Positions 1-64,000 of a DNA stretch of 64,000 nucleotides are shown piece after piece. The stretch covers positions 33,962-97,961 of the forward strand of contig JBAMJV010001790.1 in assembly GCA_037951105.1 (NCBI GenBank). Reading direction: 5' to 3'. The DNA comes from Echinarachnius parma. Lineage: Eukaryota > Echinodermata > Echinoidea > Clypeasteroida > Echinarachniidae. Each line of letters starts with the position of its first letter. The stretch's first letter is position 1. Below the pieces are notes generated by a model. The model saw only the letters and a list, made by a program, of their open reading frames with translations, searched no databases and was not told the origin of the DNA. The position numbers were made by a program, and so were the translations under genes.

Positions 1-51
1 AGAAATTGATTGGACGCCAACCTAACATCCAATCCTGGGGCATAGCTGAAA

Positions 52-227
52 GGGGACCATCTACAAAGTACGTACGCACGAGAGGGGGGAGGGGGGGGGG
101 GGGGGGGGGGGGTTCACGCTAATGCGTAAGATATATTCAACCACATGCGTAAAAAGGTGCATACAGGGGGGAAGGGGGGGGGTCAATTTCGGACAATAAT
201 TTGCGTACATACTTTGTAGATGGCCCC
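52..227. repeat. Foldback element with poly(G) centre
   Basis: GGGACCATCTACAAAGTACG...CATACTTTGTAGATGGCCCC; arms about 25 bp, with long G runs inside that may be unreliable in assembly. Confidence 0.8.
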
Positions 228-349
228 AAGGAGGAAGGGGTTGGGGTAAGAGGGGCACATGCCCTCCATCCCAATAACTTAACAGAAACAATACAATACA
301 ACAATGGAAATCCATAAAATATAAGAAATTAAATTCATATAACAAAATA

Positions 350-520
350 TAGTCAAACCTGCTATAGTGACCACCTGTTTATAAAGACCAACTCTATTGA
401 CCTTTATTGACTCCCAAGAAAACACTCTGCATGTCAGTGAACCTGTCTTTAAAGTGCACTTGCTTATAAAGACTGTTTATTCTATTAACCTTGGGGGGTG
501 TGTGTAGACAGGTTTCACTG
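350..520. mobile_element. Tc1/mariner-like MITE, same family as at 40.1 kb
   Basis: Begins AGTCAAACCTGCTATAGTG and ends AGACAGGTTTCACTG, with TA on each side; it contains ATAAAGAC motifs. Slightly decayed termini. Confidence 0.75.
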
Positions 521-557
521 TACAAAGAGTATGCGCCCCCCCCCCCCCCCCCTCCCT

Positions 558-1283
558 ATCCACACATCAGTCGACTGACACTACCCCACTGATGCAATCC
601 ATCCCTGTGCCTAAGTGCAAGATGTGTCCTATTCATATTTCATTTTCCCCTTTACAAATAATTTGACAGAAACAATAGCAAAACAAAAAATAACCCCATA
701 AAAATAAAGGGTGAAAACTATTATAAAGCAAAGAAATAAATGTGACCTTACATCACAAAACGACCAATCATTCGGGAAAACTGATTGTGCTGATTTTCAT
801 TTAACATTATAGAAGTCATTACCTTTAAAATGGTATATGATTTGTCATGTTTGGACGAAGCAAACCCTTTCAAAATGAACGTCAAAGATTTGGAATATGG
901 ATGAGGCATTTTTAAAATAAGGGAGAAACGGGCCGCTTAAAAGATCGGTGTCTATTCAAGCGCTGTAATAAGATCACATTTATTAGATGAAAAATAATAT
1001 TTAAACATGGTTTCCGACGCTCAAAACTTCACAGGAGGTAGATTAAGATATGCTTATTCAGGAAATACCAAAATCCTAAATCTCATATTTTGAACAAAAT
1101 TTGACTATTTTAGCTAGTAAAAGGAAAGAAACTACCACAGCAACATAGCGGTCGTTTTGTGGTGTAAGGTCACAAATGGAGTGTATTCCCCCCCCCCACC
1201 CCCACCCCCACATCAGTCAGATCATGCTACCCACCCATCTCATCCAATCCAGCATCCCTGGGCTCGAGTGCAAGATGTTTTCC
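558..1283. repeat. Direct repeats flanking an inverted-repeat element
   Basis: A foldback at 741-1174 has 25-bp ends (TGTGACCTTACATCACAAAA... and its complement, 24 of 25 matching). It lies between two similar ~75-bp blocks (558-630 and 1207-1283) sharing CACATCAGTC, TCCATCCCTG/CAGCATCCCTG and GTGCAAGATG. The rest is AT-rich with C runs. Confidence 0.75.
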
Positions 1284-1824
1284 TCACTCTATCACATTCC
1301 CTTAGGGCTCAGGATTTATTGACTGGTGCTGATCAATAGTTTAATCCTCAGGGGTTTCTAGTAGTTCATCATTGACTCGCAGATTATTTTTCTGGTGATT
1401 TTCAATTTTTGCAGCTTTTTGCCGTTGCCCACTTCTTCCCCCTTTCCCAATTTTCCCCTCATCCTCTTGGATCTTCATATCTTCAACCGTTCATTAGCTT
1501 CCACATCAGCGAAAAAATTAATATTTTTATTTCGGGGGCTCCATTTTCGGGGCTACTTTTCCAACTTTCGGGGGCTACAAATATCCGGGCTCTTTTTCGA
1601 ATTTCAGTGGCTACTAATAAGCTATAATGCTGTAAATGATCATTTTATAAGCATTTGTTTAACAATCCAAACAGAAAATCCCACAAAAAATCCCGAAAAT
1701 CCAAAAAAGATCGCCGCCCCCGTGTATTTTTTTCGCTGTTCCACATCAAGCACAAAACCCCCTTCTGAATTTTCCAGAATGTCCACCATCTTATCAACCC
1801 ATTAAATATGAGTTGATGATAATA

Positions 1825-2356
1825 CAGGGTGGCCCAAAAAAAACGGAACGGGGCACTTCCCAAAATATAATACCACAATGTTTATGTTCATCGGATAGGG
1901 TGTCCTTTGCAATGAAAAACGATACCAAGAACAGTAATTTTGGTCAGGTCGTTATTTGTTTAAGGACGCAGTGAGTGAGACCATGTCAGGTGCCGATTTA
2001 TGTCGATTTCGACCTAGTCAATACCAGTTTAACCGCACTCCTTGCCCGTAATACCATTCAGCGACCTTGCCCATTCTCTCGGCACACGGCTGAATGCACA
2101 CTAACAATAGTGCGCGATGCTCAACGCGTATGAACGGCGGTTCGTGCGATTCATCAAGCGGTGGCTCAATACAAATTTACAAAAAAGAGAACCTGACATG
2201 GTGTCACTCACAGCGCCCTAAAACAAAAACTACACAACCAAATTGACTGTTCTTGGTATCGTTGTTCATTTGAAAAGACGCTCTATCCGATGGACATAAT
2301 ACATTTGTTACTATATTTTGGGAAGTGCCCCGTTCCGTTTTTTTGGGGCCACCCTG
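1825..2356. mobile_element. Non-autonomous Tc1/mariner-like element, 532 bp
   Basis: Termini CAGGGTGGCCCAAAAAAA and its complement TTTTTTTGGGGCCACCCTG are flanked by TA (1823-1824 and 2357-2358). Similarity between the arms continues for over 100 bp (CGGAACGGGGCACTTCC, CGATACCAAGAACAGT, GACCATGTCAGG). The GC-richer centre (about 2030-2170) may be a transposase relic, but I see no intact frame. Confidence 0.85.
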
Positions 2357-2517
2357 TATAACATGCAGTATGATTCTCCATTGACCACAGCCCGAGTAGT
2401 TTGAGGACCCGTCCTTAATATAATGGGTTAAACCTGTAATGCTCATTCTCTACTGTGTACATTTTAATATGCTCATATAATTAATTCTCATATTTCACAA
2501 AATCACCCATCCAACTA

Positions 2518-2596
2518 TTAACCCCCTTGACTACGGGAACCGGGTGGGTTGTGTGCAAAGTCTATAGATGGGGATTTCACAAACTCGTAGGGTTAA
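2518..2596. mobile_element. piggyBac-like MITE, family B
   Basis: TTAA|CCCCCTTGACTACGGGAACC...AAGTCTATAGATGGGGAT...CTCGTAGGG|TTAA, 79 bp. Confidence 0.75.
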
Positions 2597-3465
2597 TCCT
2601 TTTATAAAAACTGAGCAGAGTAATTTTGTAAGTAATTGTAGCTCTTGTGCTCCTCACTGTAAACAATCCTGCACTGGGTGAAACATGGCTGGAATACAGC
2701 GGTGATTCAATATATATTGCATCACACAAAAAGAAGATTTACACACAAAAACATGATTGATTTCATGCAATTTCAACCCACCCAACCCCCAGACAAGATA
2801 TTAAATGTTTGTGCTAGTTTGTTATTATGCTTACGTCTCATTAACTTTTTTCATTTGTATTTCTCTAGTGATATTGAAGTTTGTTGTCCTTGAACTAGGA
2901 TTGATATTTTTCTCCATTTTGCCCTGTCAAGTTTAATTATTTCTTTCCAGTTCTCATATTTCACTAAATCACTCAACCAACAACAGTTACTTACTTTTCC
3001 AATAATACATCCATTGGATTTGCAGAATGTTCTGGCATCTCTTGCACTCCTTCAAGTTTTGTTGTAAATAATCCTGTGAAACATGGCTGGAATTCAGCAA
3101 CGATTCATATCATCTCACCTCTCACAAAAAGGAGATTTTAAGAAAAGAGATTCCTCACGCGATTTCACCCCTCCCCGCTCCTAGACACAAGATTAAATGT
3201 TGTTGCTATTTTGTTGTATTTTCAAAGCCACCAGGGTACATTTACTATTAAAATATAGCAGGCTGAATGAACACAGTTGTTGACACAGATTCTATGACCA
3301 AACATGAATTTAAAGGAATTGTTTTGCTTTTGTACATCATCTCAAAATGTTCACCTTGATTATAATATAAATAGTCAAGGTGGCGATAGCCCTTAAAATT
3401 GAATATTGGACCTGGACTATTTAAAGTGGTCTTGTTCTTTGAACTCATCGAAGACCAGTTGATTT

Positions 3466-3532
3466 TGGTATAACTTACACACTCCTTAGACCCCAGCCCA
3501 AGTATACTCAGGACCAGTCCTGAATGGGTTAA
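3466..3532. mobile_element. piggyBac-like MITE family A, right part
   Basis: ACCAGTCCTGAATGGGTTAA preceded by CCCAGCCCAAGTA, as in the 13.7-kb copy. The left terminus is not clear. Confidence 0.65.
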
Positions 3533-3535
3533 TCA

Positions 3536-3646
3536 TGGGCGTCGATACTTACGTAATACCTATTCATCAGGGGGGGGATGAATGAATAGATCACCCCCCC
3601 CCCTGACGAATGGGTATCAATTACAGATCAACGCCCATGGGGTTAA
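3536..3646. repeat. Foldback element
   Basis: CATGGGCGTCGATACTTACG...TATCAATTACAGATCAACGCCCATG, with an inner ATTCATCAGGGGGG/CCCCCCTGACGAAT pair. Confidence 0.8.
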
Positions 3647-4190
3647 TAAAGACTGTTCCTATTCATGTGCAGTGCCATCTTGCAAACACCTTGCCCATGG
3701 TGTGAAATACACACGGGCTCAGTGTATTGGGCAGAAGCTAACATAGTTACGAATGGTCGGACTGCCCTCTACATCCCCACGCATAGCAATCTTTAATATG
3801 AGTGGTGAAAAAAACCGCCTTTAAATCCAAGAAAGATATTCTAATTGGATGCATTCTTGTTCCATTAGCATCAGCTATCTAACAGACAAGAAAATGTAGA
3901 CTATTGAATGGAGAATTTAGCTTATTCGTTGAAATTTTAAAGATAGTAAGCATACAAAAATGGTAAGGACCGTGAACGGGCCAGGCCTTTAAATGATGTG
4001 AAGCAAGTATTGTGATAAGGATTGGGGGCGGGGAAAGGGCAATGTTATTGTAGAAATGAAGACGAAATATGCACCCATGAACATAATGATAATTTGAGTT
4101 CGGAGAGGCACACATCAAATTACCAGGGAGGCACAGGGATGTCCTAAACTGGAGAGGAAAGAGTTAATTAAGCTTTGTGTTAAGCCCTCT

Positions 4191-4385
4191 GCAGACAGAG
4201 CCGACTCGACCCGATTCGGCTGGTTTTCATTCGGATCGGCTCAGTTTTCAGTGCCTTGCGACACACATTTTGCCAGTCGGATGCTAGTTGGGGCCAATTC
4301 AACACTATGAAACGGATCAGACTGACCGGGCCCACCTCTAGCCTGATTGAAACCAGTCAGATCGGGTCGAGTCGGCTCTGTCTGC
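4191..4385. repeat. Foldback element
   Basis: GCAGACAGAGCCGACTCGAC...GTCGAGTCGGCTCTGTCTGC, arms of at least 26 bp, GC-rich compared with its surroundings. Confidence 0.88.
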
Positions 4386-4639
4386 GCCAGGCTTTAGGCA
4401 GGGCTCAACACTAGCACTTTCCCACTTGCCATGCAGAGCAAGTAAAAATTGGTGTCCGGCAAGTGTAATTTCATTAATCATCTAGTTTTCTTGCCCGATA
4501 TAATTTCTAACATGTAAGACTTCATCAACAAGTACGAGGGCAAGTAAATTCTATATTGGGGCAAGTAAATTTTCATATTTTGTTTATTTTTTGTTTAGTT
4601 TACTTGCCCGAACGGGCCAGTACAAACCAAAGTTAGTGT

Positions 4640-7070
4640 GGAGGCTTGTGTGAGGAATGATATACATGTAGATGACTGGGCAAGCCACTAGCTCATGACA
4701 TTTCTTTTACCAATTATGTGTAAATAGAGAGGTATTCCTCAATGAAAAAATAAATAATAATTTCATACTAAAAATTGTGCGGTTAATTAATACAGAAGAT
4801 TTATTGCCTGCAGTGCTTATTTATATTTGTGTCAATTCAAATAAGAGTGCACTTTCGTGATTTATTGCAAAAATTTGTGTATTTTTCGCACTTCAAACTT
4901 TTTACAAACGCTTTACAAACATGATTCTTTCTTTATGAAGGGGAAGGCTAAATAGATACTCATCATTAATGGCAATTTTCTTTCTCAATATCATTGCCTA
5001 TTTATCACTCTTTCTCAATACCTGTAATAGTTGTCGTTCCAATTAGCTTTCCAATGATCACGGTGAATGCAAACGTGCCAACTCAATCAATCACACCATT
5101 TTAATTTTGTTAGGTAAGATTCATTAGAATTGTATATTCTTTACCCTTTTGGAATTGGCCCCGAAAAATGCATTCTGAGCTGGGTTGTATGAAGGTTGCA
5201 TGATATACCAAAATCAAATCGTTTTTTCATGAATTAAAAAGAAATACCGGGAGAGAGGAAGGATAAAGATGGAGAATCAGAAAGCAAGAGAAAAAACAAA
5301 ATTGTGAGATGGTCCCTAAGTATGGCTGGAAGGTGAGATTCTCTTTTGACGGTTTTTGTTGTCGATGTTGTCGATTTTTTGGCAGAGCGGCCGACATGTG
5401 AGCTCTGATTAGTACACCTCTCGCTACCACTCTCGAGTGGGTAGTGCGTCTTTGGCAAGGTGGTTGAAAATGGAGCTCTGTAAATCTCTGACGGGACCCC
5501 CAGCCAAAGTAAAGAATAAACAATCCAGACCTGTTGGCCGATGGCAGAAGAATTCCCCACCCCCCCCCCCCCCCCCTTTCATTCCGTGATCACACCCACG
5601 GTTGATTTGCTGGATTGAATGCAAGAAATGAAGATTTAGAAGAAGTGCTTGCCCTTTTTATGGTGTATTGAATGTATTTATTCTGTTTATAGAGGATTTG
5701 ATGAGAGAGAGAGAGAGGGAGAGAAAAGCTTGCTCCTTATTCAGGGAGGGGGGGGGGCAGAATAAAATGAGATATGGTAGTGAAAAGGTTAATCCTGTTG
5801 GCAGTGGCGTAGCTACGGATGGAGGGGGTCAGGGGCACATGCCCCCAAAAATTATTGGTCAAAACATTAGAAAACATAAGGGGTACATTTTGTTTAAATA
5901 AAGAAATACATAAGGCTTGCCCCTCCCCCCCCCCCCCAATAATTGATGTGCCCCCAATCAGTCCAACCATGCTACGCCACTGCCTTTTGGTGTGCAGATG
6001 TAAAGAGAAAAAAATCATCTGGTGTGAGGGAGAATGGCATTAATATTTATGCTGTATTGATTTCTGCATACCACCTTGTAGGTCAAAGGCTTCTCTCTAT
6101 ATATGATGCTACATTTTCAGATGATAATTTGGGGAATACTTATCAACAAATTTTAAAAGAGAGCTAAATGGGCTTCTAAAAAAGCTCCCAAACTTTAACA
6201 ATTATTATCTCCAAGAGTTCTAAAAGTGACTTGGCGCCCTTCTCTTTCTCAACCGACAAATGCTCAAACCTTTATCATGAGAGAGAGAGATAGAGAAAGA
6301 GAGCGACAGCATTAGAGGGGGGAGAGCAGGCTAGATTTAGTGGAATAGTGCGATACGATAAAGAAACAAAATAGTTTCTTTTCAGAGAGCAGATTGCTCC
6401 TTTTTTTGGTTTGTGCAATATGACGAGGAAAAAAGTGTACCAGTTCATTTTTGGTGTGTGGGATAAGACGTAAGAAAAAGAGACTCGGCAGAGAGAGAGA
6501 GGGGGAGAGCGCAGAGAACCAGCCAGATTTCTGTGGGTATTTTTTGGATCGTCGAGTTGCGCAGTTGATATCGGGACCTTGGTTTGATCGGTTGGTGTCG
6601 TTTCATATCTCTTCTGTTTTTTCGTCTCTGGAAAATAAAGGAAGATATTGAAATTAATCTGAACCGATTATTGCAGATGTAACAAAGGAGGATCATAATA
6701 TGTATCTTTCACTAATTGTGATGTTTGAAAATAATAACTTTTTTGTGGCGGATATGTCACTTGATCATTTGGTGGATTACTAAGCGGCATCATATTGGAA
6801 TCAAATCATCGAGAGCCGAATGCCCTTTTCTTATTTTTGTGGGAATGATTTCAATAATTTTTCTCCAAATTCTTCTCGTTGGAATTCAAAAAGTGTGATT
6901 TTGTGCAAATATATATTTTGACAATCTTCCTTTGGAGATTTGATGTCTGCGACTTGAATTGTCCATATTATTTTGTCAAATTTTTTTCTCAATATTTGTT
7001 CTTCTGAAGAAGGAATTTCCTATGTTTTTATTTCGAAGTTTAGATTGGCACTGGCTGAAGTGCTGCTACA
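4640..7070. other. Intergenic, no supported gene
   Basis: AT-rich sequence apart from the hAT-like MITE at 5802 and (GA)n tracts. A somewhat GC-richer block at 6470-6620 directly after (GA)n could be a 5' UTR or promoter piece, but no start codon with a convincing frame follows. Confidence 0.5.
5802..5982. mobile_element. hAT-like MITE, 181 bp
   Basis: Inverted termini CAGTGGCGTAGCTA...GCTACGCCACTG. Flanking 8-mers CCTGTTGG and CCTTTTGG match at 7 of 8 positions, the hAT-type target duplication. GGGGCACATGCCCCC occurs inside. Confidence 0.85.
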
Positions 7071-7074
7071 GTAT

Positions 7075-7405
7075 TTCTCGTACAACTATTTGCATAATTT
7101 CCTTCATTTAGAGGTTTTATAGTTTCTCTTTTCAAATTAATTTCTGTGAAGTATTATTAGAGCTGGAGCAGTATTTTTTAAGGCAAACTGACCATTTCTT
7201 GCGTAGATCTGAAGTGCTGGGACATTATTGTATAGTGCAACCGTTCTCATATTTATGTGATTTAGAAGCCCCTTTTGTTTTCTTTTCAAATTTATTTCTG
7301 GGAACTAAGTATTAAGAGCTGGAGCAATTTCCCGTCAAGTGCGGCCATTTCTTGTATTGATATGAAGTGCTACAGCATTAATGTAGAGTGCACCTCTTCT
7401 CATAT
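7075..7405 (+). repeat. Degenerate tandem repeat, period near 165 bp
   Basis: Two copies share TTTTCAAATT(A/T)ATTTCTG, TTAGAGCTGGAGCA, CCATTTCTTG, GAAGTGCT and TTCTCATATTTAT. A partial third copy precedes them. Confidence 0.7.
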
Positions 7406-7439
7406 TTATTTGATGTATGTGCTTTGTTGCTGGTATAAT

Positions 7440-7537
7440 GTATTCAACCTTTGGAGACCATTTGATTTTGGTACAACATGAATTATCCATAGACCCCAGT
7501 CCGAGTGTTTTCAGGACCAGTCGTGGATGGGTTGAGA
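7440..7537. mobile_element. piggyBac-like MITE family A, decayed
   Basis: Left part CAACCTTTGGAGACC, then CCATAGACCCCAGTCCGAGT and ACCAGTCGTGGATGGGTTGA. Immediately followed by the long foldback at 7542. A fragment of the same family is at 2370-2431; shorter traces are near 8.1, 10.2 and 27.0 kb. Confidence 0.6.
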
Positions 7538-7541
7538 GCTT

Positions 7542-7872
7542 GGGGGGTTTCACAAAGATCCTAAGTTGATCTTAAGCACTAAGATGGTCTTAAATATTAT
7601 GGAAAGCCACTAGTGTCTTGAAACAGTTTTGTAAAAGTTATGTTGAAATGCATAAAATGTTGATTCAAATCATATATCAAAGAGATTCATGATCTTCACA
7701 TCAAGTTCATGAAATTTCTTTGATAATTAGAAAATATATATGATATGAATCAACATTTTATGCATTTCAACATAACTTTTACAAAACTGTTTTAAGACAC
7801 TAATGGCTTTCCATAATATTTAAGACCATCTTAGTGCTAAGATCAACTTAGGATCTCTGTGAAACACCCCCC
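7542..7872. repeat. Long inverted-repeat (foldback) element, ~330 bp
   Basis: Two arms of about 135-140 bp with high identity: GGTTTCACAAAGATCCTAAG...ATGTTGATTCAAATCATATA and its complement, around a ~50-bp loop. The RNA would form a long hairpin. Confidence 0.92.
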
Positions 7873-8646
7873 TGGAACATTATTCTTTGGGGAACACATG
7901 TATGTGACACAGATTGCTACCCACAATATCTAAAAGTGATTTGATTGGGGATGCTCCTATACCTTTAGATGCATATAATCTGGATTTGGCCTTTATTTAT
8001 TATAATGCATCTTAAATCATTGTATTTTTACATTCTGTCCATCATCAAAGAAGTTTGTATTTGTATGTTGTTTATGGATAAACTAGTTCAGGACTGGTCT
8101 TAAAAATAAGTGTCCTGGGGTTTTTGAAGGATGCATGTTATAAAAAGAATTTAATCATGTTCTGTGGGTTAAGCGCGCTGGAACATTATTCTTTGGGGGC
8201 ATGTGCGACCATTTCTGGTATTGAATCGATTTGAGATGAGCCTTCGGTTGGATGAAATCTGATCAGCGCAGAAACGTGCCTGGCAGTAACAAAGGAATAT
8301 CCATTCTATCCATCCACTCTATAAAAAGGATAAAGCACTTTATATTCAAGTAGAGGTTGCTGTAGCTGATTTGGGAAATGCATTTTGTTTTTTTATTCGA
8401 AAGCAATTTGATGTATAGGCCTGTGTACGTATAGCTTTTCCTGTTTACTATTTTCGTGATGGTCATAAATTTGGTTGTGCACTTATATATTTGATACGAT
8501 CCTATACTGCCTATCCTTTAACAATTCGTGCGTTATAGAGAATACATTTGGTTATTCACTCAAACAAATATTGAAGTGCCAAAGGATCTTTAATACTTTA
8601 CAAAGTGCATCAACAGCCTTTTTACTTTTAATCAGATATATTAGCA

Positions 8647-8935
8647 TTATTAATGGTCTTTTATGATTTCATATTTGTACAATATTTCCACAGACAGAAA
8701 GAAGGGATCATAAAAGGAAAATAAGTTTGTTTAAATACATAAAATAAGGATAATAGATTATTGATGGTCCTGTTTGCTTGTATATCTGTACAATATTTAT
8801 ACAGACAGAAAGAGGGAAACTTAGGAAAATAGTATGTATGCATAAAATATGGACAGTATATGGTTTAGTATCATTGGTCCTTTATGCTTTCATATTTGTA
8901 CAATACTTCTACAGACAGAAACTTAGGAGTCCAAA
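8647..8935 (+). repeat. Three tandem copies, period ~110-125 bp
   Basis: Each copy carries TTTGTACAATA.TTC.ACAGACAGAAA followed by GG and AAATAA/ATAAAAT segments and a T.GGTCCT... lead-in. Confidence 0.8.
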
Positions 8936-9174
8936 GTATAATGATCAACAGTAGATTGTTCAATAATAAATATTTAAATTTAGGAGATCCAAATTGTTCA
9001 GTACTAATGTGTGACTGATTTTTTTAGTAACATCCGCAACAACAACTCTAGCTCCAAACAGAGAAAATATAACTATTTAATTAAAATCAAAGTATTTTGA
9101 TCCCCAATCGTGCATTCTAAAATACAGGTTTTAATGCAATTGAAGAGAATTGAGCAAATGCTAGCATGGAAAGA

Positions 9175-9399
9175 TATACCGTAGAACACCATCGTCAAGC
9201 ACCCCCAAGCACCTATACGCATCTTGCTTTTAAAGAGCGCCTGCTCTCTGTCCAAAAGGGAAACGTTAATCAAGAATGCAAATAATGGTGAGGAATATTC
9301 ATGAGGATAATAATGGAGGTGAATCTCATGGAAACGTCACTTAAAAGCAAGATGGGTATAGGTGCTTGGGGGTGCTTGACGACGGTGTTCTACGGTATA
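9175..9399. repeat. Foldback element with ~55-bp arms
   Basis: ATACCGTAGAACACCATCGT...ACGACGGTGTTCTACGGTAT; the arms include AAGCACCCCCAAGCACC and its complement. TA at both ends suggests a Tc1/mariner-type MITE. Confidence 0.88.
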
Positions 9400-10313
9400 T
9401 GTACTACTAACTTCTCAATATTGAAGTCATAAAGAGTCAAAGTAAGTCATAAGAACTGTGCCATACAAAACTAACAATGCTTGGCAAACCACATGCTGCT
9501 TCTGCCAAGCTTTGACAAATGGGGTGAAAATGTATATTGTATCATATATAATTATTCTTTGTGTTATTCTAAGGGAGAAGTATCCTGAGGAATGGTATTG
9601 ACTTTTCACAGAAATAGTGCATATGATCAGATATTAAAGTGGGGGTGAGAATTTTGTGTGTGTGTGTGTGTTTTATAATAAAGTCCATTTTGACATTTAG
9701 GGAATTCATTGTATTTATAAAAAAGACAATTTGACAGATTTTGTTCATGTTGTCAATGTCAGCAAAGTTTGAAACATTTGCTTTTCACAGAAAAGATCAA
9801 CATCAAAAGGGAGAGAAAATTTGCCAGATGTGTTTGTCAAACTACAATGTCACATGTTAGGAAATACTGTGTCAAGTTTTAGGAGATTTTTTGTGTGTTA
9901 AGAGGAAGCAAAGTTGAAACTTTTCTTTTAAAATAATATTGACCTTTCACAGATACTATGCATATAAATTTATGAAAGAGGTAGTGAACCTGTGTATTTA
10001 AAGATGTGTTTTTGAAAGTACAATTTCACATGGCACAAAATGTGACAATACTAAAGTTTTAGTCCTGTTATCAGAGAATACAAACAATTGACATTTGTTG
10101 TATTCTGATGTTTATTTGGCGGTACATGTAGATATTAAAGAAAATGAGTTTGGTATGAATCATCCTTTAAATCATTCAGTACTGGTCCCAAAATGTCTTT
10201 GCTGGGGTTTATGGAGAATTATGTTTTGAAACAATGTAAATACAATGCACATTTAGGACTGCTCCCAAAATACTGAACTACTTTATAGCCATGTGTAAGT
10301 TTTTCTACCTTTC

Positions 10314-10408
10314 TAGCATGGTGGAGTTATAACTATTTGTTTGTAGTGATATGGTGCAAGTTTTGTTTACTAAGTTCAGTTTTGACCAGAACTTTACTAT
10401 CCCTTTAA
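10314..10408 (+). repeat. Fragment of a dispersed foldback family (see 50.4 and 60.0 kb)
   Basis: CATGGTGGAGTTATAACTAT, GTGCAAGTTTTGTTTACTAA and ACTATCCCTTTA match one arm of the larger copies. Confidence 0.75.
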
Positions 10409-13400
10409 GTCCATTTAGATTCCCAAGGCAATATTTCATCTATGCACATAATCGGGATGCCGAACATGAATCTCTGCATAAATTAATGTACAAAACTTCT
10501 TGAGGGGCCGTGGACATGACAATCTTGTGAGCACTAGAAATGCCAATATTCTAAGATGGATGTCTCCTCTCGTATCTGCCCTAACCAAAACAATATCCGC
10601 TACTTTAGATGTCGGTAACCATGGGAACCATGATTTTTATATGGTGCTTAACATTTCTCATGTTGCATTTAAGTATCATGAATGGGTTATATACCTCAGT
10701 GATGGGTTTATTTACCTCTCGGCAAAATGGGGGTCTCTAGAGGTAGCTTTGCTACATACCTAGATAATATTTAAGTAACTTAATTGTATAATTTGGGAGT
10801 AATATTTTATTCGGAGTTGAATATTGTTTATTTTTCAAATGCTAATGTTCTCTACTGAAAAATGTCTTTGTTTCTATGAATATGATAATTTCAATTTTAA
10901 TATCAACCCCAAATAATTTAGAAGTAATTCGACAATACTTTTAACGCCTATGTTAAACAAATGGAGATGTTTTTTTTTTTTTTATTCATGATGCAGTTTT
11001 GAGCTTGGATGTTCAGATTGCCTGTTTAAGAATGTGTACCGTTCATAACTCCTTAAAATCATCCTACCAATAATATCCAGCAAATAATGTTCACCAATAT
11101 CCGAATGAATCATAAAAGGGAATACAAGTTGAGATGGGCCAATAAGGGATAATGAAGCTGATAAACGTAGCAGGAAGATGTTGCTACGGTAACGTAAATA
11201 ATTAATCATCCACGATGCATCATTCTTGGGATAACTGGGGCAGCCCCAATAGAGAGAGAGGTACCTAGTACCTCCTCCTAAGCCTCAGCACGTAGATTTT
11301 GTAGATAAGCTTTGATTGGCTGGATGAACTGCATCAACTAGGAAGATTGTTAGAATGCAAATCAATCTTGATGAATACAAAGAATGTTAAAAGTTTGATC
11401 ACAATACAAGTGTTATATTTGTATTGTAAAAAAGGTTTTATAAGTAGACTCATTTGTATACGTTTGATGACAATCCAAGTATATTTGTATCCTGATTAAA
11501 AGTTTGAAAATGTTTCTTCTTGGGAGCATTGTTAGCATGAACATTCATCTGTCTGTATTGGTATAAATTTCATGAGAAGAAGAAGAATCATTTTCAAAAT
11601 TGTTTAACACAATATAAATAATTACCTCACAAATTGTTGGCTGTTATCAGTACAGTCGGGTCGCAATGCTGACAAAGGCTGTAGATGACAACTAAAATAA
11701 AAACAATCTTGGAGGTTGATATAATTATATACATTGTGATCAAAAGTTAACAAATTATTTTTTTCTTGGGAACATTGTTCATTTCTTTCAATCATGAAAT
11801 GTAACCTTGACGTACATGTACATGCATGTACGTCATCAGAAATACAAATGAACGAACGATTGCTCATTCCAAAATGTTTTCTCTTTTTACTTGAATTAAA
11901 TAAGACATGCAATATGCCATACATACAAATGAAGGAATGATTGCTTACTTCAAAGTTGTTTGGGGTTTATTTTTATTTATTTATTTTTATTTTTTTTGGG
12001 GGGGGACTTAATGCACCTGTTTTAGTTTTAAATCGGGAAGAGATGTATAAAGTTGATTTAATATGAGGCATAGACCATTTTGTCTAGTGGTGTTTTCTAT
12101 GAAAATAATTCAAAGAAAAATGATGCCGCTTTCAATAAAGAATTTTCATTAAAAAAATAATATAATTGTTGAAGTTTAATCTACATCAGTTGCATTTTGA
12201 ATAAAAATTGATAATTCAGGTTCTTTTTTCTGAGACTCAAAAGTCTAACTCATTGATTTGATATCGGTCTAAACTACATTGTGCCTGAAGAATTTTACTC
12301 GCATCGTTCAGCCCCTTTCCAAATATTATTTTCTGCTCTCTAGGCTGGTCATTTTTGTCCACTCTTTCATAAATCGCCTGGACACAATGGTAGGGGTATT
12401 TCACCCTTTTGTGACATTGTCCAAAGCATATTTTTGTTGGGGATGGATAAGTCTTGTGGGAGTTTTAGGGGATTATTCTCTGCAATTTTGTGTTATTTTA
12501 CGCAATACTGGGTGTGCCTAGAGAGGATTTCAAGTTTGAATGAACCTTTTTTCTATCAATGAAAGCATATTTTTTTGTTGGGGGGGGGGGGGGGGGGGGG
12601 GGGGTGATGGGAAACATTGGGGTTGAAAATGGAGAACGAGAAATTACCCAAACAAATCACAAGAAGAGAACAAAGTGGAGGGAGCAGAGAGGTGATAAAG
12701 AGAGAGAGATCGGTAAATAGACAGAAAATTATGGCAATTCAAATGAAAAAGGGGAGGACTGGGAGAGAGAGAGAGGGGGAGACGGAGTCATATCAAGGAG
12801 AGAAGTTATATTTTAGGAACAGATTTTCTGTACAAATTATTTCACAAACCACCTGCCTAATGTGCAAATATCAGCATATATAAGGTGTCAAGTTCAACTA
12901 TTCCATTTGGCGGCACAGAAGTATCACCTTTCCTGTCGCCACTTTGTAAATCTCTGTCAAACTCTTTGTAACAAACATAGCGTCTCATACAACATGCATG
13001 GACACCTTTTTGGTTCTGTGTAACAAAGATTTATTTATTTATAAGGATCTATTAACTTAAATCTGAAAATATAATTGTCAGTTGGACTGTGCTTGTCCCA
13101 GTTTTCTGTAAAAAGAAGAAAAATAATCTTCTTTGAAAAGTCTCTGTTTGAGATGTATGTACAGTACTTCTAAGGGGAAATTTGAATTTGTATTTATTTG
13201 AAGCGGCTACATTCACTCTGAAAAATGTTGAAGGAGGCTTTTTGCAGCATTTTCACGACTAAAACTGGGTGGTGTCGGTATTTATGAATCTTTTTGCACA
13301 CAAATCAGATATGATGATTCATTTTTCTAACTAGACCCTGCCTACTGGATTCTGTTAATATTTAATATTTCCTTTTATTGATTATAAGTAAAGTAACCAT

Positions 13401-14271
13401 TGAGAAAATATACCCCCTTTTATTTTCATATTTTTATTAAACACAATTAGCCTCAAGGCAATACTGCTGTAAACTACATATTGGGGTGACTGATTGCAAG
13501 CTGATAAATGGGTGAAGCGGCTATGTCCTTGAACTAGAGAGACTTAGCGATTTGCACAAACACCTTGAGAAAAATAACAGTTACGGAAGTGATTTGTGAA
13601 AGCACAATATCTAACCCATTTAGGTATGGTTTGGTATGGTATGGTTACAAACAAAAATGAGTTGTGGACTGTGGAGAATGTGTGTTAACCCATTCAGGAC
13701 TGGTCCCGAAAATACTTGGGCTAGGGTCCATGGAGAATACATGTTATAGCAAAATAAATCAGTCCTGAATGGGTTAAATACAAAATCAAACAATCTTGTT
13801 TGGGTTATTTTTAATGCAGGAGAGCCTCCCATTTTGGAGTTATGCAAAAGCATGAGAAAGGAAGGCCTCAATATGTCTCAGTTGTAGCTGATTTAAAATG
13901 TGCCGGTAGTTTTATCAAAAGTTAAAGATAAATTAAAGTAAATGATTGACACAGAAAAGTGATAATTGACTGCAAAGTAGAGGCTGAAACATCAAATTAA
14001 AAGAGGCAGACTGAAAAATAAATACAGAAATGGTAAATAATACTGTTTGATCACATAAATAATGCAATATGTAGACGGTGTCAATCCAAGTGGAAAGGCT
14101 AATCAAATCTGCGCCCTTAATTCTTGTACAGCAAAAGTGAAATATATAAGTTGGAAGAAGCAAAAATAGATAGAAGATATGTGAAGGAGACTTTCGAATT
14201 GGTAGACAAATTACAAAAAGATACTGGGTTGAATCTACTGACAGACAGACAGACATGTAGCTTGATTCATA
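10409..14271. other. Intergenic, no supported gene
   Basis: AT-rich, with a poly(G) run at 12580-12604, GA-rich sequence at 12660-12790 and the piggyBac-like MITE at 13685. TACATGTACATGCATGTACG at 11814 is a local palindromic stretch. Open frames here are short and featureless. Confidence 0.6.
13685..13787. mobile_element. piggyBac-like MITE, family A
   Basis: TTAA|CCCATTCAGGACTG...CAGTCCTGAATGGG|TTAA, 103 bp including both TTAA sites. TTAA target sites with CCC/GGG termini are typical of piggyBac transposition. Confidence 0.85.
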
Positions 14272-14362
14272 TTAACCCCTTTCCTACGGGGAACCTGGTC
14301 TATAAGGAAATCCCCATAGAATTTGTACTTGGCCAACCAGGTTCTTGTAGGCAAGGGGTTAA
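14272..14362. mobile_element. piggyBac-like MITE, family B
   Basis: TTAA|CCCCTTTCCTACGGGGAACC...GTTCTTGTAGGCAAGGGG|TTAA, 91 bp. Interior AATCCCCATAGA runs in the opposite orientation to the 2.5-kb copy. Confidence 0.78.
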
Positions 14363-15039
14363 CATAAAGAGAATGGCAAAGAAGAATATAGAGAGAGGTG
14401 TAAGGAGAGGGGTGGGGGGGGGGGGGGGGGTCGAGGATGGTAAGGGGAAAGAGAGAGGTTGAACTGAATCAAAAGTAGCCTAGAATCATTTGAAAGTTAG
14501 AAAGGCTGGAGCAAAAAACAACACTGCTAGACAGATGGTTGAGTGTTTGATCACATTCGTGAATTAAGTCGTAGCCAGTGTCACTCTGGTTCGTCCGTCC
14601 AATCTAATCTCAATGTCTACCACCCGGTATGAGTCACCCCCTTCGTGTTCATTGGCTTCCAATCGATCATGAATATAAATCCCTCTCCCTTCATCCCATG
14701 GAGTGATGGAGTGATGATCTTCCAGGGGCCCATCCCCTCCTTGAGAGATTCTCCTCGTCACTTTTATCTTTACTCCTACAACATCTTTCTTTGAAATATG
14801 TATTAAAACGAAATGAGCCTATATTCATTATTGTGATTCTTCTGTAAAGAGGTGTAGGTATTGTTGGGGGGGGGGGGGGGGGGGGCTGTGGCAGGGCACA
14901 GGGGGGCACATATATGCAAATATTTTGATCATGAATGAAAAGGAAACTGCAACCCATGGATTGTACTTCTATTTCCTATCATTGGTTCACTTGCTATGCA
15001 CATACCACCACTTTGCAAATGCTAGTCGCAATCCCACTC

Positions 15040-16240
15040 CTCAATAACTTTTCCGCTATGAGGTCATTATGGGGAATCCCCTCTTACCTTTTAACAGGAG
15101 TTATTCATTCGGATCGCCATGTACGTTTCCCAATAGGCCACAAAAGACAGATTATAAATTGGTAAATTTCCTTTTCCTGGTAAATGGTTTCATTTAGGAT
15201 GCAAAACTTCTATAAGCTCTGAACTTCTGAAGTAGGTTTGTTCATTTATTCAAGGGCTATTCATTTCTCTAACGATGTCATCTGGGCAAGCCCCCTTCTA
15301 TTTCTAACACAAGGCACATGACGATATCTGTGTAGATTTTAAAATGGGTAAATTTGTACATTTCCCAAAAGGTAATAATGATAAATGCACTCTCCTGGTA
15401 ATGCTTCTCTTAGATTAACGCTGGAAAAACCTGGTAATTTATGAAAGAAAGAAAAAATATTTCATGATTTGGGTAATCCATTTGGGGGAATTCAATTTAT
15501 ACACAAGATACATTCCAACTCATGTTCATTACAAAGTTATGTTACTACCAAGTAGAATGTTAATAATTTCCCCAATAGATATTTCCACTAATAAAGTTCT
15601 ATTTCAAATCATTCTTCTCTTTTTTAAACTCTGAAGAAGATTAATTCAGTCATTTATTCAAAGACTCATTTTTCTCAAGATTCTTCATCGTAATTGGTAG
15701 ACATTTAAAATAATTTTTGTGGTAATAATTTCATTAAAAAATGTATTACACTCTTTCTAACTCTGGAAGTAGATTTATTTGGTAATTTATTCATGGACCA
15801 CATATTTGTACAGATTCTTGTTTGCACAAGACATATTTCAACCCTTGTTCTTTTCCCAGTAGATGATATTGCTACATTTCCTGATAGGTCATATGATACC
15901 AGTTCATTCCTTTCCGTGGTAATGGTTTCATTTCAAAATGCGCTCCTCTCGTATAGGTCTGAAGTAGGTTTTTTGGTTATTGTTTCAAGCCTTTCAAGGA
16001 CTCATATTTCTAAAGATTTGTCCATGCACGCAACATATTCCAGTCCCTTGCTTATTTCCAGGCAGATCCTCTTGCTACGTTTCTCAAGAGGTCATAAGAT
16101 ACACTCATTTCCGTTGTAATAGTTTCTTTTCAAAATCTGCTTGTTTAAAATTTGCTCGTTGAAAGTCTGGAATAGGGTTTATTTAGTCAATTGCTCAAGG
16201 ATTCTCCCCAGAAACAAGCAATTTCCTAATTTTCTTGCAC
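15040..16240 (+). repeat. Degenerate tandem array, period roughly 190-240 bp
   Basis: Recurring modules: GGTAATGGTTTCATTT, CTCTGAAGTAGGTTT, TTATTCAAGG.CTCAT, and CAAGACATATTCCAACCC. About five diverged copies; no coding potential. Confidence 0.65.
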
Positions 16241-17962
16241 TATTTGTTATTTATTCATAGAAGCCCCACTTTTATTTGGCAATATTTTCCCATTAAGACA
16301 TGTTTTTGTTTGTTTGTTTTTCTTCTTTTTTCCAAAATCAAGTCAAGAAATGATACAAGAGTATAGTGAGATGGGGGTCGGCCCAATTTGGTGATATTGC
16401 AAGCATATGCTGATCTATCCTTGACATAGATTTGTTCTTTAAGAAGTTTGTGCATAAGAACCTCCAGAATGTGTAGTTTAGCTTCTAGTTCTGTTTTGCT
16501 CATCAGTACCCATTGAAATATTTGTAAAGGAGGATATAGAAACTGGAATTTTCATAATTTCATCAAAGATCTTTAATTGGGAAAATGCTTTCATGAAGTT
16601 AATTCAACGCTTTGCTTTGTTAACCAATAATTTAGTTATATCAAATGTGATTTTATTTAGGGGAAACCGGTATGGGAGTTGTTTTAATTACAAAGATAGT
16701 TTAATATATTAATTGCAGCTATTTTATATAGATCCATGGACCACTTTTGTTGAATTAATTGGCTTTTGATGCCTTTTCACCACCGACACTAGCAAAGCTT
16801 TTAAATTGCAATTTATGGTAGATTGTCATTGACGAGGAGAAATTGTAATGTGCATTGTTTAACAGGAGAGTTAATGAATCAATACCTCAACCTTTTCATG
16901 CTTAAATCTGCTCACTTTTGTCGGATGAATTATAATTGGCTTTTGACGCCACTTCCACAACGATTCACATCACGTAATGCCTTTTGAAATACATCTGCCC
17001 GACACCTTCTGAATGCTGTTGTTGCACCGATACATAAAACATCCATTATATTCGACCTTGGTTCATGTTTGTAATCGCTTTATGCATTTTTCCTCCGATC
17101 GAGGGGGGAGTCGATTGAATCAGGCTCGAGCTCCCAAATTCATATCGCATTGATTCTGATTTGGAATATATTGAACGCTCAATTGAGCGAAGACTTTTTG
17201 ACATCCGAGGGAATCGGGTTAGTAATTTTGAATCGTGTCTCTTTCGCTGGAAAAGGGGATGACGTACAAGGCCTTCTGCCGTACCATGGCTTCATCGATG
17301 AATTTTTTTTTGTACCAGCCACTCTGGAATTAATTTTACCAATCTGTGCGCATATTCGCTGGATTATGTTTTTGGTCCATGGATGTTTTTGACCTTAGAC
17401 TGCCAGCCTAGTATGTTTATTTCAAAATATGAAGGATCCATCCTGGGCACACATGTTTATGTTTTTCTTATTTTGTTTTACAGGAATCTATGTCGCATGA
17501 GCTTGCATCATTGATTGTTTTTGCTGTCTATACAAACAGTTGACTGTAGTTGACTATTTACTCTCAGAAAAGTTTGTAATCGCACAAATGGAAATAACTC
17601 TTTGACCTCATTCCTTGGTGGAGATGTTTTTTAAGTGATGAAGTGAAACAAACATTAATGATGTATGCGTGAGAGTTTGACTTCATCCAGACTTTGAAAA
17701 AGCATGTTATGCAAGCGTAAACCATCCAGCCCTTCTCCTTTCTTCTTTGAAGAACAAGGAATACATATTGTCAGTTTCTCAGAGACTAAGATGTGTAATA
17801 CCAGCTAAAGGAAACGGATTAAGCCTTTTAAGGCTAAAAGGATAACCATTATATGAAGACAGTTTACTACCCAAAGGAATATCATCACCAGTGATTTCAT
17901 CAGTTGTTAAAAATGACAAAAATAAAGAGACCTGATGTAGATGTTGTGTATCACAGTGAAAC
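16241..17962. other. Region upstream of agrin, possible promoter
   Basis: Mostly AT-rich. A block at 17040-17300 is richer in GC and CpG (TCCTCCGATCGAGG, TCGATTGAATCAGGCTCGAG) and lies 0.9-1.1 kb before the start codon; it is the best local candidate for a promoter or 5' UTR exon. No TATA box or initiator can be assigned with confidence. Confidence 0.35.
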
Positions 17963-18165
17963 AATTGTGTAAAGTACAGACCATAAGGAAAGATCTTGAA
18001 AACTTTACAGGAAACTTATTAATAAAATGTTCAGGAACTAAACAGAAAATCATCATAGCAAATGATTGTGTAAAATACAGATCATAAGGAAATAACTTGA
18101 ACATTTTACAGGAAAATTATTTAAGTCTTCAGGAACAATACAGAGACTATAAAATCATCATGGCG
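17963..18165 (+). repeat. Tandem duplication across the agrin start codon
   Basis: Two copies with a period near 105 bp share TTGTGTAAA.TACAG.CC/TCATAAGG, then TTTACAGGAAA, TTCAGGAAC and AAAATCATCAT. The downstream copy carries the start ATG (18160). The upstream copy has ATA at the same place (18055-18057). The region is probably 5' UTR; the shared TTTTACAG could act as a 5' UTR splice acceptor. Confidence 0.85.
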
Positions 18166-18487
18166 AGAAGATCAATACTTCATAACCTTTTGTTGCTAAT
18201 GACAATACTAACGGCGTTTCTTGCCTTTCCCCCGCCTTCCCTCTGTGGTCGCGGTCTTGGCCGTGGTCGTTGGTGGTCAGGACCCTGCGACATGGTGCTG
18301 TGCATCTTCGGTGCGACGTGCATAGAGAACGAGGGGCGCCCCCAGTGCGTGTGCGACCGTGTGTGTCCCGAGGTCTTCGCGCCGGTTTGCGGGTCGGATG
18401 GCGTCACCTACGCGAGCGAGTGCTTCCTGAAGAGGGCGTCGTGTGAGCAGAAGCGGCGCATCTCGTTCAAGTCGCAGGGAGAATGTG
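18160..18487 (+). CDS. AGRN: Agrin exon 1: signal peptide and FS1
   Basis: Residues about 1-109. ATG at 18160 opens a basic start (MARRS) and a Leu-rich hydrophobic stretch ending near PPPSLCG, a typical secretion signal of about 29 residues. An Arg/Gly/Trp stretch follows and then the first FS module (CDMVLC..., Kazal core VCGSDGVTYASEC). The reading frame is open upstream to 18097 but has no ATG there, so 18160 is the best start. Donor is G|GTAAGT, phase 1. The module resembles the first FS of vertebrate agrin, including the QKRR segment after the last Kazal helix cysteine. No NtA domain precedes it. Confidence 0.85.
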
Positions 18488-21400
18488 GTAAGTCTCTGAC
18501 GTTTTTTTTTCTTCTTTTTTTATTTGTTTTTATTTAGACAAAATATGCACTTTCCTACAGGATTTTTATTGGGCATAAATAATAATAATAATAGTGGATA
18601 CTTATATAGCGCACGTTCTGTCTTTCGACGCTTGCGCGTGGCTTTGGGAAAGAAGAAAAACGGAAAAACATTTTTTTTTGTTTTTCATGATACAATTAAA
18701 TAATTAATGTGTTTTTTATCATTTATTTACGAACAAGAAAGCTTTTGGACTTAAATATTGTTTTTGTCAAATCATTGGGTAGCCCACTTTGCCACTTCAC
18801 ATGTATAGAACCCTGTCACATTTGATTTCAGCCGATAATATATAACTGGCATTTTGCTTTGTGTAGTTTATAATCATTATTTTACACCTTTCTAATTCTA
18901 TGTTATATTATATTTATTTGTTATAGTTATTATTAATTTTTCTCAATCTCAATCCTGTATACATGTATAATCATTTCAATGTTCACATTGCTTTATTCAT
19001 AAAATAGTTCTTTTTTCTTAATGATTCATTCAACTCTCCTTTGCTCCTTATTTAGAATATTTTCAACAATATCACCTAGCACTTATTAACCCCTCATGTC
19101 CTGTGCAAAGTTTTGCTTAAATAACAACACAGTAACATTTTTCTACAAACAGAATGGGAGCTTTCAATGCAATAGTAACCAATTTGTTGAAATTGAATCA
19201 TATAGGCCCCTATAGCCTCTGTTGATTGTGATGCACTTTCGTGATCGGCCAAAACGTAAATATTGCGATAAAAGATCAAAGGTGCTCTTTTAAAAAGTGG
19301 GACAAAAGAGGGGAGGCTAAATGAAATGCAAGGTTTTCAGTTCAAAATTGAATTTGTGTAATGAAAATGGGGAGGAAATATTTACAGATAAAATATATAT
19401 GTGTAGCACCTACAAATTTGTATTTGACTCTTATTTTGTTTTTCAAAATTTAGGGCCAATGTACGGTCGAGACAATAATTCTAGACAGATGCGTCAAAGT
19501 TTCTCTGAACTAATCAATTTGATTGCGTGGAATTGTAATTTGATGGGCAGAGGGGACGCAATATGTTGTGATACCGTCACGCTCAAAAATGTAAAAAGCA
19601 TCCCTGCAAAAAGATGTCGCAATTTTTCTAATTCCTATTGCAATGCATATGGGTCAAAAACCTTATTTAGTTCCAAATATTTGTAACCATCAGTCAGCAA
19701 GTATTTTGAGCAGACCGGTTTATTTTATTGTTGTTTAATTTTTATAATTTAACCATCCTAAAAAAATAAAAATTGTCCCGATTTTGAAGTCTCCATTGCA
19801 TATAAATAGGTATTGGTCATAAACCTTTTGTAATTGCACATATTTGCAACCATAATTGTGCATATATTTTGAGCAGAACAGTATAATTCATTTTTGTATT
19901 TAACCAATTGGTGATTTACAGAATTTGATGCATATAAGATGCAACAATTTGTTAATTTCTATTGCATAATGTATAAGGGTCAAGAACCATATGCAATTGC
20001 TCATATTTGTATATGCGCGTTATAAATATGATATATTTGTGACAATCACTCAGGCTGTTATTTTGGGCACAGCTATATATGTACATATTTGTTTTCATAT
20101 TCATTCTGTTATTGCTCAAGCCACAAAAAATGCATGCCAAATATATGCTCATGTGGAATGAATATTATATGCAGGGCTCCACACTTATCTTTTTTGTCAG
20201 TGGCCCAGTCGGGCCAGTGAAATGATTTCTTCCCCTCTTCTGGTGGCCCAGAAGAAAAATATACTGTCCCAAAATGTTTATTTCATGAGTAAACTTTTTA
20301 CTATTCAAAATATCACTATTTCCTGATCAAACTTGAGATTCTAGATGGAAGAAAGCAAGATTTTTCTCATTTTGTCAATGTCAGGTTGAAATTCTACTTG
20401 CCCGATCAGGCCACCAAAATATGACATTTATATATTTTTGCTGGCCCAAATTGCAATTTCATTGGCCTTGGGCCAGCGGGCCAGTGCAAGTGTCGAGCCC
20501 TGTTATAGGATAAGGGAAACAAAAAATAGATCAAACATGTTAGGTAAATTTGTTAAGGTTTCTTTTGGAACTTAACCCATCCAGTGCAAGAGTTTATGAT
20601 TTCCATATCTTTGTTAATACAGGGTCCAACAGGTATCTGTAGGGTTAACAATAGACAAAGTCCATTTCTCACTCTCAAAATACAGCTGTACCATTTTTTT
20701 TTAAAGGTACCGACTTTGATTTGATGTCTTGCGCAAAAACATTACTAGAATAGGAGAGTCGTACATACATGTATATATATCAGTTTTTAAAAATCGGCTT
20801 TACTTGCAGAATAGTCTGTGTAAACTTGATTTCTAGCATTGCATTTATAGGCCTTTTGTATTACCAGGCTGTACACAATGTATGACTTACTTATATTTCA
20901 CCTCTGAATCAAACAGTTTGCCAATGTTTTTTAACTGCTGTTATCTAAAGTGGGAGAAAAGCATTATTAAAAGGCTGTTTATATGACCTCTTTTCCTATT
21001 AAAATCAAGTAGATGGATTTCTTCAACGCAGAGAGAGAAAACAAAATTCCATCTTATTTTCAGAAAATTATAAAGAGCTTCCATGCTCTTACATTAAGTA
21101 AATCGTTGCCTGCAGTATTTTGAGAGCAATATTGAATAGGCATTCAGAATGTTCAGATCCTATCAAGTGTAGCATAAAAAAGAGTCTGCTATATATTGAG
21201 AGAACCGATCTCTACTAGCACTTGTGCTAACTTTTGGTTCTCTTTTATTAACAATTTTAACTTTCGTATGAATATATTTTATAGTATGTATAAAGCATAA
21301 TAAGTAAACTAATCTATTACAGTAGTTCATTGTTTTGCTAATTATTTATAGTTCGTATTTTAATAATTTGTCTTGCATGTATTTTATGATGTACATACGA

Positions 21401-23925
21401 TATTGTTTTGGTTGTTAACCCATTGCTTACGGGAACCAGGTGGGCTATGTACATAGTCTATGGGAATATTAGAATCTCGAAGGGAAAGGGTTAATAAACT
21501 TCAAACTTTAAAGGGATCTACTAACTTTGTTGACATGTGCAAAAAGTGATGAATGGTTGATGCAATGTATATTGTTGTTATCTCATATGTCCACAGGGTA
21601 TTGTGTGAAAATTTCAAGTCAAATGGACATTGTATGGCCAAGTAATGAGCGATAATGCAAAGTGATATTCAGTAACTCACTGCACTCACTTTGTACACAG
21701 AAGAAAAACTTGCCCGGAGTTTTTCTTATCTGAATACTTCAATCATACATATCTTTGTAACGAAAGGGAAATTTGAAAAACCGAAACCTGTCCCGTGATT
21801 TTATTGTTAATACGAATACAACAAGGTATAAGGGAACCGCTAGAATTAGAATTTTATTTTGAGGATTTGGACAATGTTACAAAGTCCCTTTAAATATCGT
21901 TCTCTGTTTCATCTGCTCACTACTAGATTTTGTTCAGTTGGTAGATGTTGGCTCCTGTAGGTAATGGGTTAATTTGGTAGGTTCATGCAGTGCACTTCAC
22001 AAGTTCTTGCCCATTTGACCCGTTCCCTACAAGTTTATGAAATCCCTATAGACGTTGTACACAACCCACTCGGTTCCCGTGGTCAAGGGGTTAACAGGAG
22101 TAACTGATCAAATGGCAAATTATTTCTTTTAGAAACCTAAGAAATGTTTTGTCAATTCGTACCCTTTTATTAAAATAGCTTACATCATTGAAAATTAATA
22201 ATTTGAGTGTATTGGCTTGAACCATATAAAAAGATGAATGCTGTAAAACCATGTAGCATTAATAGTCATGTTAACATTCATAGCAATCTGCGCATAAACA
22301 TAAACAGCCTGTATAACTTAGAAAGTTCTTAAACTTATTATTAAACATAAAGTCACACACAAAATCCAATACATGCATGTGGAGGGGGAAATGAGAGCGT
22401 AACAAACAAAAAAAGCGGTACATAAATGTTTTTTTTAAAGCATTTAAAAATTCCCTTTCACACATTTGGATGTCACCAAACTATTTGCTTCCGATCTTGA
22501 CTGTGACCACAAGCAGATGCAGATTTCTTCATGGTAGAACATTGAGCCAAGACAAATAAACTGTTGAATGGTGGGGGATTTTTTTCCCCCTCATTTTCTT
22601 TGTCAATTTTCCTTTTTCTCATTTTCAGCTTTTTGATTTCTTTTCCTACTTATTTTCCCTCCTTTTTTCTTATACATTTTGTTGCTTTTAGACTTCCTTT
22701 CCCTTTCTTTTCTTTCTATTTTTTTATGTTTGTATGTTTTGGTTTTCTTTTCCCCTCATTTGTTTTTCTTTTCCTCCTTATTTCTTCTTCTTTTAGCCTT
22801 TTCGCCTTATTTCCATTCTTTCTTTTCAATCCATTTTTATGTTTGGCTTTTGATTTCCTTTCCCCTCCTTTTTCTTGTCAGGTCTTCATAATTTCCCTCT
22901 TATCAGGTCTTCATAATTTCCCTCTTTTCTTTCTTTTTATTCCTTTTTCATGTTTGGCTTTTAGTTGCGCTCTTTTCTCATTGTGCGTGACTCCAAGGAG
23001 AGCCAGGCTGTCAAAATATAATTTCTATTTGTTCACTAAATAGTCCTTGGCGGATGGGAACACCTATGAAAATATTTGATGAAAATCTTAAAGGGGTGGA
23101 TTGCTGTTTTTTTCGCTTTTCTCATGTTCGTTCTACTTTTCTTTTCAAGAATTTGGTTTTCTTATTTCATTTTTTTTCCTTACTCAAGATGTTTTCAAGT
23201 TTAAAGGCCACTTGAAATTGTTTGAATGTAGTTTTCTTTTAATAAAGAGGTTTTAAAGACTAGTAGAAGATGTGTTTATATTGCCATGAAGTTTTGTTAA
23301 TCAGTTTTACAATTTCTTAGCTCATTCTGAAGTTTGCTTGTCTCTCATTGTTTTAATTTTAATTTTGTTGCTGATGATATTTCTTTGTTTCCTTTAGCCT
23401 TATTCATCTAGCTTTAATTTTGTTTCTCTATTAAATGTTTGTTGTCTTTTTGTTTTTGTTAATTAATTATTATTTCAATATGCAGAATAGGTAAAAGAAC
23501 ATGGGATTCATACTGTATAGTGCATTGCATTGTTAAGCTTTTATAGAGTATCATAATTTGTGTTTTTTTTATTTGTATCTCATTTCTTGTTTGTATCTTC
23601 TGTCTGATTCTTGTAGAAGAGAGAGATCCATGCCAGGACATTCAGTGCAACTACGGGGGAGAATGCGTCATCGAGGGCGATGAGGCATCGTGCATATGTC
23701 CCGACATCTGCCTCCTGGCCTACGACCCCGTTTGCGGCAGCGACGGTATGACGTACAGCAACGACTGCCAGCTGAAAGCGGCTGCGTGTCACCAGCAGAC
23801 GGAGATCACAGTTCAAAGCACAGGACAATGCGGTGAGTAGATATCAAGTGGATGATGATGATGATTTTGGTGGCATCGGGGATGGTGGTGGTGGTAGTCA
23901 TGGGGATGATGATGATGATGGTGAA

Positions 23926-23983
<58 letters not shown>

Positions 23984-26900
23984 GTAGTGATGGTGATGAT
24001 GATGATTTTGATGTCAAGCACATCATAGAAATTAAAAATCTTGATTCTGCTTTTATTTGTGCGTGATATTTGATTATGCATACATTTGTTGTATCCTGTG
24101 ATATTGATCAAGAAATCAACATACTCTTTATGTATCAAATTCAAGAATGAGATTTTAAAAATTGTAATGTTGTCAGTAATTACATCACAGATATTAAAGA
24201 AATCTCTGTTTTATTTCTCTCACTTCACAGTCGAAAGGGACCCGTGTGACAATGTAACGTGCAACTTTGGTGCATCCTGCGTTACCGATGGCAACACATG
24301 GGTGTGTCTATGTCCTGAGATCTGTTTGGAGGTCTACAGTCCGGTCTGCGGGAGCGACGGGATGGACTATGGGAATGAGTGTGAACTGAACGTGGCCGCC
24401 TGCTCGCTGGGCAAGAACATTACCATCGTCTTTCAGGGCTCTTGCGGTGAGTTCTAGATTGATATCAATTGTTTGATATTTATTTTGTTGCATTTTATTG
24501 TCAAATTTAATGGAAATTCTTTTTTTTTCACATTGTTACAATGTATAGATATGAAACAATCATAAATGAATACAGAAAATTCAAACAAAATATTACTCAT
24601 TACTTACTGAGTATGTCATGTTAAGGTAAGTTTAATAAATTGACACTTATCTGGTATCAATACTATTATTCTAATAAAGACCTTTTTGGTTGTGCTTAGA
24701 AATAATATTCATGGAGAAATAAGTGCCCGCATAATTTTGTCATGGTTGATTGCTTTGGTTTGTTTTGATGTCATTTGGTCTTTCTCTTTATATCCGCCAT
24801 ACAGATCCATGCAGGGACATTCAGTACGAGGATGCAGTGTGTAAGCTAGATCGTTCGCGGCAGCCCGAGCCGAGCTGTGAGTTTGACTGTACGGCCGAGC
24901 TTTCCACTCCCGTTTGCGGTTCAGACGGGATGACGTACGAAAACGAGTGCGAACTTACTCGTGCGGCGTGCTTGAGCAATCTCGAAAACCAACTCATAGT
25001 GTTCACAGAAGGAGTCTGTGAAATAGGATCACGTAAGTTTATTTACTTCTTGCAATCTTGTCATTTTTGTATGGAATACTTAGATTTCCTCTAATCTTGT
25101 TTTTGCATGCAACTTTTATAAAAATTATTCTTCGACTCCAAAGATGACTAGATCATGTATAATCCAATCCTACACAGATCCGTGTGAAGATCAGATGTGC
25201 GACTTCGGACTGTGTGTCACCGATTCATCTGGCGTGCCGCAGTGCGTGTGCGTGGGTTGCCCAGATATCTACGTTCCGGTGTGCGGGAGCGACAGCGTAA
25301 CGTACAACAGTCGATGCCATCTTGATCTTGCCAGTTGCAACAAAGAGGTCCTTATCACAGTGGTGGAAGAGGGCACTTGTCGTAAGTTGTTGTACTCTTC
25401 ATTTGCATTTTTTAAATTTTAGTTTGTTGGTCGTTTGTTTGTTTGTGTGGAAGTGATGGTGTAACATACATTTGTACCACAGCCATCTTGATTTCGCTAG
25501 CTTCAAAAAGGGTTTGAAGGTTTTTGAAGAGGGTATATGCCTATTCAAAGTTGTTTTATTTATCTTTATGTGTGTGCTTGTTTATTTGTATGTTTGTTTG
25601 CGTGGAAGCGATGGTGTAACATACATTTGTATGTTTGTTTGCTTGAAACTGTTATTATACTGTACTGAATTCAAACTCTTGTCAATGTGTAAAACTTCTT
25701 AACATTTGACCTTCTTTATGCCATCCTAGAGCCCAAGAACAAGTGACAACCTGCACAACGCCAGCATGCGAAGCAACAGAAGGTGTTTTAACGCCAGTCT
25801 GAACAGACAATGTAGACTTTGTTTGTTACTTATGTTTGTTTGTTTGTGTGTGTGTGTGGAACTTTGTTATTACTAAACTAAACTAAAAACCTGTTTCAAT
25901 GTGTTTAATAAACTTCTTTACATTTGAACTCTTTCTGCCGACCCACAGCCCAAGAACAAGTGACAACCTGCACTACACCAGCGTGCGAAGCGACGGAAGG
26001 AGCGCTCACACCGGTCTGCGGAACAGATGATGTAGACTACCCAAGCCTGTGCGCTCTACAACAGGCCGCTTGCGACCAGGATAAGACTATTGAGGTCGCC
26101 TCAAATGGTTTCTGTGGTAAGTGTTGAATTCTATACTTATCTATAGGTAAAGTTTGAATTTAGATAGAGTTAGATTTTGAAGTGTTGAAGCAAGAAAATA
26201 AGTGAATTGCATTTGTGCTAAAAATTCTACCAACTATATTTTCAAAGTTCACATATTCATTTAATACACTAATGATAATTTCCAGATTGACATAAGATTA
26301 GTTACTGAGAAGTATTGATTATTGACTATTTCATTGTAAATACTTTTATGGAATAAGCCATTTAGATGAAAATATTCAATTTCTGAAATACCCCTTCCAT
26401 GTTTTTGTTCACGTAGACAAATGCAACGAGGTGGAGTGCATTCTGGGGGCATCGTGTCAGATGCGTGCCGAAGGACCCACATGTGTCTGCAGCGACCACT
26501 GCGAAATGGTCAACATGCCCGTATGCGGGTCAGATGGCGAGACATACGCCAGCGAGTGCAAACTGAACGTGATGGCCTGCACCAATCAGAAGAACATCAC
26601 GGTTGTCTCATACGGAAATTGCGGTGAGTAATCCGGGCTGCAGAGCCTTGATTCAATAATGAATAATAATTATCGATGTAGCGCTGAATGCAGGGTTGCT
26701 ATTAAACACTGTACCATTGTTTAAACCTTGTGTTCCTATGAAGTCCAAGACAGATTGTTTCAATAAAATGTATCAGAATTTGTCTTAGTTGTGTCCAACA
26801 AAGCAACTATAACCAAATCTGTCTATTAAAGAAGCTCTCTATGTCTATAGCAACCAACCTGCCTAAAGTGGCCACCAAAAGTGGTCATCTGCAGTGAAAA

Positions 26901-29900
26901 GAACTGAAATAGATCCTGTCTATAGAGGTCATATATATCAAATTAAAATAATCAATTGCCATGATAGGCATAGTATAGCGTAAAAACTAAGTATGGCTAT
27001 CAGGACTTGTGTTCAGGACTGGTGCCAAAAATACTCCGGCTCTGTTTAAAGGAGAAAACATTGTTTCCCTTTAGCTCTTTATTGTTCTTTTGTGTTTAAT
27101 TCGAGAAAGCATATTATACTAAAATTGTGATGTCTGGAATGGGTTAAATGAATGGTGTGCAAGTTTCTATTCCTAATCTCCACAGTTCTGTTTTCTGTTT
27201 GATTCAGACCTTTGTCTTGGTGCCATGTGTTAGTCCTTAACATTTTATTATTTTGAAAAGGATAAATGAATGGCATGCAAGATTCTTTCCTAATCTCTCC
27301 TTAATTCCGGTTTTCTGTTTGATTCAGACGACTGTCTTGGCGTCACGTGCCGAACCGAAGACTACAACGAGGTTTGCTACCAAGGCGTGTGCGTCTGCCA
27401 GGAGTCCTGTGCGCTTGCGCGTGCGGAAGAGGACAACGTGTGCGGAACGGACGGAAAGACCTACGACACGCTGTGTGCCATGCAAGCTGAGGCGTGCGTG
27501 AGCCAATCCAACCTCTCCGTGGAAAGCTATGGACCTTGCGAAAGTAAGCATATTTCTTTGTATGTCTGTTTTTTATTTGCTTTTGGTTTGGATTATAGCT
27601 ACAGTGACAAAAGTCTGTCCCACATTAGTCCCTCCATTAGGACAAGGATGCATGTACCAGATACTTACACAGGGCTTGACACTAGCACTTGCCGATCGCC
27701 TGGGGCAAGTAAAGATTGATGCCTGGCAAGTTAAATTCCATGAATGGTCTAGTTTGGTTGCCTGATCGGGAAAGTAGCAATTCTGTTCAACTATGAGAGA
27801 AAAATGTTAAGTTCTCCTTTTGTGTAAATCCCATCTAGAAACAAGGGAAACATTTTCCAAGCAAATCGAGCGACCTAACGCAATTCATTTTTCTTTTGTT
27901 TCCTGTATTCTATTGTAATGTGTGTTTGTGCAGTATTGCTCACAATTTTGTTAGGTTTCCTCATAAATTTAGTACAAGGCCCACCAGGTCTTATATATAT
28001 AGGCATGGGTTAGTACTTGGTTTCCATTAATTGCCACCTCAATATATTATTTTTTTTGGACAGACAACTGCCGAGGTGTGGTGTGCAATACTGAGCTGTT
28101 CAACGAGGTGTGTTACTATGGTGTGTGCGTCTGCCAGGAGTCATGCCCGACATCGCGGTCAGAAGAGGACAACGTGTGCGGAACAGACGACGAAACATAC
28201 GACACGATCTGCCACCTGAAGGCCGCGGCGTGCCGGAGCCAGTCCAACCTCACCGTCGAGGCCTATGGACCCTGCGAAAGTGAGTCAACATTTCCTTTCT
28301 AGCGTTCCACTTTCCATATTGATTTATTTGTGCATGTTTTCTTTGCGATAAGTTTAAAAGAAGAGTTGAAAGAGAACATACACTGCAAACTTCAAGGCAA
28401 TTTAACCTTATTGACCAAAGAAGCCATCTGGACATGGCTGCAAAGAGCTGTAGTCCTTTTCTGCTTTTTAAAAATATTATTTCATCATATCAATTGTTGT
28501 CTGACCTGCTATGTACAGCTGGTTTATATTAGTGAGGTGTACTTTTAATGAATTTTTTACCAAATAAATATCTTTATTTGTTGTTTTGTCTGAGGTTCTG
28601 GAAGTGGAAGCGGCACCATCCCACCAGAAATCATCCAGGTCTGCGATGACGTCTCGTGCGGCTTTGGTGGAATATGCCGCCCTCTATCTACGGAAGAGTA
28701 CCAGTGCGTCTGCAACTTCAACTGCCCGGCTGTGCGGTCGCCAGTATGCGGCACTGACAGCGTAACCTATGGCAACGATTGTCAGCGCCGTGAGGCTGCG
28801 TGCGAGCAACAGGCTAGCATTATCCTGGAGAGAGTTGGGACATGTGAAGGTATGTTTGAGAATGCGATTGAATGTGTTAGAACAAAGACACACATAAAAG
28901 AAAGAATGGCTTATTAGAGACATTTTGTTTAGCTGACTTGAATTTGCCTATATCTTTCAACTACCCGGCCATGCGATTGCCCTGTCTGCAGTACAGATGG
29001 CATAACCTAAAGGAAAAGACTATCAGTGTATTGTATTTTGTATTATCAAATTGATATTCATAAAAGAGAGATTTTTTTATTTAGCGTCCTTCCTCTAGAT
29101 ATTGAGATCGAGCTATGGGGAAATTCCCCTAGTTATGGAGGGTACATGGGAGTACTACACCTGTTTTTATTTCACTAAAAACAATGCATCTAATTATCAA
29201 TATTCATCCTTCGTATTATCTTTTAACATTGACAAGATAATGGTACATTGTTTTCATATCTCCATCTAGATATTGAGATTGAGCGGTGCGATGGGGAGAG
29301 CCCCCTAGTTAGGGAGGGGACCACGGACCTCTACACCTGTAACGAGGATAACAGGGGGGAGGATTGCCCCTCGGGCAGTTACTGCCACATACACCCCCTT
29401 GGAACATTCTCTGTCTGCTGTCCGGGTAAGGAAAACATTAACAAGAACAGTCACAATAACTGTTGTGGTATATCTTTCATGTTTTTTTTTCTAATACTTG
29501 AACTAAAGCACTAGCTGTAGACCTTTGATATAAGTCAATTTTATATCTTCGTTATTATCTTATGATAACTTTTTAATAATAGTGGTATTTCTATGATGAT
29601 ATTTTCATTGATCTTCACCAATGTAATCTAATTTTTGTGCAGAGTTAACTGTTAACATTGACTGTAGAAATCCAATGTGTAATGATCAGGAATTTAGATA
29701 GCTGCCTTGCATGTTGATCACTTTAGAGAAGATATAACATATTAATCTGCCTCAGTGGCTAAATGTAAAACAGTGCATTGACTTTTGATATAAACCGAAC
29801 ACAAAAAGTAACTTCACCCCTAAGTAATTGCCCATAATTTCATAGCCGATTATTGTTTCAAGATATCATCCTGCCACAATATTGGCACAGTTGTTATGTT

Positions 29901-32900
29901 CGATATGTGCGAAAATCAGAGACATTCATTACTTTATGGCTGAATGAGCACAGATTAAAGACAAAATGGCCCAATTCAAAAGTCACAAGGTATTGCGCGT
30001 GCCTGTACATTGTTGTGAATCCGCACATGTGGTGGAATGCATTGATCATGGTTTATGAAACAATGCTGTTTGATATTCCATTCATTTTGATTTTTTGATG
30101 GCATATGTGGTAAAATGCATTAATTGCAATTGTAAAACAGTGCATTTTTTAATTTTCCAACTCTCAATAATTTGTAATGATGATAATACTTTTGCGAATT
30201 TTGAAATATGACTATTTTTTATGTAATGTGTGCTCACTCAACCATGGATTAATGGTTACCTCTTATTTTTGCACATTGTTTTCCTAACTACCATATGGAT
30301 ATATTGGCAAGACGAAATCTTGAAACGATTCTTGGTTATGAAATTATGGGCAATAGCTTATGGGTGAAGTTACTTTTTGTGTTCGGTTTAGTTTGATGAT
30401 TTTATTAAGAGTTGTTCTTTTGGGGGCTATCATATACCAACAAATATAGAGAGAGTCAATATATGGCCTAAATTTTCAATCCTAGCAGAATCTTCTTCAG
30501 AGGCTAAGTGACGATGATACATACAAAAAATATATTATGTTGATCTGTGCTGTGAATTGATGTAAGATTGACTGATACTTTTCTTTTAATAGTGTGATTT
30601 AACAAATTTTGTTAGCTTGGCCACTGACTTTCATTATTGATAAAAACTATCTCTGGTGATTTTCCTACAGTTATAAATATAATTCTCAGAATAAAATTGA
30701 TCAAATTATTTCTTCTCTATATGATAATTTCATCCTATATATTGGTAATATTAAAGGTAAAATTATTTATACCATACATGTATATGGTTCATATAGTTTT
30801 TAGAATAATATTAAATGTAGTAGTATTTAGATGTAGTTTAGATACCATTTGATAGTTTTAATATGTTCATTCAGTTGACTAACAAGATACATTTTGGTAT
30901 TTTCTCCTCCCTTCTCTCCCCTCCTCCATAAACCTTTCTCACTCCATACTTTCCATTTTATTTCACATCATTCTGACAATCATTTTATTGTACCTATCAT
31001 TTCATTTCTGAATATTGAATATTTACGTTACCAAACTTATTCATTTTATTTATGTGTCCATTTAATCTTCCATATATTCCATTTACTAATTTTCCATTTT
31101 TGTGTTCTTCGTCTGGTTTTCTATTTGATGTTAATAAACAATCATTACACATCTTCCATTCCACTTTCATCTTTTGTTTTTTCATCTTTCATCTATTTAC
31201 CTGTTACTTAATCACGTAAACGTGTCTCTCATTCGTTCCATCATCCAACCTCTTTCATTGTTTTCTTTTCATCTTTCATCTTTTCATCTATTACTTTGAC
31301 ACTCGTGTCTTTTCTTTGTTACATCATCTGGTCCCTTCCAATCCTACTATATTTGTCTTTCTTTATCTCTCATCTTTCTATTTGTTACTTCTTCCAATCC
31401 TCTTTTATCTTTCATCTGTACTTTGCCACTGATTTGTGTCTCGTTCATTCCATCATCTGTCTTCTCTCAATCCTCATTTCATTGTCTACTAATTTTGTAC
31501 TTGTTTCATCGTCTTCTTCACAATCACTTCATTTGTCTGTCTCTTTTTACTCTTTTTCACTCTTGTAAATATCCCATTGGTTTTGACTTACCCGTCTTTC
31601 ATGCTTTTCACATTTTTTGTGCACTTTCACTCTAATTCGTTTGTGCCAATCCACACACTCCACCCCCGTCCCTTCTTGTTACTATTCTTCTTTCTCCTCC
31701 CACCATCACTCACTCTATATCATCCCTTGGATATCGACCATGCACCGCCACCCATTCGACTTGGTTACTACCACCACGTTGGCTTCTGTAGTCAACATCC
31801 CAGGTTGGTGTTTCAAATTGTTGGCAACTTTTTTCCAAAAAAAAATTGTTTTACTCTTTTGTTAACAGAGCAAAATAAGTTTTACATTTTGGGGATGCTA
31901 GATAGGCAAGTTGTGCGATAATGGTAACAGAATAAAATGGTTTTAAAGATTAATTTGAGATTCACCACGGGTGGCAAAATATTGTTTATTCATTTGGCTG
32001 CTAGATTAAAACTTGCTACTTGCGACTTTTTGAAGAAAAGCAAATTCAGATTTGTATTATTGAGATGACAAAACAAGTATTGTTTTGGAGGCTGAAGAAC
32101 TAAAAAGCATATTAAAGACAAAATTTATCCCTATTTGCTTTATAATTTTTGGCTATTTGAATACAATGACTATTAGTTTGAACAAGTTTTGTTACATGTA
32201 TATTCTCTGAAATTCTCATTTTTCTTGCCAATTTTTAATTCGAAATTGATTATGTGTTTTTGGTATTTGAAAAATTGTATTTAAAGTGCACGAAACAAGC
32301 ACTTCTTTTAAAGTGCTTGTTTTTTTAACAAGTGACTCGATATACTGTGCACTACACATTTAAAAACACATTTTGACGTGTAATTCTGAAGACAACCTAT
32401 TTCTCACTAGTTTTTCCAGTCTAGAAACTTATAATTACTCCACCGTAAAATAAGAATATAGACTATAGACATCAACATATTTTTCCTGTATAAAAACAAA
32501 ATATATTTTCTGAACAACCTTATAACATCAATCACATATTAAATGGGGAAAATAGCCAATAATTGGGCACTGGCCACAAACTAGGGTGCTCTCTAGCTCA
32601 GTTGGTTAGAGTGCTGGTCTAGCAATCATAGCTTCAAGTCCCATCGGAACCCGATTCTTTGCTTTGTTCATTTATTGAATTTATCTTGTCAGTTTTCCAT
32701 GTTAATTATTTATTACTATCAAGTATTTATTAGATATTACTTGGAATAACGATATCAACTAAATTTCATGATAGATCAGCTTGTTCAGTAGTTGTACATT
32801 AGATTTAGCTGAATCACATTATAGAGTATTAGTGATCACATTGATGAGTTAATGGTGATATTAGTGGCATGCTTAATTTAATATAATACATTACAGTATA

Positions 32901-35900
32901 ACATAACTGATACAGATTTACTGACAACTCACATTTGTTTCAAAGTGAAATAAAAGAGATCAAAATTAATATTGAAAGAAAGAAAAGAGGGAGAGAGAGA
33001 AATGAGAGATAAAAGAGAGAGAAAATGACAGAGAAAGAGGGAAGGGGAGATAGCGAGAGAGAAACAAAGAGTGCAATTGCAATCAAGTACAAATTAAATA
33101 TTGTATAATCCACTCAAAGAACCAATTATTGAATAATGAACACACTTTTGTGCAACTGCAGAATGATGGTTATTCATTTTTCTGTGATTTTCTTTTGTAT
33201 TTGTTAGTGAAGGGGTTAAGAGTCTTAATTCTAATATTAAATTCTTGTTGTTTTTTCTAGGAAATGCGACCCGCCCCTGTCTGGACTCTGAGTTTGGCTG
33301 TTGCCCTGACAACGAGACAGAGGCACTGGGAGAGAACTATGAGGGCTGTCCAAGTGAGTTTACTTTAAAGGGAGCTTATCTAGTGACATTGTCAACATCC
33401 ACAAATCTTACTTCATCTTACTCACATACCTCGTTGTATTCATATTTATAAATACCAATAGAGGCATTGAACAGGTTTTGATTTTCTGAGTTTCCCTTTA
33501 TTATAAAGATATCAAACTTTTTTCAACACTTTGTTTAATAATAGCATATTTACACTGACCATGAAAGCTGGGTATTGTATGCATAAATCTCCACCAAGTT
33601 TTGCTTTTGCTTTTGCGTTTGCTTTTTCTTACTTTTAGTTTCTTCTATTAATATGTAAAGTCCTTTCAAATATAATATGCAATTGGTAACGCTTTGAAAT
33701 TTTCTCCCACAGGTAAATGCAATTGCAACGAGCTTGGATCATATTCTAAATACTGCGAGCCAGTGACCGAACAGTGCCCGTGCAAGCCCGGTATCGGCGG
33801 CAAGAATTGCGACCGATGTGAACCCGGTTTCTACGACTTCTTAGCTTTGGAACAGAACAGCGCCGGTTGCAAACGTAAGTCTTGGATTGGAGCCTCCGTC
33901 TGGGTCTTGTGGCTGTTGTGTTACTCAGGAATAAGTGGGTTTGGGGTTCAAATATAGGTAAACGCAACAATAATTGTGACCGTTTGTGAACCAGGTTTGT
34001 CTGATTTCCTGGCATTGGAGCAGAACAGAGATGGTTGTAAACGTAAGTCTATGATATGGTTTTGTCTCTAGAGTTCCAGTGGTTTGTGCAAGGAGAATAC
34101 GGTTTCTAATTTATGTTACCCCTTAAAAATGAAACATCATGTCTGTATTTAGCTTGCGGTTGCAATGTTGGGGGATTGCAACAATTGCAACCAGATGACC
34201 AGTGCGTGCAGTTGTGTGCAAACAAAGTCAAATGTTATCTAGAAAACTGAACATTAAAGTTGTTCCTTTCTAATAAACATAAACATAACAATTAAGCATG
34301 GGTTCAAAGATAACTTCATGAGGATCTAAAATGATGTTTCTTCTTCCTCCTTTAGCATGCGGTTGCAATATTGGAGGATCGCGGCGTGACGACTGCGATC
34401 AGACGACCGGTGTGTGCAGTTGCAAGAAGGGTGTGGACGGAGATAAGTGTAACATCTGCCCAACCAGTCAGGTTATGACTCCTACTGGATGTGTGACCGG
34501 TAAGCTACAAATTAACTTTTTTTTGCCTTGTTGCCCCAAACCTGAATCCTGTTGGTCCTAAACAAAGAAAAACCATTAACAATTCTCTTATATTTGGTGG
34601 CCCAAAGCTAATTTCTACTGCCGGCTTGTGCTTATTTTCAGCATTGAGTTTTAAAGCAATATGGCTGGAATTCACAAAGGAGGTTTATGTTTTAAACTAC
34701 TATGAAATACCATTTGTAAACAAGTACAAAGTGGAAATCACATTTGCTAATGTCTACTTAAATGAAACAGCTGTAGGTGATTTTGCTAGCCAATGTTAAT
34801 TGTTAAGTGTTTCATTATTCCTGACAAAAATAGTATTATTACTTCTTTATCAAGTTTAAAACAAATTGATATATCCCATAATTAAATGGTTCTATAAATG
34901 TATATAAACCTACATGTATATGCAAATTATATTATTGTTCTATAAATGAAATTCTTTATTTGAATACAAATGTTATACAGAAGAGACAATGCCAGAAGTC
35001 AACGGTATCACGTGCGCGGAGCTGACTTGCCGTTTCTACGCGCAGTGCATGGAGGGTGCCATGCAGGGCCAAAACGCAACGTGCGTCTGCCCGAGCTTGG
35101 AGTCGTGCGCCAACGAGAACATACCCGTGTGTGGAGACAACAACATGGCGTACGGGAGCAGATGTCAGCTTGAGGTGGTTGCGTGCCGCGAACAGAAGAA
35201 TCTGATGGTGAAATATGAGGGTGCTTGTGAAAGTGAGTGTAATTGTTTAATTTGTTGTTTACTTTGTTATTAATAATAATTTCACATACATACTCAAATC
35301 AACAATCTTTATGTAAAACTTGCGCAAGTGAATCGTATTTACTTTAGTTTTTAATAAGATTTGTTTTAAGTCTTTACATGAAGCATTTTGTAGAGCATCA
35401 TTAACCTGTAGTTGGATGTTTTAGAATGTTTCAGCAAATAACTTCCATTCAATGATTATCAGTGCCTTTTGAATGTTTTAAGCGGATAAATGGGGCCCTA
35501 CAAAAGCTGTGGATCATCATCAATTATGTTATATTATTTTGTACATACTGTTTGGGACCTATATAACACTATTTTGTAATTTTACCACCAGCTACTGTGC
35601 TCACTCCAACACCGCCCCAGTCGCACTGCCAGCAGGCACAATGGGGCTGTTGCCACGACAACCAGACACTAGCAACAGGTCCCGACGGCGCCGGTTGTGA
35701 GCACTTGACCGAAGGTACCACACCCGAGGCGGGTGACACGTTCGGCGTCAGTTCTGCAATGGAGCTGCGCCTAACAACCACTATTGGTGCAATGGCTACC
35801 ACAGCTGGTGTTACTGACATGGTCACTGATGGTGTCACTGTCAGTACAACCCTTGGAGCCACTGATGGATCTTTGTCTAGTACCATGAGTGGTTCTTTGT

Positions 35901-38900
35901 CTAGTACCGTGAGTGGTTCTGAAGCCAGTACCATGAATGGTTCCACCAATGGTATGGCTGCTACAGCTAATAACATTGTTGGTTCCACGGTTGGTACCAT
36001 GGCTCCCACGGCCGGCACCACGATCGGTACAATGGCTTCCACAGCCGGTACCACGGTCGGTACAATGGCTTCCACAGCCGGTACCACGGTCGGTACAATG
36101 GCTTCCACAGCTGGTACCATGGTCAGTACAATGGCTCCCACAGCCAGTACCACGGTCAGTACAATGGGTTCTACAGCCGGTGACACGGTCGGTTCCACAG
36201 TTGGTTCCATTGCCACCACAGTGGGTACTACAGCCAGTTCCGCTACTACTACTGCTACTACTTCTGCTGCTGCTACTACCGCTACAACAAAAGTTTACTC
36301 CACCTCCTCTACCACTACCACATCTGCCACTACCACCTTTAGCACTACTGTCTCAGTGTCACCCTTTGTAACAACCGCTTATACCACAGGTGTGCATGCT
36401 TGCTTCCATTCTTTTCTTTTGATTTTGCACGTCTTTTCTTTTAAAGAAATCCATAAATGTATTTAATGTTTGTTTGCTAAGGAATGTAAAAGTGGATATT
36501 TGTTATGCCATCGTCAACAGAGCTTAAAACGTAAATTGAATGGAAACTTTTTAAGTTCCCAAAATGCCAACTAAATTTCTGCAAATTCTCATAAAATATA
36601 CTAGAGTTCGAAATTCCAGGGATTCCCTTTTGGCTGCGTATAGTCAAAGATCACTTGAGTATTAATTTCGCAAACTGTATATTTCTTCCAAATGATGGTA
36701 TTTTTTATTATAAGGCTAATTTAATGGTATAGCTTGTGTATTTTCTTGCTGAATATATTGTTCTTGCAGAAGAGCGAAAGCAGCAAATTAAAAACAAAAT
36801 TGCGTTTACAGAATTCGTGTAATTTTCAATTTGTATCCTATTTCATGTCTCTGTTAAAAGTGGACAACCTGCAATCAAAGAAATATTCACTCTTACATTC
36901 TGATTATTTTCAATAATGATTAATCTAAATATAAATCTTAATCATATATATTTTCATTTTGTGTAAACTAATTGTCCAAGAGGATAATTTCTGAAATAAT
37001 TAGATGTTTTAGAAGAACTTCTATTATTTTATGGTTAATTTGAAAATGTAAAAAATATGTCATTTCAATTATGTTACTATCACATACTGCAGGCAAATGT
37101 TAATCTGATATTCTCACATTTCTTTATTTTTAAAAAAGAGTAGAAGTTCAGTTATTGAACAAGGTGATACATAATAATATAGGAAAACATATCTTATTTT
37201 GACAATCCAAACATGACAAAATTATATATCCTTTGATAAAGGTTTAACTATACTTCTCAAACTACAGAAATGCTTGTTCTGAAGTTTTCAACTTGAACAT
37301 TCATTCAAGTGTTAATAACCATTTAGTAGAGATTAAATATGAAAGATTCCTTTTTAATAAGTTTCTCAACATCTTAGAGAGATCTCTCTTATGACAAAGT
37401 TTCCAACATAAATGCTTGATAATGTCTCAAAATATGTATCAATCACATATATCTCTTTCATGAAAAAATCCTAATTGATTTTAAAAGTTTTAAATGAAAA
37501 GGACAATATAAGATAATTGATTCAGTCTTCAACTTTTTCTGTTACAAAGAAGTGGTACAGGTTTTGTAAGTAAATGGCTTTGAATGTGTTTTTTAATGTG
37601 TTTTTTTTTCTCCTAGTAATCCTTTGTGTAAAAGTGTTTGTAATGATGTTGATTTAAGTGTTTCTATTCTTTCTCCGGTATTGCAATAATATTGTAACGA
37701 TTTTATCCAGACCTGTGTGAGACAACCTACATATTGCAAGTTTCTTTTTTGCTATGAAGATTATCAATATCTGCTCATTTATATAATATTATAATGCTTG
37801 ATACATATTTAGCATACATATAGATTTTACATTACATTGTAAGAAGCTTGAATATTATTTTTCAATTTATCGCAGCAATAAAAAAAATATTGTTTATTTA
37901 TCCATTTTCGGTCATTTATACTCTGCCAATTCAAATTTACAAAATTATTTCATTTTCAAATTTTGTTTTAATTTAATTTAGCATTCAAATCAAAACAAAA
38001 CCCAAATATTAACACTTGCAAAAAAACAAAAAGTAATCAAAATTCACATTTCAGTTTTAATTTTCTACTCCTTTGCACCCTTTATAATTTTCCTTTTGAG
38101 TTGTGCTCAATTTTTGTTTGATACATATTTTTGTTTGCATTTTCAACTTGTGAACAATTTGTGATTGAAAGTGTCATAGTGTAATATGTATAAAATGTTG
38201 AGTGCATGCAGTGCAATATATAGTTAATCTACATGTATGTGTACCATCATGATTGGAATACGTTTTAATAGTGTTCTTGCAATTGTGCACAACTTTTGTT
38301 ACCAATTGACTAACTTTTTTTGATTTTACATCTTTTTCAACTATTAAAAATAAACAAGTTAAACATTTTAAAGTCCAAAGTCAAGAAAATTGAATTAACC
38401 CTTTCAAAGTGTTTTGGTTTTGCTATAAGGTGCATTCTCCATAGAATGTAGACCAAACAATTGAGGCCAAGACCTGAAAAGCTTACTCTTCACAGAATTA
38501 TTATTTCTGTCATGATGGTACAAAAGTTTGATTATTTTTTCTTAAAAATCAGTGTGGTGGATGGAATAAAGTTTGTAGAGGAGATTGTTTGTAGAGGAAA
38601 TATGCGATTGTAAAAAAAAAAAAAAGAGTGTTTTTGCAAATGATGTAGACAAAATGCAGCGTCAACATTTTAGTAACAAAAATTAGATTCTAAGAAAAAA
38701 TATCTAATCCTGATTGCAAAGCGTATGATAAATAAGTTGTGTGATATAGATGAACCTATATTGTGTGATTTAACAATATCCCAGTCTTACTATTGTACAA
38801 TTATGCTACTTATAATAAATTTAGCAAGCCTTTTATATACGAAGTTATTTTTGCCAGAAATTTGAAGTTAAATGCTAGGCTTGTATATTACAAAAATAAA

Positions 38901-41900
38901 CAAGCGATTCTAACCATGTATGCAAGTGCTTTTTACATGAATCATAGTTATTATGTAATCATACGTATATTTCCTGGCTGTGTTAATGCTTTTTTATATA
39001 TTCTTTTATTAAGTTAGATAACTATTTTGAGCTCAGCCATATACAGCTTGCTTTTATGATAATTTTAGTATAAGATATTTGTACCTTGTTTATTTTACTA
39101 TGCCAATGAATCATTTATATTTGAGATGAAGCAAAGTTTTTAATTTCTTAGTAATAGTGGTTTTGTCAATTGTTACCTTTGTTAAGAATCTTATGTTCAT
39201 TCTAGTACCTTTTATCTCATAAATGAAAGAATTAATGATGCTTTGAGACTTGATTGTAATGTAAGGCTTTATTAGAATTATTATTATTATTGTGACATCC
39301 TTGATGAATGTAAGTAATTACTTGTATTTTTCAATTGCAACTTGTTTCATAAAAATCAAATCTCAGCAAAAGACCAAAGTGAATACTAATGTAAAATAAT
39401 TTTGTTTACCATGAGTACTATCTTTGTTTAATTCATGTTTGATTTATTATTATTATTTTTTGTTTTTGTTTTTTTTGGGGGGATTTTCTGGTGAATTTTC
39501 CCAGCTCATGAAGTGATTATATGAAACTAAATGACTATGCTGCATGCTATTTCCAACAATTAATTAAGCTTGTATGAATTATACCTGGTCCTTTAGATTC
39601 GGTCATTGGCACCACAACGCAAGAAGTGATGGTCTATGGGTGCGACAGCAGCCCGTGCCAGCACGGCGGTACCTGTCGTAACGAGGTCGTTGCTCCGGGT
39701 TTTTCGTGCGATTGTCCTGTTGGCAAGGGCGGCCCTGTGTGTGATAAAGGTGAGAAACTTTGGTTGAAAATCAATGTTGGCAGATTCTAGCCTTGTCTAC
39801 ATGTACTGAAAACCTGAAAATTGCTTTCACACAAAATCATAGGTATTTACCTATGATTTTGTGTGAAAGCATTATGTGTGATTTTCCACCCCAAGAGCAT
39901 TTTTATTTAGTCTTTGTTTTAATTTTCCTTTTTCTTTTTATGAGCCCAAAGCCCTGGCATAGACCTGTACATGATACCTATGGTTATGAGGGGAATTATC
40001 TTTTCATCCCCCCCCCCCCCAAACAAAACTTATAAATTTAATATGAGCCTGTACTGAACTGCAGGTATTTGGCTGGAGTTTATGCATGTTTTACAAAAAC
40101 CTCAATTGTCCCTATATTCGTGGAAATTACAGTCAAACCTGTGTATAGTGACCACCTAATAAAGAGAAACAAGGAAAGTGACCACTGAATACAGGTGATA
40201 TAGGCAGGTTCCATAACATAGATTTTTCTCTACATTGGATAATTGGTGGCCACTCTAGGCAGGTTGGCTGCTATAGACAGGTTTGACTGTATTTTATTCA
40301 CCAATCCCTGCCCTAAGGGAGGGACCTGTGCATAAGACTGTACTAAATCATACATGCCCTGTTGACTGTAGCTCGTTAGAATGAGAGTGAATTGCAGCAT
40401 ATGTGCTTTTTCATGGTAGCATGGAATGCTCCCCAGGTAGTGTAGAGAGGAAGATTAATTTTTGTATTTACTTCTGTAAACCGGGGTGTCTTCGGCCGCC
40501 AGGGTGACTTTTGCCACTTTTTTAGATGAATGTATTTTCATCAAGCCTCACTTTTTAGAACAAATTTCTCATTGTTTCAAATATATTCCTATAGGGTAAT
40601 GTATAGAATCAGAAATTAGTTCTAAAGAATGCGACTTGAAGAAAATAAGTCGCCCCGTATGGTACTTATATTTACTCCAGGATTGAATATTATTGTAACT
40701 TTGCAAGGCCATCTAAAGGGAGCAGTGCAAACGTTTTGAAGAGGCTATATAAATGTATGATTATTACTATGATTATGATTATTATGATTATCATTTTCAT
40801 TATCAACATCATCATCAATGTTGTTATTACTTTCATTATAGCTGTGTCATTTGACACTCCCTCCTTCTCGGGCGACTCCTACCTGGCCTTTGCATCCATG
40901 GATGGATTCTTTGAGGTGGAGATCAACATCGAGTTCCAGACGAACTCCACAGAGGGCGTCCTACTCTACAACGCACAGAACGACGAGGGTACCGGGGACT
41001 TTGTCTCTCTCGCAATTGTCGACAACCGTGTTGAATTCAGGTAACAAGATGGAAACAAAAGTAATAATAGATAACAGCAGAATAAACTAACCCCTTGCTT
41101 TTTTCCAGATTAGGCCAAACATTTCCCTTTTTATTTGTAGAAGCCATGTCCAATATAGGTAGAGGAAGATAGAAGAAGTAATTCAAGCTTTCCTAATGAG
41201 AAATCTGTTTAGAATTTATACTTTATCAGACAGACCCTGTTAGCCTAGTGAAAAGTTATGCCCATATTATTTAGTGTATCAGACCACTTTCAACTCTCAA
41301 CAGCTCTGTCGAGAATAGTTAAACAAATTAGATCGCTAGCCATAATTATATATCTGCAAAGATTATTGATTTTCCCTCTACTGATTTTCCAAGATAGTAT
41401 TATGTTATCACATTTTGAGGTTTTGTTTAGCTAGCTAGCAGTGCTACAGCTCTCAACTAGCTGCCAACTAATTTCTATAATACTCTATATAACAAAGAGT
41501 CTAGTTCTTTACTAGTGATATAGACCATATTTTTTGGATTTCACTCAGCCCCAAATCTGTAGTATAGTTTATAACATGTTTTCCAACAGAACATTGATTA
41601 GGCAAAGTTAGAAACTAGGTCTTCCTGCAAAATATCTTTGCTAGCAGTAGAATTCTCCTTTATCCAATTAACCAACAGATATGCTAAATAATTTCAATGA
41701 AATTTTGAATGAAATATGGCGAGAGGGACAGTTTAGTTTCTGATACTCCTTGGGGTAAAATTAATCTGCCAGAAATATTCCCAGGAACGTAGCCCTTTAA
41801 TTTTTGGAAGTGGTGTTTATTCTGCACTTTTTTTTGTCACATTTTCAAATGCATTGTGAATTTGAAATGAATTAATTCATCTTTGGGGTTTGGGGTGTAA

Positions 41901-44900
41901 TGAATTTGTGTGAAGGAAATTTGAATTTGAATTGATTTTGTGTTTAAAATAGCATGCGGTTGCACTGGGATATTTTCGTTTTGACTTATCAGAATGCTTG
42001 GGAGTTTTCTTCTGAAGAATATCTGCTATTCCATTGTCACAAAGATGTATTATTAATGAGGTTTGGCATGGTGTGAAGACAATGGTTTTGTGGGTGTTGG
42101 TGTTTCTTTTTTGAATGGGATAAATGCATTTCTTTCATGAAAATAATGAGAGTACATGTTACGAATTGATGTTTCAAGTCGAGAAGGGTTTCAGCCACTA
42201 ATCCATGCTGAATCTGATTTATTATTAAACTGTTTAAATATCAAAAACCTTTGTAATAACCAAATCTATTCCTGATTTAGTCTTCCCTCTGATTTGCATG
42301 AGTATGAATATGAAGAAAGAGACATTTTTATTTCCACATAAAGTGTTCCTAGCTGCCCAGCAGAAACTTAATCTATTAGTTTGAAAGTACATGAGACCCT
42401 GCTATGCACCAACTATTTAATGAAGACAAATTCATTTAGATGGCTGAAAATTTATTTTTTACAAATGTAGGATTACCCTCTGGCTGAAAGTTTGACAAAT
42501 TTGTTAAACAGCATACTGATTACAGACCCCTTTCCTGCCAAAAAGAATCTAGATGCAATTTTTTTAAATAGGCTTTGTCTCAATGACAAAGAAAACTGTA
42601 GTAGAGTGTTGTTTTCACCATGAGAAAAGCTGAATAGGAAGAAGAATCTGCCAAAGTTTGAGCAAAATTTGTCAAGAATAAGAAAGTTACGAACACTTGT
42701 TCGAAATGAACAGATGACTAAAATTGTGATATCTTTCATTTATGGAATGTAAGAAACTTTATATTGTATTATTCCCTCATTATCAGCAAATTATTTTGAA
42801 AAGGGTTGTTATGGTAAAAGGCTGGATAATAGAAATATCTCATCTTAAAAATATATGGAAGGTAGTTTGTAAGGAATTGACAGTCAAAGGATAGAGGGTG
42901 ATTATTTTGTAAGCAATTGCAATTTTGGTCTGTTTGGTAAAGTTCGGACAAACTTTCAGATTTCTTGACTGTTTTTTTTAATTTTTTTATACTGATCACT
43001 CTTTTTATTCTGTAACTTATTCTGAAAACAATACTTTAACAGGCTTTCCTACCAGTTTAATTATAATTGTCTTGTAATTTATGTACTGGTGTAGATAGAT
43101 TTGTCTTGTGATGTCACTTGTCTGTTGATCACACACTCATTACATGTTTCATTTTCTTTATTTAGTCAAGATATTGCCATCAATGTTTTATCGGTACTAA
43201 AGGCACAAATGTGAGAAACAAAATGATTGCCTTTTTTTCCCTCTATTTCCATCAAAGTTTTATCGTTACCACAAGTGTTTAGAGGCACAAAGTTAGCACA
43301 TTGAAGCACAAAGTTTTTGAAATGTTGCCTAGCTGCACACGAAACATTTAATGGCAGAATTTAATATTTTACTCTTGTTTTTTATACCATGATTAAAATA
43401 TATGTGCAGTGAGCAAAGTACTTCTTTATCCACGGTTTCAAAGCTAAAAACAAATTAATACATTAGAGAGGCCATTATGTAAGATTTTTACAATTCAAAT
43501 AAAAAAAAGAAACCAATTCTTTCCTTAAATATCTTGTAATATGTCTTTTAACTCAATGCGCTATTAATTTTACATCTTGCAGATGCATTTCAGTTGTTTT
43601 TGCACAGATATTTTGCAAATGTTACCATAATTATCTTCTTTTATTGTATGCAAAGTAAAATTCTTTGCTAGCATGTTTTATCAGCATTCTTTGCAAAGCA
43701 ATATTTATTTGCGACTGATATATAGTGTTATATGTTAATGTATTCATCAACTAGATAAAATAGTGATTTTTACAGATGGCTTCATAAGCCACATTTTAAA
43801 ATCAAAATTGTAAGAAATAAGTCACCAAACGATTGGATCGTCATTTCTGTGTCTTCCCTCCTAACCCAGGTTCTTATCAACCGACCAATCAAACGGGTGA
43901 GTGCAGGTCATGTGACCCAACAGATGTCTTGGATAAGGAGAATGGTGGAAAAAATAATCAAAATTTAGAATTAAAATACCTTTCACCGGCACACTCATCT
44001 AGTTCATAAGATAAACATAACTCATCTGAGAGGAAGAAGCTGAATTCAATGACTTGAAACATATTAAACACTAATATCGCTTCATATTAATTGCATAGCC
44101 AATTTCTAACTATTTATAGATATGATTTGTAATATTCATACATATTTACAAGTACTACAAGTTATTATTTCTGTCAGCTACACTTGATCTACATCTACAT
44201 CTGCATGAAAGCTTAATTTTTATTATGTGTGTGAAAGGCATACACAGGTATTATAAATGCAGTATCTAAAGTGGAAGGTTTTTCTCTCTATTTGTTGCAT
44301 TTTGAGAGCAGGGAAATTTTATTTTTGCATTGCAAAATTTGGAAGTGAAGTGATGCCATTTTTATACATTTTATTCAGGTCCTTTGCATGGGTTTTGGCC
44401 GTTTCATTTGCACTACTGCACGAGAATGGTTTTTCTTTTTCAATTCTGCATTATATCTTTCAGCATGGCTTAGATTCATTGTTTCACTTGCCTATTTCTT
44501 TATGATTTTGCTCTATTTAGTTTTTATGTTACCACATGAAAAAGAGATATTAGAATAGTTCTTGTGTGATGTGCATGTAGACTTGGATGTTTTCCTATCT
44601 GAGAATTGATAATCCAGTCAGATTTTGTTTAACTCACAGACGGACATCTGAATTCTTTGATTATTTTTGCATAGTTCTGGGCCCCGTAACATAAACAGTT
44701 ATGATTAGTCGAATGATCAATTGATTGATCATACATTTGATTAGTTGATTATATGATTCATTGACTATCAATTGATAAGTCATATGATTAATCATACATC
44801 TGTATTGTTACAGAGCCCTGTGGGTGTATTCTGAAAACGATTATAAGTTAAAATTTATTGTATCTACGTCACTAAAATATATTTTAGCAAATCGCTATTC

Positions 44901-47900
44901 CTTAAGTACAGTTTGATATTTAGTGACATAGATATGATGTGAATAAAATAAATTTTAACTTAAAATCGTTATCAGAATACACCCCCAGGTTTTTCTATGA
45001 TATCAAATATTAGTGTTAAAAAAATGCATGTGTTGATTTCCAGACATTGCTTTATATCGAGTTTTTTTCAATTTGTAAATGTTGATATACTTATGTTGAC
45101 TAAGAGCAATGATATTGCTGAGTATAGTTTTATAATATATATATATTTCAATATCTATACATGTATATGTATTTGCTCGAAGTATGTTATGTTAACCAAT
45201 AGACATTACTAAAAACTAATAATTTCAAAATAACATTTACAAAATAAAAATATGTCAAATCAATACATGTATTCATTCATTTTATTTTGGAGTAGATGTC
45301 ATTTTTAATGTTGACCAAATTTTCATGTAGCAGTGTTAGAAAACTGCATCAGAATTAAAACCGCTCATCATAACTTCATTAATGTTTCATGTGTTTACAT
45401 CTCTTTCCTTTATATCTTTTCCCCTGTTCCGTTGAAAATTGTTAAATTAAAAAGGTCAATGCATTTTTCAAGATTTCAGATTGACACTCCAGCTGAAATG
45501 TAGAGATTTCATGTCAAAGAATATGCACCCATAATCAATTTGAAAATGAATAAATATACATGAATGATTATATGCTGCAGATGTTTTCAACCATTTTACT
45601 TAATTTCAGTTTCTCTTAAAATCATCTATTTAGTTCAGAACTCTTTTTTCCTGCTTGCATGACTTTGCTATTACAGCCATTAAGCCTATTACGTGTGAAT
45701 ATATATATATATATCTGTATACATGTATTAACTCCCCCTACTGTATTATTATATTGTGTGCGCTGCATATAAATCTGTATATTCGAAATATAAAGTTTTA
45801 AAAATGCATGTTTCATTAATACCTTTTTATACATACCCTAGAATAAGAATGGATTGTAATGACAGTTTTGGTGATCAATATAATGGACATACACTTTTGC
45901 TATACACCTTGAATCATAAATGACAGTTAAATGTATCGTACTATTGAGTAATAGATGTTAGATGTTTCTGTCTACGAACCTTTTGAAAATCATGCTGTAT
46001 TTTTATGTTAATGAGGAACAAAATGTATTTGCATACATGTACCTGGAAAGCCCAATTGAGATCAATCTTAAGATTGATTATAATAATAATCATAATAAAC
46101 TTGGATTTATATAGCGCCTTATATGATTGATCATCATCTCTAAGCACTTTACAATGATATTATATTATTGAATTTGTAGGAGAAAACTTGCTATGGATAT
46201 TTCTATAATGATGTGAAAATCTGTTTCATTAGGATCAGTTTTTATATACTATTTACATTTCATCTTGGACTAGATCACATTTATATCACTTTAACAAAGT
46301 TTGACTTTTTAATTGGTGAATATGTCGCCGTGGTAATCTATGGAACTAACTGTCATTTTATATTCATGTAATGATTTTGAGTATTAATAATTATTCAACA
46401 GGTGATATTGTATTGTTTTTGTACATATTACATGCTGATTAGTGTTATGTACGTTGTAATAATTATGTGATAACTGATTATCATTTAGGGTATAAAAAAT
46501 GAATGAACTGGTATTATACGGGAGCACATTCACTTTTTGAGCTAATCATTGTGGGGGGTAATATTTACATTCAGGAGTTCGACATACATGTAAGTGAAAT
46601 TAAGTATACTTTTACAATGCATCATGCATTGCAATATACAATGCAAGATGATGTTTTTTAGAGTATAATACTTTGAATACTCAGAGGAAGTAGACAGAAA
46701 TTTCAGGAAACACATGAAATGTAAATATTATTGATCTTATTTGACTTACAAAGTATGGCACATCTTACATTTGCAATATATACAGGATTCTGTTTGCAGA
46801 TGGTCATGATGAAGCAAGAAATTGGATTTTTGTTAGGAAGTTATCACTTGGTTATGGAACAGGTTGACGGTGGAATTTCGCTCACATCGGGGACTTAACT
46901 AACAAGATGTTGCACATCTGTCAAACATTGCACTATGGGATGGCACTGATCTTGGGTCATTAACATTCAATTTATTATCAAACATTAGCATTGTCATTTT
47001 AAGGAGTACTAAATAATGATTTACAATTATGTTATAATTTTATATATATATTTTTTTTAAATTGCATTTTAACATTTCATTAATACAGATTAGAACAAAT
47101 CCAAAGAAAGAATATGCATCAACGTATAGATAGATATAAACCTTTCTAGTAAATATTTGCTTAAAGTTTCAACAAAACATTTTAAACACTTTTAGAGTAG
47201 TGGAAGGGATCAAATAGTGTACAAAAACTTAATAGTAATACTAACTACCGTATTTGTCGGTGTATTACCCGCACTTTTTTTCAAAAAAAAAAAAAAAAAA
47301 GGGGGGTGCGGTTAATACACGACCGTATTAACCACCATTTTTTTTTTTTTTTATTTATTTTTTTTTTTTTTTTAGGGGTGCGGTTAATACACCGGAGCGG
47401 TTAATACACCGACAAATACGGTATAACTATAATAGTAATTTCAACATATTGCTTCTTATTAATTACTAGTAACACATTCAATTAAAGCTAACCAGCATGC
47501 AAACTTCAGGATTTTTATTTCATATTAGGAGTTAATCGGCTGTTTTGCAAAGTTTTAGAATTGGGATTAAACATAGTTTGACAAAGAGAAAATAATAGAA
47601 TGATATCATTAGTGATTAAGATATATAGCTGTATTGTAACCTTAGCACTAAATTTTAGTGGGCTTATTCTGTAAACCAGAAAAATTTTGACATTCATGTT
47701 GCAAAAACTATTAAAATTGGTACACATCCAGAGAAGAAATGTAAGAAAACACATAAACAGCTCACAAGTTATTTTCTTCTTCTGTTATGAACAACTTTAA
47801 TTTTCTTTAACTTTTATCTCTAATTTCCTTTTGGGTTATCTTCACGATTCCTCCACTTTTTGAAATCTCTAGTTTTCATTTTTTTTTCTTCATCTTCTCG

Positions 47901-50900
47901 ATTCCTCTTTCTAGATTCGACCTTGGCAGAGCAGATCCAGTGGTGATTCGCAGTGCTGTTGAGCTAGAACCGATGCGTTGGCACACGGTGCGAGCCTACC
48001 GCAGTCGGCGCGACGGCACCGTCAGTGTGGACGAGGAACCGGAGGTCGCCGGGTCAAGCAGTGGTGCCTCTGGCGCACTCAACCTTGGAGAGGAACTGTT
48101 CATCGGGAACGCGTTCCCACCAGCAGTGTAAGTCTGCAGTTATTTCATATTGGTTCAACATAGTAGTATTAATTACAACATCTAAAGAAGATGTTAAAAT
48201 GCTTTTAATATGTTACTACTCATCAGGGGAGGGGTGCTTAGGGGGAGGTGTCTTATTTTTTACTAATTACACAAATATTCACGTTGGGTACATACAAATA
48301 ATACTAAAATGCATATTCATAATTATAGAATCTGCATTGAATACATTTGATTTAATTGTTGGGCAATATTAGTTTGTGATAGATACATGTATCTTTCTTG
48401 AATAATTTTTGAAGGTTTCTTCAAAACAAAACAGGCTCATTATACAGCCATTGCTATCTAGATAAGATATGTATTTTTTTTTTTTTCATACATTTTTTAC
48501 AATTTTGCCGTTCACTTAATCTCTTCCACCACAGCGGTCTTGAGCTTGTGAACGCATCCAATGGATTTATCGGCTGCATCAGGAATGTTGAAGTCAACAG
48601 TAAAGTTTTGGATCTATCATCGACAAACTTGGCCATTGAGTACGGTGCTAATGTTGGCGAGTGTGGACACGATCCGTGCAAGGAACTCCCCTGCCTCAAC
48701 AATGGAACGTGCGACCCTGTCAATGCGGAGACATACAGATGTGTTTGCATGGAACCCTACCTGGGTGAGTCTATTACTGGGAATGTGGAAGGGGGTTGAA
48801 CAAGAGGGACATTGTGAGATAATGAATATAATACAATTTTATCATAATTACCCAAAATAATGCTTTGGTATATAATGTTCAGTTTTACAGTCTTTGCTCT
48901 CATTCCTGTTGTCAGTTTTTATTTGTGACATTAATTTGATATAATTGTTTCCGTCTTGTTCTTTGCCTAGGTCCCAAATGCGGTGACGTCCTGGCGGACC
49001 AGTGCGAGGGTAACATGTGCTACGTGGGGTCATCGTGCGTGCCCCTCCCAGAGGGAGGCTACAGGTGCGACTGTCAAGAGGGGTGGAAGGGAGAGCTGTG
49101 TGGTGAAGGTAAGAAGGATAATCAGGAGGAGGAGGAGAAGGAAGATAGTTGTTATGATGTTGATGGTGATGTTGGTTATGGTGGTGATGATAATGATGAT
49201 GATGATAAGCAGGAGGAGAATGGTGGTATTATGATGATGAGGCAGAGGAGAAGGAGGAGGAGGATAAAGATGGTGATAGTGGTGATGATCATGATCCTTC
49301 TACTGATGTTGGTGGGTGGTGATGATACTGATTGTAAAGACAGTGATGATAATGGTGGTGAAGATGATGAAGATGACAATGATGATGATAGTGGTGTTGG
49401 TGATGATGATGGTGTTGTGATGTGGATGAAGATAACACTGATGATGGTGTTGCTAATGATGATGATGTGATGTTGATGAAGACGACAATGATGATGATGA
49501 TAATTTAAGTAATTATTTTCAATTAACCTTTCCTTTTGGATCATAGAAATACCGCCCGACTGCGTACCCACCTTCAATGTTGCAGACACGTGCATACCTG
49601 CTTTCAGTGGCGATTCATACATCGAGCACCCATCCCTCCGATTGCCGCGACAGTTTGTGATCACGGTGGAGTTTTATCCTACGTCGACTGACGGCATGGT
49701 ATTCTACAACGGGCAGAAGGACACTGGGAATGGGGACTTTGTTTCACTCAACCTTCATGCCGGATATCTTGAGTTTAGATTCGACTTGGGAAGGGGCATT
49801 GCAGATATTAGGTAATTTAACCTTGTCTTTTATTGATTTCCGATTCACGTTAGTATGGAAGACTAGATTCTAACAGACTTTATTTTATTGCTATGAATTT
49901 GAATTAGTAGTCATCATTTCCATTCAAATATGCATGTGTTGATGCCAATGATTGTTGTGCAATGTTTTGTTTTCCTCTGGAAAAAAAAATCATTTTTGTT
50001 TAGATTTATTTAATGTTGTGATCCTTACATTGTATGATTTTCTGATTATTAAAAGAAACAAATTTCTTAAATCAATGCATCTCAAAGTAAATTCTAAACA
50101 ATTTCTTATCAATTTCCTCAATATTTTTACAGGAGTTCTAAAGTAGTTGAACTGAACGAGTGGCATGTAGTCCGAGTCATGAGGCGAGACTCGGGCAGTA
50201 TCCAGGGAGAGATGATCCTAGACAATCTGGAACCCGTCTTTGGCTCTTCACCAGTAAGTTTTCCTTCATTAATTTTTTTAACCCGCTAAATATTGACTTA
50301 TTCTTAAGCCCGGGTAAATAGGCTTTCTGCTTATCCATTACATGTACATTAAAGGGATAGTTGAGTTTTGGTATAGATGGCGCTACACAAAATAATTTGT
50401 TGATGAGATAATGAAAAATTTAAAAGAGCATACAATTTTAAAGACAGACTAAACTTAATTTTATCGAAATCGGTTCAGAAATGGCTGAAATATCCATAAA
50501 CATAACCATTTGTAATAATTGTGGGGCCCCACAATTATTCGACAATTTTGAACCAGCCGTTAATTTTATTTTTGTTATGCTTCGTCTTTTTAAAAATTTA
50601 CAAAAGTGGTTTTTAAATAGTTGTTGATCCGATTTAAATTTTGTATTCATTTCGAACATGGTGGAGTTATTACTATTAGTTTGTAATGTAATGGTGCAGG
50701 TTTTGGTTACTAAAATTCAGTTTTACCAAAACTGTACTCTCTTTTAATACCAAAACTCAACTATCCCTTTAAGTCTGTGCTCTAAGCTGTTCTCCTACAA
50801 GGAGACTTTTGCTGTTTCACAGCATGAAACACAATATTAGACAATCTGGAACCTGTGTTTGGTTCTTCACCTGTAAGTTTGCATACTTTGCACCCTTTGG

Positions 50901-53900
50901 GGGGCGGGGCATTCATTCAGTCCTTTGTTCATTTCTGTAACCCCTCTAATACCAACACATGAGAAAGCTTGATATATTGGCTTTTTGCTCATACAGTTTG
51001 TGCTCTTAATCATTAATCAATTCTATTTATTTGTTACTGTGCATTGGGCAAGATCTGGAGTGTGGAAACACAATTGTACTTGTAAAAAGTGTTCCGTAAT
51101 GTAACAGGACATACAAAATTGTATTCTCTTAATAATGATAGCATAAGTAGGTGAGGTGTCTGAACATGTGAACACATGTCAAATTAAATTGTACCAGTAG
51201 TGAATACATGTTTTGTATTTCTCTTTTCTCAGCCCGGTGCCTCCGAGCTAAATCTGAACAGGAATCTGTTTATCGGAGGATCGAGAAATTACAACCAACT
51301 CTCGAGGAAAGCGAGCATCACCGATGGGTTCGATGGTGCTATAAGAACGGTAAGAATTATGAAGTTAATTTCTTCTTTATTTAGGGGTTGTGTTAGGTAG
51401 CTTCTGACTTGCAGCAAATCATTCCATGAACCCTTTATAATAAAGACGTTTTTATTATTTCAAGATGTAAACGTCAATATAATTTTGACAAAAAGTATTT
51501 TGATTGTATTGTAGGGACCCGGTTAACTCTATGGGAATGACAATGTCGGGGATGAAATGGGTTAACATTTTCAAAATATCTTTTTGCAGTTTGTTGTGGA
51601 TGGAGTGACTCTAGACTGGCCAGAATCAGCCATTGCTTCAGTCAACGTTGATGTATTTACACAAGATACCATGGATACAATAGCTACAACAGATGCGAGT
51701 AAAAGTAAGTAACATTTGATTATTACGATTTTTTATTTGTAATAGTAGTATTGGCTCATATCAAATTTTGAGGAATCTTTATTTAGCTTGCTATGAAAAA
51801 AACAATATATTGATGTACAAGTTGCATGTTAAACTGAAAGATAAATTCAGATTTTGACTTGTATTTTGAATACTGCCCATATACTTTTGAGTCGTTATTA
51901 AAGTACTTTTCATGATTTTTGTTTTTCATCTCAAAAGATTTTAAGTCCTGAGATCCTTTAACAACTTCATCTGATCACATGTCCATTTAAGAACTCATAT
52001 CTACACAATTAATTTAATCAAATATTATTTAAATCACTATGAGAAAGGCCTTTATTTGCTAGTTTCTGCCAACTTTGTCAGACTGTCCCAGCTAAGAATT
52101 TGAATTGAATAATTTATTACAGCAATGAAGTCCACAATGGCATCAACGAGGCGAGCCGAGGCCCCCATCCTGGCAATGACAACAACACTGCCGTCCACTC
52201 CCCCGATGACCACCCCTCCAGTGGTGGTCGTCGATGTCAATGCCCCAGTCAGGTTCGACGGACAAACTAGCATTCAGTACTACAATGGTATTACAAGATC
52301 GTAAGTAACTACATTTTCCTATTGTTGTATATTTATTTGTTGAATCTCAAATCCATTTTTGTGCAATATAGAGCAAAAAAATATGCATCCCTTTACCCCA
52401 TATTTTATCTTTAAGGTTTGTAGTTATGTTAATGATGTATTAAATAATTCACAATGCAATGAGAAATAGAGATTGATTTGCAGTTTGATGTCTTATGCTA
52501 AGTGAATGCATTAGCAGTAAAGTGATTTTTATGTCCATTTTTTAATTCACTCTTATAGTTTTGTTTCTTTCAAAACTGACCAACCAAACAAAGCCCTTTT
52601 GTCTAACTAATGATTTTGTATATTTCTTTTAATATTTTGCACCCATATTCTTGCCAAAACTTTTCTCTCATACTTTTCTTTCTTCTCCTTTAAACTCTGC
52701 AGGCAACGAGCATTACGCAACAACATTATACAACTATCTTTCAAAACCGACCAACTCAACGGAGCCATCCTCTGGAACGGCGTTGGAAATAAAGACTTCC
52801 AGGCCGTCGGGGTATCAGAGGGATTCGCAGAGTTCGCTTACAATTTAGGAAAGGGGATAACGCGGATACGATCTGCAAAGCGAGTTGACGATAATAAATG
52901 GCATACTGTTGTAGTTACTAGGTACGTTCAAATATTATTAAAATTGAAACAAATATTCTTCCATAAATGTGACACTCAAAACATTTGGGGAAAGAGACAT
53001 CTGCAAGGTAAAAAAAAAAAGGGTTGACTGCCTTTGAATTTCTTCAAGAATAATATTTTGGGATGTGATTATGTCATTATTACAGGTTATATTCAATAAA
53101 GAAATATGATTACAATTTAAAAAAATCACCTACCCGTTCAGGATTGATGATTTTGCTATAACATGTATTCTCCATAGACCCATGCCCAAGTGTTTTGGGG
53201 ACCAGTCCTGAATGGGTTAATTTCTCCATGAATAATATTTAAAAGGACTTGATAATTGTTCACTTGATCAATCTTCAGATAAAACAGTTTTGTAAATATA
53301 TCCTACAAAAAATGCCTACCATAGTCCCACTCAGCCATATCTATGTCGATGTTTTTTGGTGCAAATAATCTCCTGAAAATGTTTGAAATTTTGTTGTACA
53401 GGTCCGCACCAACCTAATGTACCATCCGGGACAAATTTAAAACAATGATTATACAAGTTTTATTTTTACCAACGGAAATTTAATTGAGGCTTCATTAAAA
53501 GTTCCTTTTTTGGGGTTGTAGAGAGAAGTTGCCAGCTCTGCCATTGCACGATATTATCTTTAAAGTTATCTCACTTTGACTTTTCTACCAACAGAAATTT
53601 AATTGCGGCTTCATTACAAGTCGACGACAGCTTGCCGGTGATGGGGCAAGCTAAGGCCGGCGCGTCACAGCTCGATACAGATGGACAACTATTTCTAGGT
53701 AAGTCAGATCAATTCAATCGACCAGGACCCATGTTCATCAAAGCCTGCTAGCTTAATTCCGTGCTAAGTGCATTTCAAATGGTACACTTAAGTGTGCTAC
53801 GAACAGTCTACAACTAGGGTTATCTGGTTTAGCCTTTGCTACCTACTAAGTTAACCCTAGTTAGCAACCAATAGATTGTGTGTTTAATACATAGCCACAT

Positions 53901-54680
53901 CAACTAAAATAGACTTAGCATGAAACTTAGCTGGCAGGCTTTTACACATATGGGCTCATTTGCTAACATATTGTCTGTTTAGAAAGAGAAGGGCGCTAAG
54001 TCGCTTTTTGTACTTTGGAGATAATCACGTTTAAAGTTGGAAAGCCATGTAGAAACCAATCATAGGAGTCTTTTTATTCTTTTTCGTTTATTTCTTTATT
54101 CTCCACTCTTGGGATGGAGTACCCTTGTCAGCTACAAGCTGTTTTCTCTAAGGGGTCCAATTTGATGAATATATTCCTAAATTTAGACATAATTATTATC
54201 TGAAAATGTTACATTACATAGACTGTCCTTCAAGATGGTTTAGGGTTTGATTCTGGGGATGCCCATTATCTGAAAATGTTACATTACATAGACTGTCCTT
54301 CAAGATGGTTTAGGGTTTGATTCTGGGGATGCCCATTTTCCTTTTTCATTTATTAAAATCTGAATATGTGAGTGAACAGGATTATGTGGGAGTTGTCACA
54401 CTTGACACTTACATTTAGAAAAAGCTTGTTACTAGTATTATTATACCTTGAATATTAATTGAATATTATTTTGTCCATCTGTCTTCTTCACTCATTGCAA
54501 TCTTGCCTTTGTTTTGTTTCCGTGGTAACAGGTAGAGGAGTTGTAGTGCCACGCAGCATGGTGTCGAGTTATACCTACTACACGGGCTGCATCGCTGACG
54601 TTTTATTAGACGAAAACCGTATGCACCTTTATGAGAACGCGCGAGGAGAAAAACCGTCGCAATTCTGCCAAGGCCCGTGA
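18160..54680 (+). CDS. AGRN: Agrin orthologue, whole coding span (29 exons)
   Basis: Large secreted heparan sulfate proteoglycan of basement membranes; in vertebrates it organises the neuromuscular synapse through LRP4/MuSK and binds laminin and dystroglycan. My splice model joins 29 exons with GT/AG borders into 6,060 nt (2,019 aa plus stop) with consistent phases; nearly all junctions from exon 1 to exon 18 are phase 1, as expected for shuffled extracellular modules. Domain order is signal peptide, 10 FS/Kazal, lustrin-type module, GCC motif, 2 laminin-EGF, FS, GCC motif, Ser/Thr-rich, EGF, LG1, 2 EGF, LG2, linker, LG3. The core FSn-LE2-FS-S/T-EGF-LG-EGF-EGF-LG-LG is diagnostic of agrin rather than perlecan or follistatin. 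Length is close to vertebrate agrin (about 2,050 aa). I see no NtA, SEA or fourth EGF. A further 5' exon far upstream or outside the window cannot be excluded. Confidence 0.93.
19600..20075 (+). repeat. Degenerate tandem repeat in agrin intron 1, ~180-bp period
   Basis: Three diverged copies share TTCTATTGCAT, GGTCA.AACC, CATATTTGTAACCATCA and TTTTGAGCAGA. It overlaps the end of a 121-codon frame that starts at 19321, which I do not accept as a gene. Confidence 0.65.
20172..20502. mobile_element. MITE-like element with CAGGGCTC termini
   Basis: CAGGGCTCCACACTT...AAGTGTCGAGCCCTG ends, with GGCCCAGTCGGGCCAG inside. Related but diverged material (ACTAGCACTT, TTGCCCGA..GGGCAAGT) is at 4399-4625, 27672-27772 and 58170-58236. 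Confidence 0.72.
21415..21494. mobile_element. piggyBac-like MITE, family B, in agrin intron 1
   Basis: TTAA|CCCATTGCTTACGGGAACC, GTGGGCTATGTACATAGTCT, CTCGAAGGGAAAGGG|TTAA; 80 bp. Confidence 0.78.
21507..21894. repeat. Foldback-like element in agrin intron 1
   Basis: TTTAAAGGGATCTACTAACT...ACAATGTTACAAAGTCCCTTTAAA; imperfect ends of about 25 bp. Confidence 0.6.
22015..22094. mobile_element. piggyBac-like MITE, family B, inverse orientation
   Basis: TTGA|CCCGTTCCCTACAAG...CACTCGGTTCCCGTGGTCAAGGGG|TTAA; 80 bp, same interior as the 21.4-kb copy in reverse. Confidence 0.75.
22575..22975 (+). repeat. Pyrimidine-rich low-complexity tract in agrin intron 1
   Basis: TTTTCC/CTTTTC-rich with a small direct repeat (CAGGTCTTCATAATTTCCCT twice, near 22880 and 22904). 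A long frame here is compositional. Confidence 0.8.
23617..23832 (+). CDS. AGRN: Agrin exon 2: FS2
   Basis: Residues about 110-181. The acceptor follows TTCTTGTAG and the donor is GTGAGT, phase 1-1. One FS module of 72 residues: an EGF-like half starting DPCQDIQC, then a Kazal half with VCGSDGMTYSNDC and AAACHQQ. The donor runs straight into a GAT/GGT microsatellite. FS modules bind growth factors or proteases in other proteins; in agrin they form the rod that carries the sugar chains. Confidence 0.9.
23853..24005 (+). repeat. GAT/GGT microsatellite
   Basis: Imperfect then pure (GAT)n starting 20 bp after the exon 2 donor. Confidence 0.95.
24231..24446 (+). CDS. AGRN: Agrin exon 3: FS3
   Basis: Residues about 182-253. 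The acceptor is CACTTCACAG and the donor GTGAGT. FS module with CDNVTCNFGASC, then VCGSDGMDYGNEC and the helix cysteine in NVAAC. NVT and NIT are two possible N-glycosylation sites. Same length as exon 2 (216 nt), so one exon carries one module. Confidence 0.9.
24447..24804 (+). other. AGRN: Agrin intron 3
   Basis: 358 bp, AT-rich; I see nothing recognisable. Confidence 0.8.
24805..25032 (+). CDS. AGRN: Agrin exon 4: FS4, atypical EGF-like half
   Basis: Residues about 254-329. Acceptor CCATACAG, donor GTAAGT, phase 1-1. The first half (DPCRDIQYEDAVCKLDRSR...) departs from the usual C-x-FG-x-C pattern and is Arg/Pro-rich, much like the aberrant third FS of vertebrate agrin. The Kazal half is canonical (VCGSDGMTYENEC, TRAAC). 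Confidence 0.88.
25178..25381 (+). CDS. AGRN: Agrin exon 5: FS5
   Basis: Residues about 330-397. Acceptor CCTACACAG, donor C|GTAAGT. FS module with CEDQMCDFGLC, QCVCVGC and VCGSDSVTYNSRC; the Kazal Gly after Asp is replaced by Ser. It is separated from exon 4 by only 145 bp. A decayed copy of its Kazal half lies at 25443-25541. Confidence 0.9.
25443..25541 (+). pseudogene. Ghost of agrin exon 5 (Kazal half)
   Basis: Resembles exon 5 from its CGSD segment onward: GGAAGTGATGGTGTAACATA, then GCCATCTTGATTTCGC and a GAAGAGGG..TGC end. Frame and several cysteine codons are lost. A second, shorter echo of the same core lies at 25598-25631. Confidence 0.75.
25683..25818 (+). pseudogene. Ghost of agrin exon 6 with its acceptor
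   Basis: Matches the 25.9-kb exon and its upstream intron: TCAATGTGT, ACATTTGA, an AG acceptor, then CCCAAGAACAAGTGACAACC and most of the next 60 bp. In the parental frame the CGG of the TGCGGA codons is missing, which creates TGA. No donor follows, so it is a dead partial copy. Confidence 0.85.
25949..26116 (+). CDS. AGRN: Agrin exon 6: shortened FS6, Kazal half only
   Basis: Residues about 398-453. Acceptor GACCCACAG, donor GTAAGT. At 168 nt this is the shortest of the FS exons: the EGF-like half is missing and the module begins TTCTTPAC, then VCGTDDVDYPSLC and QQAAC. A decayed copy of its first half together with its acceptor lies about 235 bp upstream (25683-25818). Confidence 0.88.
26117..26416 (+). 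other. AGRN: Agrin intron 6
   Basis: 300 bp, AT-rich, nothing recognisable. Confidence 0.8.
26417..26623 (+). CDS. AGRN: Agrin exon 7: FS7
   Basis: Residues about 454-522. Acceptor TTCACGTAG, donor GTGAGT. Canonical FS: CNEVECILGASC, TCVCSDHC, VCGSDGETYASEC and NVMAC, with an NIT glycosylation sequon near the end. Its C-terminal half resembles exon 3 (both have LNVxAC and KNIT). Confidence 0.9.
26833..26935. mobile_element. Decayed copy of the CAGTCAAACC MITE family
   Basis: CAACCTGCCTAAAGTGGCCA and CCTGTCTATAGAGGTCA match internal motifs of the 40.1-kb element; termini are lost. Located in the agrin intron between exons 7 and 8. Confidence 0.6.
27145..27233 (+). pseudogene. Ghost of agrin exon 8 acceptor region
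   Basis: Shares AAATGAATGG.(T/A)TGCAAG, CCTAATCTC, then TTTTCTGTTTGATTCAGAC and a decayed CTTTGTCTTGGTGCCATGTG with the true exon start 118 bp downstream. Coding similarity stops after about 25 bp. Confidence 0.8.
27328..27543 (+). CDS. AGRN: Agrin exon 8: FS8
   Basis: Residues about 523-594. Acceptor TTGATTCAG, donor GTAAGC. FS with CLGVTC, a Tyr-containing insert (NEVCYQGVCVCQESC), then EEDNVCGTDGKTYDTLC and an NLS sequon. It is strongly similar to exon 9 at both DNA and protein level and has the same length, pointing to a lineage-specific tandem duplication. A decayed copy of its acceptor and first codons lies at 27145-27233. Confidence 0.9.
27544..28063 (+). other. AGRN: Agrin intron 8
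   Basis: 520 bp. Positions 27672-27772 carry a fragment of the CAGGGCTC element family (CAGGGCTTGACACTAGCACT). The rest is featureless. Confidence 0.7.
28064..28279 (+). CDS. AGRN: Agrin exon 9: FS9, near twin of exon 8
   Basis: Residues about 595-666. Acceptor TTTGGACAG, donor GTGAGT. Shares NEVCY.GVCVCQESC, SEEDNVCGTD, TYDT.C, SQSNL and YGPCE with exon 8; the NLS sequon is NLT here. It is the second copy of a duplicated FS module. Confidence 0.9.
28280..28594 (+). other. AGRN: Agrin intron 9
   Basis: 315 bp, AT-rich, nothing recognisable. It separates exon 9 from the exon carrying the Ser-Gly motif. Confidence 0.75.
28595..28849 (+). CDS. AGRN: Agrin exon 10: SGSGSG attachment motif and FS10
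   Basis: Residues about 667-751. Acceptor TTGTCTGAG, donor GTATGT. The exon opens with SSGSGSGTIPPE right after the acidic end of exon 9; repeated Ser-Gly is the glycosaminoglycan-attachment signature of heparan sulfate proteoglycans. In vertebrate agrin a Ser-Gly cluster also sits just before the last FS of the main array. The FS follows: VCDDVSCGFGGIC, CVCNFNC, VCGTDSVTYGNDC and REAAC. A decayed fragment of this exon lies at 28952-29013. Confidence 0.9.
28952..29013 (+). pseudogene. Ghost of agrin exon 10 (Kazal core)
   Basis: TTCAACTACCCGGCCATGCG and the following GCAGTACAGATGGCATAACC mirror the FNCPAVRSPVCGTDSVTYG segment of exon 10, but indels disrupt the frame. Confidence 0.7.
29090..29163 (+). 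pseudogene. Ghost of agrin exon 11 (lustrin module)
   Basis: CTCTAGATATTGAGATCGAG followed by ATGGGGA, CCCCTAGTTA.GGAGGG and CTACACCTG repeat the acceptor and first 70 bp of exon 11, 180 bp upstream of it. The first Cys codon (TGC) is lost. Confidence 0.82.
29270..29425 (+). CDS. AGRN: Agrin exon 11: lustrin-type cysteine-rich module
   Basis: Residues about 752-803. Acceptor TCCATCTAG, donor GTAAGG, phase 1-1. It encodes RCDGESPLVREG, then a Cys, a Gly-acidic loop, CPSGSYC and a terminal CCP, giving six cysteines ending in a CC pair. This matches the lustrin cysteine-rich repeat pattern found in papilin- and lustrin-like extracellular proteins. I know of no such module at this place in vertebrate agrin. 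A decayed copy lies 180 bp upstream (29090-29163). Inclusion in the mRNA is inferred from phase and splice sites only. Confidence 0.78.
29791..30390. mobile_element. 600-bp foldback/MITE in the exon 11-12 intron
   Basis: TAAACCGAACACAAAAAGTA...TACTTTTTGTGTTCGGTTTA; the arms extend about 90 bp (GCCCATAATTTCATA, TGTTTCAAGAT and complements). No transposase frame. Confidence 0.82.
30890..31720 (+). repeat. Pyrimidine-rich degenerate repeat in the exon 11-12 intron
   Basis: T/C-rich sequence with recurring TTTCATCTTTCATCT, CGTGTCT and TTCCATCATC motifs spaced about 100-120 bp. Frames that stay open here reflect composition only. Confidence 0.75.
32585..32656 (+). repeat. tRNA-like sequence, probable SINE head or tRNA relic
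   Basis: TAGCTCAGTTGG is a good A box and CTTCAAGTCCC a weak B box. Between them GGTCTAGCAATC resembles an anticodon arm. Acceptor and T stems do not pair well, so I do not call a functional tRNA. Confidence 0.55.
32960..33070 (+). repeat. GA-rich tract
   Basis: AAAGAGGGAGAGAGAGAAAT-type purine run in the exon 11-12 intron. Similar (GA)n tracts occur at 5703-5735, 6278-6305 and 6490-6512. Confidence 0.9.
33261..33353 (+). CDS. AGRN: Agrin exon 12: first GCC-type motif
   Basis: Residues about 804-834. Acceptor TTTTTTCTAG, donor GTGAGT, 93 nt. Encodes PCLDSEFGCCPDNETEALG and ends in EGCP, the short cysteine motif that precedes the laminin-EGF pair in vertebrate agrin and is repeated in papilin. 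It has NAT and NET sequons. The position just upstream of LE1 is conserved, which supports the gene assignment. Confidence 0.9.
33354..33712 (+). other. AGRN: Agrin intron 12
   Basis: 359 bp, AT-rich, nothing recognisable. Confidence 0.8.
33713..33874 (+). CDS. AGRN: Agrin exon 13: laminin-EGF 1
   Basis: Residues about 835-888. Acceptor CTCCCACAG, donor C|GTAAGT. Eight-cysteine laminin-type EGF: [35 protein letters not shown] and GCK. A degenerate copy of its second half with an intact-looking donor lies at 33956-34050. Confidence 0.93.
33956..34050 (+). pseudogene. Ghost of agrin exon 13 (laminin-EGF 1, 3' half)
   Basis: AATTGTGACCG, TGTGAACCAGGTTTG, GATTTCCTGGCATTGGAGCA and GGTTGTAAACGTAAGT copy the last half of LE1 including the donor. 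The CDRC codons carry a one-base insertion that breaks the frame. Confidence 0.82.
34146..34223 (+). pseudogene. Ghost of agrin exon 14 (laminin-EGF 2, 5' half)
   Basis: TTTAGCTTGCGGTTGCAATG, then GGGGATTGC, ACCAGATGACC and GTGTGCA parallel the acceptor and first 70 bp of exon 14, about 205 bp upstream of it, with indels. Confidence 0.8.
34356..34499 (+). CDS. AGRN: Agrin exon 14: laminin-EGF 2
   Basis: Residues about 889-936. Acceptor CCTTTAG, donor GTAAGC. Laminin-EGF with CGCNIGGSRRDDCDQTTGVC, CKKGVDGDKCNIC and a short last loop ending GCVT, like the second LE of vertebrate agrin. A decayed copy of its 5' half lies at 34146-34223. Confidence 0.92.
34500..34980 (+). other. AGRN: Agrin intron 14
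   Basis: 481 bp, AT-rich, nothing recognisable. Confidence 0.8.
34981..35232 (+). CDS. AGRN: Agrin exon 15: FS11, after the laminin-EGF pair
   Basis: Residues about 937-1020. Acceptor TTATACAG, donor GTGAGT. FS with TCAELTCRFYAQC, an NAT sequon, CVCPSLESC, VCGDNNMAYGSRC and VVACREQ. It occupies the place of the ninth FS of vertebrate agrin. Confidence 0.92.
35233..35591 (+). other. AGRN: Agrin intron 15
   Basis: 359 bp, AT-rich, nothing recognisable. Confidence 0.8.
35592..36389 (+). CDS. AGRN: Agrin exon 16: second GCC-type motif and mucin-like Ser/Thr region
   Basis: Residues about 1021-1286, the longest exon (798 nt). Acceptor TTTACCACCAG, donor ACAG|GTGTGC, phase 1-1. It starts with a Thr/Pro stretch and CQQAQWGCCHDNQT...GAGC, the motif that stands just before the SEA domain in vertebrates. 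Here it passes straight into about 220 residues of Ser/Thr/Ala/Gly without cysteine, including a ten-residue repeat around TTVGTMASTAG and a C-terminal run of Ser/Thr. Dense O-glycosylation is expected. SEA is absent from this exon. Confidence 0.9.
36000..36190 (+). repeat. Coding 30-bp minisatellite in the Ser/Thr region
   Basis: About six units around ACGGTCGGTACAATGGCTTC and CACAGCCGGTACC; at least two adjacent units are identical. Each unit encodes ten residues (TVGTMASTAG type), so unit gain or loss keeps the frame. Confidence 0.9.
36390..39596 (+). other. AGRN: Agrin intron 16 (3.2 kb), no SEA exon seen
   Basis: Very AT-rich. A SEA domain would need about 350 bp of coding sequence; no frame of that size or character is present. 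Includes a family A MITE trace near 38.4 kb and short A runs. Confidence 0.75.
39597..39749 (+). CDS. AGRN: Agrin exon 17: EGF1
   Basis: Residues about 1287-1337. Acceptor GTCCTTTAG, donor GTGAGA. EGF module with CDSSPCQHGGTCRN, FSCDCPVGKGGPVCDK. It stands directly before LG1, as in vertebrate agrin, and follows a 3.2-kb intron. Confidence 0.93.
39823..39870. repeat. Perfect 23-bp palindrome with 2-nt loop
   Basis: GCTTTCACACAAAATCATAG starts the left arm and the right arm is its exact reverse complement, separated by TT. It lies 73 bp after agrin exon 17 and could form a cruciform or an RNA hairpin. Confidence 0.97.
40128..40291. mobile_element. Tc1/mariner-like MITE
   Basis: Termini CAGTCAAACCTGT...AGACAGGTTTGACTG are flanked by TA on both sides. 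The ~160-bp interior has no coding capacity. Internal GTGACCACC/GGTGGCCAC motifs recur in the copies near 0.4, 26.9 and 63.4 kb. Confidence 0.85.
40292..40841 (+). other. AGRN: 3' part of agrin intron 17
   Basis: Between the MITE and exon 18. AT-rich, ending in an ATT/ATC-rich run before the acceptor. Nothing else recognised. Confidence 0.7.
40842..41040 (+). CDS. AGRN: Agrin exon 18: LG1, first part
   Basis: Residues about 1338-1403. Acceptor TTCATTATAG, donor AG|GTAACA. Laminin G strands: FSGDSYLAF, INIEFQTNSTEGVLLYNAQ, GDFVSLAIVDNRVEFR, with an NST sequon. The donor splits an Arg codon (phase 2), and the next exon continues with FDLGRADPVVIR. Confidence 0.92.
44818..44990. repeat. Foldback element in the LG1 intron
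   Basis: GGGTGTATTCTGAAAACGAT...ATCGTTATCAGAATACACCC; the arms continue with TTAAAATTTATT and CTA.GTCACTAAA, about 60 bp each. Confidence 0.85.
46085..46155. repeat. Dispersed TATATAGCGC repeat
   Basis: CTTGGATTTATATAGCGCCT followed by CTAAGCACTTTACAATG, a near-palindromic short repeat I recognise as common in aquatic animal genomes. Traces occur at 18595 (ACTTATATAGCGCACG) and 26665. Confidence 0.6.
47246..47423. repeat. Foldback element in the LG1 intron
   Basis: TACCGTATTTGTCGGTGTAT...ACACCGACAAATACGGTA, with GTGCGGTTAATACAC repeated inside and poly(A)/poly(T) stretches. Confidence 0.88.
47915..48127 (+). CDS. AGRN: Agrin exon 19: LG1, middle part
   Basis: Residues about 1404-1474. Acceptor TTTCTAG, donor GT|GTAAGT. 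Encodes FDLGRADPVVIRS, the MRWHTVRAYRSRRDGTVSVD strand pair, then LNLGEELFIGNAF, all typical of LG domains. It lies 6.9 kb downstream of exon 18 and has higher GC than the surrounding intron. Confidence 0.92.
48128..48534 (+). other. AGRN: Agrin intron 19
   Basis: 407 bp, AT-rich, with a short T run; nothing recognisable. Confidence 0.8.
48535..48764 (+). CDS. AGRN: Agrin exon 20: end of LG1 and EGF2
   Basis: Residues about 1475-1551. Acceptor CCACCACAG, donor GTGAGT. Closes LG1 with GFIGCIRNVEVNSKVLDL and VGECG, then EGF2 with CKELPCLNNGTCDP and YRCVCMEPYLG. NAS and NGT sequons are present. Confidence 0.92.
48971..49108 (+). CDS. AGRN: Agrin exon 21: EGF3
   Basis: Residues about 1552-1597. 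Acceptor TTGCCTAG, donor GTAAGA. Completes EGF2 (GPKCG), then a third EGF: CEGNMCYVGSSC, GGYRCDCQEGWKGELC. The donor leads straight into a GAG/GAT-rich simple repeat. Confidence 0.9.
49110..49505 (+). repeat. GAG/GAT-rich imperfect simple repeat
   Basis: Fills most of the intron after exon 21, with GAGGAG then GATGATGAT blocks. Confidence 0.93.
49547..49811 (+). CDS. AGRN: Agrin exon 22: LG2, first part
   Basis: Residues about 1598-1685. Acceptor TCATAG, donor AG|GTAATT. LG2 strands: FSGDSYIEH, FVITVEFYPTSTDGMVFYNG, GDFVSLNLHAGYLEF, FDLGRGIADIR. Unlike LG1, there is no intron inside the EFRFDLG segment. Two cysteines lie before the domain. Confidence 0.92.
49812..50132 (+). other. AGRN: Agrin intron 22
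   Basis: 321 bp, AT-rich, nothing recognisable. Confidence 0.8.
50133..50253 (+). CDS. AGRN: Agrin exon 23: LG2, middle part, ends at y-site position
   Basis: Residues about 1686-1726. Acceptor TTTTTACAG, donor GTAAGT, leaving in phase 0. Encodes NEWHVVRVMRRDSGSIQGEM and ends VFGSSP. The junction after this Ser-Pro is where vertebrate agrin inserts the four-residue y exon that confers heparin binding. A decayed copy of its last codons plus a GTAAGT donor lies at 50836-50880. Confidence 0.9.
50350..50772. repeat. Foldback family copy in the exon 23-24 intron
   Basis: TAAAGGGATAGTTGAGTTTT...AAAACTCAACTATCCCTTT ends; interior AAATCGGTTCAGAAATGGCT and CATGGTGGAGTTATTACTAT. Confidence 0.85.
50836..50880 (+). 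pseudogene. Ghost of agrin exon 23 (3' end and donor)
   Basis: TTAGACAATCTGGAACCTGT, then TTTGGTTCTTCACC|TGTAAGTTT nearly repeat the last 35 bp of exon 23 and its donor, about 625 bp downstream. No acceptor-side sequence is retained. Confidence 0.85.
51233..51349 (+). CDS. AGRN: Agrin exon 24: LG2, third part
   Basis: Residues about 1727-1765. Acceptor TTTTCTCAG, donor ACG|GTAAGA, phase 0-0. Encodes ELNLNRNLFIGGSRNYNQLS and the TDGFDGAIRT strand, typical of the C-terminal half of an LG domain. Confidence 0.9.
51590..51704 (+). CDS. AGRN: Agrin exon 25: end of LG2 and start of linker
   Basis: Residues about 1766-1803. Acceptor TTTTTGCAG, donor A|GTAAGT. Encodes FVVDGVTLDWPESA and SVNVDVF, the last strand of LG2, then a Thr/Asp-rich tail. 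It has no cysteine, although vertebrate agrin enters its fourth EGF here. Confidence 0.87.
51705..52122 (+). other. AGRN: Agrin intron 25
   Basis: 418 bp, AT-rich. No EGF-type exon, although vertebrate agrin has its fourth EGF in this part of the protein. Confidence 0.78.
52123..52300 (+). CDS. AGRN: Agrin exon 26: Thr/Pro linker and LG3 start, ends at z-site position
   Basis: Residues about 1804-1862. Acceptor TTATTACAG, donor TC|GTAAGT. About 35 residues of Thr/Pro/Met/Ala (MTTTLPSTPPMTTPP) are followed by VRFDGQTSIQYYNGITR, the first strands of LG3. The linker replaces the EGF found here in vertebrates. The donor falls where the vertebrate z exons enter. Confidence 0.87.
52301..52702 (+). 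other. AGRN: Agrin intron 26 (z-site position)
   Basis: 402 bp. Contains the short exon 27 ghost and one 18-nt AG...GT-bounded segment (52484-52501) that would keep the frame if spliced in; such short segments also arise by chance. Confidence 0.6.
52563..52600 (+). pseudogene. Ghost of agrin exon 27 (short fragment)
   Basis: TTTCTTTCAAAACTGACCAA resembles the exon 27 segment encoding LSFKTDQLN, 180 bp downstream. It is short, so chance cannot be fully excluded. Confidence 0.55.
52703..52921 (+). CDS. AGRN: Agrin exon 27: LG3, middle part
   Basis: Residues about 1863-1935. Acceptor CTCTGCAG, donor AG|GTACG. The phase-consistent frame reads RALRNNIIQLSFKTDQLNG, AILWNG, then FAEFAYNLGKGITRIRS and NKWHTVVVTR. 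Another frame stays open for 65 codons across this exon but has no LG character and does not join the neighbouring exons. Confidence 0.88.
53130..53220. mobile_element. piggyBac-like MITE family A in the exon 27-28 intron
   Basis: CCCGTTCAGGATTGATG...CCATAGACCCATGCCCAAG...CCAGTCCTGAATGGGTTAA. The left TTAA is mutated. Confidence 0.75.
53461..53504 (+). pseudogene. Ghost of agrin exon 28 (acceptor and first codons)
   Basis: TTTTACCAACGGAAATTTAA then TTGAGGCTTCATTAAAAGT repeats the polypyrimidine tract and first 30 bp of exon 28. The acceptor AG has become GG. Confidence 0.82.
53595..53698 (+). CDS. AGRN: Agrin exon 28: LG3, third part
   Basis: Residues about 1936-1970. Acceptor CTACCAACAG, donor G|GTAAGT. 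Encodes NLIAASLQVDDSLPVMGQ and ASQLDTDGQLFLG, matching the TQLDTDG strand of vertebrate agrin LG3. A decayed copy of its first codons is 120 bp upstream (53461-53504) with the acceptor changed from CAG to CGG. Confidence 0.88.
54196..54337 (+). repeat. Exact tandem duplication, ~70-bp unit
   Basis: The unit from ATTATCTGAAAATGTTACAT to GGGGATGCCCAT occurs twice in a row with no difference that I can see. It must be recent. In the last agrin intron. Confidence 0.93.
54532..54680 (+). CDS. AGRN: Agrin exon 29: end of LG3 and stop
   Basis: Residues about 1971-2019. Acceptor GTGGTAACAG; TGA stop at 54678-54680. Encodes VPRSMVSSYTYYTGCIADVLLD and ends KPSQFCQGP. The GCIADV strand and the last Cys form the usual LG disulfide, and the protein ends shortly after LG3 as in all agrins. 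Confidence 0.92.
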
Positions 54681-55090
54681 GATGTTTCCCTTCGCGACTT
54701 CCGCGTTTCACCCGCCGTGAATACGCTTGTTCAAAGACTCTTTTACTATTTATATGTATAAAATGAGCATTATATTTACTTACCAAGACACTATTACGAA
54801 ATTGGAAGACATTTTTTTTTCTTCTTTTTTCTTTTTTTTTTTTTTTTTTTTTTAGGAAATGAGGACTCATTTTATTTTGATGGGGGACAAATTTTTTAAA
54901 AGTGCAAAAAAAATGTAAAAATATGTTTTTAAAAATGAGTGAAAAAAAGAGAGGTAGTTTTTAATCTAATCTGTGACCAAATGAGCAGCATTTTATATTT
55001 TCTTGAGATCGTATACATGTATCTGATGAGTATTGTTATAGCACTCGCAGTTCTACTGGTATTGTTACATGTGGCATGGTTATACTCTTT

Positions 55091-55096
55091 AATAAA
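55091..55096 (+). promoter_or_regulatory. Candidate polyadenylation signal, proximal
   Basis: AATAAA 411 bp after the agrin stop. It is plausible as a short 3' UTR end, but such hexamers are common in AT-rich DNA. Confidence 0.4.
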
Positions 55097-56690
55097 TTAT
55101 GTTACTGAATGAAACACTTACCAGAAATCTCAGTCATTTCCAAAGATGCAACCTTCTCGACTTCTTTTTTTATGTCCTCTCTTTTGTACGACTTAATAAA
55201 AGAATGCAGTTCAGAAACCTGATGCAACTCGTCCAACAAATTCACTAGCAAAAATAGAAGATGTATTTCATAAAGCTTTAGAAATAAAGAAATCGTGAGC
55301 ACAGAAATTTGACTGTTTCGGTACTTGAAATAGTAACTAAGTATTCTAGAATATCTTGTTTGAATGGCTATTTATCTCATCTCTTTTCACACCTTATTTA
55401 CTAATGTATCATGTTTTAATTGGAAATATTAATTGTTTTGTTTATATTTGGATCAAGAGTTAATATTACAAATTGAATAATGTACAAAACACAGGAAGAT
55501 GCCCCTTCAATGTTTTGAACTTCCATACCAAATTAGAAAATTCTCCTTTGATTGGGAAATTATCGATGCAAAAATAATTTTCTGCCAGTCTATAATGAAA
55601 ACATTTTTGTAAATAAAAAATGTTTATTATCTTCTCGACAGAATTTGTCCATCACACTCTTATATGCTGCCATATATGCTGCCAGATTTTCATGTACCTC
55701 ATTATTATGCTGGGCCCGTTTTAAATTTATTCCAATAATTAATTTAGATGGCATAAACTACTCGGTCTCCTTAATGTCATTGTATACTACCTACATTCTG
55801 GGGTTCATTTTACATTCATCCTTTTTCTGATATTTAAATGTAAATGATAGCTATCAATAATCAACATAACAATCGCTAGTCTTGAATTCTTGATTTGATA
55901 TACTATACGAAGCTCTAGAATTATAGTTGTTATTGAGAGTTGTATCTTGAGGCAAATAGACAACAATCATAGAAGAATCAAGTGTGTAATTATTTGGATA
56001 TTATTATCATCGTCGTCATCTTTTATTTATATTCTTGCTGTTATTTTATTATGATAATTTTGATTGATATGCTTAGGCTAATTGTCATCTTAATTACCAT
56101 CATGATTATTATTGTTATCATTTTATGAAAAATAGAGAGTAGTGTTTATAATTTGTGAATAGATTTCAAATATATAATTGATAATGATAGTAAACTTTTT
56201 GTGTAAATGTGGTGCTGATACTTTTGATGAATATTTTACAAAAAACAACAATAATTTTAGACAGTTCTTCCGCAAGATTACAGAAGAACCATTGAATATG
56301 CACTTCTGATGGATATTTGTCTATTTATAGTAGTGGAGCATAATCTGGAATTACATGTCAGTTTGTGATACAAGCACAAAATTTGCATCTGCACAGAGTA
56401 CGCCGCACATGAGAATGGTTTGTGTCAAATTTGGTGCTTGTATCATCAACTGAACGCTTCCCCTCAAAATATTCACTTATAGCTGCTGTGAATAAAAACA
56501 ACAACGTATGCGTATGTTTTCACTGAAGTATTATGTGTTGGGTGTTTTTATCCCAAAATGGCAATAACCGAAATTTCAATGTAAATTGCTCAAGAAATTG
56601 ATTTAATCATGTCTGCTTTATGATGAATCTTGCTGTTTGAGACTGTATAAAATGCACCATGTCATTGTATGACGTTGTATGATATTCGTG

Positions 56691-56696
56691 AATAAA
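56691..56696 (+). promoter_or_regulatory. Candidate polyadenylation signal, distal
   Basis: AATAAA followed within 20 bp by a T-rich segment, a usual cleavage-site context, 2 kb after the stop. Confidence 0.4.
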
Positions 56697-57168
56697 GAGT
56701 TATTATTTTGGACGCGAAAGAACTTTTTTAAAAAGAAAGACGATCATGAACGTGTAAAAATTAGTATACCTTCACAGAGATAAAAATTTGTCAATAACTT
56801 GTGAATACACTGTCATAGTATTGTGTCTTTAAATATGCAAATAACCTGTACATTTTGGTCATTTATTATAACCTGTATACTTTGTATTTATTATCATATA
56901 TTTTGAATAATGCACTCACTACCCCTTTACTGGAAAATGACTATTGAATTGGAGACGAAGCAGAAGCGGCATTGATATATATTTGTAATAATTTTCTTTC
57001 TGTGTAATTGCAAGGTCTGTCACCCAATTCTAGAGGTTTGTTCTGTGATCAGTCTTCTAGTTTGTTGCGATGTGATTTTATTTGCTACTGTCCTCAAAAC
57101 CTTAATTCACTGTCATAAATACTTCAAATTGTTAAACATTTCTAACAACATTTTTTCAAATTTTGCTC

Positions 57169-57244
57169 TTAACCCGTTTACGGGAACGGGTGGGCTATGT
57201 ACAAAGTCTATGTGGATATCAGAATCTCGCAGTGAACGGGTTAA
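57169..57244. mobile_element. piggyBac-like MITE, family B
   Basis: TTAA|CCCGTTTACGGGAACGG, GTGGGCTATGTACAAAGTCT, CTCGCAGTGAACGGG|TTAA; 76 bp with both TTAA sites intact. Confidence 0.82.
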
Positions 57245-58249
57245 AGGGTAACAAAGTGTACTTTTTCATTTCAATAAAACAAAACTGACATTATTATAAC
57301 ATTACTACCTTTAGGTTTTTATTAACCATACATATGTCGGTAAAAAATCAAATAACAATTCAAATTATTTAATACCCAAAATTATTTTCAAATGCAAATC
57401 CAATTTTTAAAATGTAAACTTGAAAAGATGTATGTTACATTCAATTTCTGTCTATCGTATGGTCCATCGTGTGTTTTTAGTAATATTTGACCTTATTTAG
57501 AAATGATCTTTCCATCTGTATAATTCTGCGAATATTCAAATGTGTGCCTATAAGAGTGTGTTGATTTTCATGTTTTTTGGATGCATATAATATCATTCAT
57601 CACTATTCGTTGTTTGTTTCCCTGTAATAACTTCTTATCATGTATTTTAATAGTTGCATTTGTTGTTGTTTGTTTTTTTTGTTATATACGCATTTTATAT
57701 ATAGTCCCTGTAAGATATTAAGTACAAAAATAATAACAAATGATGATAATAATATTGAGATTACAGACATTATAGAGAAGCAATTTTAGATGCAGAAAGG
57801 AGTGCTTGTATTTGTATTTTGTATAGTGATGTGCATTGTTATCTTGAAATGAATCGTCTCACTCTCATTGGCGCATTGGCTCATTGGCTCGAATTTTCAC
57901 CAGAGGATCCAATTTTAAACCCCTAGGTTATCAAATTTGTTAGTCCCTTGGAGACTTTCAAATCAGTACAAAATTAGGAAAACAAGTTTTATAGGAAAGA
58001 TCACTTTGCATTTTCGCTCATTACTCGGTCATATGACATTCATTTACCTTAAATATTCAAAAGATATGATGCATTTAAACACATGGCTAAACTTAATCTT
58101 GGTTTAACTTTTAGTCCATATAATATTTACACCAATTCACCAAACCATAGCAAATTAATTTAATACATTTTACTCGCCCGACATCAATTTTTACTTGCCC
58201 CGTTCAAGCGGGCAAGTGCTAGTAACTAGCCCTGGCACATTTTCACATT

Positions 58250-58357
58250 ATCAATGCTCCAATTCAGTCAGTTATATGTTTTAACATGCCATTGGTAATC
58301 CATTATCAATGCTCCAATTCAGTCAGTTATATGTTTTAACATGTCATTGGTAATCCC
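58250..58357 (+). repeat. Tandem duplication, ~54-bp unit
   Basis: ATTATCAATGCTCCAATTCA through CATTGGTAATCC twice, one T/C difference. It ends exactly where the hAT-like element begins. Confidence 0.9.
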
Positions 58358-58467
58358 AGACTTGCCAACCGTTCCGTTTTTAACGGATTTGTCCCGTTTT
58401 TTAAGTTTTTATAGCCACAAAAAACGGAACGTTCCGATTTTGAAAAAAAAAAAAAAAAAAAAAAATC

Positions 58468-58551
<84 letters not shown>

Positions 58552-59140
58552 CTCGGATATACATGTATTATCCGATATCTGTCCGTTTTTCAATAGTAAT
58601 CAGCAGGGCAGTGCCATGTTAGTCTACAAACCGCTGTCAAGATGAAAGCCTTAAGATATCTCATCACAAATGATTCTTCTAAATTTGGCTCTTACCAGGT
58701 TTAATCTATTCATTAATCCTCTTACCATTTGTTTATTTGAACATTTTGTTACATGTAAAATACCTTTACTTTAGAAATAGATTGGCAGGGTTCAACGTGC
58801 CATTTTCTGACCGAATCTATAGAATGGGGAGGGGGAAAAAAATAAAAAAATAAATAAAAATCTCTTTTTTTTTTTTCTTTTTTTTTTAATTTATTATTTT
58901 TTTTTTTTACCGAAACCGTGAAAATGAAAACGTTTTTGCCGATGCCGGTCAGTTAACCGTCGTGTAACCGTTTCACTACAGCCCTAGTATGCACCAGATT
59001 GCACAATTGTAAGTCCAAAAATGCAAAAGCTCCCTACCGTAGGAGGGGGACACCCCCCTCCCACACCCTCCCCCCCTCGGTCGCTCCGCTCCCTCGTGCT
59101 CGGGTGTTCAGTTTTCTGACTTTCAAATGTTGGCAAGTAT
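58358..59140. mobile_element. hAT-like element with exact 8-bp target duplication
   Basis: Termini AGACTTGCCAAC and GTTGGCAAGTAT are nearly inverted, and GTAATCCC flanks both ends exactly. The interior contains a poly(A) and a ~80-bp poly(T) run, a GAAACGGT-type segment, and near 58985-59100 a reverse copy of the repeat that forms the tandem array at 61.1 kb. No intact transposase frame. Confidence 0.85.
58443..58551. repeat. poly(A) then poly(T) run
   Basis: About 22 A, a short spacer and about 80 T. Length is unlikely to be accurate. Other long homopolymers: poly(G) 93-112, 12580-12604 and 14866-14885; poly(C) 534-552 and 62115-62136. Confidence 0.9.
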
Positions 59141-59983
59141 GTAATCCCAATTGAATCCATGGATGAAAGAAATTATTTTAGATGACGTTATTCAACCAAG
59201 GGTTAGATTTAACTCGGGGTTTAAATCTAAACTCACTGTTGAGAGTTTGAGCCCTTCTGTGTGTATTATATAAACTCAATGGCCATTACAAAAACGTGGG
59301 GAGTGAGTGGTTTATGACACTAACTGACAATGCAGATCATTACTATTATTATGTTAGTTGATGTAATAAAATCTTTGAAAGGGTGCTCTACTATACTACT
59401 ACTACAGTTGATGTTAATAAAGTGAATGTCAAAGTGAATTTATACTCAAATGATTATTGTTGTCATTATATTGTTTTTCTTTTTGAGAATGTCTGTTTTA
59501 TCCCAATATAACAACACATTTGCAAAGTTTAATTACTACAAATTTGGAAAAGCCTCTAGTACATAATTGTGAAGAGTGTGTGTGTGTGTGTGTGTGTGTT
59601 TGTGTGTGTGCGTAAGCATGATTTGTTGTGCATGTATTAATATGTGTGTGTTTGTGCATTTGTCTGTTTGTGGAATTGAGCTTAGTATTAAATTAATTTC
59701 CCCAAAAATAACTAAATTGAAGGTAGTAGGAAGTTTTCAATCCAAACATATTCCATGATAAAAGTTTGATCGTTCCTTCCTCATATAGTGTAGAGATTTT
59801 AATAGATTGTTGAAATGACCGTCTCGTTAACAAGGGTCAGAATATATGTGAAAGGTGATAGATAATACGCTTGTAATATTTGTTGCATGTCTATTTAAAA
59901 GAATGATGTACCTACATACTGTCAAATTAATGACAGCGGATCACTAACTTATATTGTGTATACAGGCTCATGATTTGCACAGA

Positions 59984-60524
59984 TAAGGGAGTAGTACAGT
60001 TTTGGTAAGGCTGAGCTTTAGTAACTAAAACCTGCACAATAACATTACAAACTAATAGTTATAACTCCACCATGCTCGAAAGGTATAGAAAATTACAAAC
60101 GACTAAGTAAAAAGCCTGTTATCATTAAAAAGAGCCATTAAAACACAAGAGGGCGCTCTCTAAAAAAGCATTGGTTTCAACCATTTTTCAAACAAAATTA
60201 TGCATGTGATGTTTTGTTGAAAAAATGATTATTAAATAGAGAGATCATCAACAACTATTAAAAACCTCTTTTACACATTTTGAAAAAGTGTAAGCATTTT
60301 TGAATTTTTTTTAAATATCATTGAATAAATCTGGGCCCCAGATTTATTCCGATCGGATATATTTATTGATATTTCAGCCGTTTCTGAACCGATTTTAATA
60401 AATTTTAAAAAAGTTTATTCTGTCATTAAAATTGTACGCTCTTTCAAATTTTACACTCAGTTTTTCATTATCTCAAATTATTTCGTGCAGCACCCTCTAT
60501 ACCAAAACTGAACTACACCTTTAA
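59984..60524. repeat. Foldback family copy, inverse orientation to 50.4 kb
   Basis: AGTACAGTTTTGGTAAGG, AACTCCACCATGCTCGAAAG, TCAGCCGTTTCTGAACCGAT and ACCAAAACTGAACTACACCT; same modules as the 50.4-kb copy in reverse order. Confidence 0.82.
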
Positions 60525-61089
60525 TGTGAATATATCATTCCTAGTTAATCATTTATTAATTTTCACATTCTTGAAAATTAGAACGTCAGAAATATTATTT
60601 GAGATATAGATGAAACACTTTTAGAATCTCTCAATTACACAGAATGAATCTCGGAGAAAGTAGAAATTTTGACATGTTGTACCTCGCTTCATTCTCCCTA
60701 CTATGATGGCATATTAATTTATACATGACGTGTACATATCAGGCAACGTAGCAAAACATACCGGTATAAATATTCCCCCACGTTGAGTTCCCAAATCCAA
60801 GCATATTCTTGAAAAAGAACACTTTTGCGTTACCATTGCGTTACTTCCACATGATTATGTCCTATGACTGGCCACTCAGTGCATCAAAAAGTGCGCTTTG
60901 CGCAGACGCACATTGTACATACTGCAAACTCCTGACCAATCACTACACGGCATGTCCATCCATGACCCAAAACAAGAACCCAAAAACCCAAAACAAGTTG
61001 AAGGAATTGTAAAAAGTTACTTCAATTCTTACATGTATTGTTAACGTACTCCAAATAAAAGTTACAACTTTTCAAGCTAAGCTCTGCTT
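60525..61089. other. Intergenic, no supported gene
   Basis: AT-rich sequence between the foldback and the tandem array; the 67-codon frame near 60.8 kb has no recognisable features. Confidence 0.6.
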
Positions 61090-61790
61090 GGGACTTGAAA
61101 TTGTGCAATCTGGTGCATAAAAACATGATCCTACAACATAGCGTACAGCAAAAAATGAGTCCCGAGGCAGCGGAGCGACCGAGGGTTGGGGCAGAGCCAG
61201 AGGGGGAGGGTTTGGGACCCCCTCCCTCCCACGGGGAAGATTTTGCATTTATATACTTGAAATGGTGCAATTTGGTGTATAAAAACATAAACCATATTAC
61301 ATGCCACATTTGTATGATCCAACATCATAGCTTACAGCTAAAAATGAGTCCCGAGGGCTAGGGCAGAGCCAGGGGGGAGGGTTTGGGAGGGAAAATTTTG
61401 CATTTATATACTTGAAATGGTGCAGTCTGGTGCATAAAAACATAAACCATATGCCACATTTGTATGATCCAACATCATAGCTTACAGCCAAAAATGAGTC
61501 CCGAGGGAGCGAAGCGACCGAGGGCTAGGGCAGAGCCAGAGGGGGAGGGTTTGGGAAGGGGTAGCCCCCTCCCACGGGGAAGATTTTGCATTTATATACT
61601 TGAAATGGTGCAATCTGGTGCATATAAACATAAACCATATGCCACATTATGTATACTATAATCTAACAACATAGCTAACAGCCCAAAATGAGTCCCGAGG
61701 GAGCGAAGCGATCGAGGGTGGCTGGGGCAGAGAGAGGGGGAGGGTGTACCCCCCTCCCATGGGGAAGATTTTGCATTTATATACTTGCAA
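61090..61790 (+). repeat. Tandem array of ~150-195 bp units
   Basis: Four copies, each with CTTGAAATGGTGCAATCTGG, CATAAAAACATAAACC, AAAATGAGTCCCGAGG, GAGCGAAGCGACCGAGGG and GGGGAAGATTTTGCATTTAT. ATGAGTCCCGAGG starts at 61156, 61345, 61495 and 61689. A reverse-oriented relative lies at 58985-59100. Confidence 0.9.
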
Positions 61791-62149
61791 TTAAGTGCAC
61801 GTCACACGTCACACAAACAGCCAGAGCAATAACAGCCTACACAGGAACTACGTGGACCGGTACAGAAAACCCACCCAGACGTACCATACGCAAGTTACAC
61901 AACAAACCGAGATTATTTGTTTACGCGCGAAGCGCGCAGCGAAAACTGTAAATGGATGTATAACTTAGTTTGTAAACGTTAGAATTAACAAGTATTGGCA
62001 GATACATATAATTTTTTCTTTTCCTTTTTCTTTCTTTCTTTTTTTTTTTTTTTTTTTTTGAGGGGGCGGGGGCCTTTTTTTTTGGGGGGGGGGGGGCAAA
62101 AACGCGTTTTGCCCCCCCCCCCCCCCCCCCCCCCCCACTTCCGGCGCCT

Positions 62150-62393
62150 ATGGCTGTTCACATCGTTGTGGAGCTTGGAAGAAGCCGACAAAGCTGACTT
62201 TGGAGATTCTTTGAGCATCTCGTCTCTCAGCGACAGTGATGTAGACAGATTATTCAATGAAATTGCAGATGACGATGACGATGACAAGTTTACGACGGTC
62301 TCGTCGCTTTCTGATTTTACCATGGACTGGGTTGATGATGACCTGTCAGACTTTGATGACGACGACGATGATGGCTCATCTCATAATCGATGA
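62150..62393 (+). CDS. Acidic open reading frame, possible exon of an unknown gene
   Basis: A frame ending in TGA at 62391 encodes an acidic, Ser/Asp-rich stretch: FGDSLSISSLSDSDVDRLF, a DDDDDDK run, SLSDFTMDWVDDDLSDF, a DDDDDD run and SSHNR. Codon content and GC are higher than in the neighbouring non-coding DNA. Upstream are poly(T), poly(G) and poly(C) runs, so the true 5' limit is unknown; a splice acceptor at TTGTGGAG is conceivable. I do not recognise a family. It may be a terminal exon, a retrocopy fragment, or chance. Confidence 0.35.
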
Positions 62394-62417
62394 AATAATT
62401 TTCAATCTTCCTACAAA

Positions 62418-62735
62418 GATGGTTCAGCAGAAACAACCTGATCAAACATTACCCACCGTCAGAGAATACAGCATTCAGCAGAACCAACCTGATCACACAT
62501 TAGCCACCGTCCGTCAGAGAATACAGCATCTTCAGATGGTTCAGCAGAACCAACCTGATCACACATTAGCCACCGTCCGTCAGAGAATACAGCATCTTCA
62601 AGATGTTTGAGCAGAACCAACCTGATCACACATTAGCCACCGTCAGAGAATACAGCATCTTCAAGATGGTTGAGCAGAACCAACCTGATCACACATTAGC
62701 CACCGTCCGTCAGAGAATACAGCATCTTCAAATAG
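62418..62735 (+). repeat. Tandem array of 54-67 bp units, potentially coding
   Basis: Five units carry CAGCAGAACCAACCTGATCA, CACATTAGCCACCGTC and AGAGAATACAGCATCTTCA. In one frame a unit reads MVQQNQPDHTLATVRQRIQH, but units differ by 4-bp (CCGT) steps, so one frame is not kept throughout. It follows the acidic frame directly. Confidence 0.85.
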
Positions 62736-62923
62736 AATGATGCTCCACCTAGCATAAACTCATTTCGATTCATGCAATTTTCGTTGAATGACAATAAATC
62801 TTGCCTATAAATGAACTCATTATTTTCTTCAATATTATTGTTTTTCACTGTAACTCGCATCTACATTTTCGGTTTTCGTAATAATCACAGTTGTATTTGT
62901 TTGCATGTTTATGTATCTGTGGA

Positions 62924-63029
62924 AGTGTGTGTGTGTGTGTGTGGGTGTGTATGTGTGTGTGTGCGTGTGTGCGTGTGTGCGTGTGTGCGTGTGTGCGTGT
63001 GTGCGTGTGTGCGTGTGTGCGTGTGTGCG

Positions 63030-63073
<44 letters not shown>

Positions 63074-63105
63074 CAAGCGTGTGTTTGTGTGTGTATGTTG
63101 ACATT
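62924..63105 (+). repeat. GT / GTGTGTGC microsatellite
   Basis: (GT)n, an octamer-like (GTGTGTGC)n block and (GT)n again. A smaller (GT)n is at 59574-59610 and another at 9655-9671. Confidence 0.97.
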
Positions 63106-63293
63106 TTCCTTATTTATATAATTAAGCACTGATGGATGTTTTAGGTTGTTGATGAGGATTCTTTTAAAACGTATAGTTGTATTATACAATGAAACAAAAT
63201 TAAACATAACATTAATAAGTGTGTGTTATGATAAGTAAATCAGTTGGATTCAAACAGAAATCTAATACATGCAAATGGGCAGACGAAATAATT

Positions 63294-63346
63294 GGGCTTT
63301 GCCGGGAATTGAACCCAAGACCACACAGATTGCTAGACCGTGGTAC
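63294..63346 (-). repeat. tRNA-like 3' half on the minus strand
   Basis: Read on the minus strand: GGTCTAGCAATC, then GGGTTCAATTCCC, a strong B-box/T-arm, then GGCAAAGCCC. It shares the 12-bp anticodon-arm segment with the 32.6-kb copy. The 5' half is missing. Confidence 0.55.
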
Positions 63347-63404
63347 TTATTCCCAGAAATAATTGTAAAAGTAAAACAATACTTAACTTAATGCATTCAA
63401 TCCT

Positions 63405-63535
63405 GTTTAAATGGCCATTGTAGGCAGGTGACTTCTATAGACAGTCTCCATCACATTTGTTGATTGTTCTCTATGGGGAATTAATTTGTGTGGCCACTAT
63501 AGGCAGGTTGACTACTAATAGTAAAGACAGGTTCG
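63405..63535. mobile_element. Decayed copy of the CAGTCAAACC MITE family
   Basis: GGCCATTGTAGGCAGGTGAC, CTATAGACAG, GGCCACTATAGGCAGGTTGA and AAAGACAGGTTCGA recall the interior and ends of the family, with a small duplication. Confidence 0.6.
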
Positions 63536-64000
63536 ATCCCAACCATCGGATCGGACAATGCGTCTCTTATCACGCAATAAATTTGAGCTAACTCTCGTTG
63601 TGTGTTATCGGCCTCCCCCATGTGGAAAAGAATTCACGGAAAACATTCCGTCCCTCGGATAGGACGATAAATTGAGGTATTGTCAGTCACACCTCATGCA
63701 TGCCAAGAACCAAGTCAACTTCTCGAAAAGAGTACGGTGTTAACCCGGTTGACTAGTCACCCTGCACACCCTAACCAAAAATACTGCAAAAATCTTCAGA
63801 TTTGAGCTTATTGCTTGCGTCTCGTAAAATCAAATACGGGTTTGACAGTACCTCAAGTTGTGGCGACATTCATCGCGAGATGGCGTCTTTTATGAAACCA
63901 AACTCTCCTTGCCTATCATGAAAATGCACCCCTGGAAATACTATACGCACCAACAATATACACAATCGATACAAAGGAGCGCACGTCCTGTTGAAATGGC

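Follow-up and report, generated by a model that had tools for sequence, protein, structure and literature searches.

Truncated exon copies in the introns of the Echinarachnius parma agrin gene as probable remnants of short tandem duplications

Introduction

Among the closest described relatives of the ghost exons considered here, i.e., broken exon pieces in the introns of an agrin gene, are the repair-mediated duplications of Pace et al. 2009 (PMC2671141), which, in the accessible part of that source, resemble the ghosts in length, in locality, and in containing partial exons together with splice sites. The proximal human repair-mediated duplications have a mean length of 162 bp and a median of 147 bp (PMC2671141); pairs within 50 bp of each other have been excluded there as tandem, whereas the best agrin cases abut. 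The 'doublets' of Thomas et al. 2004 (as described in PMC2671141) are also short, local, of low copy number, and mostly tandem or close, while the agrin ghosts are 7-33% diverged and have been seen through exon copies. Pol alpha-primase fill-in at breaks (Schimmel et al. 2021, PMC8355091) leaves small direct tandem copies as found here; the common human class in the accessible part of that work consists of insertions of <100 bp, whereas the agrin units are mostly longer. A tool for surveying exon duplications in 20 eukaryote genomes distinguishes the same classes of exon-to-intron matches, can show degenerate or unannotated exons, and has found such matches in more genes than full-exon duplications; it is a general survey, the accessible passages of which do not name agrin. 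Intron gain by tandem genomic duplication (e.g., PMC4974935) also involves a tandem duplication within a gene, yet, as far as the accessible text goes, that case yields a new intron, whereas in agrin existing introns receive dead exon parts. The underlying process is of a known kind. The original prediction, made from this DNA alone, knew of no description of a ghost-exon pattern in agrin, and our literature search, with most subscription journals outside its reach, has likewise found none.

Materials and Methods

The analysed DNA comes from Echinarachnius parma (GCA_037951105.1, contig JBAMJV010001790.1, positions 33,962-97,961, forward), and this whole stretch of 64,000 nt is called the window; all exons and copies described below lie on its + strand. 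The agrin coding exons E1-E29 (18160..54680, 2019 aa) have been derived from a splice-phase-consistent open reading frame and from Pfam. The joined frame comprises 2019 codons in 29 exons with consistent phases and 0 internal stops, and its product carries Kazal_2 (x11), Laminin_G_1 (x3), EGF_laminin (x2), and EGF (x2) domains. The exon numbering of the original prediction matches this independently built 29-exon map.

In the exon-alone test, each exon has been aligned by Smith-Waterman with its flanking 1.5 kb, all exons being masked, and scored against 200 dinucleotide shuffles and against cross controls (19-24 distant-exon neighbourhoods each). Non-coding DNA of the 64-kb window has served as the control for the exons, with simple repeats masked in the tile and boundary tests and their pairs left out of the window-wide pair count.

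Results and Discussion

The broken exon pieces in the agrin introns are real, with the qualifications given below. Above all 200 shuffles and all cross controls, 9/29 exons have found a copy in their neighbourhood, with scores (shuffle maximum in brackets) of 148 (89) for E5, 287 (93) for E6, 156 (97) for E10, 183 (87) for E11, 222 (87) for E13, 172 (105) for E14, 168 (88) for E23, 112 (91) for E27 as the weakest of the nine, and 117 (83) for E28. The original prediction was to be given up if its alignments proved no better than shuffled controls; for these nine exons every shuffle is exceeded. The remaining 20/29 exons do not pass this test within their flanking 1.5 kb and against 200 shuffles, the nearest misses being E12, E1, and E3, whose scores have been reached by 4/200, 15/200, and 18/200 shuffles, respectively. 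As expected for short local tandem duplication, the copies are direct in 9/29 exons, and inverted copies have exceeded their own shuffle maximum in 0/29 (inverted scores 48-87). Since the nine ghosts score 112-287 with their own exon and at most 88 with the next-best one, cross-hits between related follistatin exons do not account for them.

Eleven exon-like intron segments had been predicted. Nine exons are borne out by the shuffles, and E8 is added through its intron and acceptor: its ghost (27114..27229, parent 27230-27349, unit 116 bp) consists of an intron tail, the acceptor, and the first 22 bp of the exon, and with only 22 exon columns the exon alone stays at chance (58, null mean 58.8), whereas a query covering intron and acceptor scores 274 vs a shuffle maximum of 99. 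The second of the two supposed exon 5 copies (25586..25648) derives instead from the first E5 ghost. It matches 25431-25507 at an offset of 155 bp, with 93% identity to that ghost over 44 bp, and by itself shows no preference for E5 (67) over E2 (66). One copy had been absent from the earlier list: 17964..18061 repeats 18065-18166, i.e., the region upstream of E1 with the start codon, which reads ATA in the copy. This pair has a unit of ~101 bp and scores 225 in the boundary test vs a shuffle maximum of 112.

The exon-linked copies are all direct and lie at offsets of 101-240 bp, with a median of 169 bp for the 12 offsets, when a later 424-bp insert in the E23 pair is left out. An abutting tandem unit has been seen for E1, E6, E8, and E23. 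The E6 ghost (25615..25818, parent 25824-26038, unit ~209 bp) carries an intron tail, the acceptor, and the 5' part of the exon, while that of E23 (50786..51006, parent unit from 50163, unit ~200 bp without the insert) carries the 3' part, the donor, and the intron start, and abuts within one base once the insert is disregarded. The insert itself (50349..50772, no strand assigned) lies within the first copy of the unit and measures 424 bp including both TTAA ends, with 26-bp inverted ends; as the second copy is without it, the insertion probably came later than the duplication. The spacers in the alignments are 3 bp for E1, 5 for E6, and 0 for E8, and 5, 20, and 30 in unbounded blastn, where it has to be considered that hand-set ranges bound some alignment ends (the E8 parent from 27230, E23 on both sides). 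For the intron halves of E6, E8, and E23, 0/500 shuffles have reached the observed match.

Such copies are very probably what is left of ordinary tandem duplications in the germline, ~100-240 bp long, which by chance covered one edge of an exon. Where the duplicated unit includes an acceptor, the truncated exon would lie upstream of its intact parent, and where it includes a donor, downstream; this geometry entails copies on both sides and at most one parental splice site in each. Copies have indeed been observed upstream (e.g., E6, E8) and downstream (e.g., E13, E23) of their parents, as had been predicted, and both parental splice sites together occur in no ghost in any of the alignments. 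With a truncated extra copy beside an intact exon the mRNA need not change and the surplus part can decay freely, while duplications inside an exon would mostly be removed by selection. As the molecular event, either the repair of a break with fill-in synthesis or slippage during replication is likely.

The remaining seven exon cases are less clear in their geometry. The E5 ghost (25444..25587, parent 25280-25419, offset ~164 bp) contains the 3' part and donor region, with 70/96 exon and 29/34 intron columns matching. That of E10 (28945..29074, parent 28705-28836, offset 240 bp) matches in 84/125 columns and has an unrecognisable donor. The E11 ghost (29040..29164, parent 29213-29340, offset 173 bp) comprises acceptor and 5' part; the E10 ghost ends within its aligned stretch. 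For E13, the 3' part and donor are found at 33957..34105 (core 33968-34050, parent 33790-33942, offset ~167 bp), and for E14, the acceptor and 5' part at 34094..34267 (core 34148-34214, parent 34295-34483, offset ~201 bp). A 5' part of E27 lies at 52545..52607 (parent within 52703-52778, offset ~171 bp), and the acceptor region and 5' part of E28 lie at 53436..53502 (parent 53559-53621, offset 119-123 bp), the acceptor AG reading CG. The intron halves which the tandem model predicts are not above chance in these seven: the match has been reached by 78/500 shuffles for E5, 436 for E10, 66 for E11, 60 for E13, 210 for E14, 486 for E27, and 51 for E28. Likewise, the spacers of E5, E10, E11, E13, E14, and E28 show no clear match to the predicted extension (best: E10 15/300, E28 23/300). 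Loose spacer alignments of E5, E13, and E27 had been considered as tandem support and have been dropped, as the intron-half shuffles do not bear them out.

Those seven cases, at or near chance for tandem abutment in intron halves and spacers, would fit an alternative in which nearby DNA is captured by break repair and pasted at a distance, as in repair-mediated duplication by synthesis-dependent strand annealing (Pace et al. 2009), and the similar unit sizes (median 169 bp here, mean 162 and median 147 bp for the proximal human cases, PMC2671141) point the same way. Non-tandem capture is nevertheless unlikely. The copies of E1, E6, E8, and E23 abut or nearly do so, in place of being separated by >50 bp of unrelated DNA, whereas Pace et al. 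2009 treated pairs lying within 50 bp as tandem and left them out (PMC2671141). Capture can also yield inverted copies, an exon copy in the same source being an example, whereas 0/29 exons have an inverted ghost here. Under tandem duplication, E5, E10, E11, E13, E14, E27, and E28 would have arisen likewise, with the intron halves decayed in both copies.

The ghosts of exons have diverged by 7-33% from their parents, and the differences in the exon parts are strongly directional: 107 changes lead from G/C in the parent to A/T in the ghost and 24 in reverse, with the GC content at 0.53 in parents and 0.42 in ghosts, whereas the two directions count 21 and 20 in the functional pair E8/E9. By codon position, the differences amount to 37% at position 3 and 17% at positions 1-2. 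This had been tried as proof of neutral decay and has been dropped, because the functional E8/E9 pair shows about the same pattern, so that it does not discriminate. A stronger conservation of the exon part than of the intron part has not been clearly seen in the ghost alignments. Loss of frame, named in the prediction beside loss of a splice site or of cysteine codons, holds for most copies, with stops in or near the parent frame; the E27 stretch is open (16 codons), and the E14 ghost, which has one frame-shifting indel vs its parent, meets no stop in the 31 codons that follow its acceptor.

These partly open stretches, together with plausible acceptors in the E6, E8, E11, and E14 ghosts and donors in those of E13 and E23, might suggest that the ghosts still serve as alternative or regulatory exons. 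Judged from sequence features, this reading is highly unlikely: the other ghosts have stops or frame shifts, GC is lost directionally, and no ghost combines both parental splice sites (parental rather than cryptic sites being considered) with an open frame, as a functional alternative exon would. An assembly or haplotype artefact, to which two nearly identical non-exon tandem pairs (54195/54265, 98.7%; 58246, 55-bp unit, 98%) could point, is practically negligible for the exon ghosts, considering their divergence from the parents and the later splitting of one unit, E23, by the insert.

The data lend no support to a cause peculiar to agrin or to exons. Significant direct copies in the neighbourhood accompany 11/52 exon boundaries vs 57/299 non-coding points (Fisher p 0.71), where 5/57 boundaries with too many masked bases and 1/300 control points outside the three regions are omitted, and overlaps of control points with one another and with ghosts are possible. 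The 11 hits still include a further copy near the E8 donor (116 vs shuffle maximum 111), which aligns loosely in two places and has been taken as chance; E10 is outside them, the donors of E10, E25, and E26 being above all shuffles and below the stricter threshold. The original prediction was to be given up if such copies were equally common in all genes; within the window, they are as common in the non-coding DNA as at exon boundaries. Of recurrent short tandem duplication with decay in one gene, recurrence and decay are supported, as is the tandem arrangement for four exon cases; the restriction to one gene is not supported, given the non-coding pairs and the lack of boundary enrichment.

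A special hotspot, whether a feature of the gene or selection for the gain of modules drives it, is quite improbable, even though the raw rate is higher for exons (8/28, E16 being dropped from the tile tests) than for agrin intron tiles (13/125, p 0.028; at 1.5 kb 9/28 vs 14/125), copies cluster (e.g., three of them between E5 and E6), and E8/E9 is a whole-module duplication. The non-coding 5' flank has as many (27/87 tiles), and the ghost-bearing exons include follistatin, laminin-EGF, and LamG types alike. The tile rate is uneven, with 1/27 in 54681-60999 and 6/11 in 61000-64000, and in the agrin intron tiles direct (13) and inverted (11) copies hardly differ. When decay has been simulated on the exon copies (17% substitutions and 3% indels), 3.4/9 ghosts have still been found, i.e., ~3.0/28 exons vs the 13/125 intron tiles; in this rough decay model, the exon excess over introns is accounted for. 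Exons stand out because selection holds the parent, which slows the divergence of the two copies and keeps old events visible.

The 5' flank, which is non-coding, likewise has abutting tandem pairs (7055/7209, 8638/8750, and 15719/15916, all three overlapping in blastn). Window-wide, blastn pairs with an offset of <350 bp are direct in 28 cases and inverted in 4, vs 16 and 19 at >=5 kb (p 0.0003), although the pair rows, which overlap within arrays, are no independent counts; 19/28 of the short-offset direct pairs overlap no exon by 10 bp. This makes a gene-specific cause of ghost exons seem unnecessary, as steady short tandem duplications leave truncated copies which a constrained parent keeps recognisable, and it would offer a simple measure of the long-term rate at which small duplications arise in the background. 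Caution is needed in gene prediction, where a remnant that keeps a splice site can be mistaken for an exon.

Short duplications had also been proposed as the raw process of follistatin-module gain. The follistatin exons E2-E10 measure 168-255 bp, and offsets of 101-240 bp cannot, or can barely, hold such an exon with both splice regions, so that the role in module gain is at most indirect; units too short for a module also speak against selection for such a gain as the driver of a hotspot. The one gain of its kind seen in agrin, E8 and E9 (27262..28301), is a whole-exon duplication kept in frame at an offset of 735 bp, with 165/211 matching exon columns.

A length of ~100-240 bp corresponds to about a nucleosome repeat or an Okazaki fragment. 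It is an unlikely further step that local tandem duplications of this lineage prefer units of this size, with exons as slow-decaying recorders from which the long-term rate could be read in any gene-rich genome; the median unit of 9 hand-picked non-exon pairs is 162 bp, with three shorter pairs (25, 55, and 70 bp) left out. For junction microhomology the exon pairs are too old, and by eye three non-exon pairs have shown ATT at 54195, one base at 58246, and TCTT at 22873.

Exon Copies in the Agrin Introns

The agrin gene is encoded on the + strand by 29 coding exons (E1 to E29, 18160-54680) with consistent phases, which yield an open reading frame of 2019 aa without internal stops. Pfam has assigned Kazal_2 (x11), Laminin_G_1 (x3), EGF_laminin (x2) and EGF (x2) domains to it, and no match to NtA or SEA has been listed at E up to 0.001. 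In the original prediction, eleven decayed partial exon copies ("ghosts") were described in the introns, with exons 5 (twice), 6, 8, 10, 11, 13, 14, 23, 27 and 28 as parents. Local alignments were made between every exon and the 1.5 kb on its flanks, in which exon sequence had been masked, and 200 dinucleotide shuffles and cross controls served as reference. Exons 5, 6, 10, 11, 13, 14, 23, 27 and 28, i.e., 9 of 29, beat 200/200 shuffles and every cross control, their ghosts scoring 112-287 against the own exon and at most 88 against the next best one; inverted alignments in the same flanks scored 48-87 across the 29 exons, all under the respective shuffle maximum. The list thus stands, qualified in three ways: the E8 ghost owes its similarity to intron and acceptor sequence, the second E5 ghost was copied from the first one, and an extra copy spanning the start codon (17964-18061) had been missed.

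The ghosts of E6, E8, E11, E14, E27 and E28 lie upstream of their parents, those of E5, E10, E13 and E23 downstream. A tandem duplication that covers an acceptor would place a shortened exon, acceptor included, upstream of the intact one; where it covers a donor, the shortened exon would keep the donor and lie downstream. Either could leave the mRNA unchanged. This duplication geometry explains the appearance of the ghosts, for which no function needs to be invoked.

Tandem Units and Offsets

Tandem units have been found in four exon cases. For E1, they comprise 17964-18061 and 18065-18166 (blastn gap 5 bp), for E6 25615-25818 and 25824-26038 (blastn gap 20 bp), and for E8 27114-27229 followed by 27230-27349, with a spacer of 0 when the parent range is set to begin at 27230 and of 30 bp in unbounded blastn. 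The E23 pair is separated by 619 bp because its first copy is interrupted by a 424-bp insert, after removal of which this copy ends within one base of the second. For E6, E8 and E23, the match between intron halves was equaled by 0/500 shuffles. For E5, E11, E13 and E28 it is only slightly better than the average shuffle (scores reached by 51 to 78 of 500), and for E10, E14 and E27 it is at chance (210 to 486 of 500). For these last seven exons we infer a tandem origin, since an intron half can diverge in either copy. Taken together, the ghosts are very likely remnants of short tandem duplications, although the intron halves of seven cases gave no confirmation; the same seven cases would also fit break repair that pasted in nearby DNA without tandem arrangement, which we consider unlikely.

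The 12 exon-linked offsets, one for each of 11 exons plus that of the re-copied E5 ghost, span 101-240 bp with a median of 169, and nine non-exon pairs picked by eye have a median of 162, including two at 395 and 655 and leaving out three shorter pairs (25, 55 and 70 bp). A preferred unit of ~100-240 bp, with exons as slow-decaying recorders, is highly doubtful, and slightly more so in view of this omission.

Decay of the Copies

Over 703 aligned exon columns from 11 parent-ghost pairs, 107 sites with G/C in the parent read A/T in the ghost, as against 24 of the opposite kind (p about 1e-13). GC is 0.53 in the parents and 0.42 in the ghosts, which brings the latter closer to their AT-rich surroundings; between the functional exons E8 and E9 the corresponding counts are 21 and 20. 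Stops or frame shifts occur in most ghosts, but the E27 ghost has an open stretch of 16 codons and the E14 ghost is open for 31 codons, counted from its acceptor. Third codon positions differ in 37% of cases vs 17% elsewhere in the codon, which fits a constrained parent, yet E8/E9 show the same pattern, so that this excess proves nothing.

Exons as Probable Recorders of Local Duplication

Self-blastn of the window has yielded 28 direct and 4 inverted pairs at offsets <350 bp, compared with 16 direct and 19 inverted pairs at least 5 kb apart, and 19 of the 28 lack a 10-bp exon overlap. When 160-bp queries centered on exon boundaries or random non-coding points were searched for copies within 600 bp, significant direct copies were found at 11/52 boundaries and 57/299 points (inverted: 1 and 29), the latter comprising 28/85 in the 5' flank, 20/170 in agrin introns and 9/44 in the 3' flank. 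Boundaries and non-coding points do not differ significantly (p 0.71 overall, 0.11 vs introns, 0.17 vs 5' flank), and abutting units, overlapping in blastn, occur in the 5' flank as well (7055/7209, 8638/8750, 15719/15916); a process peculiar to this one gene is not supported. The generality of the pattern beyond agrin exons is based on the non-coding DNA of this window. In tiles, exons (8/28) equal the 5' flank (27/87) and exceed introns (13/125, p 0.028), and after in silico decay of the exonic member of each pair to the level of an intron copy 3.4 of 9 ghosts stay detectable, i.e., ~3/28 exons, matching the intron rate. Given this match and the boundary test without enrichment, exons look like better recorders of duplication rather than preferred targets. 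However, the rate is uneven along the window (1/27 tiles at 54681-60999, 6/11 at 61000-64000), and direct and inverted tiles are near equal in agrin introns (13 and 11).

Short local duplications that include partial exons and splice sites are on record for vertebrates (PMC2671141), and fill-in synthesis at breaks is described to yield small tandem duplications (PMC8355091). The agrin ghosts belong to this already described kind of process; an account of such remnants in agrin was not found in literature searches.

Module Gain and Further Repeats

The follistatin exons E2-E10 measure 168-255 bp, so that ghost offsets of 101-240 bp hardly have room for such an exon with its splice regions. E8/E9, the sole visible module gain, has an offset of 735 bp and is of another size class, and the process behind the ghosts is accordingly at most an indirect source of module gain.

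Exon 16, which is Thr/Ser-rich, contains 33-bp repeats (35981-36193), a multiple of three and a tandem duplication tolerated within an exon. Within the region of the first LamG domain, the long E18-E19 intron harbors a candidate micro-exon of 27 bases (43870-43896), in frame and with good acceptor and donor by eye, which could be an alternatively spliced insert. The insert in the first E23 copy is a 424-bp element (50349-50772) with TTAA on both sides and 26-bp inverted ends, and related stretches lie within 59985-60527 (minus) and at 10286-10405. The last intron carries a nearly identical, probably young 70-bp tandem duplication (54195-54340) with a 3-base repeat at its edges. Intron 11 holds a 199-bp inverted repeat (29791-30390, 75% identity, arms ~200 bp apart), and two local direct-repeat arrays occupy 61093-62733.
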